Shown: positions 1-64,000 of the stretch, one piece after another | Layout of the letters: every line of letters starts with the position of its first letter | Numbering within the stretch: position 1 is the stretch's first letter | DNA from: Bryoerythrophyllum caledonicum | Lineage: Eukaryota > Streptophyta > Bryopsida > Pottiales > Pottiaceae | DNA: 64,000 bases | Direction of reading: 5' to 3' | NCBI GenBank assembly: GCA_963971425.1 | Contig: OZ020523.1 | Location: forward strand, 24,843,105-24,907,104 | Notes under the pieces: model-generated | Told to the model about the DNA's origin: nothing | Databases searched by the model: none | Seen by the model: the letters and a program-made list of their open reading frames with translations, nothing else | Program-made: the position numbers and the translations under genes

Positions 1-800
1 TGTTGTTTTGTGTAGCATGGTATACTATAGGGTGGATGTGTATTTGTCTCCTCCATTGAGTATGAGTAGTTTGTAGTAGGAGGGATTTTTTATTTTGTTT
101 TAGGATTGCTTGTTTTTGTGTGTGGTTTTGGTGTTTTGTTTTGTACTTTTCTTTTGGTTGTGTATATTTGTCTTTGTATGTGTGTATGTGTATTATTTTT
201 TGGTGGTGTGTAGTTGTCTTTGTGTATGTGTGTATAGTTGTGTTTGGCTTAGTACTAGTGTTTATGTTTATGTTTATATTATATGTTTATGTCCCCATTT
301 TCATTTTAGCATACGTATTGGTATTGGTATTGGTATTAGTACTTGTATTTATATATGTATCAGTATTAGTATTGATGTACATATCAGTATTTGTATTCGT
401 ATTCAGATTAGTATCTGTATCCGTAATCTGATAAGTATTTATATCTCTATGCAAATCAGTATTTGTATCCGTAATTGTACATGTGTGTGTATCAGTATTC
501 GTACCAGGTATTTTTGTACAGGATAGTATGTATTTGGTATACTTTATGTATTTATTTTTAATACAAAATGAGGGTAGGGTGTATGTATTGAAGTATGTGT
601 ATCCTAGGGGGTGTACGTCTATGTATACGGCCAAGTATTTTCTTATATATTGTGCCATGTAGACTATTTTGTTCAATACCATGTATTCTACCATGTATTC
701 TACCATGTATTCTACTATGTAGGCTATCAAGTATTCTACCTTGTATTGTCTTCTATTGTATAATGTGTGGGTCTTGTATATAAGAAGGGATGGTATGTGT
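1..800. repeat. Simple-sequence GT/TA-rich region
   Basis: The first 800 bases are low complexity. A GT-rich tract covers about 110-260. Near-perfect 6-bp steps of the TATTGG/TATTAG kind run through about 310-520, and a 15-bp step (TCTACCATGTATTCT) repeats at about 675-720. Open frames here read as strings of I, S, V and Y on one strand and T and N on the other, so they are composition artefacts and not genes. Confidence 0.75.
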
Positions 801-831
801 ATAATACCTTTTGTCTTGCGGTCTTCCTTCT

Positions 832-1731
832 TCACATGTTTGACGTCTCACCTTCAATTCTTGGGGTGGTCATAACTTTGGTGATGGCTTGCAAGGATGC
901 GAGGGCCGTGCTCATTGACTCTTGGATGGTGATCATTTGGGTCTTCAACTCATCATGTTTCTTGTCCGCATATGCTTGCGTCTCTAGTCTTATTTTCTTG
1001 TTGTTTTCTTCCACCTTGGAATCCACAATGGCAATGATGTCATTCTTCGTGAGGACATTTGTTGGCTCATCAATCTTGAAGGCCTCCACGGTGTTAACAA
1101 TAGCTTTGTTAACATCTAGGAATCCAAATTCCACAATTTGCTCCTTGGTGGGTGGCTCTACTCCATCAAGACTTCTTCGGTGTGGTGCAAAGTCCACGTA
1201 ATGTCCTTCCATCTTGATAACTTTCCCTACAAACTTCCTATAGATTATAGGGTTGATGCAATGAACATTAGCACTACCATTGTGTCTAATCCCATCATCC
1301 CGATGGAACCAAATGTGGGTGGCATTACCCGCTCCCATGATTTTGTGAATCTCTTCACTAGTGCCAACCATGCTCATACGAATAGGTAGTGGTGATAGGG
1401 TTAGGGTAATGGCGTCCTTCTTTGCCTTACTCTCACGGTTGATGCCATTTGATGTAGTTCCAACATTGCTCGTTGGTTGCAAAAGCTCGTTGGTTGCTAC
1501 TTTGTGGAGCTTGATTTTTGCCGCTTGTTGTGGGGTTGGTGCAATAATGAAGGCATGGGATTCCTCTTTGAGTTTCTGCACACTTGTTACTTCAAACTCA
1601 AGCCCACGGTTAAAACCATTGTGAAGGATCTCCACAAAAAGATCATTAGCGGTCATGCCTTGTGAGTGGCCAAAGTGGGCCCTCACTCTTTTTTCTTCAT
1701 TTTTTCGAGTTTTCTTGATAGTATTAGCCAA
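832..1731 (-). CDS. Unrecognised 299-aa ORF, probably transposon-derived
   Basis: An uninterrupted 299-codon frame with ordinary amino-acid composition, so probably coding now or recently. The N-terminus is basic (MANTIKKTRKNEEKR). Residues about 45-80 look like a small alpha/beta fold, and residues about 225-290 are charged and helical and could form a coiled coil. I recognise no catalytic motif or known family. It lies downstream, on the same strand, of the 4509-7379 ORF, and both use a similar K/E/I-rich vocabulary, so they may be two ORFs or exons of one element. That pairing is inference. The start is the first Met of the frame; no splice structure could be fixed. Confidence 0.45.
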   Translation of the reverse strand: MANTIKKTRKNEEKRVRAHFGHSQGMTANDLFVEILHNGFNRGLEFEVTSVQKLKEESHAFIIAPTPQQAAKIKLHKVATNELLQPTSNVGTTSNGINRESKAKKDAITLTLSPLPIRMSMVGTSEEIHKIMGAGNATHIWFHRDDGIRHNGSANVHCINPIIYRKFVGKVIKMEGHYVDFAPHRRSLDGVEPPTKEQIVEFGFLDVNKAIVNTVEAFKIDEPTNVLTKNDIIAIVDSKVEENNKKIRLETQAYADKKHDELKTQMITIQESMSTALASLQAITKVMTTPRIEGETSNM

Positions 1732-2453
1732 ATTTTAGCTAAATTGGTGGTCAATCCACCTATTAGAGTCAAAGTCCTAGATTAATAGGCCTAGTGCCAT
1801 GATGGGACACTAAGTTCCCTATTTTTTCCTCCTCCCTACTAATATACTTAAAAGTGTAGTGGAAGTGGAATGGAAATGAAGAGAAAGATAAAAAATGGGA
1901 AGGAAGTCCTTGGAAAATGACCAAAAATTGAGAAATGGGTAAAAAATATGGGAAAAAATTGGAAGAGTGTCTCCTAGCAGGTAGAAGTAGTGGTAAAATT
2001 TCTAGAATTTTCCGAGTTGAATTGCTATTTTATTCTAGGGGTTGACTAGTTGATCGACGGTTTGACCACTCGGGAAAAATACTTAAGGAACTCCAAAAAT
2101 GCTAGGAAAATTTAGGTAGACTAATTAGGGTGCTAGGAGTCCAGCTGTGTGGTTAGTTTTTGAAGTTATAAGTAAATTGCAAATCATCAGTAGATAGTAG
2201 TAGATCTAGTGTAATAGTCTTTAAAAGATCAAAAGGAAAAGAAAAAAAAGAGAGGAAGAAAAGAAAAGAAGGTGGTTGGGTGTGCTTCTCCATGCACATG
2301 CCACATGACAATTCTTGCCACCATGGAATTAATTTTAGGGAGGCTTGTCAGGAGCAAAGCGGCGAGTTAATGCTAGTAATAAACTAAAAACATGCAAAAA
2401 CGGCTGCAAGTAGCCAATCCTGCACTTCTGTGAGAGGTCATGGGCTGCCTCAT
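1732..2453. other. Non-coding, no gene seen
   Basis: AT-rich sequence between two low-complexity blocks. It holds short poly-purine stretches (2225-2275) and no open frame with protein-like composition. I see no RNA gene or terminal repeat. Confidence 0.5.
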
Positions 2454-2459
2454 TTAAAC

Positions 2460-3350
2460 TAAGCTAGTCTTGTCGGGGAAGAAAAACGAGAAAGACCAAA
2501 AAAAAAAGAAAAAAAAAGAAAAAAAAAGAGAAACGAGCCAGGCTGAGTCGCTGGCGAGAGAGCTGGAGCTCTCTGGTATTTCGGGGGCGTTTTTTTTGTG
2601 TGTGTGCGACCGAGGAGCTCCGGCGAGCGAGGGAGAGCTGCGGACTCGGTGTTTCTTTTTTTTGGGGAAGAATGTTTTTTTTTTTGGCGAGGAGAGTTGG
2701 AGCTCTCGGGGGGTTTTTTTTTTGTGGTGTTGTGTTTTTTTCGTGCTCGCGCCTGAGTGCGCCGAGAGTGTGAGAGAGGGTGCGAGCTGGAGGATCCAGG
2801 CTGCGCGACTCGTCTTCGTTTTTTTTTTTTTTCTTGAGCGCGCGTGTGTCCCGGCGCGAGGAAGCTGCAGTGGAGAAGGAGGTACCTGTCTGGAGGAGTG
2901 CCGGAGTTGGGAGCTCGGTGAGAGCCCATTCGTTTTTTTTGTGTGGTGCACCTGTGTGTGCGCGAGCTGGAGTGCCAGAGTTGGGAGCTCGGTGAGAGCC
3001 CGTGGAAGGGTGCCGGTGCCTGGAGGAGTGCGCGAGGAGGCGTCTATGGCCGACCGAGGAAGAGGAGGGCCTCTGTGAGCAGGAGGAGGCCATCGGAAAT
3101 CGCGCGTGTCTATAGACACGCGCAGTGGTGTGTATACTGGTTGCACGAGCAGGGGAGCTGATGTTGGTGGGCGCGCACCTGTGGGCGCGAGGAGAGGCTC
3201 CGGTGGAGAAGTGCCGGTGCCTGGAGGCGGCGTCTGTGTGTGCGATTTCGGGGGGACATGCGGTGTGTGGACTCTGTGGTGAGCGAGAGGCGAGCTGGAA
3301 GATCCAGGTGCGCTTGAGCTGGAAGTGAGGTGCGATCGTCGAGAGGAGCT
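2460..3350. repeat. GC-rich low-complexity block with poly-A/poly-T tracts
   Basis: This block is markedly more GC-rich than its surroundings. It has several A or T runs of 8-12 (2500-2530, 2590-2730, 2820-2832) and diverged repeats around GGGAGCTCGGTGAGAGCC (about 2909 and 2983). Open frames exist on both strands and in several frames at once, which is what low complexity produces; none has a convincing protein composition. It could be a transcribed leader or long terminal region of an element, but I find no boundary. Confidence 0.5.
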
Positions 3351-3539
3351 GCTCGAAGGTGTACGCGATTGGGACTGCAGCGTTCAGACCAGGGAGTATT
3401 TCCTGTGTGAAGCTATTTTTTTTTTTAAAAATTCCCACATGCATGCTGTCGTAGTAGTTCTTCTTCTGTGTTGACTGAGTTTTTGAGATCTCTAAACCTG
3501 CGCGGAAGCGCTGGAGGAATTTTGTGGCCATTAGGGTTC

Positions 3540-4508
3540 GGAACTTAGTGGTGATTGCTCGCCGGCTGATGCAAGAATGCTGAAGCAGACTTAACTAAGG
3601 GTGGCTGGCACATGTAAGTTGAGCCAAAATTTTGCTAAATAGTCTAGCTGAATGCTTGTAAGGTTGGTGCTTGTTGGAACCATTGGGAAATTGATGAATG
3701 GCGTCTCCACTTGAATGATGTGCGGACTCATGAGGAAGTTGTGAATGCTTGTTGTGATTGTGGGTCACCGCTGCCGCTTGTATGAGGTAGTCTTCAAGGT
3801 CCGGTTGGATGTTCTAAACGAGTCTATAGTCAAGAACACGAAAAATTAATGAGACTAGAGGTTGAAAACGCTGGATTCGGAGTTAACCCTAGGAAGTTAA
3901 GCTGGTTTAAAGAAAAAAAAAACAACTGGAACTCACAGGGACTGTCTGCTGCGACTGCTGATTGAGGCCGGTGTTAGACTTGAATCATGTATCAAGTGGT
4001 CTATTCAAGTTGGAAATGAGTTGCTGATCATTTTGAGAGGAAATTTTTTTGGATTCAGAGTCCCGAATCAAAAGATAAGTGCTGCTGAAGTTGCTGCCAC
4101 TAAACAGGATCTGGATCAGCCGACCTAAACTCGGAAAAACTAAATAAAACAATAAAAAAAAAATTAAAAAAAATTAAAGAATAAAAGAAATAAAAAATAA
4201 TAATAATAATAATAATAATAATGAATGATAACCGTAATAATTAGATAATAAATAACTAAATAATTACTTATACCTAATTAATTTATCCAGAGTTAAGTGT
4301 TTAAATTCCAAGGAAGGGTCAATCGAGTTCACTTAACTGGGTTAAGATAATAGTATCATTAAATCCTAAATATATAAATGGATATGCCAAAGATCCATAT
4401 CCAGTAAAAATAAAATTTACAGTTAAGCATAAGGAATGGTTTAAGTGGTATAACAATAGGACCTTGTGGGTTTAAAAGTTGATTCTCTTAGGGGGTCTAT
4501 TTTTGGGC
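3540..4508. other. Non-coding spacer with AAT microsatellite
   Basis: No protein-like frame is present. A purine-rich A tract at about 4150-4195 is followed by about eight AAT units near 4196-4222. The rest is plain AT-rich sequence. Confidence 0.5.
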
Positions 4509-7379
4509 TTACATGCCTCTAAGAGATTCACTTTTTATTTTGATAGAGAGGTTAGAGTTTCTTGATATATCATGGTATGTTTTGCAAACTTTTCCAAGAG
4601 CATATTGTTTGTCTAGTTTTAAGATGAAGGGTCTAAGACCTTTGAGAAGTCCAATGCCATCTATCTCTCGCTTATGCAAGTGCAATTTGACTACACCCGC
4701 CCATACTCCCTTTTTCCCGGCATTCTTTAAACTCATACAAAGGATGGAGATGGGATCAATTACCTTTTTGCCGACTTCAATCTCCATGAACTTTAATCTA
4801 TCAATCACCATAGCTTTGACATCATCGTGCATGAGTACAAGGTTAGATAACTCAAAATGAATTGAAACATGAAAGTCTAGGGCAAGTCCCGTAGTGTCAT
4901 TAACCGGGATGTCAAATGGGATTTGTGTTACATTGAGGTGCTGGCCCACGATTCTTTTTCTTGCACAAGGATAGAGGATTTGGGGGATTCTTGGGAATGC
5001 CGGAGTTGCTAAGGTGATTTCTTTGGCCTCCATTTCTCTAATTCCTCTTGTGATCATGCTAGGTATGGATTCATTGCAAGTTAGTGGCTCAAGTCCCTCC
5101 TCTTTGGCCATATCTTCCATCACTTGAAAGCCCATCCAAAATTTGAGGGAGGATGCATCTAGATCAATAGTGTGCATCATACCTTCATTGTTGGAACTCT
5201 TCTTTTTCTTGTTGGAGGGGGATAATTCGTCTTGGCTTGTTGTGGGAGCAATGCTCGGGGATCTTTTGTGTGTCTCACCGCTTGCTTCTACCTCCATGGC
5301 GTCTCCATACATGAGAGTGCGTCTACTGCTCCACTGGTCCATACTTGTGATGTCCTGTGAGGGGAGGTCGTATTGAAATGTTACTGGGTCGCTACAGGGA
5401 TCAGCTTGGTCTCTGTTGCGATCAACAGGATGTTTGTGAGGATTAGTAGGGTCGCTGGCACGGGCAGCAGGGTCGTTGGCACGAGCAGCAGGGTCGCTGG
5501 CATAATCAGCAGAGTCACTGGTACAAACAGCAGTGTCGCTAACACCAATAGCAGGGTCACTGGCACAATCAGCAGGGTCGCCGGTACAAACAGCAGGGTT
5601 GCTAACACCAGTAGCAGGGTCACTGGCACAATCAGCAGGGTCGCCGGTACAAACAGCAAGGTTGCTAACACCAGGAACAAGGTCGTTGGCACAAGAAATA
5701 CAGTCGTTAGCACAAGGAACAGGGTCGTTGGAGCGATTAATAGGATCGCTGGAGCGATCAACAGGGTCGCTGGAGTGATCAACAGGGTCGCTGGAGCGAT
5801 CAACAGGGTCGCTGGAGCGATCAACAGGGTCGCTGGAGCGATCAACAGGGTCGTTGGAGCGATCAACAGGGTCGCTGGAGCGATCAACAGGGCCGCTGAA
5901 GTGAGCAACAGGGTCGTTGGTTTTATCAGGAGGGTCGTTAGTATAGTTCGCAGGATCGCTGGCACAATTAGCAGGGTCGTTAGTATAATAAGTAGGGTCG
6001 CTGGCACAAGTAGCAGGTTCGTTGCCTCGGGCAGTAGGGTCGCTGGCACGAGCAGTAGGGTTTGAGTGAGACTTGATAGGGTCGTAACGGATGTTAGCAG
6101 GGTCGCTATACAAATCGACGGGGTCGCTATCTGTTTTGACTAAGTCGCTACGGGTTACGGCGGGGTCTGTGGGCTGACCAGCACGGTCGCTGCAGGGGTC
6201 GACTGGGTCAGTATACTGATCAGTATGGTCGCTGTCTAGGGAGAGTGAGGAGAGTAGTGGGGAGGGGGTGTTCGGGGAGGAAGAAGAGAGATGGGAGGGA
6301 GACAGAGTGAGTGAGGAGAGTAGTGGGAGGGGCAGGGAGGGGGAGATGGACAGGGGTGGGAGGGGTGGGCGGAGTGGTGAGTGCGTGGGAAGAAACAGGG
6401 GAGGAAAAGGGAGGGCTGCAGTAGGGGATAGATGGGGGTAAGGAATGCGAGTGAAGGAAGTGAAAGGAGAAGGTATGTTGAGTGTACTCCCTGTTGTGTA
6501 GATGAGGGTTGATCCTCGATCCGGTGATGAGTTGAATCGGTTTTTGTTGTGGAGTTGTTGCAGTTCACTTCCAGATGCAGTGTTGTTGCGTGCTGCGATC
6601 TTGGTGCGGGGATGACGTCGGTTGCAGATCTTTGTTGTGGAGGGGCAGCAGTCCACCTCTGTCTTCTCTAGTCTGGAGGTGCTCTCCATTGCGTGTTGTA
6701 TGTTGTTGTTGTCACCTTGTATTGTCGAGTCTTTGCTGTGAGGTCTTGTTGTGCTGTAGATGGGGTTGTTGCAGATGTGTTGGCTGTTGCGTTGTATTTT
6801 CGTCCACTCTTGTTGCCGTGTCGTTTGTTGCGGTGCTGATGGTGTACTTCCTTGCTGTTGGAGCGAAGGTAGATTCAGATCTGGAGAAAATTTTGAGCGC
6901 TTCCGCACGAGATCTATAGACACAGGCTTACTGAAGTGTTCTGTTAGTATTCTGATGTAGAGCTTTGTGCATGTGTAGACATAGTGAGATTTCTGTGTAC
7001 TACCTCTAGTATGTGTGGATGTGTTGAAGTGTATAGTGTTGCTATGGATCAGCTGAACTAGTGCAAAAAATAGATGGAAGTGAATAGAGATAGCCTGATA
7101 TGGTGCGTTGATGTTGCCTTGGGGCAGATCTGTGAGGTATATCGTGTCTTCCTTCACTTCAGAGGTTGTTCTGCAGTGTTGTCTTTCAGATCTCATGCAC
7201 AAATAACTTATACAAGCGGTGTTAGATCTATTTTGTACTTTGTGTGTGTTACTAAGAGAGCATAATGATAACGTGAAAGTAACAATGATGCAATAAGGAA
7301 GAAATAAGGAGATGAGGGGGGGGTAAGAGGTGGCCTGAAGGTGATGAAGGGCGTTGTTGCGATGGCAGCAACGCTGCAC
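4509..7379 (-). CDS. Unrecognised repeat-containing ORF; credible coding part about 4509-6240
   Basis: An open frame of 956 codons, but only the C-terminal part reads like protein. The first ~370 residues (7379 to ~6250) are Thr/Ser/Pro/His-rich and look like translated non-coding sequence. Next come about 260 residues of a degenerate 7-aa repeat, DPVDRSS, encoded by a 21-bp tandem repeat. After MDQWSSRRTL the last ~280 residues have normal composition: a basic KKKK segment that could be a nuclear signal, then a globular alpha/beta-looking region ending near SIKIKSESLRGM. I cannot assign a family. A gag-like or nucleic-acid-binding transposon protein is possible. The true start is unknown and may lie in an upstream exon. 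Confidence 0.4.
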   Translation of the reverse strand: MQRCCHRNNALHHLQATSYPPLISLFLPYCIIVTFTLSLCSLSNTHKVQNRSNTACISYLCMRSERQHCRTTSEVKEDTIYLTDLPQGNINAPYQAISIHFHLFFALVQLIHSNTIHFNTSTHTRGSTQKSHYVYTCTKLYIRILTEHFSKPVSIDLVRKRSKFSPDLNLPSLQQQGSTPSAPQQTTRQQEWTKIQRNSQHICNNPIYSTTRPHSKDSTIQGDNNNIQHAMESTSRLEKTEVDCCPSTTKICNRRHPRTKIAARNNTASGSELQQLHNKNRFNSSPDRGSTLIYTTGSTLNIPSPFTSFTRIPYPHLSPTAALPFPPLFLPTHSPLRPPLPPLSISPSLPLPLLSSLTLSPSHLSSSSPNTPSPLLSSLSLDSDHTDQYTDPVDPCSDRAGQPTDPAVTRSDLVKTDSDPVDLYSDPANIRYDPIKSHSNPTARASDPTARGNEPATCASDPTYYTNDPANCASDPANYTNDPPDKTNDPVAHFSGPVDRSSDPVDRSNDPVDRSSDPVDRSSDPVDRSSDPVDHSSDPVDRSSDPINRSNDPVPCANDCISCANDLVPGVSNLAVCTGDPADCASDPATGVSNPAVCTGDPADCASDPAIGVSDTAVCTSDSADYASDPAARANDPAARASDPTNPHKHPVDRNRDQADPCSDPVTFQYDLPSQDITSMDQWSSRRTLMYGDAMEVEASGETHKRSPSIAPTTSQDELSPSNKKKKSSNNEGMMHTIDLDASSLKFWMGFQVMEDMAKEEGLEPLTCNESIPSMITRGIREMEAKEITLATPAFPRIPQILYPCARKRIVGQHLNVTQIPFDIPVNDTTGLALDFHVSIHFELSNLVLMHDDVKAMVIDRLKFMEIEVGKKVIDPISILCMSLKNAGKKGVWAGVVKLHLHKREIDGIGLLKGLRPFILKLDKQYALGKVCKTYHDISRNSNLSIKIKSESLRGM
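5396..6230. repeat. 21-bp tandem repeat, degenerate, in frame
   Basis: The unit is GGGTCGCTGGAGCGATCAAC plus A, 21 bp, read on the minus strand as DPVDRSS. About 5750-5900 is nearly perfect; the flanks are diverged copies, for roughly 35 units in all. Because 21 is a multiple of three, the surrounding frame stays open through the whole array. Confidence 0.85.
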
Positions 7380-7690
7380 TCTTGACTCGTTGTTGTTCTC
7401 AATGGTGTTGACGAGGTTTGGATTGGAGAAGGGCAGTGGGACTCAAGGGGGGGGCATTCAGGTTTGGTAACCCTCTCTAGATCTACTCCAGATCCTGCTG
7501 TGTGATGAGCTGAGAAGTACAGATCTGTGTACCAACACATGTGTTTCCCCGCTTCAGATCTAAACACCACTCAAAAATGACTTCAGCAACTCTTCCACGG
7601 TTCACCTTTTGCAGATCTAGTGTTCTAAACGTCCCTGCCCAACACATGTAACTGATAGCCTCCCCTACTCTCAGATCTGAAGCACACTAG
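6620..7690. repeat. Cluster of AGATCT palindromes
   Basis: AGATCT, usually as CAGATCT, occurs at about 6627, 6877, 6907, 7126, 7189, 7226, 7474, 7518, 7554, 7614 and 7674. That is eleven copies in about 1.07 kb, where random sequence would give well under one. The copies are irregularly spaced and embedded in otherwise unrelated sequence, so this is not a tandem array. Such clusters are typical of subterminal binding sites of DNA transposons; which element this belongs to is unknown. Confidence 0.7.
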
Positions 7691-8160
7691 GGACATACAA
7701 CGGGCCAGCAACCTCCTGTTGTTCGTGTCTCCACTCTCTGAGACTGAGTCCCTCACCCCTCCTCACCAGAAATTTCGGAGCTCTACTCAGCCATTTCCCT
7801 TTGTACTTCCTTGCCTCTGCAGTAAGATACTCAACTAAGGTTTATATTGTTCTAGGACTTTTTTGGGGACACGAATGTCTTGGATAGGTTTTTGGGGAAG
7901 GAGTGTAAGTGTGGTTGTTTTTCTTATGTTGTTGTATTTCTTGCACGTTGGTTGAAGTCATTTTCATTTTCTTTTTGCCTATGTCGCACCGGTCATTTCA
8001 ATGTTTTCTCCTCTGTTTTATGTCCAAGAGTAAAGGTCGACTTCCTCATCGCACGTTATTAAGTGTTGTTGACCATTGAGCATTGCAACGGTTCTTATTC
8101 GCACTTAAACTTAATCTCTATCTGTGACACTCCGCATGTGACAGAATCACTGTAGCACTG
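7690..8160. other. Boundary region before E0 palindromes, no gene
   Basis: No convincing gene is present. The last ~20 bases before the array (AATCACTGTAGCAC at about 8143) resemble the sequence beside the arrays of E1 and E2 (ACCACTGTAGCAT and GATCACTGTAGCAT on the minus strand at about 19360 and 39420). Homology to the family therefore starts by here, but the exact left limit of E0 is not visible. Confidence 0.4.
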
Positions 8161-8971
8161 TTATCCTCGTGTCGAGGATAACCTAAACTGATATAATCAG
8201 ATAAGATGAATAATTAAATAACCAAAATGACTTATCTTCGACTCGAGGATAAAACAAAGGAATCATAGTGCTTTCGAATTTTAAGTGTAAAGTATTGTAC
8301 GAATACGGCAATAATATTCTTAAATTACATTTATCCTCGAGTCGAAGATAATGGATGAAAACTTGTTGAATTTCAATGATAATATAATGAGTATATTACA
8401 TGAGATCATTGGTTGGATCAGGGTTTGATGTCTTGTCAGTCTTTGCCCATTATTGGTTGTTTATCCCCTCAGGGTGTTATGCTCGAGTCGAGGATATCCG
8501 AGGTAAGGTACCTAATATTTCGATATCAAATTTTTTGATAGTTATTCTCGAATCAAGGATAACTGACTTTGAGTTTGATGTCATCTAAGGCATATGTTGA
8601 ATGTTAACTATCAAATATCAGATTTATGTTTTTTGGTAAATTGCCAATGTCATTTATGCTCTCAGAAATGTTTTGGAGTTCTATCCTCGGTTCGAGGATA
8701 TCTCACTGAGGCTTCATGCAATTAATTTTTTAAATCATATCTCGATTGTTTCCCGGAAAATTCAATTTTAAGGAGATAATTTTCTAGTTCTGAATTTGAT
8801 TGATTAATCTCTGAATGCTTCTCTTTGTTCGGAGTGATGTGTATATTTGGTGTGTTTCTTCGGGTTAAAATCATTAGTGAGTTGTTAAACCTCACTATGG
8901 ATTTAATGAATGATCTCCTAATTCAGTATTTAAATTTTTAATATCTTCAATTATCCTCGTATCGAGGATAA
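8161..8971. repeat. Palindrome array of E0 (about 7 copies)
   Basis: Copies or variants of TATCCTCGASTCGAGGATA lie at about 8161, 8232, 8331, 8478, 8541, 8681 and 8951, with arms mutated to different degrees. They sit upstream of the DUF7869 start at 9072, the same relative position as the arrays of E1 (18150-19310) and E2 (38569-39378). Spacing here is irregular. Confidence 0.9.
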
Positions 8972-9071
8972 GCGTATCTTCTCTGTTTCATTCTCCTCTC
9001 ATTGGAGTTGTTCTTTACAATATGATGATATAGCTGAATGACTCACCCTCTATCTATTTCATTGTGATATC

Positions 9072-11646
9072 TTGAAGATGGAAGATCGCTCATACGCTCA
9101 TGTTGTCCGAGTTCCACCTACCTTGCCTCTAGGTGTTGCTGCATGTGATGGAATTCCTTGCGCGTCGTGGTTCTCAAAGAGCGTGATCCTTAGAAACACA
9201 TCTGGGGCTGATGTTGGAATTGGACTTTGCGAGAGTGTTGATTCTGGATTTGTTCCTGAAACTGGTGGTCGGCCACTTGGAGATGATCATGTTGCAATTC
9301 TAATCGCTGAATGCTTAGACGAGATTGAAATTCCATTGAATTGGATGTTTGCCCTTCGAGCGTGGCCAACTCGACAGGTCTTTCTTTGCAACGTCAGTTT
9401 GTATAACCAAGAGCACACTAGCATTTACAATACAGCTCTTTAGGTATTTCGTCGCGGACCAAGAGTAGGCGTTCGACAATACAAAATCACTCGTCACAGG
9501 GTAGAGGGTCCTTCCCCACCAAAGAAGGAGTACTTCTTACTTCACAATCGATCAACTCTATTGCGAGCACCGTCTGTTGTCCAAGAAATTGTACTCAACG
9601 ATTTCCACGGTGTTCTATTTCTGTGCTTCGCTCCCAAGTTTACCGTGACATTGGAGGTGTTTTCTTTCAGAAATATGTCTGACTTGATGTACACAGGCAG
9701 ATCCACATGGATTCCAATGGCAACAATGTGGTGATGCTTGATGGAATTGATGTATGCCAAAATGCATGGTGTACTATCATGGGGGCTAGCCGAGCCACAT
9801 TCTACCGGTACAAACGAGAGGCAAAGGACGGGATGCGGGCGGGGGCACACGGCAATACTGGTACATAGAAACCCCGGACTCATACTCTACAGGCAATTGC
9901 TACTCTGCATGATATACTTGATGATGCTGCTGATCACAGTCCTAATAAGACTACTACACTTGGCACTGGGGAGAAGGTGGTCTCAAAACACCTGCTTGCC
10001 TCTTTTCAATGGAGTGGAGTGTTGCCCAAAGTGAATGAGGTGAATTCAAGATTTGGCCTCAAACCAATATCTTTGTCTGGTCTTAGTCGAATTTGGAGCT
10101 CTGAATTTGAACAATATTCTACCAAGAAGCCTGGTGACAACTTTGCTCGCTGTGGAAGATGCGACCAACTCAAGCAATTAAAGAAGGCTTGTACACGGGG
10201 GTCCTCCTCATACAAAATGTGGGAAGTCAAATTGCATTTACATCAGGCCTCTCAACAGACTCAAACCACACTGTTGGATCCATTGCGAAGTTACTTAGAG
10301 AGTCCACCGGCGTATTCTTCTCGTGAATTATTTACGGGAGGAAGAGCTTCTCCTCTCTCTCAAGCTGGGCTTGCGGATGCTAACGTGTGTCTAGGATCCC
10401 TTACTGCTCTACCGGTTGAACCTGTTCATGCGAAACAATTACCACCAATTCTCCAAATGCAGTTGGATAATGCCATAGGGGACAATAAAAATAGATTTGT
10501 GTTTGTTTTTTTTTCCTCCTCGTTCATTTGGGTATTTTCTGTGAAGTGTATGTCAACTTCTTACTTGTTGGTCATACACACGAGGATATTGATGCAATGT
10601 TTGGGAGATGGAGTTCCAAACTCAAGTCAAATAGCTATCCAAGAATTCCACTCTTGATGAAATCATTCATGGATGCTGAGAAAATGCCGGTTATTCCACA
10701 CCTCATTGAAGAGGTGCCCGATTTCAAGGGCTTTTTAGAAGGATATTTGTGCATTGGCAAAGAGGCCCTTACGGGTCACACGAAGGGCCAACAATTCAAG
10801 TTCTACAAGGGCTGAGATGGATTGCCAAAGATGCAGTACAAAGTTCTTTGTACAGATAGGGATTGGTTGCCCGAGGAGGATGGAGGAATCCAGCTGTGGA
10901 AAGTGACGGCAGATGGTATGCCAATTTTGCCTCGTGGTCAGCCGCTTCCTCTCATTCCGCGACGTCATGAGAATTATGATGAGGTTTTGAAGGGTATCTC
11001 TGGGTTTCTAAGTCTTTGAGAATCTATGGCTAACGAGGATCTCTCGGGTGAATATAGGAGGAAGAACGAGAATATTATGTATTATTGGAGAGGTGTTAAG
11101 GCTGCCCTCAAGGGGCCTTTGGAAGAATCGTCTCTCCTACGAGAGGGATTCTGGCCTCTATCTAGATATGCTCCATCTATGGTGGATAAATATGAGATTG
11201 ATGGGTCGTTGAGGGAGGAGTATGCAGAGGACCCTCCATTCATTGGACAACGACGTCATTGTCCCCCTCCATTGTTTCGGGTTGGTAGAGATGTGTACGA
11301 GGGCTATATACTTGCGGTGCGTTCAACTGATGGGGATTTGCGCCCATTTTGGATTGCCTTGGCGTTGACTAATCCACATCCGGATCGTGAACATTCTCAT
11401 GAGATTAAAGTGCAATACTTCAAACTTGCATCCCAACGTCATGTGGACTTGGAAACGTACGAAGGGTGGGATTCTAATTATGGGAATAATTGGGTTGAAG
11501 AAATTGAATCTGAACCAATCTGGGTGTATACAGATTGTATTTTAACGGCTTGGAAGCCTAGGTTGCGTGGAAACACAAGCTCTTCTAGATTAAGAATTCC
11601 AAAATCACAGGTGGACATAATCAAGGCATCTTTAGCTGAATTATAG
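9072..11646 (+). pseudogene. DUF7869-type transposase-like pseudogene (E0 copy)
   Basis: This is clearly homologous along its length to the intact 937-aa protein at 35610-38423, starting MKMEDRSYAH and ending at the same C-terminal IIKASLAEL. It is dead. There is a stop (TAG replacing Lys) at about 9441, further stops near 9681 and 9866, a TGA at 10813-10815, another near 11018, and a frameshift near 10510 just after the DNAIGDNKN motif. A deletion of about 240 bp at about 10260, between short GACTC matches, removes some 80 residues including the IHDKMDH motif that carries the presumed first catalytic Asp. The HTH segment and the GHTHEDID motif are still legible. Confidence 0.9.
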
Positions 11647-12506
11647 ATTTCAACGGAGTTTGTGGTTTTTGGGGACTGGAGTTATTTTACCAATATAAAA
11701 TAGGTGGGGGTGCATGTACTTATTTGATTTCTTGTTCTTCCGTACTGGATATTCTATTAAGTATGTACAGGATGGAATTGTAGACTTTGATTGTGCGCAT
11801 AGCATACTAAATAATTAAATATGTAGATAGAATTTGATTAGTGTTTGTAGTTCCATATAGTGATGTAATGGGTTGCTTTTAATATTATACAACAGAGGCG
11901 GGAGTTTTATTACAATATTGATGTATATATGGCGGTCCACATTGTGAGTGTCATTAATTGTATATTTATCTTTGATGCATCGATACTTTCTATTGATAGC
12001 AATTATTGAATGGATTGCTACAACACATGCTTACTTTTCAATGCTAGGTATTTCAATGACCTTGTTGTTTGGAAATAGTATAACCTCCTCAAATTGATAA
12101 TTATTTTTCTTCCAACTGAAATGTATGCATTTAGGTGGAATTTAAATGAGTGTATATGTGTACCCCAAACCAATTTTGTTCCCCTCAAAGGGGTTATCAA
12201 ATTTACTACCGCTTATATTTATATGGAGAAATTTTATCCTTGCAATGGTTTTTTATCGGATGTTCTAGTTTTTCTTAGGTAATATGCTCCATATCTTGGT
12301 ACATTTTAAGCTATTCACTATAATCGTTACACACCCAATTAAATATGATATTCAATTTCATACAAAATGAATTCAACAATCCATGATTTGGTGCGATTAT
12401 TTAGCATTTTCAATCGAGATTGAGTCTCAATTTAGTACATAGTCTCAAATTAATGAATTTAATAACTGACTAAAATTAGATACCATGATAAATTTAGACT
12501 CCAAAA
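11647..12506. other. E0 3' flank of the DUF7869 gene, non-coding
   Basis: AT-rich, no ORF. The last ~120 bases carry TGAGTCTCA and AGTCTCAAATTAATGAA, which match, in inverse orientation, the subterminal GAGAC-containing sequence of E1 (14114-14210) and E2 (34876-34970). Confidence 0.6.
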
Positions 12507-12532
12507 TGTCCCATTTTAATGAATATGGTGTT
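12507..12532 (-). repeat. TIR of E0 (DUF7869-side end)
   Basis: Read outward-in on the minus strand it begins AACACCATATTCATTAAAAT and continues to 26 bp with one mismatch to the E1/E2 consensus (GGGACA for GAGACA). The flank beginning TTTAAG at 12533 does not match the flank of any other copy, which fixes the end of the element at 12532. Confidence 0.88.
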
Positions 12533-12889
12533 TTTAAGTGATTTTACAAATATCACAGATGTGATAAAAACCCTAGTTTATGTAATTCATTAAAAAAAAA
12601 TCATACCAGTGTCGGGCGGTCTGTAGACGTGATCCAGTTGATTCAGTTTCATATCCATAGACATATTTGCTAATTTTGTGTACGCTCAACGTCAATAATA
12701 AGTATGATGAAAAATTGAAAAAAAAGATGATTTACATTCCAAAGACAAACCCTCAGTCATCCAAACCCTAAAGAAAACTACAAGACCTGGAAATGAAAGG
12801 CGCTCACACCAAGAGCTCAAATCCAGCAAATCCCTGCTTTTGAAATTTTTTACTCATGTGAAGAACACAACCCACAATCTTTGCAGCAT

Positions 12890-13200
12890 TGACCTACAAG
12901 TGAGTGCATCGATGAAAGGAGAGAAACAAAAGCAAACATAGTCAAGCCTTGAACACAAGTGAGTGCATCAATGAAAGGAAAGAAACAAAAGCAAACAGAG
13001 TCAAGCCTTGAATACAAGTGAGTGCATCGAATCTGAAAGGAGAGAAACAAAAGCAAACAGAGTCAAGCCTTGAATACAAGTGAGTGCATCGAATCTGAAA
13101 GGAGAGAAACAAAAGCAAACAGAGTCAAGCCTTGAATACAAGTGAGTGCATCAATGAAAGGAGAGAAACAAAAGCAAACAGAGTTAAGCCTTGAACCCAA
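12890..13200. repeat. About 61-63-bp minisatellite, five copies
   Basis: Units start at about 12898, 12957, 13015, 13078 and 13141, each containing AGTGAGTGCATC and AGAAACAAAAGCAAACAGAG. Copies differ by a short indel (ATCAATG versus ATCGAATCTG). No coding role is apparent. It lies in the spacer between E0 and the Tc1-like element. Confidence 0.88.
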
Positions 13201-13857
13201 ATCTAAGCTCACCCCTAATTAAGTTCATGCAACCTTAAACCATAGTCTAAGCTTAGGAATGTCCTGCTCAACTCATTTGGAGCTACTAATCAGGATGACC
13301 TACTGTCTAATACCTAGTTTGGAAATTACTATAACCCTAAACCACACTAATTTTGAGCCATTGTCAAGCATACAGTGACTCAAAATATTGAGTCAATGTT
13401 TCAATTTGTCAACTTTAGAAAGCAATATTTGGCATTCTAGAAGCTATCTAATTTTAGAAACTGTGATAATTTGAAGATTTTTTTATGTAGATTCATGCTA
13501 CAAACCCTAATCTCACTACAGGTGGTCGAATTTGAGAGAGAGAGTAGGAAGAGAGGCGGCCTTTATAGACTCAGTTTTTTGAGCAGTTTTGAAGCAACTT
13601 GTGATGAGTGAAACTTTGTCAATTTTGATCAATTTTGAGTGAATTTTTTTGTAAGTGGTGTTCATATGAGGGCGTACAAGGTTTCTAGTGTGTCTAGAGA
13701 AGTTGTGAGGCACAATGAGGCCAATTTCAAACGAAAAAGAGTTGAACGTAGTTGTGCTTTTGTAGAAGAATTTCAGCAGTAGAAAAGTAGCACAAGCGGT
13801 GGGATTGTCGTAGTCTACGGTGAATAGGATTAGAAATAAATGCTTTGAAAACATTGA

Positions 13858-14087
13858 CATGTAAAAAGGAGGGCGTCCAAAGGCTCTCAAGAGTTATGAG
13901 AAGAGATTTGTTGTACGTTCGATGACTATAGGTAGGTTGGAGAATGTAGTTCAAGCAACGAGAGCACTCAAGATTGAGACAGGAGTGGATGTTTGTATTG
14001 AAACAATGAGAAATGCCTTGAGAGACGCAGGTTTGAGGGCAACAGAGAAGGTTTCCAAGCCAGCTTTGTCTGCGAAGAATGTAAAAG
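13858..14087 (+). pseudogene. Tc1-like transposase, N-terminal HTH part
   Basis: In frame, the sequence reads KGGRPKALKSYEKRFVVRSM, then a helical region and the linker KPALSAKNVK. This is the usual order of a Tc1 paired-like DNA-binding region: a GRP box followed by the second HTH (IETGVDVCIETMRNALRDAG). The frame stops at 14087 because E1 begins at 14088. Its continuation is at 62862 (DRLAFVE). Upstream, the first HTH is present only as a frame-broken remnant (about 13720-13850). Confidence 0.82.
14084..14087. repeat. Target-site duplication AAAG (left, E1)
   Basis: AAAG directly precedes E1 and is repeated at 62858-62861. One copy belongs to the Tc1 codons for Val-Lys-Asp. Confidence 0.85.
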
Positions 14088-14113
14088 AACGCCATATTCA
14101 TTAAAATGAGACA
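14088..14113 (+). repeat. Left TIR of E1
   Basis: Begins AACGCCATATTCATTAAAAT and differs from the E2 TIR only by G for A at position 4. It is followed by a subterminal inverted pair TGAGAC...GTCTCA (14108-14125) and two more TGAGAC near 14175 and 14200. Confidence 0.92.
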
Positions 14114-14962
14114 TTTCAAAGTCTCATTTTAACATGGTGCCTAATTTTAGGCATTTCATTATTTCATTAATTTGAGACTATGTATTAAATTGAGACTCAA
14201 ACTCTTTTCAAAATCTTGAAGAATCCGGACATATCATAGATTGTTGAATAATTTTTGTATCTAATTGAGTAGGCCATTTAATATGATTTTGTGTGTAAAG
14301 ATATTAGAGTATCAAAAAATATATTTAGATATGGAGCATATTATTTAAGGAAAAATAATACACCATGAAAAAAATTGCATAGCGAGAATAAACTTGACCT
14401 CATGAAAACACATGCAACACTGAATTTTAGGAACCCTAATAGGACTCAAAATTGGACTAAAACACACATATACACTCATTCACCAACCACCTAGAATGCA
14501 TATCTTCACATTTTGAAGAGAAATATTTTCAAATTTCAAAAGCTTATACAACTTCTAGCCAAAATGGTCATTGAGAAGATAACATATATTGTAGCAATTC
14601 ATTAAGAACTTACTATTAAAAGGAAATATCAAAGCATCAAGGATAAATGCACAATCAATCGCAGTGACAATGTGGACCAAGGTTCATTTGTCACCAATGT
14701 AACAAAATAATAGGAACGTTCTATATTATGGAAAGCAACACAATACATCACTTGATGAAACAACAACTTGTTATCAAATTTTGTCTGCAAATATGCTACG
14801 CATGCAACAGTCTACAATTGCATCACATATTAGATACATTGAGTTTGTTACAAGCCTTAAAAGGATATTCCATCCAAGGGCAAAACAAATTCAAATAACC
14901 ACACGTACTTCCACCAATTTCATATTGGGGAATAACTTCAATCCACAAAAACCCGTTGAAAT
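14114..14962. other. E1 3' flank of the DUF7869 gene
   Basis: Non-coding and AT-rich. It is homologous to 34876-35609 of E2: shared stretches include CATCAAGGATAAATGCACAAT at about 14637 and 35279, and AATATGCTACGC at about 14792 and 35434. It is probably the 3' UTR plus subterminal region of the transposase gene. Confidence 0.7.
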
Positions 14963-17775
14963 CTAATAATCAGCTAAAGATGCCTTGATGATGTCCACCT
15001 GTGATTTTGGAATTTTGGGTCTAGACGAGCTCAAGCTCCCACGCAACCTAGGTTTCCACGCAGTTATAATACAATTTGTATACACCCACGTTGGTTCAGA
15101 TTCAGTTTCTTCGACCCAATTATTCCCATGACTAGAATCCCACCCTTCGTATGTGTCCGGACTCACATGACGCATGGATGCAGGTTTGTAGTATTGCACT
15201 TTAATCTCGTGAGAATGTTCACCATCTGGATGCGGATTTGTCAATGCTAAGGCAATCCAAAATGGGCGGAAATCTCCATCAGTAGGACGTATCGCAAGTA
15301 AATAGCCCTCCTACACATCTCTACCAACCCGAAACGATGGAGGGGGACAATGATGTCGTTGTCCAATGAATGGGGGGCCTTCTGCGTAATCCTCTCTCAA
15401 TGTACCGTCAATCTCAAATTCATCCACCATCGATGGTGCGTATCTAGATAGTGGCCAAAATCCCGTTCGTAGGGAAGGCAATTCTTCCAATGGCACGTCG
15501 AGAGCAGCCTTAACACCCCTCCAATAGTACATAATATGTTCATTCTTCCTCCTGTATTCACCCGAGAGATCCTTGTTTGCCATAGACTCCCAGAGACTTA
15601 GAAACCCAGAGATGCCCTTTATAACCTCATCATAATTCTCATGACGTTGCGGAATGAGGGGAAGTGGCTCTCCACGAGGCAATATTGGCCTACCATCCGC
15701 CGCCACCTTTCATAGTTGAATTCCTCCATTCTCTATTGGCAACCAATCCCTATCTGTGCAAAGCAGTTTGTACTGCATCTTGGGCAAACCATCGGAGTCC
15801 TTGTAAAACTTGAATTGTTGGCCCTTTGTATGACCTGTAAGGGCCTCCTTGCCAACACACAAATAGCCTTCTAAAAGCCCTTGAAGTCAAGCACATCTTC
15901 AATGAGGTGTGGAATAACTGGCTTCTCCTCACCATCCATGAATGATTTCATCAAGAGTGGGATCGTTGGATAGCTATTTGACTTAAGTTTGGTACTCCAT
16001 CTTCCAAACATTGCATCAATATCTTCGTGGGTATGACCAACAAGCAAGAAGTTGACGTACACTTCACGGAAAATACCCATATGAACAAGGAGGGAGAAGA
16101 AAGCAAACAAATATTTATTCTTATTGTCCCCTGTGGCATTATCCAACTGCATCTGGAGAATTGGCCGCAATTGTTTGGCAGGAATAGGTTCAGCTGGTTG
16201 AACTGCAAGGGATCCAAAACACATAATAGCATCTGCAAGCACTGCCTCAAAGAGAGGAGAAGCTCTCCCTCTTGCAAATAATTGACGAGAGGAATACACG
16301 GGTGGTCTCTCTAAGTCCCGAAGTAACTTAGCAATGGATCCAACTGTGTGATTCGAGTCGGTGGGAAAGATGTCAAGACTATAATGTGCATAGCGGACAT
16401 CTCCATGTCCATGCGCAATCATCCCTGTTACAGCCACAGGAAGTTTCATGAAAGACTCCGTTGCTTTATTCTTATGAGAAAAATGGGGAGATGCGGTTTT
16501 GTTGTGGTCCATTTTATCATGAATGATGCACACAACCTCATCTGGATTTTCCTCTGAGTTCTTTCGGTTGCCATAATATAGGATACGATGAGTCTGTTGG
16601 GAGGCTTGATGTAACTGTAATTTGACTTCCCACATGTGATATGCGGAGGATCCTCGCGTAGTAGCCTTCTTCAATTGCTTAAGTTGGTCGCATCTCCCAC
16701 AACGAGCAAAGTTGTCACCAGGCTTCTTAGTGGAGAATTGTTCAAATTCAGAGCTTCGAATTCGACTAAGACCTGATAAGGATACTGGTTTGAGGCCAAA
16801 CCTAGCATTCACCGCATTCACTTTGGGTAGCACTACACTCCACTGAAAGGATGATGGAAGATGTTTTGAGATGACCTTCTCCCCACTGCCAAGTGTAGTA
16901 GTCTTATTAGGACTATGATCGGCAGCATCGTCAAGTATGTTGTACAAAGTAGCAATTGCCTGTAGAGTATGAGTGCGGGGCTTCTTTGTGCCACTATTGC
17001 CATGTGGCCCCGCTCGAACTTCATCCTTTGCGTCACTTTTGTACCGGTAGAATGTAGCTCGGCTAACCCCCATGATAGTACACCATGCATCTTGGCAAAT
17101 ATCAATTCCATCAAGCGTCACCACACGGTTTCCATTGGAATCCATGTGCATCTGCCTATGCACATAAAGCAAAACATGTTTCCAAAAATAAACACCTCCA
17201 AAGTCATGGTAAATTTGAGAGCGAAGTATTGAAATTGTACATCGTGGAAATCGTTGCGTACAATTTCTCGGACAACAGACGATGCTTGCCACAGAGTTAA
17301 TCGACTGTGCAGTGAGGAGGACTTTCTTATGCGATGGGGAATGATGCTCTGCCCTTTGACGACTGCTTTCATACTGTCGAACACCAACTCTTGGTCCGCG
17401 ACGAAATACTTTAAGAGCAGCATTGTAAATGCTCGTTTGCTCTTGGTCATACAAACTCACATTACGAAGGAAGATGTATAGAATTGGCCATGCTTGGAGA
17501 GCGAATATCCAATTCAGAGGAATGTCATCCTCATTTAAGGACTCGGCAATCATAACCGCAACATGATCACTTCCAAGTGGTGGACCTCCAGTTTTAGGAA
17601 AAAAACCAGAATCAACACTCTGGCAGAGGCCAATTCCAACATCAGCGCCTGATAAGTTTCGAAGGACAACGCGCTTTGAAAACCAAGACGCTCGAGGAAT
17701 ACCCTTACATGCAGCAACACCTGGAGGCAAGGTTGGTCGCACTTGAAAACCGCTATCAAATGACGCTTCTTCCAT
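14963..17775 (-). pseudogene. DUF7869-type transposase-like pseudogene (E1 copy)
   Basis: Collinear with the intact E2 protein from its N-terminus to the C-terminal SLADY. The first 634 codons (17775-15871) are open and contain the CCPRNC segment, the HTH (IMGVSRATFYRYK), the CGRCDQ pair, IHDKMDHNK, LDNATGDNKN and GHTHEDIDAMFG, so the whole DDE-like core is preserved. The frame is then lost just after DFKGF (about 15880). Homology continues in other frames at 15706-15311 and 15244-14963, with a stop near 15310. Lesions are thus confined to the last third. Two adjacent palindrome arrays flank this gene's leader and the divergent locus, as in E2. Confidence 0.92.
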
Positions 17776-18149
17776 CTACAACAGATCACATTCGAAGGGA
17801 TCAAAGAATGGTTAACCAGTTGTATGAAAAGATGTCAGAAGACAGTTTGAATAAAAAGGGAATACACAGAACAAAATACCGGTTATCAATGACTCGAAAA
17901 TAACCCCTTATCAATTGTACCTTCAAATGAGTTCCAATGGCATTTATGTCCTACTCAACTCTAGGACAACAACAGACATAGAAATTGTTCTCCAAAAAAA
18001 CAATCAAAATATATATAATACATAGAAAATATTGTGGTCATCACAACTTCCGCAAAAATGTTGTTGCCTAAAAACATCATAATAGACACAGAAAAGCCTA
18101 GAATATCTCATCAATGATATTATTCTCTTCTTAATCAGGACGCTTTAAA

Positions 18150-19310
18150 TTATCCTCGACGCGAGGATAATCTGTAAAGAATGTGTACACACAGAGTCGA
18201 TCAAAATTGACAATACCAGTGCAAAACCAAAGTCAAGATAAATCTGATCAAAACCTTCGTCATGCAATATTGGATAAGAAGGTTGAATCCAGTTATCCTC
18301 GAGTCGAGGATAACCAAAACAAAATTTCCGTAGGAAACTAAAAACATCCAATAAAGTTATCCTCGGCATGAGAAAATCCAAAAAATAATATTCCAATCTC
18401 ATTGATTCAAGGATTATAAAACAGTCATCATTCTTTTGGACTAAATGAGAATGTCTCTGATATTTTGGATTTTTATTTTTGAAAAGTAATTGGTTGAGAG
18501 GAGATATCTTCGAGCCGAGGATAACTAACATGTTTACTAAATACTCTGATACCCAATCGTCAGTGTAGACATAATTTATCACGTGTGGTAAAGTATGATT
18601 TTACTTAAGTTTTATCCTCAAGTCGAGGATAAACGTGATGAAATTGTCACTAACTAGACACTTACAAGCTGACTGAAATCATCACAATTTATACAGAAAG
18701 GTCTGGAATATCTCATCAATGATATAATACTTCTCTCAATTAGGACACTCCCAATTATCCTCGACTCGAGGATAATCTATGAATATTATGTGCACAGAGA
18801 TTCTATCAAATTCGACAAAGAAGCATAGCCATAGTAAAGATAAATCTATATTTTACTTTCGTCATGCAATTTGTGTATCAAAAGGATGAATGCAGTTATC
18901 CTCGAGTCGAGGATATTCACAGAAGTATATGTGTAGGAATCTATTCCATCCAATAAATTATATCCTCACCAGGAGAATATCCTTAAAATATAGATAGATT
19001 AGAGGAAATTACAAACAGTCATTATTATTCTGAATAGAATGAGTGTGTCTGTAATTTTTAGATTTTTGATTTCTGAATAGCAATAAATTGAATTCAGTTA
19101 TCCTCGACCCGAGGATAACTTACATGTCTAAAAAATTTCTCATTTCCAATTATGAGTAATAACATAATTACTCACGTGTGGAAAAGTATGATTTAACTCA
19201 AGTTGCATCCTCGAGTCGAGGATATATGTGATGAAAATTTTACTAACTAGATAGTTACGTAACCCTCTCATACAATCACGTGAAATATTGGTATCCTTGA
19301 CCCGAAGATA
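18150..19310. repeat. Palindrome array beside the E1 DUF7869 gene (about 11 copies)
   Basis: Copies of TATCCTCGASTCGAGGATA and variants lie at about 18150, 18293, 18357, 18506, 18612, 18755, 18896, 18961, 19100, 19207 and 19292. The copies at 18755 and 18896 are perfect or nearly so; those at 18357 and 18961 are strongly decayed. The surrounding sequence is itself a diverged duplication: about 18120-18660 and 18700-19250 share the motif order AATATCTCATCAATGATAT, palindrome, GTCATGCAAT, palindrome. Confidence 0.92.
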
Positions 19311-19771
19311 ACAATTTCAACACACACAATACTCACGGAGGATTGCAATGCTACAGTGGTCCTGAAATTTTCGGGACATTTTGTAAGGAGATCACTCTCT
19401 ATGCACTTCACACCATAAACGGAAGTCCAACAACACAACTGTAATAAACATAATGCCTTCGGCCGCAACAAGGAGAGCACACAAGAAGCGCCCCACAGAT
19501 CAATGTTCTGTGTGACAATGGCATACTATAGGAGAATATGAATCTAGCCAACGTACAAGAAACACAGTCGCACACAGTTACACTTCTACATAAAATCCTA
19601 AGTCAACAATATCGACGAATACAATATCTTACTCCGAAGAAGGAGAAGCTTGATGCACGAACAAGGGAACCGAGGTGATGCTGATATGTTTAGAGAGGAG
19701 AGAGTACGAAATGACACTCTTGAACTGAGTATGAAAGTCATGAGCGGAGCTGTGCATGAAAACCGGAGGTG
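19311..19771. other. Presumed leader of the E1 DUF7869 gene
   Basis: No ORF of substance. It holds TGCTACAGTGGTCCT, the counterpart of TGCTACAGTGATCAT in E2 (39409). The antisense frames here are not protein-like. Confidence 0.4.
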
Positions 19772-19796
19772 GGCGGGAAAGGAAATTTTCAACGGC
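19772..19796 (-). promoter_or_regulatory. Candidate E2F and MSA sites upstream of the E1 DUF7869 gene
   Basis: TTTCCCGCC (minus strand, 19772-19780) matches the plant E2F consensus. CAACGGC at 19790-19796 matches the core of the mitosis-specific MSA element. The same pair occurs at the corresponding place in E2 (39881-39927), about 1.5-2 kb upstream of the ATG and beyond the palindrome array. The array would then lie in a leader or leader intron. The promoter assignment is inference. Confidence 0.5.
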
Positions 19797-19899
19797 AACA
19801 TTTTTTGGAGGGAAAAAAATTATACTTTATTGGTGTCACTACTTTTCAGCTGACGAAGAGCATTTCTCGGTATCAGGGTCACACTAATTTAGAAAGCTA

Positions 19900-22850
19900 C
19901 CAACCCAAATAAAACAAAATAAAGTTAGCTACCGATCTTTATCATTTGTGTTCCAAAAAAAACAAAAATATAAAGCAAAGAAAAACTTCTCTTGATTAAT
20001 TATTATTTTTTAAATTGGAAAAAAATAACGATTATTAAAATAATGATAGAAAATACTTTTAAAATTACTAAATTAGAGTATAAAAGAAACTAAATGAATT
20101 CTAAAATTGTCTTCATGTAATTTAAAATAATTTAAATAACAAAAAATTGTAATTTTAAAACATTATAAATTTTTAATTCGTTTTAATATTCTTATTTAAA
20201 TAAAAATTCAAAAAAAAAATACAAAGCAAATATATCAATTCTCATGATTAAAAATAATTTAAAATAAACAAAAACGATTATTTAAATATCGATAAAAAAT
20301 ATATCTAAAATTGGTAAATTAGGGAAAAAAATATACTGAATTAACTCTAAAATTGACTTTACGTAAATTAAAATAATTTGAATAAAAAATAATTAGAATT
20401 TCAGAAGATTTTATCTTATTTATTTGTTTTAATATTCTTTGTGAATTAAACATTGAACAATATCTAATTTTCATTCAAGATAGAAACTACTTAAATTCAT
20501 TACAATTTTCACAATTTCAATTACTCTTGAATATGCAAACAACTTTAATGAAGGGAATAACTTCTTGTGTCTCACATATATATTTCCGATAGAATTTGCC
20601 AAAAGAAGGAAGACTTCTGAATTTTGTTAAATTGAAATCAGTCAAGGGAAATATATAAATAGCAATAATTTTTTACTTAAAGTCAAATATTTAAAAATAT
20701 ATCAAATCAAAATTTACTTAATGGCTAGTTTGAGCACACATTTTAAAAAATATTCAACTAAAATTGAAATTATTTAACTTTATCTAAAAAATTTATACTA
20801 ACATAATAAAATAAAATAAAAGTCTAAATCAAAAGCCACTCTTGGAAAGTGACAATCATCAAACAAATTGTCCCATGGAAATGGAAATTACAAAACGGTT
20901 AATTTTTTTGAAAGAACTACAAATACATTTTCACTTGTGTCTTTCTATGTACAAGACCAAAAAAATAATATTCTCGAGGGGGGGCACTCCTCCTTCAAAT
21001 TTGTATACACATGCAGTACTGCGGTCTTATTGGAGGACTATTTATTTACCTACTAGAAAAGATAACATAGCATTGTGTTTTTTAAAATAAAGTTTGTTAA
21101 TCATAGTGAAGTTTTGTACCACATAGGTATTCATCATTTCTTTATTGGGTCATAAAAAAAGTAACTATTATTGTTTATGTATATCTTCTTACCACTTGAA
21201 CATAATAGTGCAAGTCCATAGTAGTTGAAGAAATATAACAAAAAGAAAGACAAGATAATGAATGCTAAAACAAATCCACACATTGCAAACACTACAAAAA
21301 CATGAATCTGCGTTGAAAAAACAGATTCCAAGACTCTAAAAAGTCTTCGTAGTCAAGAACCACGAGTTTTTGGGAGAAATCAAAGCATATTGTTCTCTTA
21401 AATACTTTAGAAAAGTGTGCAATCAAAGATGCATGTATTCTAGGAGTATAAAAATTTCAAATTTGCAAAGCATCTAACACATGCAACATTCATAAAAACT
21501 ATACATGTAGCTACTCAAGCTCTAGAAAACTTTTGCTAGTGCATACCCCAAGATGATATTTCACTTTCGTGAAAAATGCATGAATTTTAAATATATTTCA
21601 CCTTCTTCTTTTAGAGATAAAGGTTTAAATATATTATCAATTAATTCCAAGATGTTGCCAAAAACTAATTTTTATTGATTTTGGTTTCATGCAACAAATG
21701 AAATTCTTAATTGGTCTGGTAAGATTTCTATGTAGAATTAACTTTGTGTAGTGTGGGAGATTTTTGGTTGTAACAAATAATTTCCCATTATTTCAACCTT
21801 TTTAAAAAATATTTACTTATGATATCAATGAAATTTGTATCCCTATCTTTATGAAAATGCATTTCATTTCAAATCAAAGTGGTTCTTTTATATATATGAT
21901 ACATACAATAGGTGGAGCGTATTACTAGTGTTTTGGCATTATAGCATCTTCTTCACATTTAACACTATAATCTTCTGCCCTTGAGTGGTAAAAAAATTTG
22001 TAAGATTAGAGGATATTAAGTAGTATACTTGAAGATCACATGGTTCAAAATGGTAAAATGAATATTATTTTACTTTTCTACACTTTGTTGTAGAGCAGAA
22101 AAATCTAGAAGTGTTTATACAAAAAAATTTGTTAATGAAAATGTATTCAACTTTACATTTTTCATTGTTCACAAATTCATTTTTAGAGGTTCGGAGATCA
22201 ATATTATAAAATGATAAATTTTTATTGTCAAGTAGATCATAATTTTTTTCTAGAATGTTAATAAATTGAGAGGCAATTTACAATGAATCGATGAGTTGAC
22301 TAAATGTTAAGTTAAATTTAGAAAAAAATTTGATTACTTCATCGAAGAAAAAATGCTTTTTGGATTTGGAGATTGACATTCAAAATATATTTGAAGTGTG
22401 ATTTATATGTACTACATTTGAGAGACATTATAAACTACTTAGATATCCATGATATTACACTCAATTTCATCCTAAATTTGGTAATTTACCAAAATATCTC
22501 CTTAATGCTACAAGGTGCAATAATTGGTAGAGAATGAATCATTCTTGCTAAATCGTATAGAATGGATGTGAATTTGCCATAATGTTGGATGTTATTCACA
22601 TCAGAGAATATTCATTAAGTTATCGTACATGACGAAGTGTAAAAAATGGGTTGTTACACATGAAAAATATTCAAAAAGTAACCGTAAGATCCTCTTCAAA
22701 CATAGCCAAATAATAAGTATCAGTAACAATGTAAGTATCAGTTTGAATTTATAAAAATATAATTTTTTTCCTAAAATTATTAAAATATTAAAGTATGTTC
22801 AATTTCGTGTTGAAAGTGAAAGACAAAAAGACAAAGACAAAAAGACGAAG
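19900..22850. other. AT-rich centre of E1, no gene
   Basis: Very AT-rich (19900-20850 especially), with no protein-like frame, RNA gene or obvious repeat unit. E2 has no counterpart of this length between its first array and the shared segment at 40196, so it is either an insertion in E1 or a deletion in E2. Confidence 0.55.
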
Positions 22851-23170
22851 ACATTGTTGTAGGAGCCCCAGCAACGGTTGTTGAGACCCCAACAACTATT
22901 GTTGGGGGCCCCAAGAACTGTTGTTGGGGCCCCAACAGCTATTGCTGAGGACCCCAACGACTGTTGCTGGGGCCAACAACTGTTGTTGGGGCCCCAGTAG
23001 CTATTGCTGGGGGCCCTAGCGATTGTTGTTGGGGGCCCCGGCGGCCGTTGTTGGGGGCCCCAGCGATTGTTCTTGGGGCCCCAGGAGCTATTGCTGGGGG
23101 CCCCAGCCACTGTTGTTGGGCCCCTTTAGTTGTTGTTGGGGACCGTAATTATTGTTGTTGGGGTCTCAAT
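22850..23170. repeat. About 23-bp GC-rich tandem repeat of nested palindromes
   Basis: Some 13 units of the kind GGGGCCCCAACAACTGTTGTT repeat every 22-24 bp inside very AT-rich DNA. Each unit contains GGGGCCCC and a CAACA/TGTTG pair, so every unit and neighbouring units can fold back. A 103-aa antisense frame (GPNN/WGPQQ repeats) is only a translation of the repeat. Confidence 0.88.
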
Positions 23171-23234
23171 TAGTGCGGATGGGGCATAGTATGGAATTCA
23201 ATATGCAACCCGGTTTAGAAGAACTGATTCAAAT

Positions 23235-23965
23235 TTCAATTGTTGGATGTTTTTCATTTGTAAAATCATAACGTTCAAAGTTGAATCAAAACTTCTTTTT
23301 CCCTTTGCCCAAGAGGCAATGTCTAGATGGTGCGAAGGAGGACTTGATCATTGATGCCCCTAAATTTTTTCTCATATTTTTTTCTATGTAGGAGACTAAG
23401 TTGACTATGTACATGCAAAATTTTAGAAACTCGTTTGAGTTTTTTTACCTTCATCTAAACTTTTTTGTACAAGGATTATACTTTCTAAAATCACATTTCG
23501 TACCATGATTAGGTAAAAATCAAATAATATATTGGGACATTGAGCCATGAATAGCTCTGCAAGAAACATTATTGCAGCAACATACTAGGAAATGCAGTAA
23601 ATGGAAGGACGTTCGCCTCCATGCTTTTGACGTTCATAGTGTGAAAATTTTATACAATACACAATTTTTATTAGACAACTTGAGATTATTCACAAATTTA
23701 TTACTTTCAATCATTTTACACATTCTTCTATAAAACAATTTAGATGAATGTTGAAATAACACAATGAGGTTTTGCAATTTTGCAAGTATAAATTCAACTT
23801 TATCTACTTCTTAGAGAAATATATGAGCAAAATGTATGGGGTAACAATTATCAAGTCTCCATTTATATAAGATAGACTATATATTCTAAGCTATAAAATA
23901 ATATGCATCAACTTTGAAAGTTATGATTTTACATATGATAAACATCCAACATTCAAACATATTTG
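23235..23965. repeat. Imperfect inverted repeat around 640 bp
   Basis: TTGGATGTTTTTCATTTGTA at about 23244 and its near-complement at about 23925-23955 form arms of roughly 45-50 bp (about 23240-23290 and 23905-23960) in opposite orientation. Possible foldback or MITE-like element; no target duplication identified. Confidence 0.5.
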
Positions 23966-24649
23966 ACCTTACCTCAAATTCTACAAGGTGGTAGAAAATG
24001 GCAACTTTTAGATTTGGAGGTCCCAAAAACGCTTAGATTTCTAGGGGTTATGACAACCACCACAAATATGAGATAGCAGTCCTTGTATTTAGCTAATAAA
24101 TAGCCCAAGTCCTTACAATGAGCTTCTTAGAAAATGGGGAATATGGGAGGAGGGTGTTATAAATTCCGTCCCCATGCTCGAGAAACCTTTGGTAGGACAC
24201 TCTAGTGAATGTGAGAATTTCAATACTCGCAAGTACTATTATTTTCCTTCTCAGTATCAAAAAAAAGATCGCGACTTCATTGAGAAATAACGTAGAACTA
24301 AGGGAAACATTTTTAGACATCGTCACTCATTGTCAGACGAGATATAAAAAAATACTTCTTCTTTTCATCATCAAACCTAGAGATCTTTATAGTTTTCACT
24401 TTTTAATTTCTTCATATCAATATGTGGTGTAACCCTTCATTTTGACCATTTGGATTATCAATCTCTAACATTTTAAGTTTTGAAGGATTAAAGCGTGGAT
24501 TTGCCAAATTAAAACCTCTAGTCCTTGTAGAATTGTTTTGAATATGCTATATCCCCCTTCTACATCTAAAATTCGGTGTATAAGGAACTAACATCATGCT
24601 TAACCCCTAAAGTTCCTTGACAATTTCCCTCAAAAACTATAAGTGGTAC

Positions 24650-25180
24650 AAACTTTCAAACCACAAATCCAAAAAATAAAATAAAAATATGACCACGAAG
24701 CTCTTATGAAAGGCAATCTAGAATAAAAATTTCAGAGATAATTGATTTTTTTCCGAATTTTAGGAACCTGCCCAAAAATTAAAAAATCCCCGAGAAGGAG
24801 ACTTTGGTCCTTTAGAGGTTAACAAGATGGTAATGGATTTAGACGTTGTGTACTGCAAAAATTTGACACCAACTGAAGTCGAATTGTACAGCTGTAGTAA
24901 ATACAGTGGAGAAAATGAACCATTTGGTTGACTTGAAACACTATCATCTTTCAATCCGTGCGGTGAAAGGTTATGAGTTTTTGTAAGTGTTTATTTTTAA
25001 AGTCTTAACCCCTAAAGGACCAAATCTCCTTCGGAGGGATTTTTGATTTTTGGCAGGTTCCTAAAATTCGAAAAAAAATCCTTTTGTCATAAATTCTTAT
25101 TCTAGATTGCCTCTGATAAGAGCTTCGTGGAGATATTATGATTTTATTTTTTGGATTTGTGGTTTGAAAGTTAGTATCAC
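24650..25180. repeat. Long inverted repeat (arms about 170 bp) in the E1 centre
   Basis: 24650-24822 and 25008-25180 are inverted copies. Shared landmarks are ACCACAAATCC with GGATTTGTGGT, GGCAATCTAGAATAA with TTATTCTAGATTGCC, and GGTCCTTTAGAGGTTAA with AACCCCTAAAGGACC. The loop is about 185 bp. The outer flank (24360-24470 and 25385-25490) is repeated in direct orientation. The arm-2 family continues in E2 at 40196-40380. Confidence 0.75.
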
Positions 25181-25650
25181 TTAAAGCCAAAAGTGGGGAC
25201 TCCGGCACCTCCAAATTTTTTGACAAAAGTTTCTATTGACATTGAGATTTTTCCCACAAATAAAGAATATTTCCTTCTTTGGAATTGTTCAAAAAAAAAT
25301 CTTGTCTTTAGTGTTAAAAGGCATTTTATTCCAAGTCAAACATTTTCAGACATTGTTGGGGAAGGGGGGAAAAAATATTCATCTTTTCTACATAAAACCT
25401 AGAGATCTACATATATTTCACTTTTTATTTTTTCAACAACAATATGTGGTGAAAACCTTCTTCTTGACCGTTTGGATTATCATTCAATACAAACGTAGTT
25501 CACAAAAAAAAATCGTGAAATGGCAATTTTTGAACCTCCACTCCTTGCACACTTGTTTTGAATATACTACACCGCTTTTTTACCTCTAAAAAATGGTGTA
25601 ATGGGAAATAACATCATGCTTAAGGCAATGGTAAAAGATTTAGACCTTGT
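25005..25650. repeat. Central segment shared with E2 (40196-40846)
   Basis: Collinear with 40196-40846 of E2. Both read GGGGACTCC, then TTTCTATTGACATTGAGATT, then TACATAAAACCTAGAGATCT, then ATGGTAAAAGATTTAGACCT. In E2 the homology is cut at the Tigger insertion. It contains no convincing ORF, so it is conserved only as element backbone. Confidence 0.75.
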
Positions 25651-25699
25651 ACAATGCAAAAATTTGATGCAAAATGAAGTAAAACTCTGCTTATCTACT

Positions 25700-26280
25700 C
25701 AAAGAAAATGAACAATTGTTTTGACTTTAAACACTAAATCTATCAATCCGCGTAGTGAATTGCAACCAAAATTCAATGGCTTGTTCATGTACGAGTCTAT
25801 TTTAAGATCTTAGGGTTGAAAATTCGAAATTCACTTCAAAATGTGATTTTCATGTCTCATTTTGGCAGTGCCAGTTTTGGACTGGTATTAGAGCGAAAGT
25901 GGTAGTGGTCCTTTAGGGGTTAATTGAGATCCTACGGTCAAAACTAGAAATAAAAGTTTTCGTCTCCTTCATTTTTTTATAGCAATAGAATCCAATAAGT
26001 TTGAAGGAAATTGGTGTCAAACTCTTAATACGGTACCGTAAGTGTTAACTAAAGTGGTAAGGAAAGGCAAGAAAATGAAGATAAAAGGTGAAAATATAAA
26101 ATAAAATTACAAAGTGTTTAACAAACTGACGCACCATTTCCATAAAACTTCTGAACTTAATGTGCTTCGTCATCCATCTGTCGCAACCGTTGATCGACGG
26201 ATGATATCTATTGCGCGGTCATGGGCAAACGAGGTACAAACCTTGACCTAAAACCGCCGCCGCCTTTCTCACTCCTCCTG
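25700..26280. other. E1 centre, right part, no gene
   Basis: AT-rich with no protein-like frame. The last ~80 bases become GC-richer (CCGCCGCCGCC near 26252) and lead into the GT-rich leader of the ParB-like gene. Confidence 0.45.
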
Positions 26281-26284
26281 CTCG

Positions 26285-26510
26285 TTCAAGCTGTGAGTGC
26301 TTGTATGTGCGTGAGGGTGCGTGAGGTGAGTTTCTGTGTGAGGGTGCGTGAGGGTGTGTTAGGTTTTTGTGTGTGATATTGTGTGTCGTGTGTTGGTGTG
26401 TGTGCGTTAGGGTAAGCGTTTGTTTGTGAGTGCGTGAGAGTGAGTATGTTTGTGAATGCGTGAGAGTGAGTGTTGCTTTGTGAGTGCGTGTGTGTGAGCG
26501 CACGTACTAC
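26285..26510. repeat. GT-rich leader repeat of the E1 ParB-like locus
   Basis: Imperfect repeats of GTGCGTGAGGGTG and GAGTGCGTGAGAGTGAGT. E2 has the equivalent (46995-47465, GTGTGAGGTTTGTGTG type) at the same distance upstream of its ParB-like gene. The antisense HTHTHT frames are artefacts of the repeat. Confidence 0.75.
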
Positions 26511-27219
26511 ACATACGTTGTCAATTGTGGTTGCGTTGAGCACTGTGTGATAGAGTGTTGCCAGGGTTTTGTGAGGTCTGATTACGGCTGTAATTGTAAG
26601 AATGAAGGTGATTAGTAAGTACAAGCTTAGGGTTTGATTTGAAAGGAGTTTTGTACAAGATTTCAGGGTTTGTAGATCGCGTAGAGTGTTGCGAGGGTTT
26701 TGCAGAAGGTCTCACCAAATCAGGAGATTGTGCTTCTAGTGTTGCAAAGCTTCTGGGTACCTAGATTCGGCGAGTGATAGGAATTGCAACTCGGATTTAA
26801 TATACTGCCGTTGTGTTGTGGAGGAGCTTGTCGATTGATATTCGCTATACACATCAAGTAAGTAATCGACTTCAACTAAGTTCTGCTTTTGAGATTCTTT
26901 ATTGAAAGTATGAGTATGTATGTGATGTTTTACGCTTGTGTGGTCCAACGTCTCTGTACATTTGTGTGTGTGCGTCTGGTTGTGTTAAGTTTTGCTCATG
27001 AAATTGATGTTCTCCACTTCAACTTGCTTTCCACGGCGCTTTGAAACTCATTGAGTTGCATATCATACCCACAAACTTGTTGGTAATTCACAGGTGAGCA
27101 ATCGAGCTATCATAAATCTAATTGCAGTGGCCAGTGCTGAACATCTAATATTGTGCATACTAAAGAATCAGGGGTTTTAAAGTGTGTCTTTCAGTATACA
27201 ACCATACCGCAGGCGCAAT

Positions 27220-27711
27220 TTATCCTCGAGTCGAGGATAAACTCCCTTAACGATAGTGTGCAAAATTATATAGTCTGACATCACTAAACCGTTACAGACA
27301 GAATGAAGAGGTCAGGATAAGAGTTATCCAACCATACAAGAGTCGTAGCTTATCCTCGAGTCGAGGATAAACCGTTTGTTTTTCAATTTTGCTGCCTTAA
27401 AAATCCTAAAAATACCACCTAACAAGTCCAACATCCCAAATTATCCGCAAGTCAAGTATACTTTACGTAATTCAAAACTTCCAAATCAGTAGAGCTGACA
27501 GTCATATACCGTTAATCATAGTCATGGTATCATTCTACCTCATCTTATTTAATCCTACAAATACCGATGTCTGATATTTGCTTATGCTAGTTACAGTCTT
27601 AAATCCGTCAGCAACGAAACGAAAGCTATCCTCGACTCGAGGATAAAAAACTTAACCGCGGTCAATCATAGCGAAGATTAGAAGATACCAGTTATCCTCA
27701 ACTTGAGGATA
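27220..27711. repeat. Palindrome array upstream of the E1 ParB-like gene (5 copies)
   Basis: Copies at about 27220, 27353, 27441 (decayed), 27628 and 27692, ending 48 bp before the ATG at 27759. The first two are perfect (TATCCTCGAGTCGAGGATA). Confidence 0.92.
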
Positions 27712-27758
27712 CATGTAAAAGTATTGTACTAATCAGTGCAAAATTGTGACATCTGTAG

Positions 27759-30700
27759 ATGGCATCTTCACTTCAGCCAGAAGAGGATACCTGCAATTAT
27801 TCTGGTTCCAAGATATTCATTCAGAGATTTGAGAATCCTCTGGCACCATCCTCATTCATTGACGATGTCGTTGAGAACTATGGGACTCTATGGGTGTTCC
27901 AGAATAATGTAAAAAGCAGGTCGTTTTCGAAGTTTGGGAAGTCTGTTCACATAACCATCAAGGTGAACGATGAAATCCCTTATGTCCCACTCAACAGAAA
28001 TGAGAGAGTTACGTTTGTTGAGCAACAACGACAAGACTTCATAGTTCTTGGAATTCAGGTGTTTGATGGAGCTAGAGTGGATCTTCCACATTGCCACTCC
28101 ATTGTTGTCAAAGTTGGGCCCACTCTCGGTCAATTCGACTTCTCCGAATTGCTTGAAAGTGTCGCGCGAAACGGACAGGGGTCAGTAAGGGAGGCGTTCG
28201 AAAAGTATGAGCCCTAGACGAACGTGGATGTTGAAAAAGTAAATAGACGATTAGCACGGATTCACCAACTTCTGTCAACATTTGAGGCTCGACCAATTCC
28301 AGTCGAAGCTAGTGCACGTCGTCTAGCATGAGGAAAAACAACTGCCCAGGGAAATCCGTCAGGTTCAACCGCACCCCGTACCTCAAGTCGTGCTCCTCCC
28401 AGGCGGCCTTCAACTGTGCCTACGACGCCCGGGGAACCTTCAAACAAGAAGCGGAAGTCCACAGCCGGCGGTAGCTCTTCATCCACAATGGCGAGGTCCA
28501 CGACCCCAGAGAAAGCCAGAAATGATCCGCAGGTAGACTTTCAGAAGATCACGGAATCACAACGACTGTTTTGGGAGGAATGCAGAGGCTGCTTTCCATA
28601 AAAGTCATCGTATTCAGTGCGAATTCAGCAGTGTGTTGTCGCGAAGGCACAATTCGTGATCAGGAGGATGGAGGAAGCCATTGTGTTGAGTACGATGGAT
28701 TTCCTCGTGCAGCTTGGCGACGTCAACCAACGTCAGAAGATCTGCATCTGTCCAATCGATGAGCATGGTGAGCCGATTCAGGCTGTGCCCATCTCATGGG
28801 ATGCCATCAAAGATGGCAAGTTCATGCTCATTAATGGACAACATAGCGTTGAGGCATCCAAGAGACTACAAGACAATGAAAATTGCGGAGTATCTCGAAA
28901 AAAGGACTTGCAGCGATGGGATGCGTATGTGGTCTGGTCAAGAGATCCTCTAAAGTTGCAGAGAATTTCAAAGTTCTACAATGACACCAACTACCTCGAC
29001 CATGCGCAACCAACCTGGGGTAATCAGATCGCAAGTTGCCGTCGAATTTGGCTTAACTCCGGACGTCCAAGTTACTAGCAAGAAGAGGGGTCAACTCGGA
29101 TGAATGGCGCTGTCTTTGACACTGAGAAGTACCTGGTAAGTGGTCCACCTGAGGATAATCCTCGAGTCGAGGATATTGGTTTGCAATGCGATGTATGAAA
29201 AATGTTAAGACTCAATTTTTTAAGAGTGGTGTGATTCTTCCGTCTAAAAATGACATGACAAAACATGTTTCTTGACTGCAGTTGTTTTCCAAGCTCATTG
29301 TCAACCGCTTCCAGAATACTGATCCCACAAAAGAAGGGAAGCAGGTTAGCAAGTCATCAGACCTCACAAATGAGATCAAGGTTATCTCACTTCCTGATGA
29401 CATCTTCAAATTGTGGGAGGATTTCCTTGACATGCACAGCAGGGGTGAGATTATCAACCCTGACACCATGACTCCATACAACGAAGCCAAGGGAAGCAGA
29501 GTTTCACCGATCCATCGGGAATTCTTCAAGAGGTTGGGTCACCTTTCCGATAACGACTTGAGAGATTTGTTCACCTACCTAGTAGACAGCGATCGAGCGT
29601 ATGGGTACCCAAAAGTCACTCTACGAAGAACGGCAGTGGTTCATGGCTCTTTCTTCCATTACAAGGACTGGGTGGATCGCCAGAAGAAGAAGCGCATAGT
29701 CATGCAAGAGTTGATCGCAATTGACCTGTCGTTGAAGTTTTTACTTTCAAACGGATTTGTTGACGACGTTGTGTGGAAGTCGTGGAAGGCAAATCATCGC
29801 GTGTCTTCTGCAACTTACAACATGCTCCTTTGTCGTCCTGACAAGGAGTTCTTCTCCATGCGGTTGACTAATACGGGGAAGTTAAAGCGGGCTTCCCACT
29901 TGGTGGAGAAGTTCCCCAACGTTTTTCCGTTCTTCACGAAGTTTCTCTTCGTAAAGAGCCAGTTCTCTCATCATGATGGTCCACCTAAGCTTCGGGACTT
30001 TGATGGTGAAGAAATGAATTTCGGCGAGTATTTCGAGCAACCGCCAGAGGACAGACCGTGGCCTCTTGGACTGCTTGACCTTCGTCAGGTCCCTGGGTGG
30101 TCGTCCAAGGACGACTCTGCAGAGGAGCCATACTTCTCCGCATTTCTAAAGACACTGTTGTCCCAGAAGAAGGTCCCGACTCTAAACACTCCTACCGTTT
30201 GGGTTTGGATCACCTCTTCATAGGACAGAGCAATGCATGCTCTAAAGTATGCAGAGAAATGGATGAAGAAGTACATCCCGATTTCTGCGGCGTACATGCC
30301 ATCAGCGTACGAGCGGCTGAACCTAGGGACGTCAAGGTCCAAGTGTTCTGAGGTTTACTTGCTCTTCCTCATTCGACGTGACCATCCAGAAGTCAGTTCT
30401 CTCGTTGAGAAAGTGATGCCAAGCTACTCTGCCGTGGATACATCTTATTACACGGAGAAAAATAAGTACTTGGAGGCATGCTATGCCGTTCACGGGTCTG
30501 AATTGCGGATGGAGTTCTACCTCGATCTCATTTCGCAATTCTGCAGTTACGAAGAGCGTGTATTCGGTGTTTATTGTGGCTCAAAGTTTGTGTTGGCCAG
30601 CAAGGTAATTGAGTCTCTCTTCATTATTTCAGTTTATCCTCGGGTCGAGGATAACTTTATCCGACTCTGTATTGTGGATTCATGATGTGTCTTACGTCCT

Positions 30701-32546
30701 TACTATATCTTGTAATCGATGTTGCTTATTCTATGACAAATTTGCAAAAGTACTTTGAAATCCTGTTCATTATCCTCGGGTCGAAGATAAACTCATAATC
30801 ATCGAAACCGTTTAAATTAGTTTGTCTCATTTACCTCATTCACAAATTTGTTTTCTATATGTTGCAGATGTTTGGAACCGCGTTCTACGGTGTCATTGAC
30901 AAAGACTATTGGTTGTCATACAAGTTCAAGTCCAAAATGATATGTAAGTATGACATGAATGATTTCATTCATAGGGATTGTGCGTACGCTGGGCCGATGC
31001 CTTCTGTGACCGGAGTTCCGCAATCCGCAGAACCTCGCGACACCTCAATCCGCAGGAACTCCCGGAACGCAGCACTCCGGAGTAGTTCATACTTACGGAC
31101 CACGCAGACAGTAGCACGAAATACCTCGGCTTCTTGAACTGCACCAAATCGTTCTCGTAGTTGCAGAACCGGAGATCAACTTGGTACTGCCCCCACTCCC
31201 CAATTGGATGCAGAAACGGCTCAACCCCAGCAGGATGAGACCATGGAGTCCCCTCCACCACGGCCTACCTCCCATTCACCAACTCCAGCAAACCAGTCTG
31301 TCATGGAGGATCAACTGGATTTTCATCCATATGGTACAAATGAGGGTGTGGATCTTTCGATCCTTCGCGGTGATGACACAAGTCCATCTCGCCCTGCGCT
31401 CAAGGACAGTAATGAATCATCTCGATCACTCTCTCCTGGTGCTAGAGATGTGGATATGCAAGGATGTGATGAAGTCGAGCCCTCCCATATTCCTAGTACG
31501 CCTCGTGTCTTTATTTGTGGTTGAGTCTCGAACGGCTCCAGAGACTCCTGGGGGTCCATCTCCCAATGTGCCAGATGATTCCATCATTCTGCTGTCGGTC
31601 TCGAGTGACGACGAAGGTGGAAGAGACCCCATTCCAGCCAGTTGGACGTCAAATCCGGATCATAACGATCCTTTTGGTGGAAATGGGGTTGGATGACGCT
31701 TCCGGATCGAGCGATCCGTTCTTCTTCAACGCAGCCGGAGAAGCCCCTGCCCCTGGAGAGCCTGTAAAGTATGAACCTGGAGGTGACTACTTCAGGCATA
31801 TTCTCAACAAGCGCCTTCGGGAGCAGAAGGAGAAACATGACATTTTGGACCAGTTGGAAGCGTCCAAGCAAAGGCAGGTGGAGATGGTGGCTGCTCTGGA
31901 GAAGCAGAGAGAAGAGTCTGCTCTGGAGAAGGACCGAATGGCGGCTGAACTTCGAGCTGAGCTTCAAGCTCAAATGAAAGCGGAGTTGGCTTTAATGTTT
32001 TCCCAAACCGTTCAACTCAGTCAGTCAACCTCATCAGGTCCAACGTTGTCCACAATTCCTCAGACCTCGATTTATCCTCGCATCGAGGATAGTTCTGCCT
32101 TTGCTCTTTGTCCTGCAGTCCCTTTGTCGTCTACTTTACTGCGGTGCTCGTCTTCTATTCCGACTTCGGTCCCTTCCCTCGCAGATCCTTACCATCCTAC
32201 CTCATCCGGCCATCAAGATGTACTCGTTGCTCCGGTGGATCCCTCTTTGTCGGCAAAAGGATCAATGGAGTATCCTCGATCCGAGGATAGAAGTCCCAGT
32301 CGCGTACTCCATATTCCGGCGGTTTTAGTAGGAGCTGAACATGGGGCTCCTTCAGCTCTGGGGTCGTCGCCACAACCATCACCTGCTCGCGTCCAACGAT
32401 CTGAGGAGGGCGTCGGAGAGTCCTATAGGGTGGATTTGCATTTGGAACAAGATGACGTCCTCAACGCGGATGAAGATCGAGTGGACTACGAACCATCTCA
32501 AGAAGGTCCTGGGCAGAACGCGGCAGAGGAAAGTAAGGTTGGCTAG
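27759..32546 (+). pseudogene. ParB-like/degenerate methyltransferase-like protein, E1 copy
   Basis: Three exons aligned to the E2 copy: 27759-29135, 29282-30604 and 30868-32546, with GT-AG introns each containing one or two palindromes. Domain order is as in E2: N-terminal domain (SGSKIFIQRFENPLAPSSFI), basic linker, ParB-like segment with KFMLINGQHSVEAS, helical region, methyltransferase-like region ending in VFGVYCGSKFVLAS / MFGTAFYGVID, and a Pro/Ser-rich tail with a coiled coil (about 31790-31990). In-frame stops at about 28216, 28330, 28599, 29077, 30221 and 31135, and a frame change near 31515, make it a pseudogene. Exon 2 is exactly as long as in E2 (1323 bp). Exonic palindromes at 32072 and 32271 encode YPRIED and YPRSED. 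Confidence 0.88.
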
Positions 32547-32777
32547 CCTTTTCGGAATTGTTAATTGATTTTCATGATGTTATCTAGCCCTATCTTTTTC
32601 TAATGACTGCTTTTAGCGCGCAGTAGGTCTTATCTCTCTTTGTGGTGGCTTGCAGGTGTCGAATCCTTATAGTTTTTCATGTACACTAGAAGGAATGTAC
32701 AAAAATTTTGTAAAACGTTTTTTTCATCAATCTATAGAATTGTTTAACAATTCAATTTTACTCAATTGTTTCCTCAG

Positions 32778-34849
32778 ATCACTTTGGATGACATTGTCCA
32801 CCGTCCTATTGCACTGAAGCCTCGGATTGGAAATGTTTTCCAGCAGTCGCATTGTGGAGTGGAAATCATGCAATCAGTGACAGTTCCGTCTCATGTTGCT
32901 CAATCTGCATTTCATCAAGTAAATTCATATGTTTCCTTTTATTGACTCTTTTTTGTGTTGGTCATGTACCAGGATCGTCCTTCTAGGAGTGTGTCTATTA
33001 CCTAGAACATTCGGCCCCGAAAGTGGCTGAATATTGTTCTGGATTTGAATGGTATCTTGTACGAGGCAGCATTTGCACCTGCCTCGTCGAGGTCCTCCGG
33101 GAGTCGGGTGGAGTTTTTGCCCACCATCCCTGCATACATAGGTCCTAAAGCTGTATATACTCGCCCTGGCGTCCATGAGTTTCTAGCGACCATCAGAGAT
33201 CTCTCAAACTCTGTTGTCATCTGGAGCTCAATGATGAAGTCCACCGTTGAGGAGATCGCAAATTACCTCTTTCGTGATCTGTCTCCTCCAGATCTCATTC
33301 TTGGTCAAGAGAGTTGTGGGAAGATTGAGACGTCGCAGAATACATTTTTGATGTCTCTATATAATTCGAAGAAGATGATCTTTTTAAAAACGTTGTCTTC
33401 TTTGTTGTGTAATCATCGAGATGACTTCGGTATCATGAACTCCGACAACACTCTAATTTTGGACGACAGCCCGGAAAAGAGGGTCTGTAATCCTTCTAGC
33501 ACTGCCATTTTCCTACATACATGGCGGCGCGGAGCTAAGTATGATAAGTTTTTAATTCAAGAACTCCTGCCTTGGCTCCGACGTTTGACATCTGAATGCC
33601 GTGTCGAGCAGTTGAAGGATTACGTGAATAGCAAACGTATAGGCAATCGTCCATTGAGTCCTAATAGTCCTTCGATGAAGTATATCACGAATGGAATGGC
33701 CCTCTCCTCTAAGAACCTTGGTGTGGAGTTTGAGATTCCAGATGATGCGGCATCATCTGTTAGGTTGTAGCAGTGTATTTTTATGTACGTCAAGAGACAC
33801 TCTATAATGACGAACAATACTCCTTTGTGAAATTTGTATATATATTTTTCATCAATAAATATATAGATGTCTTGTTTGTTTTTACTGTTCCCGTCTTGTC
33901 TTCTATTGGCATTTCACATGCTCTTCGTTTCAGCCGTGGAGATGTTTATTCAGTGTTGGATCTAGCATACTTTTGAATGTGGTTTAGGGCTTCTTAGTTA
34001 TTTTTGTGTCGAGCATATTATTGACTGTGGTTTCGGGCTTCCTAGATATGGTTGAGTCGAGGCTAATATATTTTGGTGGATCGAGTAGAGATGTTATCGT
34101 TGGATCATGTATATTATCCTCGGGTCGAGCATTAGTTGGATTGCTTTCTTCCTGAACGCAAATTTGTCATTCTTATTGTTTCTTTTGTCATGTCATTCTC
34201 ATTGCAGGTTGTGCAGGCTAGCATTACTCCTACCCCATGCAAGAGTGGTTGTAGTGTACTACCCTCCAACGTTGGCTCGTTCTCTTAGTACTCGGGGTCT
34301 CTTCATGGAGGTATTGCCATGTCCTATCAATCGAAGCCGTATCTTATGTGCACTGCAACTGATGCTATCATGGACTTCTCTAAGCAAATGGTCGATGATG
34401 GTGTCGTGGATAGCCCTCCAGAGCGTAGGGCTAGCATAACTCCTGTGGCATCCCCTTCTCCTCTCAAGCGGATGTGCTCTTCTGTAGAGCCTAAAGTAGA
34501 TTGTGCTTCTCAACAGCAGCTGTATGTAGATGAAGTTGTTGAAGGAAACCGGGTGAACGAAGTTGTGCATAATACTTCTGATCCTATTCTGTCTTCTTGT
34601 ACGCCTCTTCAGCCTTCTTGCCCCCCTGTTAAGCAACGGCGGCTTGAGTGTACTCGATCTCAAGGTGCTTTTGGAGTTAGAAAACCTCCTATTCCTCCAA
34701 GCGAGTTGGAAACTCAATCATTGGGTACTAAGCCAAGATGTCCGAGTTCAACATCTGCTCAATATCGTCGGAAGTCTATGTCGTCCCATGTAGGTGATGG
34801 TATTGGGCCCGATAGTTATCAGTGTCCGCCATCACTTCTTTCGACGAAG
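32778..34849 (+). pseudogene. FCP1/HAD-like protein, E1 copy, truncated by E2
   Basis: Exons by comparison with E2: 32778-32918, a 54-bp intron, 32973-33770, then 34208-34849. The second contains the FCP1/NIF-type HAD signatures: WLNIVLDLNGILYE (motif I, with Asn-Gly in place of Asp-x-Thr/Val), NSVVIWSS (motif II) and LILDDSPEKRVC (motif III/IV). The last exon is Ser/Pro-rich (KPYLMCTATD, VDSPPERRA, PSPLKRM) and breaks off after SLLSTK, where E2 begins. Its missing end lies at 62292-62436. An in-frame TAG precedes motif I and another lies near 34289. Whether the last exon is spliced to the HAD exon, which ends with its own stop at 33768, is undecided. Confidence 0.8.
34846..34849. repeat. Target-site duplication GAAG (left, E2)
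   Basis: GAAG directly precedes E2 and recurs at 62292-62295 directly after it. The second 4-bp duplication, beside AAAG of E1, shows that this family makes 4-bp duplications. Confidence 0.88.
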
Positions 34850-34875
34850 AACACCATATTCATTAAAATGAGACA
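34850..34875 (+). repeat. Left TIR of E2
   Basis: Begins AACACCATATTCATTAAAAT and is identical over 26 bp to the complement of 62266-62291. Just inside, TGAGAC and GTCTCA form a small inverted pair (34870-34888), with more TGAGAC near 34937 and 34957. Confidence 0.93.
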
Positions 34876-35609
34876 TTTCAGAGTCTCAATTTATCATGGT
34901 GTCTAATTATAGTGAATTTTATGTTTCATTAATTTGAGACTATTTATTAAATTGAGACTTAAGCTCAATTGAAATTGCCAAGTACTACATCCTAAAAAAT
35001 TATCATAGCAAGAATAAAAATACTTCTTAAAAATTTGAGCGGATATAAATTTGAGCATCCCTAGCAGGGCTCAAAATTAAACTAAAATAAGACATTTACA
35101 CTCATTTATAAGCCACCCAAAATGCATGTCTTCTCAATTTAAAGGGAAATAAAAATTACCAATTTCAAGAAGTGGTACGTGTTTCAAACAACAAGGTCAT
35201 TAAAATACCAATCACTAAAAATTTAGCACATACTCTAGAAATACATTCAAATATTTATATTAATAGAAAGTATCCATGCATCAAGGATAAATGCACAATT
35301 AATCAAACACACAATGTGAACCACAATTTATCCATCAATAACTTTATAAACAAACGGCAACGTTTAATGATATTGAAGCAACACAATACATCACTACATG
35401 AAACTACAAATTCTAATCTAATGTTCTCTACAAATATGCTACGCGAACATTCAAAGTCTCAATTCCACGACAGACCCCCATGTTCAGTATATACTTAGTA
35501 CAATATCTAGTCCAAAACAACACAAGTTCAAATAAGAACATGCACCCCCACCTATTTCGAATTACTAGAATAACTGTTGCCATCAAAAAACAAAAAAACC
35601 TGTTGAAAT
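34876..35609. other. E2 3' flank of the DUF7869 gene
   Basis: Non-coding and homologous to 14114-14962 of E1. A 108-aa plus-strand frame (35172-35498) is Asn/Ile-rich and not conserved in E1, so I leave it out. Confidence 0.65.
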
Positions 35610-38423
35610 CTAATATTCAGCTAAAGATGCCTTGATTATTTCTACCTGTGATTTTGGAATTTTGAGCCTCGAAGAACTAATGTTCCCACGGAACCTAGGC
35701 TTCCAAGCTGTTACAATGCAATCTGTATATACCCAGATTGGTTCAGATTCAGATTCTTCTACCCAATTGTTCCCATTACTAGAATCCCACCCTTGGTATG
35801 TTTCTAAGTCCACATGACGTTGAGATGCAGGTTTGTAGTATTGCACTTTAATCTCATGAGAATGTTCACGATCTGGATGTGGATTAGTCAATGCCAAGGC
35901 GATCCAAAATGGGCGCAAATCCCCATCAGCTGAACGCACCGCAAGTACATAGCCCTCATATACATCTCTACCAACCCGGAACGATGGAGGCGGACAATGA
36001 CGTCGTTGTCCAATGAATGGAGGGTCTTCGGCATACTCCTCCCTCAATGTACCATCTATATCGTACTCATCCACCATAGATGGAGCATATCTAGATAGTG
36101 GCCAAAATCCCTCTCGTAGAGAACTCGATTCTTCGAGTGGCACCTCAAGAGCAGCCTTTACACCTCTCCAATAATACATGATATGCTCATTCTTCCTCCT
36201 GTATTCACCTGAGATATCCTCATTTGCCATGGATTCCCAAAGACTTAGAAATCCAGAAATACCCTTCATAACCTCGTCATAATTCTCATGACGTCGCGGA
36301 TTGAGAGGAAGTGGCTGCCCATGAGGCAATATTGGTCTACCATCTGCCGTCATTTTCCACAACTGAATTCCTCCATTCTCCTCGGGCAACCAATCCCTAT
36401 CTGTACAAAGAATTTTGTACTGCATCTTTGGCAAACCATCAGAATCCTTGTAAAATTTGAACTGTTGGCCCTTTGTATGACCTGTGAGGGCCTCATTGCC
36501 GATGCACAAATATCCATTAAGAAAGCCCTTGAAGTCGGGCACCTCTTCAATAAGATGTGGAATAACTGGCTTCTCTTCAGCATCCATGAATGACTTCATC
36601 AAGAGTGGAATCGTTGGATAGCTGTTTGACTTAAGTTTGGTACTCCATCTCCCAAACATTGCATCAATATCCTCGTGAGTATGACCAACAAGTAAGAAGT
36701 TCACGTGTACTTCTCGGAAAATACCCAAATGAACAAGTAGGGAGAAGAAAGCAAACACAAATCTATTCTTATTGTCTCCTGTGGCATTATCCAATTGCAT
36801 TTGTAGAATTGGTGGTAAGTGCCTTGCAGGAACAGGTTCAACCGGTGGAGCCGCAAGGGATCCAAGGCACACATTGGCATTAGCAAGCACAGCCTCAGAC
36901 AGTGGAGAAGCTCTCCCTCTTGCAAATAAATCACGAGAAGAATACACCGGTGGACTCTCTAAGTCCCGAAGCAACTTAGCAATGGATCCAACTGTAAGAT
37001 TCGAGTCGGTGGGGAAGATGTCAAGACTATAATGCACATAACGGACATCTCCATGTCCATGAGCAATCATTCCAGTCACAGCTACAGGGAGTTTCATGAA
37101 GGACTCCGTCGCCTTATTCTTGTGAGAAAAATGGGGAGATGCTGTTTTGTTGTGATCCATTTTATCATGGATGATGCAAACAACGTCATCTGGTCTATCC
37201 TCCGAGTTCTTCCGGTTCCCATAATATAAAATACGATGAGTCTGTTGGGAGGCCTGATGCAACTTCAATTTGGTATCCCACGTATTGAATGCGGAGGACC
37301 CTCGTGTACTAGCCTTCTTCAATTGCTTCAATTGGTCGCATCTACCGCAGCGAGCAAAGTTGTCACCCGGCTTCTTAGTGGAAAAATGTTCAAATTCTGA
37401 GCTCCGAATTCGGCTAAGACCAGACAAAGATATTGGTTTGAGCCCAAATCTTAAATTCACCTCATTCACTTTGGACAACACTGCACTCCATTGAAAGGAG
37501 GAAGGAAGATGTTTCGAAACAACCTTCTCCCCAGTGCCAAAAGTAGTAGTCTTGTTAGGACTACTATCAGCAGCATCGTCAAGTAGATCGTGCAATGTAG
37601 CAATTGCTTGGAGAGTATGGGTGCGAGGCTTCTTAGTCCCAGAATTGCCGTGTGCCATCGCTCGCACTTCATCCTTCGCATCACTTTTGTATCGGTAGAA
37701 TGTGGCTCGGCTAACCCCCATGATTGTACACCATGCATCTTGGCATACATCAATTCCATCGAGCGTCACCACATGGTTGCCATTGGAGTCAATGTGCATT
37801 TGCCTATGCACATCAAGCAAAACATGTTTCCGAAAGTATACACCTCCAATGTCATTGTGAACTTGCGTTCGAAGTACAGAAATTAAACTGCGCGGAAAGC
37901 GTTGCGTACAATTTCTTGGACAACAAACAATGCTCGCAACAAGGTTGATCGATTGTGCAAAAAGGAGTATTTCCTTCTTTGGTGGGGAAGGCAGCACTCG
38001 ACTCGACCGATTACTCTCATACTGTCGAAGACCAATTCTTGGACCCCGACGGAATACCTTCAAAGCGGCATTGTAAATGCTAGTTTGCTCTTGGTCGTAC
38101 AAACTCACATTACGAAGAAAGACCTGTCGAATTGGCCATGCTCGGAGAGCAAACATCCAATTCAAGGGAATATCATCCTCATTTAAGGATTCAGCAATAA
38201 GAATCGCGACATGGTCATCTCCAAGTGGCCGGCCTCCAGTTTCAGGAATTAAATTGGAATCAACACTCTGACATAGTCCGATTCCGACGTTATTCCCTGA
38301 TGTGTTTCGAAGGATAACGCGCTTCGAAAACCAGGCAGCCCGAGGAATACCCTCACAAGGAGCAACATCGGAAGGCAAGGTTGGAGGAGCTCGATCTCTG
38401 ACATCAAATGAGTCTCCTTCCAT
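35610..38423 (-). CDS. Intact DUF7869-type protein, candidate transposase of the family
   Basis: One uninterrupted 937-codon ORF, no intron. Residues about 155-210 hold CCPRNC and a HVLLDVHRQ stretch; about 220-255 a helix-turn-helix (CTIMGVSRATFYRYK); C359/C362 (RCGRCDQ) a possible zinc ligand pair. The core then carries D420/D423 (IIHDKMDHNK), HGHGD near 456, D545 in LDNATGDNKN, and GHTHEDIDAMFG (about 580-591), an acidic triad pattern like an RNase H-fold DDE enzyme. The last ~120 residues form a beta-rich domain with W-rich spacing. The DN..NKN...GHT..D signature is that of DUF7869 proteins. The transposase role is inferred from its constant place next to a TIR in three copies. Start: the ATG after CTACAAAAAATCC is shared with the other copies (MEEASF, MKMEDR). 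The alternative is a non-transposase cargo gene. Confidence 0.9.
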   Translation of the reverse strand: MEGDSFDVRDRAPPTLPSDVAPCEGIPRAAWFSKRVILRNTSGNNVGIGLCQSVDSNLIPETGGRPLGDDHVAILIAESLNEDDIPLNWMFALRAWPIRQVFLRNVSLYDQEQTSIYNAALKVFRRGPRIGLRQYESNRSSRVLPSPPKKEILLFAQSINLVASIVCCPRNCTQRFPRSLISVLRTQVHNDIGGVYFRKHVLLDVHRQMHIDSNGNHVVTLDGIDVCQDAWCTIMGVSRATFYRYKSDAKDEVRAMAHGNSGTKKPRTHTLQAIATLHDLLDDAADSSPNKTTTFGTGEKVVSKHLPSSFQWSAVLSKVNEVNLRFGLKPISLSGLSRIRSSEFEHFSTKKPGDNFARCGRCDQLKQLKKASTRGSSAFNTWDTKLKLHQASQQTHRILYYGNRKNSEDRPDDVVCIIHDKMDHNKTASPHFSHKNKATESFMKLPVAVTGMIAHGHGDVRYVHYSLDIFPTDSNLTVGSIAKLLRDLESPPVYSSRDLFARGRASPLSEAVLANANVCLGSLAAPPVEPVPARHLPPILQMQLDNATGDNKNRFVFAFFSLLVHLGIFREVHVNFLLVGHTHEDIDAMFGRWSTKLKSNSYPTIPLLMKSFMDAEEKPVIPHLIEEVPDFKGFLNGYLCIGNEALTGHTKGQQFKFYKDSDGLPKMQYKILCTDRDWLPEENGGIQLWKMTADGRPILPHGQPLPLNPRRHENYDEVMKGISGFLSLWESMANEDISGEYRRKNEHIMYYWRGVKAALEVPLEESSSLREGFWPLSRYAPSMVDEYDIDGTLREEYAEDPPFIGQRRHCPPPSFRVGRDVYEGYVLAVRSADGDLRPFWIALALTNPHPDREHSHEIKVQYYKPASQRHVDLETYQGWDSSNGNNWVEESESEPIWVYTDCIVTAWKPRFRGNISSSRLKIPKSQVEIIKASLAEY

Positions 38424-38568
38424 CTACAAAAAATCCATTTGACGTGGCTTTAGTTCAGAAATGATGTTCATTGAAATATGAAAAATAATAAGCACCTTGA
38501 ATCCAAAGCAATATAAATTTGGACAAGTGCATTTAGGCACAAAGGCAAAATCCAAAAACGCAACTGAG

Positions 38569-39378
38569 TATCCTCCGCTCAAGGATATGAATGAGAGAAA
38601 TTAGAAATACACATGACTATTTATTTAAACAGTATCCTCGATTCGAGGATGCTAATATTATGATTCCAATGGAGAGAACGACATCCTAGCGGTCAATATC
38701 AACAGACATTTAAGTACTCGTTAAGATATATTGAAGACGAGTAGAATTAAGTAGGTCGGTCATCGACGAGTAAAAGTTCAGTACGGACTCGAGAAAAAAT
38801 GAAGTGTAGACGATCTCTTCTTTTAAGTAAACAAGAGGAGTTGATTAAAATATAGATTGGCAGTCCTTTATGGATATTATGGGATTATCCTCAGGTCGAG
38901 GATAGCCGACTACTAATAATTTGAAGTACTCTATAGTGAAACTTAACCGACGAAACGATTCAGTCCTTAAATAAGGATCTCATTTATAGAATTTGTTGAT
39001 CGACAGCCGAACTAGCAAAAGGCAGTATTATCCTCGAACCGAGGATAAATTTAATGACTATCTCACTCATAGGACTCGTTGATCGACTGCTGTACATGCG
39101 AGAGTCAGTGGTATCCTCGACCCGAGGATAAATGGAATGAGGATCATTTTATATGACTCATTGATCAGTTGCTGAAGTAGCGAGAGTCAGTGTTATCCTC
39201 GACCCGAAGATAAATAAAATGAGGATCCTCTCATAGGTCAGGTTGGTCGACTGATGAACTAGGAAGAATTAGTGATATCCTCGACCCGAGGATAAATGGA
39301 ATGAGGATCTCATTCATAGGATTTGTTGATCAACACCTGAACTAGCAAGAATCAATTTTATCCTCGACCCGAGGATAA
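38569..39378. repeat. Palindrome array beside the E2 DUF7869 gene (8 copies), partly on an 81-85-bp period
   Basis: Copies at about 38569, 38633, 38884, 39026, 39111, 39193, 39274 and 39358. The last five are spaced 81-85 bp and lie in a tandem repeat whose unit also holds GTTGATCGAC and AATGAGGATC. The tandem copies almost all have centre CCC (CTCGACCCGAGG), pointing to recent amplification of one version. Confidence 0.92.
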
Positions 39379-39880
39379 ATGGTTAGTTTTAAATAGTAAT
39401 GTGATATGCTACAGTGATCATGAGTAGCGTTGGAGCATTCACAACACACTTCCTTTTAATTGCAAACAAATTCTACGGTGCATTAGAAGTACTACACCGA
39501 GAAGAATGATATCGACAATGAAAGAAATACACATACTTTGAACAAACAGCCGTGATGCGGACGGCCTACGAGCTCGGGTGAGGTTTAGGGTCGAATGATC
39601 ACAGCTAAGCCTCAGACAACAATCTCTTGATCTTGAAGTACCCTTGAGAGGAAATCGAGCTCTCTACAAGGATGCGCAAATGAAAAAGAAATTCAAACAT
39701 ACTTCAGATAAACTCAGACATATTATTGACGACTACTGTGAATGTTCTCAAAACAAGCAAGACACTCAGCGGAGTAGAGAGAGAGAAAAGAGGATGCAGC
39801 AGGTGCAAGAGTAGAAAATGAACTTCTGAAAATGAGCATACGGTAGTCTTCTGCGTGGCGGAGCACAAAAGGTGGCGCTA
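39379..39880. other. Presumed leader of the E2 DUF7869 gene
   Basis: No ORF. It holds GCTACAGTGATCATG (shared with E1) and, at about 39552-39600, GGACGGCCTACGAGCTCGGGTGAGG, GC-richer than its surroundings. Confidence 0.4.
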
Positions 39881-39927
39881 GGCGGGAAAACTTTATTCCA
39901 ACGGCTCCAGGATTTGGGGGCGGGAAA
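39881..39927 (-). promoter_or_regulatory. Two E2F-type sites flanking an MSA-type site
   Basis: On the minus strand, TTTCCCGCC occurs at 39919-39927 and again at 39881-39889, with AGCCGTTGG (MSA core, plus strand CCAACGGCT at 39898-39906) between. E1 has one TTTCCCGCC and one AACGG at the homologous place. In plants, E2F sites direct G1/S expression and MSA sites direct G2/M expression, so the candidate transposase may be tied to dividing cells. Confidence 0.55.
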
Positions 39928-40195
39928 TGGTATCCACAGTCCTACTTCTTAGCTGCCGATGTCCTATTTCGGGTTTACGGTACGCACTAATTGCAGTAAG
40001 CCACTAGCCCGGAATCTACGCATGCATTAAAAAAGTGATGCATTGGATAATGATGCCTTTCTTTCTGTGCAGTAATCCTTCCTTTCTGTGCAGTAAAGGC
40101 TCTCTTTACTTGTGTCACAGAAAAAAAAAATAACAATAATAATAATAAATAAATAAATAAAAAGATAAGTGATGACACAAATTTATCCCCTTTAA

Positions 40196-40846
40196 CCCCT
40201 AAATGATCAACTGTCCCCCTGGGATGAAATTGGTTTTCGGGCATGTACCTAAAATTTGACCAAAATTTAATTTATAAAGATAACCTCATCAGTAGATTGC
40301 GTTTAATAAGAGCTACTAAGAGGTTTTTTTTTTACATATTAGTTTTGTGGTTTAAATGTAAGTACCACTCAAAGTTAAAAAACGGGGACTCCAGGCAGCT
40401 CCAAAATATTTGACAATAGTTTCTATTGACATTGAGATTTATCACACAAATAACAAATATTTTCTTCACTTGAAATTTTCTAAAATAGTTATTGTCTTTA
40501 GTGGAAAAAGGAATTTTATCCCAACTCAAACATTTTCACACATTGCCGGGCAACGGGGAAAAAAACTTCATCTTTTCTACATAAAACCTAGAGATCTTCA
40601 TGTTTTTCACATTTATTTTTTCAAAAAAAAAATGTGGTGAAAACCTTCTTATTGACCGTCTATATTATCATTCGAAAACATACGTAGTTCACCAAAATAT
40701 ATGTGAAATATCAATTTTGAACCTCCCCTCCTCGCACACTTGTTTTGAATATTCTACACCCCTTTTTTACCTCTAAAAATTGGTATGTTGGGAAATGTAT
40801 GTGAAACATCACGCTTAAGACAATGGTAAAAGATTTAGACCTTGTA
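40196..40846. repeat. Central segment shared with E1 (25005-25650)
   Basis: Collinear with E1 up to TTTAGACCTTGTA, where the Tigger-like element begins (40847). No ORF of its own. Confidence 0.75.
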
Positions 40847-43175
40847 CAGTCAAACCTCGATATGTGTTACCTCAATAAGTGTTAAAACTCTAGATGTGTT
40901 ATGGAGATTTCCGCTCCCTTAAAATTAAAACTAGTAAGTGTTATGTGTTAAGTATTATGCAATGTCGCACTCCCAACTTTGTTGAATTTACCTCGGTAAA
41001 TGATAAGTTTCCAAAAAAGACTTTTTGTAAGAGCCATTGCTTGCGGGGAGATAATTTTGAGGTAAAGTAATAGTTTCTTGTTGCAAAGTGACTCTAGATG
41101 TCCATTCTAGAAACAAATTGATAGGTAGATGTAATATTAAGTTCATAAACTAATAGATCATATATTTTTAAGCTCATAAAGTAAAGGATAAGTGTACTTT
41201 TTTGTTTATAAACTTCATAATGAAAGGCAACTAGGCAAGGCGGCAAAGACTATAAGAAGAGAGTGAAGGCTATAGAATTATTATTTGTGTTGTGAACTCA
41301 TTCATAGAATATATGTTGTTAGAGTTTTCATTTGTATTGCAAATTCATCAATAGAAGATATATTGTTCAAGAAAATTTCCTACAATTTGCAATGGCAAAG
41401 GGTCATGAGTTCACGTTAGAGCAAATACAAGAGATTATTCAATATCGTGAGACTCTGTTAGCTAGTAGTGGAAAGATTACCAATAGAGCATTAATTGCGT
41501 GGGCCAATGCACACTTTCAAGTAAACGCATCTGAGATGAATATTGGAAGAATAGTAAAGCAAAAAGAACACATTAGTGGACTTGACGTCGGGTACCTCGG
41601 TGATTCCAAGCGCTTACAAAAGTCCCAATGCCCAGAAGTGGAGGAAGCCACTTTTACTTGGTTTACGATAATGCAGAAAAAGAATGTTGTTTTATCTGAT
41701 GACCTTGTGGTGGCGTCTGCAGTACTCCCTAGAGGTGCTAACGAGAAGAAGCTTCAATTTTCTCATGGATGGGTCCAAAATTTCAAGAAGATATGTAATA
41801 TCAAGGGCTATACCCGTCATGGAGAAGATGCATCAGTTGACATTTGTGAATCTGAGGTTTTTTAAGAAAATGGAAGACATCAAAACACTTGAATCTCATT
41901 ACAGGAGTAGTGATGTTTTCAATATGGATGAAACTGGTCTTTTTTACAGGTTGGAACCAAATCATACATTAGCTATGTAAAGGTTATCTGGAAAAAAAAA
42001 GCAGAAGGAGCGCATCATGGTGGCACTTACCGCAAATGCTGATGGAGGCATCATTCTTCCTCCATTGGTTATCAATCAATATTTGATGCCTCGAGCTTTT
42101 ACAAGCACGCACATTCTAAACCCAAAAAATCTAGGTATACAATGCCATGCTAATAAAAAAGCATGGATGACAACACAGATTTTTGAACAATTTATGTTAT
42201 ATTTTGAGAGGAGGATGGTAAGTGCCGAGAAGGAGAAAGTACTTATGTAGGTGGATAATTTGTCTGGACATCAAGTGCTTAATGTCGATTCAAGATTGAA
42301 GGTGACACAAAATTTAGAGTTTTTGCCTCCAGTTACAACTAGTCGTTTCTAGCCTATGGATGCAAGGATCATTGCATCATTCAAAGCTCAATATACGAAG
42401 TTATTAATTCAACATCAAATAGATTGTATTTCAATTCGCAAGAGTTTGGCGATTGATGTGTACCAAGATGTTACCATGGTTGAGAAGCCTGGGCGTAACG
42501 GAGTGACTCCAACAACAATTCGAAATTGTTGAAGACACACGGGGATTCTTTCAGGTCTTGTAGAAAATGAAGTCCTTCAAGAGCAGCGCACGAAAGAGGT
42601 AGAGGAGGCTGCTGCTGTATTGGAACAACTAAGTTTGATATCCTCTGAGACTCAGACCCCTTACATGAATGTTCAAGAGTATTTAAATTATGAGATGGAG
42701 TTTGATTTGAATAATCCTTATCAGCCCACTGATGAAGAAATTTATTTAAATGCTTCCATCTCAACAACCAGGTAGTGAACATGAAGATAGTGATCCGGAT
42801 GAAGCTAATCCTCACGATAGAGTAGAAGAAGTTGTAGGCTTTAAAGATGTAGGTAGTAGTGCTCTTCAAACTTTGAAGAAGTTTTTGGAGCAAAGACCTA
42901 AAGACACCATGTTATCTATGAGGTATATTGAAGCACTAGAAAAGAAAGTAGAAGCTTGGCGTGTAGAAGAAACTTGCCAAAGTACTATTGATTCATTCTT
43001 TCAACAGACTTAGATGAATAATGAATCAATGTTTTGTAATTTCACCAATTTTTTCTATAAATGTTATGTATTTACCTTTTTAATTCTTATGAGTGTTATT
43101 TTTTATAAGTGTTACAAATCATCGGCATCACTCTCTATAAGTGTTAAGTGTTACTAGTGCCTAAGTGTTAACTAA
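40847..43175 (+). mobile_element. Tigger/pogo-like element inserted in the E2 centre
   Basis: The left end, CAGTCAAACCTCGATATGTG, is typical of Tigger/pogo TIRs and follows a TA (40845-40846). E1 continues without it at the same place. Inside are repeats of (A)AGTGTTA near both ends (40875-40945 and 43092-43165) and a broken transposase gene. The right TIR is degraded or lost: I see no complement of CAGTCAAACCTCG, so the right limit is approximate. Confidence 0.75.
41392..43013 (+). pseudogene. Tigger/pogo-type DDE_1 transposase pseudogene
   Basis: The N-terminal part (MAKGHEFTLEQIQEIIQYRE) and a CENP-B/Tc5-like second DNA-binding region ending in FSHGWVQNFKKICNIKGYTRHGED are followed, after a frameshift near 41860, by the DDE_1 core: SSDVFNMDETGLFYRLEP (first Asp), then VALTANADGG and PPLVI. 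After a TAG near 42248 comes VDNLSGHQ (second Asp) and FLPPVTTSRF with a stop for Gln before PMDARIIASFKAQY (third Asp). The C-terminus ends SFFQQT at 43013. At least four lesions are present (frameshift near 41860; stops near 41978, 42248 and 42351). Confidence 0.85.
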
Positions 43176-43189
43176 AAGTATGCTCCCAA

Positions 43190-43420
43190 CCCCTAACACG
43201 GTCACTAAGAAGGATTAGACCACGTCATGTAATAGAACTTGGAAGGATTAGACCACGTCTTGTAATAGAAGGGGTGGTAATATTTGAAAAAATTGTGCAA
43301 GGAGTGGAGGTTGGAATGATGCCATTTCACTTAATAATTTGGGAACAAAGTATGCTTTCCCCACCGTCACTAAGAAGGATTAGACCACGTCTTGTAATAG
43401 AACTAATACATAGTGAAAAA
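43190..43420. repeat. Repeats of AAGGATTAGACCACGTC
   Basis: AAGGATTAGACCACGTC[AT]TGTAATAGAA occurs at about 43210, 43243 and 43376. The second and third are separated by ~100 bp that include a segment inverse to the E1/E2 backbone (GCAAGGAGTGGAGGTTGGAATGA at 43296 versus about 25525 in E1). Confidence 0.65.
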
Positions 43421-43719
43421 TTATAAAGTGACAAAATTATATGTAGAATAGAATTATGTTTTTCTACATCCTTGGTTGACTATTTGTGGATTTTGTGAAA
43501 ATATTTGAGTGGGATAAAATGCATTTTTTCACTACGGACTATATAAGATTCGGGACCATATAAAAAACAATGTATTAAACTTAACCTAGTGTTGAAAATC
43601 TAAAATATAGTACTGTGGCTTGGCAAAAGTTTTGGGAGTTGATGGAAAAGCCCCCAATAAAAATGAAATATAAATGGAATATACACTTTAATTGAAATCC
43701 AAATTCACTTGGTGTTATA

Positions 43720-43850
43720 AAGATTTATATCCACTTCAATTCTACTTGAATCCACATTGGTGAATATATTCCACTTGAATACCCATTGGTGAATATATTC
43801 CATTTGAATCAACATTGGTGAATATTTTGCACTTGGTGTTATTGGAATGC
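43720..43850. repeat. About 32-bp tandem repeat, 3 copies
   Basis: CACTTGAATACCCATTGGTG followed by AATATATTC recurs about every 32-33 bp at about 43745-43840. Not coding. Confidence 0.7.
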
Positions 43851-43859
43851 TACCCACAA

Positions 43860-46740
43860 ATAATATTCACATAGTACTAGATAAGTTACTTTTAGAAGTG
43901 GCATTCTTTGGTTTTAAAAAAAACAATGTTGCAATCTTTATTTAGAAATTGACAAATTTACTCTAATTGAAATCCATTCTTCTTCTCATTTCTCAACTTA
44001 AATTCAGTGTGTGTGAGTGTGTGTGAGTGTGTGTGTTTTATGTGTGAGTCTATGTATGTGTGTCTTAGACACACATTTAACTAATATGAATTGAATTTAA
44101 TAGTTCATTTTTAAGAACATAGTTTAGGGTTTTATTTATATGAGTAATTTACAAAAATATTTGGAGCGTTGGATATTACAAGTTGCTATGTGGTGTATGA
44201 TCAAATTATTTGCTTGCATTTAAATTTATCTTCATGTTACTTTTGCTTGCCAAGAAAAAGTAAGTAGTTTTAACATTTATATTTGATCATGGATTCCATG
44301 GCAAAACCAATAATCGGCTTGTACATGTCAATTTGTATATATTATTATTTATGAATATCTTTATAGTAAAAATGTCAAATTTCATTTTCATTTTCATGCA
44401 TGAATTTGCAAATGGAATATCATGTTTATTATTTTAAATAAAACTCATGAAGGAACATAGTTTCTTTATTTCTTGAATTATTTTGCACAATTTTCTATTT
44501 GCAGTCCTAGGGACAAATAATTTGATCACAATGCGCACCTTTAGGTTCCCATTTCCCTGTTATGCGCATCACTATACATATTCACATACATACATTTTAG
44601 TGCATAAGTATAAATTATAAATTATTATTGAAATGATCTTGTAATTGAGTACTCTAAATTATCAGAATCATCCATAAAGTTTATTACAGCCAACAACACA
44701 TTTAAAAGTAACTTCTTTGTACTTATGTGAATATTATTTCTGGATAGTATTAATTTCTTTATTAAGTGAACAAGAACATTTTAAAAATCAGAATTCAATA
44801 CCATTAAATATAATCAATTAGACCTATATCGTACATTTGCTTCAATTCCCTTGGTGTTATAAAGAAATGAAATCCACATTGCATGCTTTTTTTTGGCTTT
44901 TTTGATATGAATGGTTTGTTTAGGGTTTAATAAAGTTTGATTCATTTCTCCATTTCCAAGTACATATGTATATTGATTTCTCCATTGATTTTTATTTACT
45001 TGTTACACTAGTTTTCTGAATGTGCACAAAGTACTCCATGTAGTTTGAAAAAAAAAGAATTGAACCTTAGCATGCTCTATCAATTTGGATTCCAATGAAA
45101 GTGTATACTCTATTTCTGAAAATTCGTTTATTTACTAGCACTTCCGGCAACTCCGATTTTTTTTTCAAGGACACACTACTATATTTGAGATTTTCAACAC
45201 TAGTAAGTTGTATACATTTTCTTATATATTGTCCATAATCAATTTTTGTCTGTAGCAAAAAAATGCATTTTATCCATGGTAAAAGATTTTTCACGCATTG
45301 CCACTATACTGAAGATGGCTTTTACTGTAATGATACGAATCGTGTATTTACTCTTGTACAATATTTGTTAAGAAGTTACCAAGTACTGTTAGCCCCCATT
45401 GTCATTAATATTATCTTTCAGTCCTGCACCTACCCTAATACTTGTTGTATTTGCCACAATCAACCACCCACCAAAATTTGGAACAAGTTGACAAATAGTG
45501 ATAGCCCCCAATAAACCGCCTATTGGCCGCCATGCATATGAAACGCCCATCTTGTCAACAACCACATCTCGTTATCCTCCCATTTGTAACTATCCCAATT
45601 CACATATCATGCATTCTTTGAATTAAAACATGAATATCCAACTAATATTAAATGTATATTTCTACATTTTACAAAAAAAAGGATGATTCTAGAATGAATG
45701 TTTCAAGAATATTCAATGCATGTTTTTATATTTTATAAATGCATAGATGAGTTTGAATGAATATTTCAAGAGTATTGAAAGTATATTTCTATATTGAAGA
45801 AAAAAGAGATGATTTTTGAATGATTGTTTCAAGAATATTTAATGTATATTGCAATCTACAAAGAATCAAGCATAGTTAATGTATCTTTGTATCTTTTTAG
45901 GAATATTAAAAAAAACATATACAAATATTTAAGGAATATTTGTATATGTAAGGTATCCCAATATGTTTGAATAATATTTATTCTACATATGTATATTTAA
46001 CGAATACTTATTGTATATTATTATATTTAAAGATCATTTAGGAAACACGTCAATAGTTTTAAATAAGTTTTAAGAGTTTTATATTTATTTTTCCTAGGAT
46101 GATTAAAATATCTAATGTATATTTGCATTAAAAGGAACATTTAATGAATTGCTAATAAAATTTTTAATGTATATTTAATGTGTATTTGAATATTAATAAA
46201 ATTTTCAATGAATATTTGATGCATATTTAATAAATATGTATTGAGTATGATATGTAAATATCTATTTTTATGAGATATTTATGTTTGTTTTGTTTTGAAA
46301 ATTTCTTTTATTTTTCCTCGTCTCTTCTAATAAATTTTCAAATTTTGTTGATCTTGTAGTTCTAATTTCGAATTTTCTACTTCTGAACAATTTATGTTCT
46401 CTAATTTTTGGGATTTTTCATTTGTTCCATATCTACGTTTTATTTTTTTCAAACATTCCTCGTGCAAATTTACAAGAAGTAGGAAAAATACTATAGTAAA
46501 TAAAAAATTTAGTTGAAATAGTAAATCGCAAATTATATAAAAATTTAGTAAATGTAAATGAAGCCAAAAATTAGTAAATTTAAAATTAGTAAATATTTAG
46601 TAAATGTAAATCCAAAGTAGTAAATTTATTGTAGTGTACTATAGAAAATTTAGTTAACATTTCAATTACAAGAAATGGTGTAAAAATTTTGGATTGAAAA
46701 GTCCCTTTTGCAGTAAAGGTCTCCGTTTGTTTTTCTTTTC
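43860..46740. other. AT-rich centre of E2, no gene
   Basis: No protein-like frame. There is a short GT microsatellite at 44005-44070, and loosely repeated ATTTAATGTATATTTG-like words occupy about 45630-46260, as in an old decayed satellite. No RNA gene seen. Confidence 0.55.
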
Positions 46741-46994
46741 TTTTTGTTCTATGCCCGCTGCCCGTTCCCGTGCTGCCCGCTGCCCGATTACCCTGCCCGC
46801 TGCCCGCTGCCCGAAACGGCATTTGGCGGCGCGGTGAACCACCGCGACTCTCTCACCTCTCTCCCCATTCTCTCGTCACCTTCTCTTTGCGCACTCCCGC
46901 GGCTTTCCCTCTTCCACTCCAAACCTCCCCATTTCCTCTTCTTCTTCAAACCCTATCCATTATCTCTTCCACTTCAAACCCTCCCCAACTGTGA

Positions 46995-47465
46995 GATGTG
47001 TGAGGTTTCTGTGAGGTGCGTGTGAAGGTGTGTAGGTTTTGTGTGTGTGAGGTGCGCGTCTAGGGTTTGTGTGTGTGAGCTGCGTAAGTAGTGTTTCAGT
47101 GTGTGAGGTTTGTGTGTAGGGTTTGTGTGTGTGAGGTGCTGGAGTAGTGTTTGTGTGTGTGAGGTTTGTGTGTAGGGTTTGTGTGTTGGAAGTGTGCTTG
47201 TGTGAGGTGTGTATGTGAGGTTTGTGTGACGTGCGTGTGTGAGGTGTGTGTGTGTGTGTGTGAGTCCTGTATGTGAGGAGTGCGTGTGTGAGGATTGTGT
47301 GACGTGCGTGTGTGAGGTGTGTGTGTGTGTGTGAGTCCTGTATGTGAGGAGTGTGTGTGTGAGGTTTGTGTGCGTTGTGTGTGAGAGTTTGGTGTAAGAT
47401 TTGTGTGAGGTTTTTGTGAGGTTCGTGTGAGATTTGTGTGTGGCTCGTGTGAGGTTTGTGTGAAG
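46995..47465. repeat. GT-rich leader repeat of the E2 ParB-like locus
   Basis: GTGTGAGGTTTGTGTGTAGG and related words repeat throughout, with a ~75-bp unit visible at about 47215-47370. The counterpart in E1 is 26285-26510. The preceding pyrimidine-rich stretch (46845-46990, CTCTCTCC, CTTCCACTCC) could be a transcription start region. Confidence 0.75.
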
Positions 47466-47887
47466 TGTATACTTGAGAGGGATTAGTTACTGTGATTGTT
47501 TAGGTGCACTTAGGATAAGATAGTGAGTTCAGGGTTTCAATTTAGAGTATTTCACAATAAAGCATAGTGCAAGATTTCGTGAGGGTTTAGGGTTTCTTCA
47601 ACACAGACATTTCTTTGTAGAGTTTGCTGTGTTCATATTTCCACGTGCTTTGTATTACATTGTGCATCATTCTGTGTTGTTTACGATTGTGCACATTACA
47701 GTATTCCTCAACTGCATTGTGTACAACTCAGTTGATCACAATCACACAGCAGACTTCACATCATTTCGCAAGGTACTCACTTCTTAGATTACTTGAGTTG
47801 CAATGCTGATTAACCAGTTTAATCTAATGTAAAAATATTACCGGTAATTTATGGACTTAGGGTACTAGGATCACTAAATATCACAGC

Positions 47888-48537
47888 TTATCCTCGACTC
47901 GAGGATACGTTCTAGACCTTCGTCTAGCAACTTATGCTCGAGTCGAGGATAAGAGTCCATCCTCTGATTACATTTTATCCTCGAGTCGAGGATAAAATAA
48001 GTAAAAAAAAAACTAAAATATCAATTCCGCTTAATCAAAATGTTCTACAAATTTCTACATCTCAGTATTAGGTGTCCTTGAGTCGAAAATAAGTGTAAGT
48101 CTGTGCAAACAGATCTATCTTGCTTATCAAATAATTTGACACATCAGAATACTCACCATTAATAGGTTGTATTGAACTGATGAATGATATATTCTAACTC
48201 AGAACCCCTTCGTAAGTAATAGAATTATCCTCGACTCGAAGATACTTGCGAGTCCCAAGGTGATTAGTCTATGTTCCAATCAAGATTAAAAGAATATATT
48301 AAGAAAATAATCTAACAAGGATGAATTAGGACTGATGCACAAAAAATATAAAACATTTCTGTAACGAATTATCCCAGTATCCTCGAGTCGAGGATACAAT
48401 TCAACCTCTGACACTAACGATAAAAAATAATTATTTCACAATGAAAATAATGCTCAGATACTTTAGCCGAGGATGTGTTCAGAATATATATTATCTAAGT
48501 CAGAATCAGTTGATAACTATCCTCGACTTGAGGATAA
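47888..48537. repeat. Palindrome array upstream of the E2 ParB-like gene (about 8 copies)
   Basis: Copies at about 47888, 47930, 47973, 48074 (decayed), 48226, 48379, 48462 (half) and 48518, ending 60 bp before the ATG. The first three are only about 40 bp apart. Confidence 0.92.
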
Positions 48538-49965
48538 TAATAAATGTTATCATCTAACTCGTTTTGCGAATGAGTCCTCGCAGACAACCTCATCACAATG
48601 GATCCCACCGACGGCTACGACTACTCGGGGTCAACGTACTTCATCACGGAGTTCGAAAATCCCTTTGCCCCGCTGCCATTCATCGACGATGTCGTCGAGA
48701 ACTACGGCAAGCTTTGGTCGTTCAACCCCGACATCTTAGGATGGACCCTCTTCAGGTCGGAAAAGAACGTTCATCTATCGTTCAAACTGAAGGAGGAAAT
48801 TCCGTATGTTCCACTGAAGAGAAACGAGAGAGTAACATTCGTGGAGCAACGCCGTCGTGATTACATCGTTCTCGGTATCCAGGCCGTGGACGATGCTGGG
48901 AAAGACCTACCTCACTTTCACTCGATTGTTGTGAAAGTCGGTGACACTTTCGGACAATTTGACTTCATTGAATTGCTTGAGAGTGCCGATAAGAATGGAC
49001 AGGGGGCGCTGCGTCAGGCGTTTGAAAAATACAGTCCGTGGTCAAACGACGACGCTGAGAAGGTTAACATGAGACTGGTACGTATTCACCAACTCCTATC
49101 GAACTTTGAGGCCCGTCCGGTTCCGGTCGCTCCACCTCCACGACGTCGGCCCAAGCAGAAGAGCGCAACAGCTGGCGAGGTTACCACAGAAGCGGCAGAT
49201 GCGACTCGAAGCACGAGTCGTGGTGCACCCCGGAGGGCTTCTGAGATGGCGTCAAACCTAGGGGAACCATCAAAACGGAAGAAGACTGCTGCGGCCGGTG
49301 GAAGTTCGACCTCAACTGTTACGAGGGCTGCAACACCGGTGAAATCGCGGAATGACCCACAAGTGGACTTCGAGAAGATAACGGAGTCCCAACGACTGTT
49401 TTGGGAGGAATGTAAGTCATGCTTTCCGTTCGAGTCCACCTTCACAGTAAACATCGAACAGTGTGTCCCCGCAAAAGCCCAGTTCGTGATTCGTGGGATG
49501 GAGGAGGGCATTGTCCGGAACTCCATGGACTTTCTTGTCCAACTTGGAGAAGTAAACCAACGTCAGAAAATTTGCATCTGCCCGATCGATGACGCTGGAG
49601 AACCGATAACAAATCGTCCAAATTCCTGGGACGATATCAAGGGTGGGAAGTTCATGCTGATCAACGGCCAACACAGCGTCGAAGCTTCCAGAAGACTTCA
49701 ACGTGTTGAACAATGCGGGGAGCAACGAAAATGAGACCTGTGCGAATGGGATGCATATGTTGTCTGGACAACGGATCCTCTGAAGTTGCAGAGGATTTCA
49801 AAGTTCTACAACGATACAAACTACCTTGATCATGCCCAACCTACATGGGGGAACCAGATTTCAAGCTGCAGGAGAATCTGGCTTAACTCTGGTAGACCCA
49901 GCTACCAACACGACGAGGGCGACTTGCGAATGAATGGTGCCAACTTTGACCAAGAGAAGTATTTG

Positions 49966-50140
49966 GTAAGGTTCCAGTTCCCGAAGTATCCTCGACTCGA
50001 GGATAATCTTTCATGGCTTTTATGTGCTCCCGCTAGTTGATTTATTATATGCATCTTGTCAAAGTATCCTCGAGCCGAGGATACTCTTCCATGCGGTATC
50101 CAAGATAATGTTTTCTAATGTTGTCTGTATTGTGATGCAG
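49966..50140 (+). other. Intron 1 with two palindromes
   Basis: GTAAGG...GATGCAG. Palindromes lie at 49987 and 50065. The E1 intron (29136-29281) holds one at 29159. No other conserved feature. Confidence 0.8.
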
Positions 50141-51463
50141 TTGTTTGCGAAGTTGATTGTCACACGCTTCCAGAACATCGATCCCACGAGGGAAGGAAAG
50201 CAAGTGAACAAGTCATCGGACCTTACCAATGAGATTAAGGTCATCACTCTTCCAGATGACATTTTCAACCTCTGGGAAGAATTCCTCGATCAGCACAGCC
50301 GCGGAGACATCGTAAACCCCGACAGAGCTTGTCCATACAAGGACGCTCGGGGTTTCCAGCCTTCCCCAATCCACCGTGAGTTTTTTAAAAGGTTGGGTCA
50401 TCTGTCTGACCAGGATTTAAGAGATTTGTTCACTTACCTGGTTGACAGTGATCGCGGGCAAGGATATCCGAAGGTCACGCTTCGTAGGACTGGTGTGGTA
50501 CATGGATCGTGCTACCACTACGAGGAGTGGGCTGATCGAAGGAAGAAGAAGCGCGTCGTTATGCAGGAGCTGGTGCACATCGACCCATCCTTATTGTTCT
50601 TACTTCCGAATGGGTCGATCGACGACGCAATGTGGAAGGAGTGGAAGGAGAAACACCGTGTATCTTCCGCTACATACAACATGCTCCTCTGTCAACCCGA
50701 CAAGGAGTTCTGGTCGATGAGGTTGACCAATGCGGGGAAGCTGAAACGAGCTTCTCATCTCCTGGAGAAGTTCCCGAACGTTCTTCCGTTCTTCAAGAAA
50801 TTTCTACATTTGAAGAACCTCTTCACCCCGCACGACGGATATGTGAAACTCCGCGAGTTTAATGCAGAGAAGCTGGAGTTTGGTGATTACTTCACCCCTC
50901 CAGATGATTCTAAGGAGTTTACACTGGGACTTCTCGACCTCCGTGAGGTACCCGGATGGCTGTCCAAGGACGACTCCTTGGACGAACCATACTTTGCAGA
51001 CTTCATGAATGCCATGAAGTTGCAAAAGAGTACCCCAAACATGAGCACTCCTCATGTTTGGGTCTGGATCACCTCCTCTGCCAATCGTGCGTTGCAAGCG
51101 GCAAAGTTTGCCGAGAAGCGAATGGCCCGGTATTCGCCCGTCTCCTCGGCGTACGTTTCGTCAGCGAATGAGCGCCTGTACTACGGGACGTCCAGGGCTA
51201 AGGTTACGGATGTTAACCTACTCTTTTTAGTGAAGAAGAGTCATCCCCAGGCTTCCGTACTCATCAACAGAGTGAGGCTGTTCTACTCTGCACCAGATAC
51301 GTTCTTCTACAAAGAGAAGAATAAGTACCTGGAGGTAGAATTCTTCGTCCACGGCTCCGAATTACGGATGGAGTTTTACTTGGAGCTACTCCAGGACTTC
51401 TGCAATCAAAAGGAGAGGGTACTCGGAATTTTCTGTGGTTCCAAATTTATGCTGTCCAATCTG

Positions 51464-51693
51464 GTACGATCTCTTTTGAATCATTGTAGTCTATCCTCGA
51501 GTCGAGGATACAGCTTACGGTATGCTGTCGTCTGTTATTTTGTAGTCTATCCTCGAGTCGAGGATAGCAAGTTCTATCTGATCATTAGTTATTCAGTTGT
51601 TTATCCTCGAGTCGAGGATAGACAACTGATTTCATTTCAGATAAAATTTGCCATTATCCAATTTCTAATCTTATGTTCTCATGTCTCATGCAG
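51464..51693 (+). other. Intron 2 with three perfect palindromes
   Basis: GTACGA...CATGCAG. Three identical copies of TATCCTCGAGTCGAGGATA sit at 51492, 51548 and 51602, 54-56 bp apart. The E1 intron (30605-30867) has two, at 30634 and 30771. Confidence 0.85.
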
Positions 51694-53938
51694 ATGTTTG
51701 GAACGTCTTTCTATGGACTCATTGATGAATCCTTCCGGCTGCAGTACAAGAATCAAATGCAGCGCATTTTTCAGTTGGATATGAATGATTTCATACACAA
51801 GGACTGTGCTTACCTCCAGCCGTTGCCAACCAACGTTGGAGGTGCATCTACATCGACCGCTCCGGCTGCACCTCCGGAACGCGTTCCAAGGGCCCGAATA
51901 TCGCCAAGGAGGGCTGAACGTGTTCGCAGCCGTGCTCAACGCTCAGGTGCTGGATCTCGGCAGGACTCCCCCGAGACCCAGAGGGCATCTGGTACCGGCG
52001 CACCGACTCTGCAGCCTACTCAAGATGACTCTCCCTTGCTCGTCAATCCATATGGGAGCAATGACGGCGTTGATCTTTTGATCCTTAGCTTGGATGATTG
52101 TGAACCGTCCTTCCGATCTCGTAGTAGATCGCCGCCTCGCCGACCTCCTATGCTGGCGGACGATGACATTCCGGTAGACGGCGAAGCCGTTTATATGGAA
52201 GTTCAAGGCGGTCCTGACATATCTCATTTAGTTGGTACAGCCCCCTCACCGGGTGTTCCCGTTGCTGGTACCGCCCTTTCAGCAGGTGTTTCTGTCGTTG
52301 GTACCGCCCCTTCAGCAGATGTTTCTGTCGCTGGTACCACCCCTGCAGCAGTTGTTCCCGTCGCTCGTACAGTTGTCAAGTACGTCCCTGTCATCCTGCT
52401 GTCCGACTCCAGTGATGATGAAGGTGGTGATCGTCCCAGTACATCTCAGAATGTGGTGTCACCGACCGTGTTGACAATGATGGTTACGATGGATGTGGAG
52501 GATGCTCCCATACATGAGGCCGCCTCTGCAGATGCAGCTGGGCATGCTCCGGCCCCTCGCCCTCCGGTGGAGGGCGCCTCTGTGCTTGATGACACCTTCG
52601 CAAATGCAGCTGGTCATGCTCCGGCCCCTGGTCTGCCTGTGAAGTACGAACCCGGTGCTGACTTTTATGAGCACCAACACAAGCAACGCCTTCAGGAACA
52701 GCAGGAGAGGCAGACAATCTTGGCTCAGTTAGAGGCTGCCCAGAAGAGACAGGCTGAGATGGAATCTGCTTTCGAGAAGCAGCGGGCGGAGTCTGATGAA
52801 CAGAAGGAGAGAATGGCGGCATCAATCCGTGCGGAGATCCAAGCGCAGATGTTGGTGGAACTCAACAGACGTCTTGTTGAGCAAGCTCACATTTCGGTTC
52901 CCATCCCCGTTGCTCCATCGAGATCCGTCGTGTCTCATCCCTCCACTTATCCTCGCATCGAGGATAACTCTGTGGCTGAGCCTCTGCTTCGTTCAACTGG
53001 ATTGCAACCTTGCACTTCATCTAACCCAGTTGGAGAAGCCTCAGTTTCGGTTGAGGTGCCAGTTCTTCACGGGGATATCCCCTCTTCATCGTCCGGGCCT
53101 TCTGAGTATCCTCAACCCGAGGATACCCTGCCTTATAATTCATCTCCGATTTCGCCTCTGATAGATGGGGTCGGCTTTTCTGTTCGTGTGCGTGAAGTTA
53201 ATGTTGAAGGTGCGCCTGGTGGTTCGACTCTTTTGGTCCCTGCTCAACTTGTGGAAGAGTCGTCTCATGCGGTAGCTGCGGTGGAGGGAGAAGAGGTGTG
53301 CATGGAGGAGCGCGTCGACTACGAGCCGTCTCCCGAGCCTCAGGGACCACAGTCATCAGAGGTGGATAAGGTTGGCTAGCTGTTTAATACATTTTTGCCC
53401 GTTTTATCACGAAGTGCAGCCTTGATTTTTTGGAATGACTGTGCTCAGCCTCAGACTCAGTAGGTTTTTTCTTGGATGTGTTTCCATGCAGGAGTCAGAT
53501 CCATACGCATTTTGATGTACTATACGAGGAGTGTATATTTTTGTAAATACAATGTTATCATAATTTCAAAGAATTGTTTAACGATTCATTTTCTTCAATT
53601 GTTTCTCAGATTGGATTGGATGACATTGTCCACCGTCCTCTTGCATTGAAGTCTCCAATTGGGATAGTTGTATCCCAGTCGCTATGTGGGGGGGAATTTG
53701 TGCAAGCAGTGGCAATTCCATTGCATATTACTCAATCTGCATTTTATCAGGTACCTACCACTTATTGCTACCATTGACTGTATCGTGTGTTGGTCCTGTC
53801 CCAGGACCTTGTTCCTAGAACTGTGTTCGTTGTTGAGAGCGCCGGACCAGCAAAGTGGCTAAATCTCGTCATGGATTTGAATGGCATTCTATGCGTGACG
53901 GATTCAGTCTCTATTGCTGTGAGGCTTACCGCGCATAG

Positions 53939-56900
53939 TGTTGCAGTTTGTAGAGTAAGTAGTCCTCCGGATAGCAATTAGTTGAAGCTAAATGTGTCCG
54001 GCATGGTCGCTCTAAATTCGTTCCCACAGAGATCTATTGTTTCTTCTTGGAATGCTAAGTAAGCTACCTGCTATCCCTCTACCACACGCCAGTTAGTATT
54101 CCTATTTTATGCCTGACCTTTTTATCCGGATCCTTCCGGACGTCCAATGTAGTTTCCTACTATTTTCTGGGGCCTGCCAACTTCCGGAGGGTCAGTTGGA
54201 GTTTGTCTTCCGGAGTTTTTAAACGAGTGGCCGGGTACCACTGATCCTATTTTGTGTAAGTGGCCGGATTCCCCACTGCCTTGTGACTTTAAGTGGCTAG
54301 GCACCCACTCTCCCTAGGCTGCTAATTGGTCGTTGGTTTGTTGTTTCCGGATGCACTCTCTCACATTATCCGGAAGGCCTTCCAGATACGGTCACACAGA
54401 GGCTCACCCGGACTACAACGACATTCTGGGAAATAATTAGTGGTTCGGTGAGGTGTGAAGGGTAGATCTGCATTTGGACTTCCTTCTAGACATACACCAC
54501 AGACTTTTCCATCTATTGTAAGGGGAAATTCCGGTCACCACCAGAATCCGGGTTCACACGGAATCTCCGTGCCCTAGGAGCTACCAGGCCACCGCCTAAA
54601 GTACCCTCCCTCCCCCTCCAGGCTTCTTCCGGTCACCAAGGATCGTCAGACTCTACCTAACCTCTCCTTTAGCTGTTCCGGGCGCTCTCCCACAGCAAGT
54701 CCCAACCGGTTAGACTAGATGCTTATCTGTGAACCACTTCAGCTTCCCCAACTATTCCACTAATCATCAACCACAATGGGCCCTATCCTTCATTCACAAA
54801 ATGATACATGCCACCATAATTTCAATGCAAGAAAATATACTAACAGCAAATATCATTCCTGAGGAAAAGAAAAAAAGGCCCTTAGCCGGCCACAACTCTT
54901 GCGTTAAGAGCCCGCTACTGCTGATCTAAAATCGGAACTAAGAAGCTAAAAATCCGGGAAATCCTATCCTAAAAGTGAAAGGGATATTATCCCTAGAAAT
55001 CCGGAATTCAAACCTAGATCCGAAAGTTTCGGATCTGAGATCCGGTTTCTACGGATCTAATTCAAAAACTAAAAGGAAAACTGTCTTTAGTCTTATCGCA
55101 TGATAGCCGGGTGCAAGCTTGAGCCCCATCGTTAATCGCATATCAGACCTTTAGAACTAAAGATTCTATTCTACGGGGTTACTTGGTTCCGCCTCCGACT
55201 GCTACGGCGTGAAGGGGTAACTTTTGATGGAGAGGCGCCGGCCTCGGTTTGCGCCGGAATGGCTGCTGGTGGTTCCGGTGCAGTGGTCGGCGTCGGCATA
55301 CCTGGTCCGGATGGTGCATCTGGGTCCCCTGTTGCAACCGCCTGGCCGGATGGTGCATCAGCCCGGTCTTCAATGTCCGGAAGGTCCCGGAAGCTACCGC
55401 TGGGGCTGACCACCATGGGTGTCGCTGCCGAGCTTCCGGGTAAAGGATCCGTCACTGGTGGCCCCGGAGAGGGAGACTCGGAGGGAATTCGGAAAGGCAA
55501 GGGTGGTACTACCTGACTTCCTGGCACCTGTTCCCACGTCTGCATACTCTCCGTGCTTGGGAAGGCCACCCCATTCCAACTCATAGGAGAGCTGAAGTCC
55601 GGCGTTCCCACGAGGTCATTGAACTGTCCGGTGAGTAACTTTGTTGTTCCAGATGCAGGTCTGGGTGAAGGGCCGGCCGGAGGTTGAGAAGGAGAAACAG
55701 CTGCCGGACCGGATGGGGATCCGGACGGGCCGGCAGTGTTTCCAGACGGATCTGCCTGGGTTCCGGATGGTCCCGCAGCATCTGAAGCAGGAGGTGCCGG
55801 AACTGGAGGTGGAGCTCCTGGTACTGTTGAGGTGGCCGCGACGAGCTCCCTCGCTAGCTCCTGCATCTTGGACCAAGTGCCCTCCATTTTCCGGCTGTGA
55901 TCTATCAAGAATCGGATAACCTGCCCCCTGCTGAGCTTCTCGTTCTTCTCCAAGCTCGCCGTGTAGAGTAATGCCCGGTTAACCGTATCCACCGGAAAAT
56001 TCAGTGCCGTGCGAATATCGATCAGTGACTGTGACGCCGCCCGGACCTTCGTTTCTGCCACCACTCGGGCATGCTGTGCTGCATCTCGTGCGGCTTCCGC
56101 CTGCCGGACCTGACTCCAGAGCCGGGTGTTAACCTTGGTTATGGTGGCGTTTTCCTGCTCCAGTCTTGCGACGGAATCGTGCTTCTCCTTCATCTCTCTG
56201 AGCTGGGCGATGAGGTGAGTGGTGTCCTCCAGTCCGACTGCCTCTAAGATGGCCATTATCATGGCATGCCTCTCCCGGATCTCCCCCTCCTGGATCCTGG
56301 TCCTCCAGACAATATGTCTGCACAGCTCGTGGACATCCACGGGAATGTCGCCAATGATGCTTGGGACAAATGTCGGTCCCGGCTCTGATCCGGTCGCGAA
56401 TCGTTCGTCTTCTGGGGCCGGTTCCGGTGCGGCAGGCTGTGCTGTGGTTGGTGGTGCTATGGGTGGGCTCTGCGCCGGGATTGTTGACAACGGCCGGCAT
56501 TCTCCCGGGGTCTCCGGAGTCCTCTGCACCGAACGACTACGCTTCCGGTTCGGTCTTCGAAGTATAAGGGGGGATGACGACTTCTCCGTATCAGAGTCCG
56601 TCGATTCATCCAGTTCCTCATCTGTTTCCATCCCTCCGTATGACTGGATGGTGAGCAAGCTGTCGTACTCGGCCTGCTCGTCCGGACTCAACATCTTCTG
56701 CTTGGCATACATGTGAGCCAGGTAGGTGGAGAGTGGGGATGGGGTTTTCCGGGCTTTCGGCAGGTTCTTCACCATCCGGTCAATCTGCTCGTCCATGATG
56801 GCCGCCCAGTCGACAGACAGCTTCCCTCTCATCGAGCCTAAGATTAGGGTTGCTAGCTTGGCCACTATCCGTTTCGGTTTCTCGGGGTGGAAAATAGGAT

Positions 56901-57794
56901 TGACGAATGCCATTACTAACCTGGCATCCGGATCGGTGAGATCGCTGAGGACATACCCGTCCTTAGGGTTAGCCTTCGCGCGGAATTCGCCCTTCAGGAT
57001 GGCGTCGTCCCGTTCCGCCACCTTGATTGTTCCTGCTCGGAACTCGTAGGTATCTCTCCAGAGCGTCGTGGTCCAGACCTCCGGATGCGCCCTAATCTTC
57101 TGTGCGTATTGGCTTGGTGGCTCTCCCAGAAGCTCCGTCATCATTGTGTTGCTCTGGTAGGCCCACGGTGTCGCTAGAAGACCTTCACAACCCATGATTT
57201 CGAGATAGCTCTCTAAAACCCGACAGGTCTTGACCGGCTTCGGAATCTCCGGAGTTACCTTCTGCAGCACCAGTGTTTCGGTAGCCGGAGCCTTGCCCTT
57301 CTTGCCCGCCATCCGTGCCCACCTCTCCGTGAACTTGCGCCTCGCAATATTGTCAAGAGAACCTGCACGCACTGTCCTCACCAAGTCCCTCTTGCTGAAC
57401 TAAATTGGCTCTTCCGTCCTGCATCAAGACCGGATTCAAAACCCTAGGAGAAGGCGAGAAGGGAAAAGAGAATGAGCCTGCTGGAAACCCTAAAAGATTG
57501 GTGCACAGGGCTGCCAGTCGCGTTTTGTATCTGACGCGCTCGTACGGAAAACAGTTATGCGTCATGATGGCATTTCCGGTTCCAGCTGTAACCGCCCTCC
57601 GGTTTTGCAACTTCCGGGAAGGGTGCCGTAACTATCTTCATTAGGGATTCCGGCGCAGCACTAAAATCTTATTCCATTTCAAGAACTACTTATGCTCTTT
57701 TAGTCAACTAACTAACTAATTTTTCTAATTTTTTTCCTTATTTTCTTCCGGGATTGTATTAAGTTCCGGAAGTATGTGGGGACAATTTCCCACA
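53939..57794 (-). mobile_element. LTR-retrotransposon-derived insertion, 3.86 kb, TSD CATAG
   Basis: Starts TGTTGCAG and ends CCCACA, between CATAG at 53934-53938 and CATAG at 57795-57799, exactly interrupting the HAD-like exon. TG...CA ends and a 5-bp duplication are those of an LTR element. I see no long direct repeats at the two ends, so it is either a long solo LTR or a non-autonomous derivative. It carries one ORF on the minus strand. It is much more GC-rich than the host sequence, with many TCCGG words. Confidence 0.85.
55171..57384 (-). CDS. 737-aa plant-transposon-type protein, gag-like
   Basis: Intact ORF starting MVRTVRAGSL; a second Met at MAGKKGKAPA is possible. Residues about 50-240 resemble the 'putative plant transposon protein' domain: YLEIMGCEGLLATPW, FVNPIFHPEKPKR, GKLSVDWAAIMDEQIDRMV, then TPSPLSTYLAHMYAKQKMLS. 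Next come an acidic Ser patch with RRPNRKRSR, a helical region about 345-530 likely to form coiled coil (REMKEKHDSVARLEQENATI), and a Pro/Gly/Ser-rich tail. No protease, reverse transcriptase or integrase is present. The family is known from plant LTR elements; its biochemical role is unknown. It is uninterrupted, consistent with recent insertion. Confidence 0.75.
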   Translation of the reverse strand: MVRTVRAGSLDNIARRKFTERWARMAGKKGKAPATETLVLQKVTPEIPKPVKTCRVLESYLEIMGCEGLLATPWAYQSNTMMTELLGEPPSQYAQKIRAHPEVWTTTLWRDTYEFRAGTIKVAERDDAILKGEFRAKANPKDGYVLSDLTDPDARLVMAFVNPIFHPEKPKRIVAKLATLILGSMRGKLSVDWAAIMDEQIDRMVKNLPKARKTPSPLSTYLAHMYAKQKMLSPDEQAEYDSLLTIQSYGGMETDEELDESTDSDTEKSSSPLILRRPNRKRSRSVQRTPETPGECRPLSTIPAQSPPIAPPTTAQPAAPEPAPEDERFATGSEPGPTFVPSIIGDIPVDVHELCRHIVWRTRIQEGEIRERHAMIMAILEAVGLEDTTHLIAQLREMKEKHDSVARLEQENATITKVNTRLWSQVRQAEAARDAAQHARVVAETKVRAASQSLIDIRTALNFPVDTVNRALLYTASLEKNEKLSRGQVIRFLIDHSRKMEGTWSKMQELARELVAATSTVPGAPPPVPAPPASDAAGPSGTQADPSGNTAGPSGSPSGPAAVSPSQPPAGPSPRPASGTTKLLTGQFNDLVGTPDFSSPMSWNGVAFPSTESMQTWEQVPGSQVVPPLPFRIPSESPSPGPPVTDPLPGSSAATPMVVSPSGSFRDLPDIEDRADAPSGQAVATGDPDAPSGPGMPTPTTAPEPPAAIPAQTEAGASPSKVTPSRRSSRRRNQVTP

Positions 57795-58304
57795 CATAGC
57801 TCACAACGGACTGATTATTCGTCCACCATTCCTACCTTGATTGGACCAAAGGCGGTCTACTTTCGTCCTGCTGTTCGTGATTTCTTATCGGTCATCAGAA
57901 ACTTTCTGAACTCTGTCGTCATTTGGAGCTCTATGAAGAAATCCACAGTCGAGGCGATCGCGGCTTGTCTCTTCAGGGATCTGGGGCCTCCTTTTCTTGT
58001 TCTAGGTCAAGAGAAATGTTCTCAAATAAAAACTTCGCGGAATGTGTACCTCATGGCTAAAGATAAAAAGGAGAAGCCAATGTTTTTGAAAACCTTGTCG
58101 AAAACGTTATTTAGTCTTCGGCATGAGCCGGTAGTCTTTAACTCCGACAACACTCTTCTTATAGACGACAGCCCGGAGAAGAGTGTTTGTAATTTCACCG
58201 GGAACGCCATCTTCTTGCCTTCATGGAGACGCGGGGATACGAATGATAATGTTCTTACCGGGACCCTTCTTTCGTGGCTTCGCCGCTTGCATTCTGAATG
58301 TCCT

Positions 58305-60351
58305 TGTGAGCCGCAAAAACGGCTCACGGTGATGAATGGACCTCACGTCGGGTCCATTAAGGCTAATGAGTGGTGAAAATGGGTTATCCCATGGACTAGC
58401 TCGTGGTTTGTTGATTAAAATGGCCAAGTGGTCTTTCCCCTCACCAAAAGAGGAGCATTTATGGGCAATCGCGGAATTTATGTAGTTAGCCAAAGAGGAA
58501 GAAAGAAAAAAGAATGGGGCGTTGAAGGCCTTTAAAAAAAAAAATAGTCAAAAGGGTCCAAAAAGAAGTGGAAAAGAATCCTCATCAATCACTAAGTAGA
58601 TTAGGAATTACCCCAAGCAAGGGGAATTCAATTTAGGTAGGTTAAATTAGATTTTTGCACCTTTGAAAATTAGCTAATAGCTCACTTATTGAGATCATGC
58701 GCACCCATGTGGCTTGGAGTTAATGTTTAGATCTAGATATTCCTTGGTTAGTGGGACACCCACTCTTGTTAAATGCAAGGGTGGCACGGAATTAGTAGTG
58801 ATAGGGTTAGTAGGGTTGTAAGAGGGAAGCCATTTATGGGAGGAGGCCAAAGGCGGCAGGGAACGTCTTTGGGAACTCAAGGAGAGCAAAGGTTGGAGGG
58901 GGTTACCCCCTGGAGAGGTCTCATTATTTTTGGGGAGAGAGAGGGGGGTGTGTGTGTGCGTGTAGGAGGAGAGACTGATGTCGTGTAGGAGGAGAGACGA
59001 ATTAGAGCAGGAGCTGGAGACGATCAAGACCACGAGGAACAAGACGATCCAGAGCACGAATTAGAGCAGGAACAAGACGATCAAGAGCACGAAGAAGAGC
59101 AGGAGCTGAAGACGATCAAGACCACGAGGAACAAGACGATCCAGAGCACGAAGAAGAGCAGGAGCTGGAGACGATCAAGACCACGGGGAACAAGACGATC
59201 AAGAGCACGAAGAAGAGCAGGAGCTGGAGACGATCAAGACCACGAGGAACAAGACGATCAAGAGCACGAATTAGAGCAGGAGCTGGAGACGATCAAGACC
59301 ACGGGGAACAAGACGATCAAGAGCACGAAGAAGAGCAGGAGCTGAAGACGACCAATACCACGGGGAACAAGACGATCAAGAGCACGAATTAGAGCAGGAG
59401 CTGAAGACGATCAAGACCACGAGGAACAAGACGATCAGGAGCACGAAGAAGAGCAGGAGCTGAAGACGATCAAGACCACGGGGAACAAGACAATCAAGAG
59501 CACGAAGAAGAGAGCCGGAACTGAAGGAAGAAGGGTGAATCGAATCAACCAGGGAGCCTCTCCTCGCCCCCCTGGCTAGTAGTAAATTCCTTATGCAGTA
59601 AGGAACCCTAATTTTTTTCCTAAATACTAAAACCACACGGAAGCACTGCCAATTTTTTGCTAGAATTAGGGTTTGCTCACGCTCAACTAAAACAACCGGA
59701 TAAAGGGTCCTTAGGAAGAAAGAAAAAATCAGCTGGAGGTCATTTGTACCAAGGTTGAAGTGGGTTCTCGTGTGAATGGATGTATGTATGGAGATGTGGT
59801 GCATGACCTTGAATAAAGTCATATGTTGAAGGTGCGCTGTTGGTCGCTGGCGGTGAGGTTCAGGGTCGAGTCAATTGACCAATTGAATGCTGCCATCATG
59901 TTAAGCACAAAAAACTAATAAGAATAAAAAAAACAAACACAAGAATCGGAGTTAGAGGCAAAGAGATAATTAGAATCATAATCCGGGAGAAAATAGGGAA
60001 ACCTGCCTGCTGCCGACTGGTTCCAGGGTCACACCTAAGCCTGAACCTAATCACTAAGGGTCTAACCAGGTTTGGAACGTTGAATTGAACCCTTAAGAGC
60101 TGAAAAAATTGCATTCGGAGCCCTAGAACAAAAGTTACACTCGTTCGAAGGTAGGGTCAATTAAAAGGCTGAATTGAGTCGCCACCTCACTAATCAACCA
60201 CAAGGAACCTAAAGGGCATGAGATGTGCCACCATGGTACTATGAAGTGTAAATAAATGGGCTGAAGGTGGGTTGCACGAAGGATTGAGCCCCGTATTAGG
60301 ATCTTGTGTTCAAGGTAGGCCACCCTTTAGGGGTGGTTTATTTGGCTCACA
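58305..60351. mobile_element. TG...CA insertion of 2.05 kb, TSD GTCCT (solo-LTR-like)
   Basis: Begins TGTGAGCC and ends GGCTCACA, an 8-bp perfect inverted terminus, flanked by GTCCT at 58300-58304 and 60352-60356. It interrupts the HAD-like exon. No ORF with protein-like composition is present, and a 60-bp minisatellite fills the middle. The size, ends and 5-bp duplication fit a solo LTR or a small non-autonomous retroelement. A DNA transposon with short TIRs is less likely but not excluded. Confidence 0.82.
58980..59520. repeat. 60-bp minisatellite, about 9 units
   Basis: The unit contains GAGCAGGAGCTGAAGACGAT and ACAAGACGATCAAGAGCACG. Units are nearly identical, with alternating variants (GAAGAAGAG versus AATTAGAG; CACGAGG versus CACGGGG). 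Only the AATTAGAG variant adds stops in some frames, so frames remain open by chance. Confidence 0.9.
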
Positions 60352-61569
60352 GTCCTCTTGGGCAGTTGAAGAATTACGTCGATAGTAATCGTATAGGGAC
60401 ACCTCCTTTGGTGCGTGATAGTCCTATGATGAAGCATATCATTGATGGAATGACGCTCTCCACATGGAACATGGGTACTGCGTACGAGATTCCTAATGTT
60501 TTTATATCAGCTCCTAAATAGTTGTAGGAGTAACTCCTGCTCAAGATATAGGGGAACTTCATATATGTAGGGGTTTTCAATGTAGGTTTAGTGCGCTGGA
60601 TACATTTTGTGATATACTTGTAGCTAAAACGTACTTGTAAATCTTGTATATATTTTGAAAACTGTTAATATATAAATCCGTTCGTTTTCTCCTTCTACAT
60701 ATTTGTCGTGTTTGTCACCTCTTATGATTCCATGAACTTATCTTCGAGTCAATCATAATTTCATTGCCTTGCATGTGTTTCATGTTTCTTTCTCTCATTC
60801 CTTGCTTTATTCTAATGTATTTCAGGTTTCAAAGTCTAGTGTTAATCCTACCGCATGCCTGAATATTGGTAGTATGCTGCCCTCGAATGTTAGCGTCATT
60901 CCGGAGTACTCTGGGTCTTATGGTGGTGACATCTCCCAGCCCCAACAATCGAAACCATATCTTATGTGCACTGCAACTGATGCTGCCTCTGCTATCATGG
61001 ACTTCTCCAAGCAGAAGGTCGATGATGGTGTTGTGGATAGCCCTCCCGAGCGGAGGGCTGGGATAGTGCCTGTTGCATCCCCTTCACCACTCAAGCGGAT
61101 GTTTGCTGAAGTTCAAGATAGAACCGATTGTACTCCTCAACGGAAGCTTTACGGAGATGATGGTGTCCATCTGAACATGGAGAAGGAGGATGTGCCTAAT
61201 TCTTCCGATCGTAGACAGCCGCCCGCTAAGCAAAGCCGGTATTCCGCTACACGTTCTCAAGGTACAATGAAGGAAATAGCCCGTCCCAGTTGTTCAGTGC
61301 GCTGTCAAACTCAATCTGTGGGTGTACAGCCAAGGCTTTGAAGCTCGGGACCGTCAACGAATCAAGTGAAGTCCGTTCCGTCTCGAGTTCGTGATGGTCG
61401 TGGGGCTGATATTGGTCTGTGTCCTATGTCATCACTTTCCGAGAGTGTGCTAGCAGTTGACCCGGATTGGTGTTTTAAGCCTTATTCTCGGAGAAGGGAA
61501 ATCATGATTGGTTATGCAAAATTTAAAGCACAAGAGGCATTGCGTCTGAAGGCCCTAGAACTTGAGTAA

Positions 61570-62265
61570 AATGTATCTAATAGATACATTTAGTAGACAA
61601 TATTATATGATGATTCTATTTGTTAGGGTTGATTTTTCTAGAATCTATTCGGGAAGTTGTTTCCGTGTATAGCCAAGAGTGAGTTGTTTGGATTTTATAA
61701 ATAAAGTTTTCTAAATGATTCATTTCGTTTGTGCATATTATTTTAAATGCATGTATTTTTGTATGGTGTTCTATTGTTAATAATTTGTAGTCGGAACTGT
61801 TGCATGTTTACTTTGCTTTTGCCTTCTACCATGCTATCACCTTTGTTTTGTCACTTTTGATTTCTAATTTTAGATTGCCATTTTTCAAGGGCATTTAGTT
61901 TTGGTGAATGGTTGGTTCTCTATGGTAGTAGCGAAGATAGATCTAGGATGTCATATCACTTTATATTAACAATTAACCAAATGTCTAAGTCTTTAGTTAT
62001 TATTTGAAACATAACACAATAGTATGTACTCTTCGAGAACTGTCTTCCAATATAGGCACTCCCTAACTTGTTGATAATTGGCCCAAATTCAGTAAATTAC
62101 CTTTTTTTCTAAGATAAATATTTAGAATTTTGCACTTACAATGTTGGGGGGACCGCGAAGTGATTCTTTTCCTTATGTTGTTTATTGTATTTTACAGTTT
62201 GCAATAACTATACTCGTTGGTTATTGTTCCGAAATAATAGGCTTTTAGTCTCAAAATTCACGATT
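61570..62265. other. E2 right subterminal region, non-coding
   Basis: 3' flank of the FCP1-like locus. The last ~95 bp are similar to the E1 right end (62735-62831): both have ACTTATGTTGT or CCTTATGTTGT, then TTTACAGT, TATT(G)TTCCGAAATA and GTCTCAA. No ORF. Confidence 0.65.
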
Positions 62266-62291
62266 TGTCTCATTTTAATGAATATGGTGTT
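62266..62291 (-). repeat. Right TIR of E2
   Basis: Exact complement of 34850-34875, followed by GAAG (62292-62295). Confidence 0.93.
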
Positions 62292-62436
62292 GAAGGTGAA
62301 GTACATGGAAATTGATGATTGGTATAAACCTTACTCTCGGAGGAAAGAAATTATGATTGGATATGCAAAGGTGAAAGCACAAGAGGCGTTGCTTTTGAAG
62401 GCACGTGGAGTTGGATCAAATTTGTCCAAGTCTTAG
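62292..62436 (+). pseudogene. End of the E1 FCP1-like locus, displaced by E2
   Basis: With one GAAG removed, it continues the frame left at 34849: ...LLSTK joins VKYMEIDDWYKPYSRRKEIM and runs to a stop after GSNLSKS. It is clearly homologous to the same C-terminus in E2 (DWCFKPYSRRREIMIGYAK, ending 61569). This displaced exon proves that E2 sits inside E1. Confidence 0.9.
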
Positions 62437-62831
62437 TAATAGTTATAGTGTAATTTTGGATGTCTTATAGAAGTCGCTTGGGTAATTCTCCCCTTACTTA
62501 TAGACACATTAGTATTATATTTTAATTCTATTATTAGGTAGTGGTTTATCCTTATTCTTTAGGTGAATAGTGACTTGAATTATATTTTGAGTGGTTTGGT
62601 TTTGTACCAGATCCAGTCCCTGAGAAATAACATATATTTCCAGTCAATGTATTTATCTTTTACAAGTATATGTGTGTAATGCTATTGTGGAGTGTTGGAT
62701 TGATCATGTTGTTGATATGATGGATTTGTGATGTTTTCACTTATGTTGTATGTTGTATGCTTGAGTTTACAGTAACTTTTCGTTTGTTTTTATTCCGAAA
62801 TATTAGGGTATTTGTCTCAATTTTCACATTT
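62437..62831. other. E1 right subterminal region, non-coding
   Basis: Separates the last codon from the right TIR. AT-rich with no ORF. Contains TTGTCTCAATTTTCACA just inside the TIR, a subterminal GTCTC copy. Confidence 0.6.
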
Positions 62832-62857
62832 TGTCTCATTTTAATGAATATGGTGTT
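62832..62857 (-). repeat. Right TIR of E1
   Basis: Complement of the 26-bp TIR, followed by AAAG (62858-62861), the right target-site duplication. Open frames that begin here (SHFNEYGVK) are read-through of the TIR into Tc1 and not a native start. Confidence 0.92.
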
Positions 62858-62861
62858 AAAG

Positions 62862-63505
62862 ATAGATTGGCTTTTGTTGAAACACACAAGTATTGGACAG
62901 TTAATGATTGGAAGAGGGTCGTTTTTAGTGATGAGACAAGAGTCAATCGTTTTAATTCCGATGGAAGGACTTGGTGTTGGATTCGTGATAAAAAGAACCT
63001 TCCAAGTCATGCTGTCAAGCAAGCTGTGAAACATGGAGGAGGTTTAGTCATATTTTGGAGTTGTTTAACTTCAAGAAGAGTAGGTAATGTGTACAAGATA
63101 GATGGGAGGATGACTGCTATAAATTATCTCGAGCTCTTATTGGAGGAATTATATACTACATTGGTAAATTTTGACTTCGATCTCGATGAAGTTATTTTTC
63201 AACAAGACAATGCTCCTATGCACACGGCTAAGATTATTCAAGAATGGTTTTGGGAGTAACTATATGATGTTATGAAGTGGCCTGCTCAATCTCCTGACTT
63301 GAATTCCATTGAACATGTGTGGGCTCCTGTGAAACGGAGATTGAATTATTATCCCACTGCTCCAAGGAATCTTCATGAATTGTGAACTCGTATTTAAGAG
63401 GTTTATGCTTCTATTAGTGTAGATGAGTGTAGGAAGTTGTATGCTAGCATGCCTACTCGAATTGCAGCTGTTTTGAAATCAAAAGGAAGTTGGATGAATT
63501 TTTGA
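62862..63505 (+). pseudogene. Tc1-like transposase, catalytic part (DD34E)
   Basis: Continues the fragment that ends at 14087. Catalytic residues: FSDET (first Asp, about 62930), FQQDNAPMHTAK (second Asp, about 63208) and LNSIEHVW (Glu, about 63313), with 34 positions between the second Asp and the Glu. The linker [10 protein letters not shown] is standard for Tc1. Stops at 63257-63259 (TAA after WFWE), near 63383 and near 63396 inactivate it. The frame ends KGSWMNF, about 16 bp before the right TIR. Confidence 0.87.
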
Positions 63506-63538
63506 GTGTATTCTAAAAAGTGCTCAAAAAACTGAGTC

Positions 63539-64000
63539 CATGTACATATCCAATTTCCAAATTCCATATCTTGGAATCTATCAATTTAATTTGTGTTTTT
63601 TCACTCTGATGTTGTTTATTACTTTATGCTTTACAACTTTTGTATACAAAGTTTTGCAATTTGTTCATCTGTTCTCATGGCATTGTAGATCTAATGAAAC
63701 TAACTGAAACATTGATTTAGTATTTTGAGTTAGTGTAGTCACAGAGTATGTGTTGAATACGTACGTACTCACGTACTCACATTGGAATACATGTACTTAG
63801 CACGTACTCCGATTCTGTACACGTGTCAATATAATCTTGAGTACACTTAGAATGCAACTGCGTACTTTAGGTTGAAGTACGTGCATACTCGCATACGCAA
63901 CAACACGTACTCTGAGTAAGCGTACTCACGTACGCTGTGACCTTGCCATCAAGTACAGATTTCTACAGATTGCTCCAATAGCTCAAGTGGGAAAATAAAT
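63539..64000. repeat. Right flank with GTACT/CGTAC-rich stretch (63738-63950)
   Basis: After the Tc1-like element comes AT-rich sequence, then about 210 bp packed with CGTACTC, ACGTACTC, GTACGTGCA and similar words (more than a dozen GTAC). The order is irregular, unlike a tandem array. No gene. Confidence 0.6.

Follow-up and report, generated by a model that had tools for sequence, protein, structure and literature searches.

Transposons of the Sola superfamily are described as having a 4-bp target site duplication, a DDD transposase and terminal inverted repeats (TIRs) of 11-1124 bp; they occur in mosses, and most are given as 2-9 kb long (PMC10741241, PMC9033089). In Ectocarpus, the available account of Sola1-1_Ec32 describes a 21.5-kb element with a ParB-like plus DNA methyltransferase gene opposite the transposase (PMC12477816). 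In Arabidopsis, VANC, a protein encoded by VANDAL elements, is reported to target noncoding regions of its own elements; many of these targets are arranged as tandem repeats, which vary from one related element to another (PMC5735166, PMC10398659). Here, giant TIR transposons are documented in the moss Bryoerythrophyllum caledonicum, as an example of a plant genome with cut-and-paste elements of 18-21 kb in many similar copies. Taken as a whole, they are likely to be autonomous-type elements of the Sola kind with palindrome-reading control of their own copies.

The window, i.e., the whole stretch of DNA analyzed, comprises 64,000 nt (assembly GCA_963971425.1, contig OZ020523.1, positions 24,843,105-24,907,104, forward strand). 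The original prediction had placed in it five 26-bp termini, 4-bp duplications AAAG (E1) and GAAG (E2) and one layout common to both elements, and each of these claims held. The terminus occurs five times, against none in 100 shuffles (matches at 12507-12529 (-), 14091-14113 (+), 34853-34875 (+), 62266-62288 (-) and 62832-62854 (-)), and the outer flanks carry both duplications. The genome-wide TIR search proposed at that stage returned 540 termini at no more than one mismatch (271 forward, 269 reverse) in the host assembly and none with a reversed-pattern control. A perfect 4-bp duplication was found in 14 of the 16 inward TIR pairs examined (E1 and E2, 10/10 in one further set and 2/4 in another). 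An inward pair of 18.1 kb matches at three of four bases, one of 9.3 kb lacks a duplication and holds partial genes only, and an outward pair of 2.2 kb encloses none of the element genes, as expected. The prediction had named unrelated content between TIRs, absent duplications or genes apart from the TIR as evidence against itself; the copies examined presented a different picture, with pieces of all three coding parts in 12/12 inward pairs whose content was read. One internally deleted pair is among these twelve. All eight elements mapped end to end measure 18.2-20.6 kb and contain the same two divergent loci, with the DUF7869 and ParB/methyltransferase-like genes on opposite strands. For the left end of E1, 39 further matches begin at query base 28-44, the element start being base 39.

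The feature coordinates are collected in the table. E2 is nested in the right arm of E1 rather than lying beside it, which leaves about 21.3 kb for E1 itself, and three sister copies have the E2 empty site intact; two independent neighboring insertions were rejected on these grounds. E0, on the opposite strand, is a fragment with a single end. Given the termini, the 4-bp duplications, the shared two-locus content and the intact E2 empty site, these are real giant TIR transposons with past mobility.

Table. Features of the elements E0, E1 and E2 in the window.
Feature	Position	Strand	Basis
E1, giant TIR transposon with E2 inserted	14088..62857	.	TIRs and AAAG duplication
E2, second copy within E1 right arm, 27.4 kb including later insertions	34850..62291	.	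TIRs and GAAG duplication, empty site
E0, partial copy: one TIR, DUF7869 piece, leader palindromes	8163..12532	opposite orientation	~78-84% identical to E1/E2 over 9063-12535
26-bp TIR, E1 left end	14088..14113	+	sequence
26-bp TIR, E1 right end	62832..62857	-	sequence
26-bp TIR, E2 left end	34850..34875	+	sequence
26-bp TIR, E2 right end	62266..62291	-	sequence
26-bp TIR of E0	12507..12532	-	sequence
E1 target site duplication, AAAG	left 14084..14087, right 62858-62861	.	
E2 target site duplication, GAAG	left 34846..34849, right 62292-62295	.	also empty-site comparison
E2 gene for DUF7869 (937-aa open frame), probable DDD transposase	35610..38423	-	Pfam 2.2e-46, 83 relatives, invariant aspartates
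DUF7869 gene of E1, 634-aa open part of broken copy	15871..17775	-	Pfam 2.2e-38; 2 stops across whole gene
DUF7869 remnant of E0	8990..11670	+	inverted matches I1-I9
E2 exon 1: N-terminal region with ParB-like motif FMLINGQHSVEAS and a single in-frame stop	48598..49965	+	splice borders predicted by eye
E2 exon 2: methyltransferase fold, altered motifs	50141..51463	+	
E2 exon 3: sequence beyond methyltransferase motif I, followed by low-complexity and coiled-coil-like stretch	51694..53379	+	
E1 counterpart of ParB/methyltransferase-like gene, borders approximate, stops and frameshifts	27780..32546	+	
FCP1/NIF-like part of E1, catalytic DxDx changed to DLNG	33006..33770	+	Pfam PF03031 1.6e-14
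E2 remnants of FCP1-like part, interrupted by insertions; another piece has its end at 53887	57823..60493	+	
E1 array of palindromes, DUF7869 leader	18152..19309	.	
E2 array of palindromes, DUF7869 leader (82-bp tandem repeats in part)	38570..39376	.	
E1 array of palindromes, ParB leader	27222..27710	.	
E2 array of palindromes, ParB leader	47890..48535	.	
E0 leader palindromes	8163-8969	.	
Intron-1 palindromes of E2	49988..50082; E1 counterpart 29158-29174	.	
Three intron-2 palindromes of E2	51493..51619; E1 counterparts 30636, 30772	.	
Exon-3 palindromes of E2, read as YPRIED and YPQPED	52949..53124; E1 counterparts 32074, 32272	.	

The DUF7869 protein is probably the transposase of the element, as originally proposed: D420, D545 and D587 are invariant and stand in an RNase-H-like order, as a putative DDD triad would. 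The predicted structure matched an integrase weakly, tied with unrelated entries among the matches listed, and a Foldseek search with the model turned up no structure with E at or below 0.001; confidence of the model is low in parts of the catalytic region. A search for DUF7869 relatives in viral contigs found none. In-frame stops interrupt the gene in seven of ten copies, and in EB and EE it changes frame. DUF7869 is under selection; dN/dS of the whole gene runs higher, at 0.24-0.44, in close pairs or pairs with degraded copies. A probable transposase function is assigned to a protein family labelled only DUF7869, along with a testable tie to a known superfamily.

The second locus combines a ParB motif, an N6-methyltransferase fold without signature motifs and an FCP1-like part, a selected combination that is new here. 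Exons 1-3 of E2 amount to 1,458 codons, one of them a stop. The ParB-like motif GQHSVEAS is present in nine of ten copies; the ParB label refers to this motif only, and no Pfam or NCBIfam match to a ParB domain rose above cut-off in the locus. Active N6-adenine DNA methyltransferases carry a catalytic DPPY/W and a glycine-rich SAM motif. The predicted structure of the methyltransferase part matches the fold of these enzymes, but neither signature is present: the DPPY/W position reads DLR in 9/10 copies and NLR in EH, motif I is G-x-[FY]-[CS]-[GS]-S-K in 10/10, and across 19 aligned sequences the D is invariant while DPP occurs in none. The fold has therefore probably lost catalysis, as far as these motifs indicate. 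Similarly, active FCP1/SCP phosphatases carry the catalytic motif DxDx(T/V); despite the family match to PF03031, this position reads DLNG, DING, DLSG or DNNG in eight of nine aligning copies and NINS in ED (E2 did not align). Of the 7,999 candidates scored with the spliced ParB/methyltransferase query, no protein had an E value of 0.001 or lower, whereas exon 2 alone retrieved 17. PDB sequence searches gave nothing significant (best match, E 0.038). Pairwise comparison of copies places the locus under purifying selection, although its dN/dS is rough because dS is near saturation; three of nine exon-2 pairs gave no value, and exon-2 dN/dS runs higher, at 0.15-0.18, in close pairs or pairs with degraded copies. 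The helper or regulator locus of the original prediction thus stands as a locus in 8/8 elements, with ParB as a motif-level label and a regulatory role that it may have.

A conserved palindrome of the form (N5)TCG-ANT-CGA(N5'), 19-21 bp long, occurs in both gene leaders, where arrays had been predicted, and at fixed intron positions, and is likewise new here (intron-1 palindromes were counted without EC and EE, whose intron-1 borders were not located). The window holds 55 sites at no more than four mismatches, against 1-6 in five single-base shuffles, and the genome 2,975, against 0 in the control; chance palindromes were rejected on these counts. On contig 1, 19 of 78 distinct palindromes among those listed are over 20 kb away from any listed terminus, and two such clusters, read in part, fall inside ParB-bearing copies.

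As for what these elements are, chance repeats around unrelated genes have practically no standing as an explanation, with nothing in their favor but the small sample of the original prediction, and refuted as they are by 540 termini against a control of 0, by the 14/16 perfect duplications and by the empty sites. The superfamily label of the original prediction fared less well than the giant two-locus family with 4-bp duplications to which it was attached, since such traits are already published for Sola and Sola1. The 26-bp TIRs fall within the Sola range, the duplication has the Sola length, and the gene opposite the transposase, its ParB part identified by motif, recalls the giant Ectocarpus Sola1 in 8/8 elements. 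Like Sola/Sola1 of Physcomitrella, the moss elements have a 4-bp duplication, a probable DDD transposase, TIRs and a moss host, whereas a second conserved locus goes unmentioned in the consulted parts of those accounts (PMC10741241, PMC9033089). Because the duplication, aspartate triad and moss host fit Sola, and because of the Ectocarpus precedent, a new superfamily was rejected as first choice, and the elements are probably of the Sola kind, probably Sola1, as filed by published traits. A superfamily unrelated to Sola, with DUF7869 as a transposase type new to description, appears improbable: the literature searched does not mention DUF7869, Foldseek returned no significant structural relative and the Sola1 likeness comes from published descriptions, yet the duplication, the triad, the moss host and the opposite-strand ParB-methyltransferase partner all match Sola/Sola1. 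KDZ duplications are about 8 bp and those of EnSpm 2-3 bp, with CACT/G ends; the ends here are AACRCC with 4-bp duplications, unlike the CACTA/G-type ends of EnSpm/CACTA. KDZ and giant EnSpm resemble the moss elements as large DNA transposons with accessory genes (PMC12477816); they differ in transposases and duplication lengths. No description of these giant elements was found in the moss literature searched, and Sola is unmentioned in the consulted portion of one moss paper (PMC7466625).

The role of the second locus and palindromes admits further readings. An active DNA methyltransferase placing 6mA or 4mC on element DNA, a role proposed for transposons of algae, would accord with the predicted fold and with the Ectocarpus relative, which is predicted to make 4mC or 6mA (PMC12477816); the altered DPPY/W position and motif I and the lack of DPP among the aligned sequences leave it little credit. 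En/Spm elements carry subterminal repeats as transposase sites. The palindromes might similarly serve mainly for transposase binding or assembly, the second locus being a passenger, since they are present in the transposase leader too and on L001, a short contig showing the transposase part only. This is unlikely in that palindromes begin at least 3.7 kb from the left end in most elements (2.8 kb in ED) and also occupy intron and exon sequence of the second locus, itself under purifying selection. Because the palindromes lie kilobases from the ends, they might just as well work for the transposase or for some host factor.

We hypothesize that the DUF7869 protein would act as a DDD transposase on the 26-bp TIRs, leaving 4-bp duplications, and that the second locus would encode a protein with a ParB-like motif, a methyltransferase fold probably devoid of catalysis and an FCP1/NIF-like part, the last either fused to the ParB/methyltransferase part or a neighbor of it. 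This protein, or less likely the transposase, would read the palindrome, and binding may mark and control the element's own copies, as an autoregulator or anti-silencing factor. The best reading, by analogy, is a self-targeting regulatory system comparable with VANC anti-silencing. VANDALs are Mutator-type elements, and we know of no ParB or methyltransferase domain in VANC. Common to both systems would be targeting, predicted for the moss, of the element's own noncoding regions through repeats that differ between relatives (PMC5735166, PMC10398659), whereas the moss motif is a 19-21 bp palindrome with a function suggested by sequence. More tentatively, and rather doubtfully, the ParB-motif/dead-methyltransferase/FCP1-like protein of giant Sola-type moss transposons could read a family-specific palindrome distributed along its own element and protect or control copies that bear it, with protein and arms co-evolving between lineages independently of VANC and using other protein parts. 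A maintained methyltransferase-fold protein without its motifs, together with a palindrome code spread across the genome, makes it possible to test directly how transposons may recognize and regulate their own copies. Like the moss elements, Sola1-1_Ec32 is a giant DNA transposon with a ParB/methyltransferase gene on the opposite strand; its protein has 1,104 aa, with a methyltransferase predicted to be active, whereas moss exons 1-3 alone are longer, with altered methyltransferase motifs, and are followed by an FCP1-like part; the moss elements also have palindrome arrays, which the consulted part of the Ectocarpus account does not mention (PMC12477816). A relative from a further assembly shares the design of the moss elements, its palindrome arms being different. 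A single exact palindrome occurs on each of three viral contigs, one of which has a second, weak one.

In the window, a stretch of contig C11 in a 437-Mb assembly, the 26-bp terminal sequence occurs five times, against none in 100 shuffled sequences, and marks two giant transposon copies, E1 and E2, and a partial one, E0. When the E1 flanks on either side of E2 were joined, they aligned without gaps to three sister copies, at 98.75% and 96.75% identity across 400 bp for two and 98.5% across 397 bp for the third; each has a single GAAG at the junction. Such sister copies are a direct record of the insertion of E2 with a 4-bp duplication.

Features of the window, with nested and neighbouring repeats and open frames
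Feature	Position	Strand	Description
E1	14088-62857		AAAG at each outer flank
E2	34850-62291		GAAG at each outer flank; nested in E1
E0			One-ended fragment, opposite orientation
742-aa open frame	55171-57399	-	Within insertion in FCP1-like part of E2; no Pfam match
59-bp tandem repeat	59010-59571		About 7.5 copies, 93% matches; inside second insertion in E2
977-aa open frame	4509-7442	-	A 21-bp repeat present about 29 times encodes DPVDRSS-like heptads; no match in Pfam
62-bp tandem repeat	12895-13195		Between E0 and E1; about five copies, 94% matches
Shared repeat	25005-25653 and 40192-40848		Common to E1 and E2 middles (79%), with inverted copies close by; may be a smaller element nested there
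Open frame 3' of FCP1-like part	34289-34906		Also in a related copy (L047:6932-8026), where neither Pfam nor NCBIfam gave a match above cut-off

A search of the whole 437-Mb assembly with the 151-bp left end yielded 419 candidates and 40 scored matches; the 39 outside the window start at query base 28 to 44, the element itself starting at base 39, with 95-99% identity. The terminus, at no more than one mismatch, was found 271 times in forward and 269 times in reverse orientation, and the reversed control gave 0. Pair analysis rests on the first 100 termini listed, every one a perfect match on contig 1. They form 16 pairs of neighbours no more than 30 kb apart, 11 of which face inward; 8 of the 11 inward pairs listed span 17-21.5 kb, compared with a mean of 0.22 and a maximum of 3 under random placement (1,000 trials). 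Ten pairs were picked because their termini face inward at a distance of 18-21 kb (for three, the left end came from the 151-bp search), and all ten carry a perfect 4-bp duplication. In four further inward pairs, the duplication was perfect in two, matched at 3/4 bases in one and was absent in one. With E1 and E2 included, 14/16 inward pairs examined have perfect duplications, bearing out the original prediction of a giant TIR family that duplicates 4 bp. The elements are real, formerly mobile, present in many closely similar copies and more numerous than the window reveals.

Eight of these elements, 18,211 to 20,588 bp long, were mapped over their full length. In all eight, the gene for DUF7869, a probable DDD transposase, sits close to one end, and the opposite strand carries the second locus, a ParB/methyltransferase-like gene followed by an FCP1-like part. 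Pieces of all three coding parts were also present in 4/4 further inward pairs, including an internally deleted pair of 9.3 kb. Unrelated content between the TIRs, a lack of 4-bp duplications or a consistent separation of these genes from the TIR, which the prediction had named as refuting it, was not the picture in the copies examined. A comparison of three elements showed no conservation of the middle between EF and EH, and some repeat-like pieces in common between EH and EA.

At third codon positions, E1 and E2 are 71% identical in DUF7869, 45-46% in exons 1 and 2 of the ParB/methyltransferase-like gene and 52% in the FCP1-like part. For the mapped copies EC and EF, the figures are 89% in DUF7869, 78% in FCP1 and only 54-57% in the stretch between these two parts. 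The modules differ in age, DUF7869 being far more alike between subfamilies than the ParB/methyltransferase part (E1/E2 and related loci L035-L052). The latter thus has a deeper or exchanged history, and EC looks like a mosaic.

The palindrome TTATCCTCGANTCGAGGATAA and its near forms are found in both gene leaders and in introns 1 and 2, as well as at corresponding positions within exon 3. Across the assembly, 2,975 sites were detected with at most one mismatch (control, 0). Of 78 distinct palindromes in the portion of contig 1 that was listed, 59 are no more than 20 kb away from a listed terminus, against an expected 4.4%; the two more distant stretches that were read are parts of ParB-bearing copies. 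A distance of 22-23 bases separates the intron-1 palindrome from the exon end in all eight introns located (2/10 were not located), whereas whole intron-1 identity is 53-59% in the three pairs compared. At the protein level, several exon-2 relatives end in residues that palindromes of this type would encode in intron 2, namely LSSTRG (P0095), LSSSRG (P0096), YPRLED and ILDSRI (P0099), and YPRTGD and YPRPGD (P0111). On L001, a contig of 4.3 kb assigned to a cyanobacterium, the gene for a DUF7869 relative (47% identity) follows three copies of TTTAGCTCGANTCGAGCTAAA, two of them each carrying one change; this palindrome has the same core and length as that of the elements but different arms. Where DUF7869 relatives carry an organism name, it is that of the mosses Ceratodon purpureus or Physcomitrium patens, so a moss host is assumed. 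L001, L002 and L003 are binned as bacteria yet carry DUF7869 relatives, and probably represent moss and other eukaryotic contamination.

Sola elements have DDD transposases, 4-bp duplications and TIRs of 11-1124 bp, are sometimes longer than 15 kb, and are present in Physcomitrella (PMC10741241, PMC9033089). In a 21.5-kb Ectocarpus Sola1, a ParB-methyltransferase gene lies opposite the transposase, on the other strand; the authors of that study suggest that proteins of this kind bind their own element and modify it (PMC12477816). A full-text literature search found no paper on DUF7869, and titles and abstract openings, from searches that covered subscription journals in part and were worded for neither the palindrome nor the FCP1-like part, gave no report of this moss element.

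We propose that the transposase would cut at the TIRs and join the ends into 4-bp staggered targets, and that the palindrome is most likely recognised by the second-locus protein, whose action would fall on the promoters and transcription units of its own element. The closest precedent is anti-silencing of the kind exerted by Arabidopsis VANC; simple autoregulation is the plainer alternative. PMC5735166 and PMC10398659 describe VANC proteins as binding noncoding regions of their own elements, at targets that are often tandem repeats and differ between related elements; part of the E2 leader array is also a tandem repeat, with an 82-bp unit. The regulatory arrangement of these elements is unusual and testable.

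Contig C1 (65 Mb) holds at least 100 perfect termini within 2.4-47.5 Mb, compared with 540 at up to one mismatch in the 437-Mb assembly. Enrichment on a large chromosome is possible, and as a guess C1 might be a sex chromosome.
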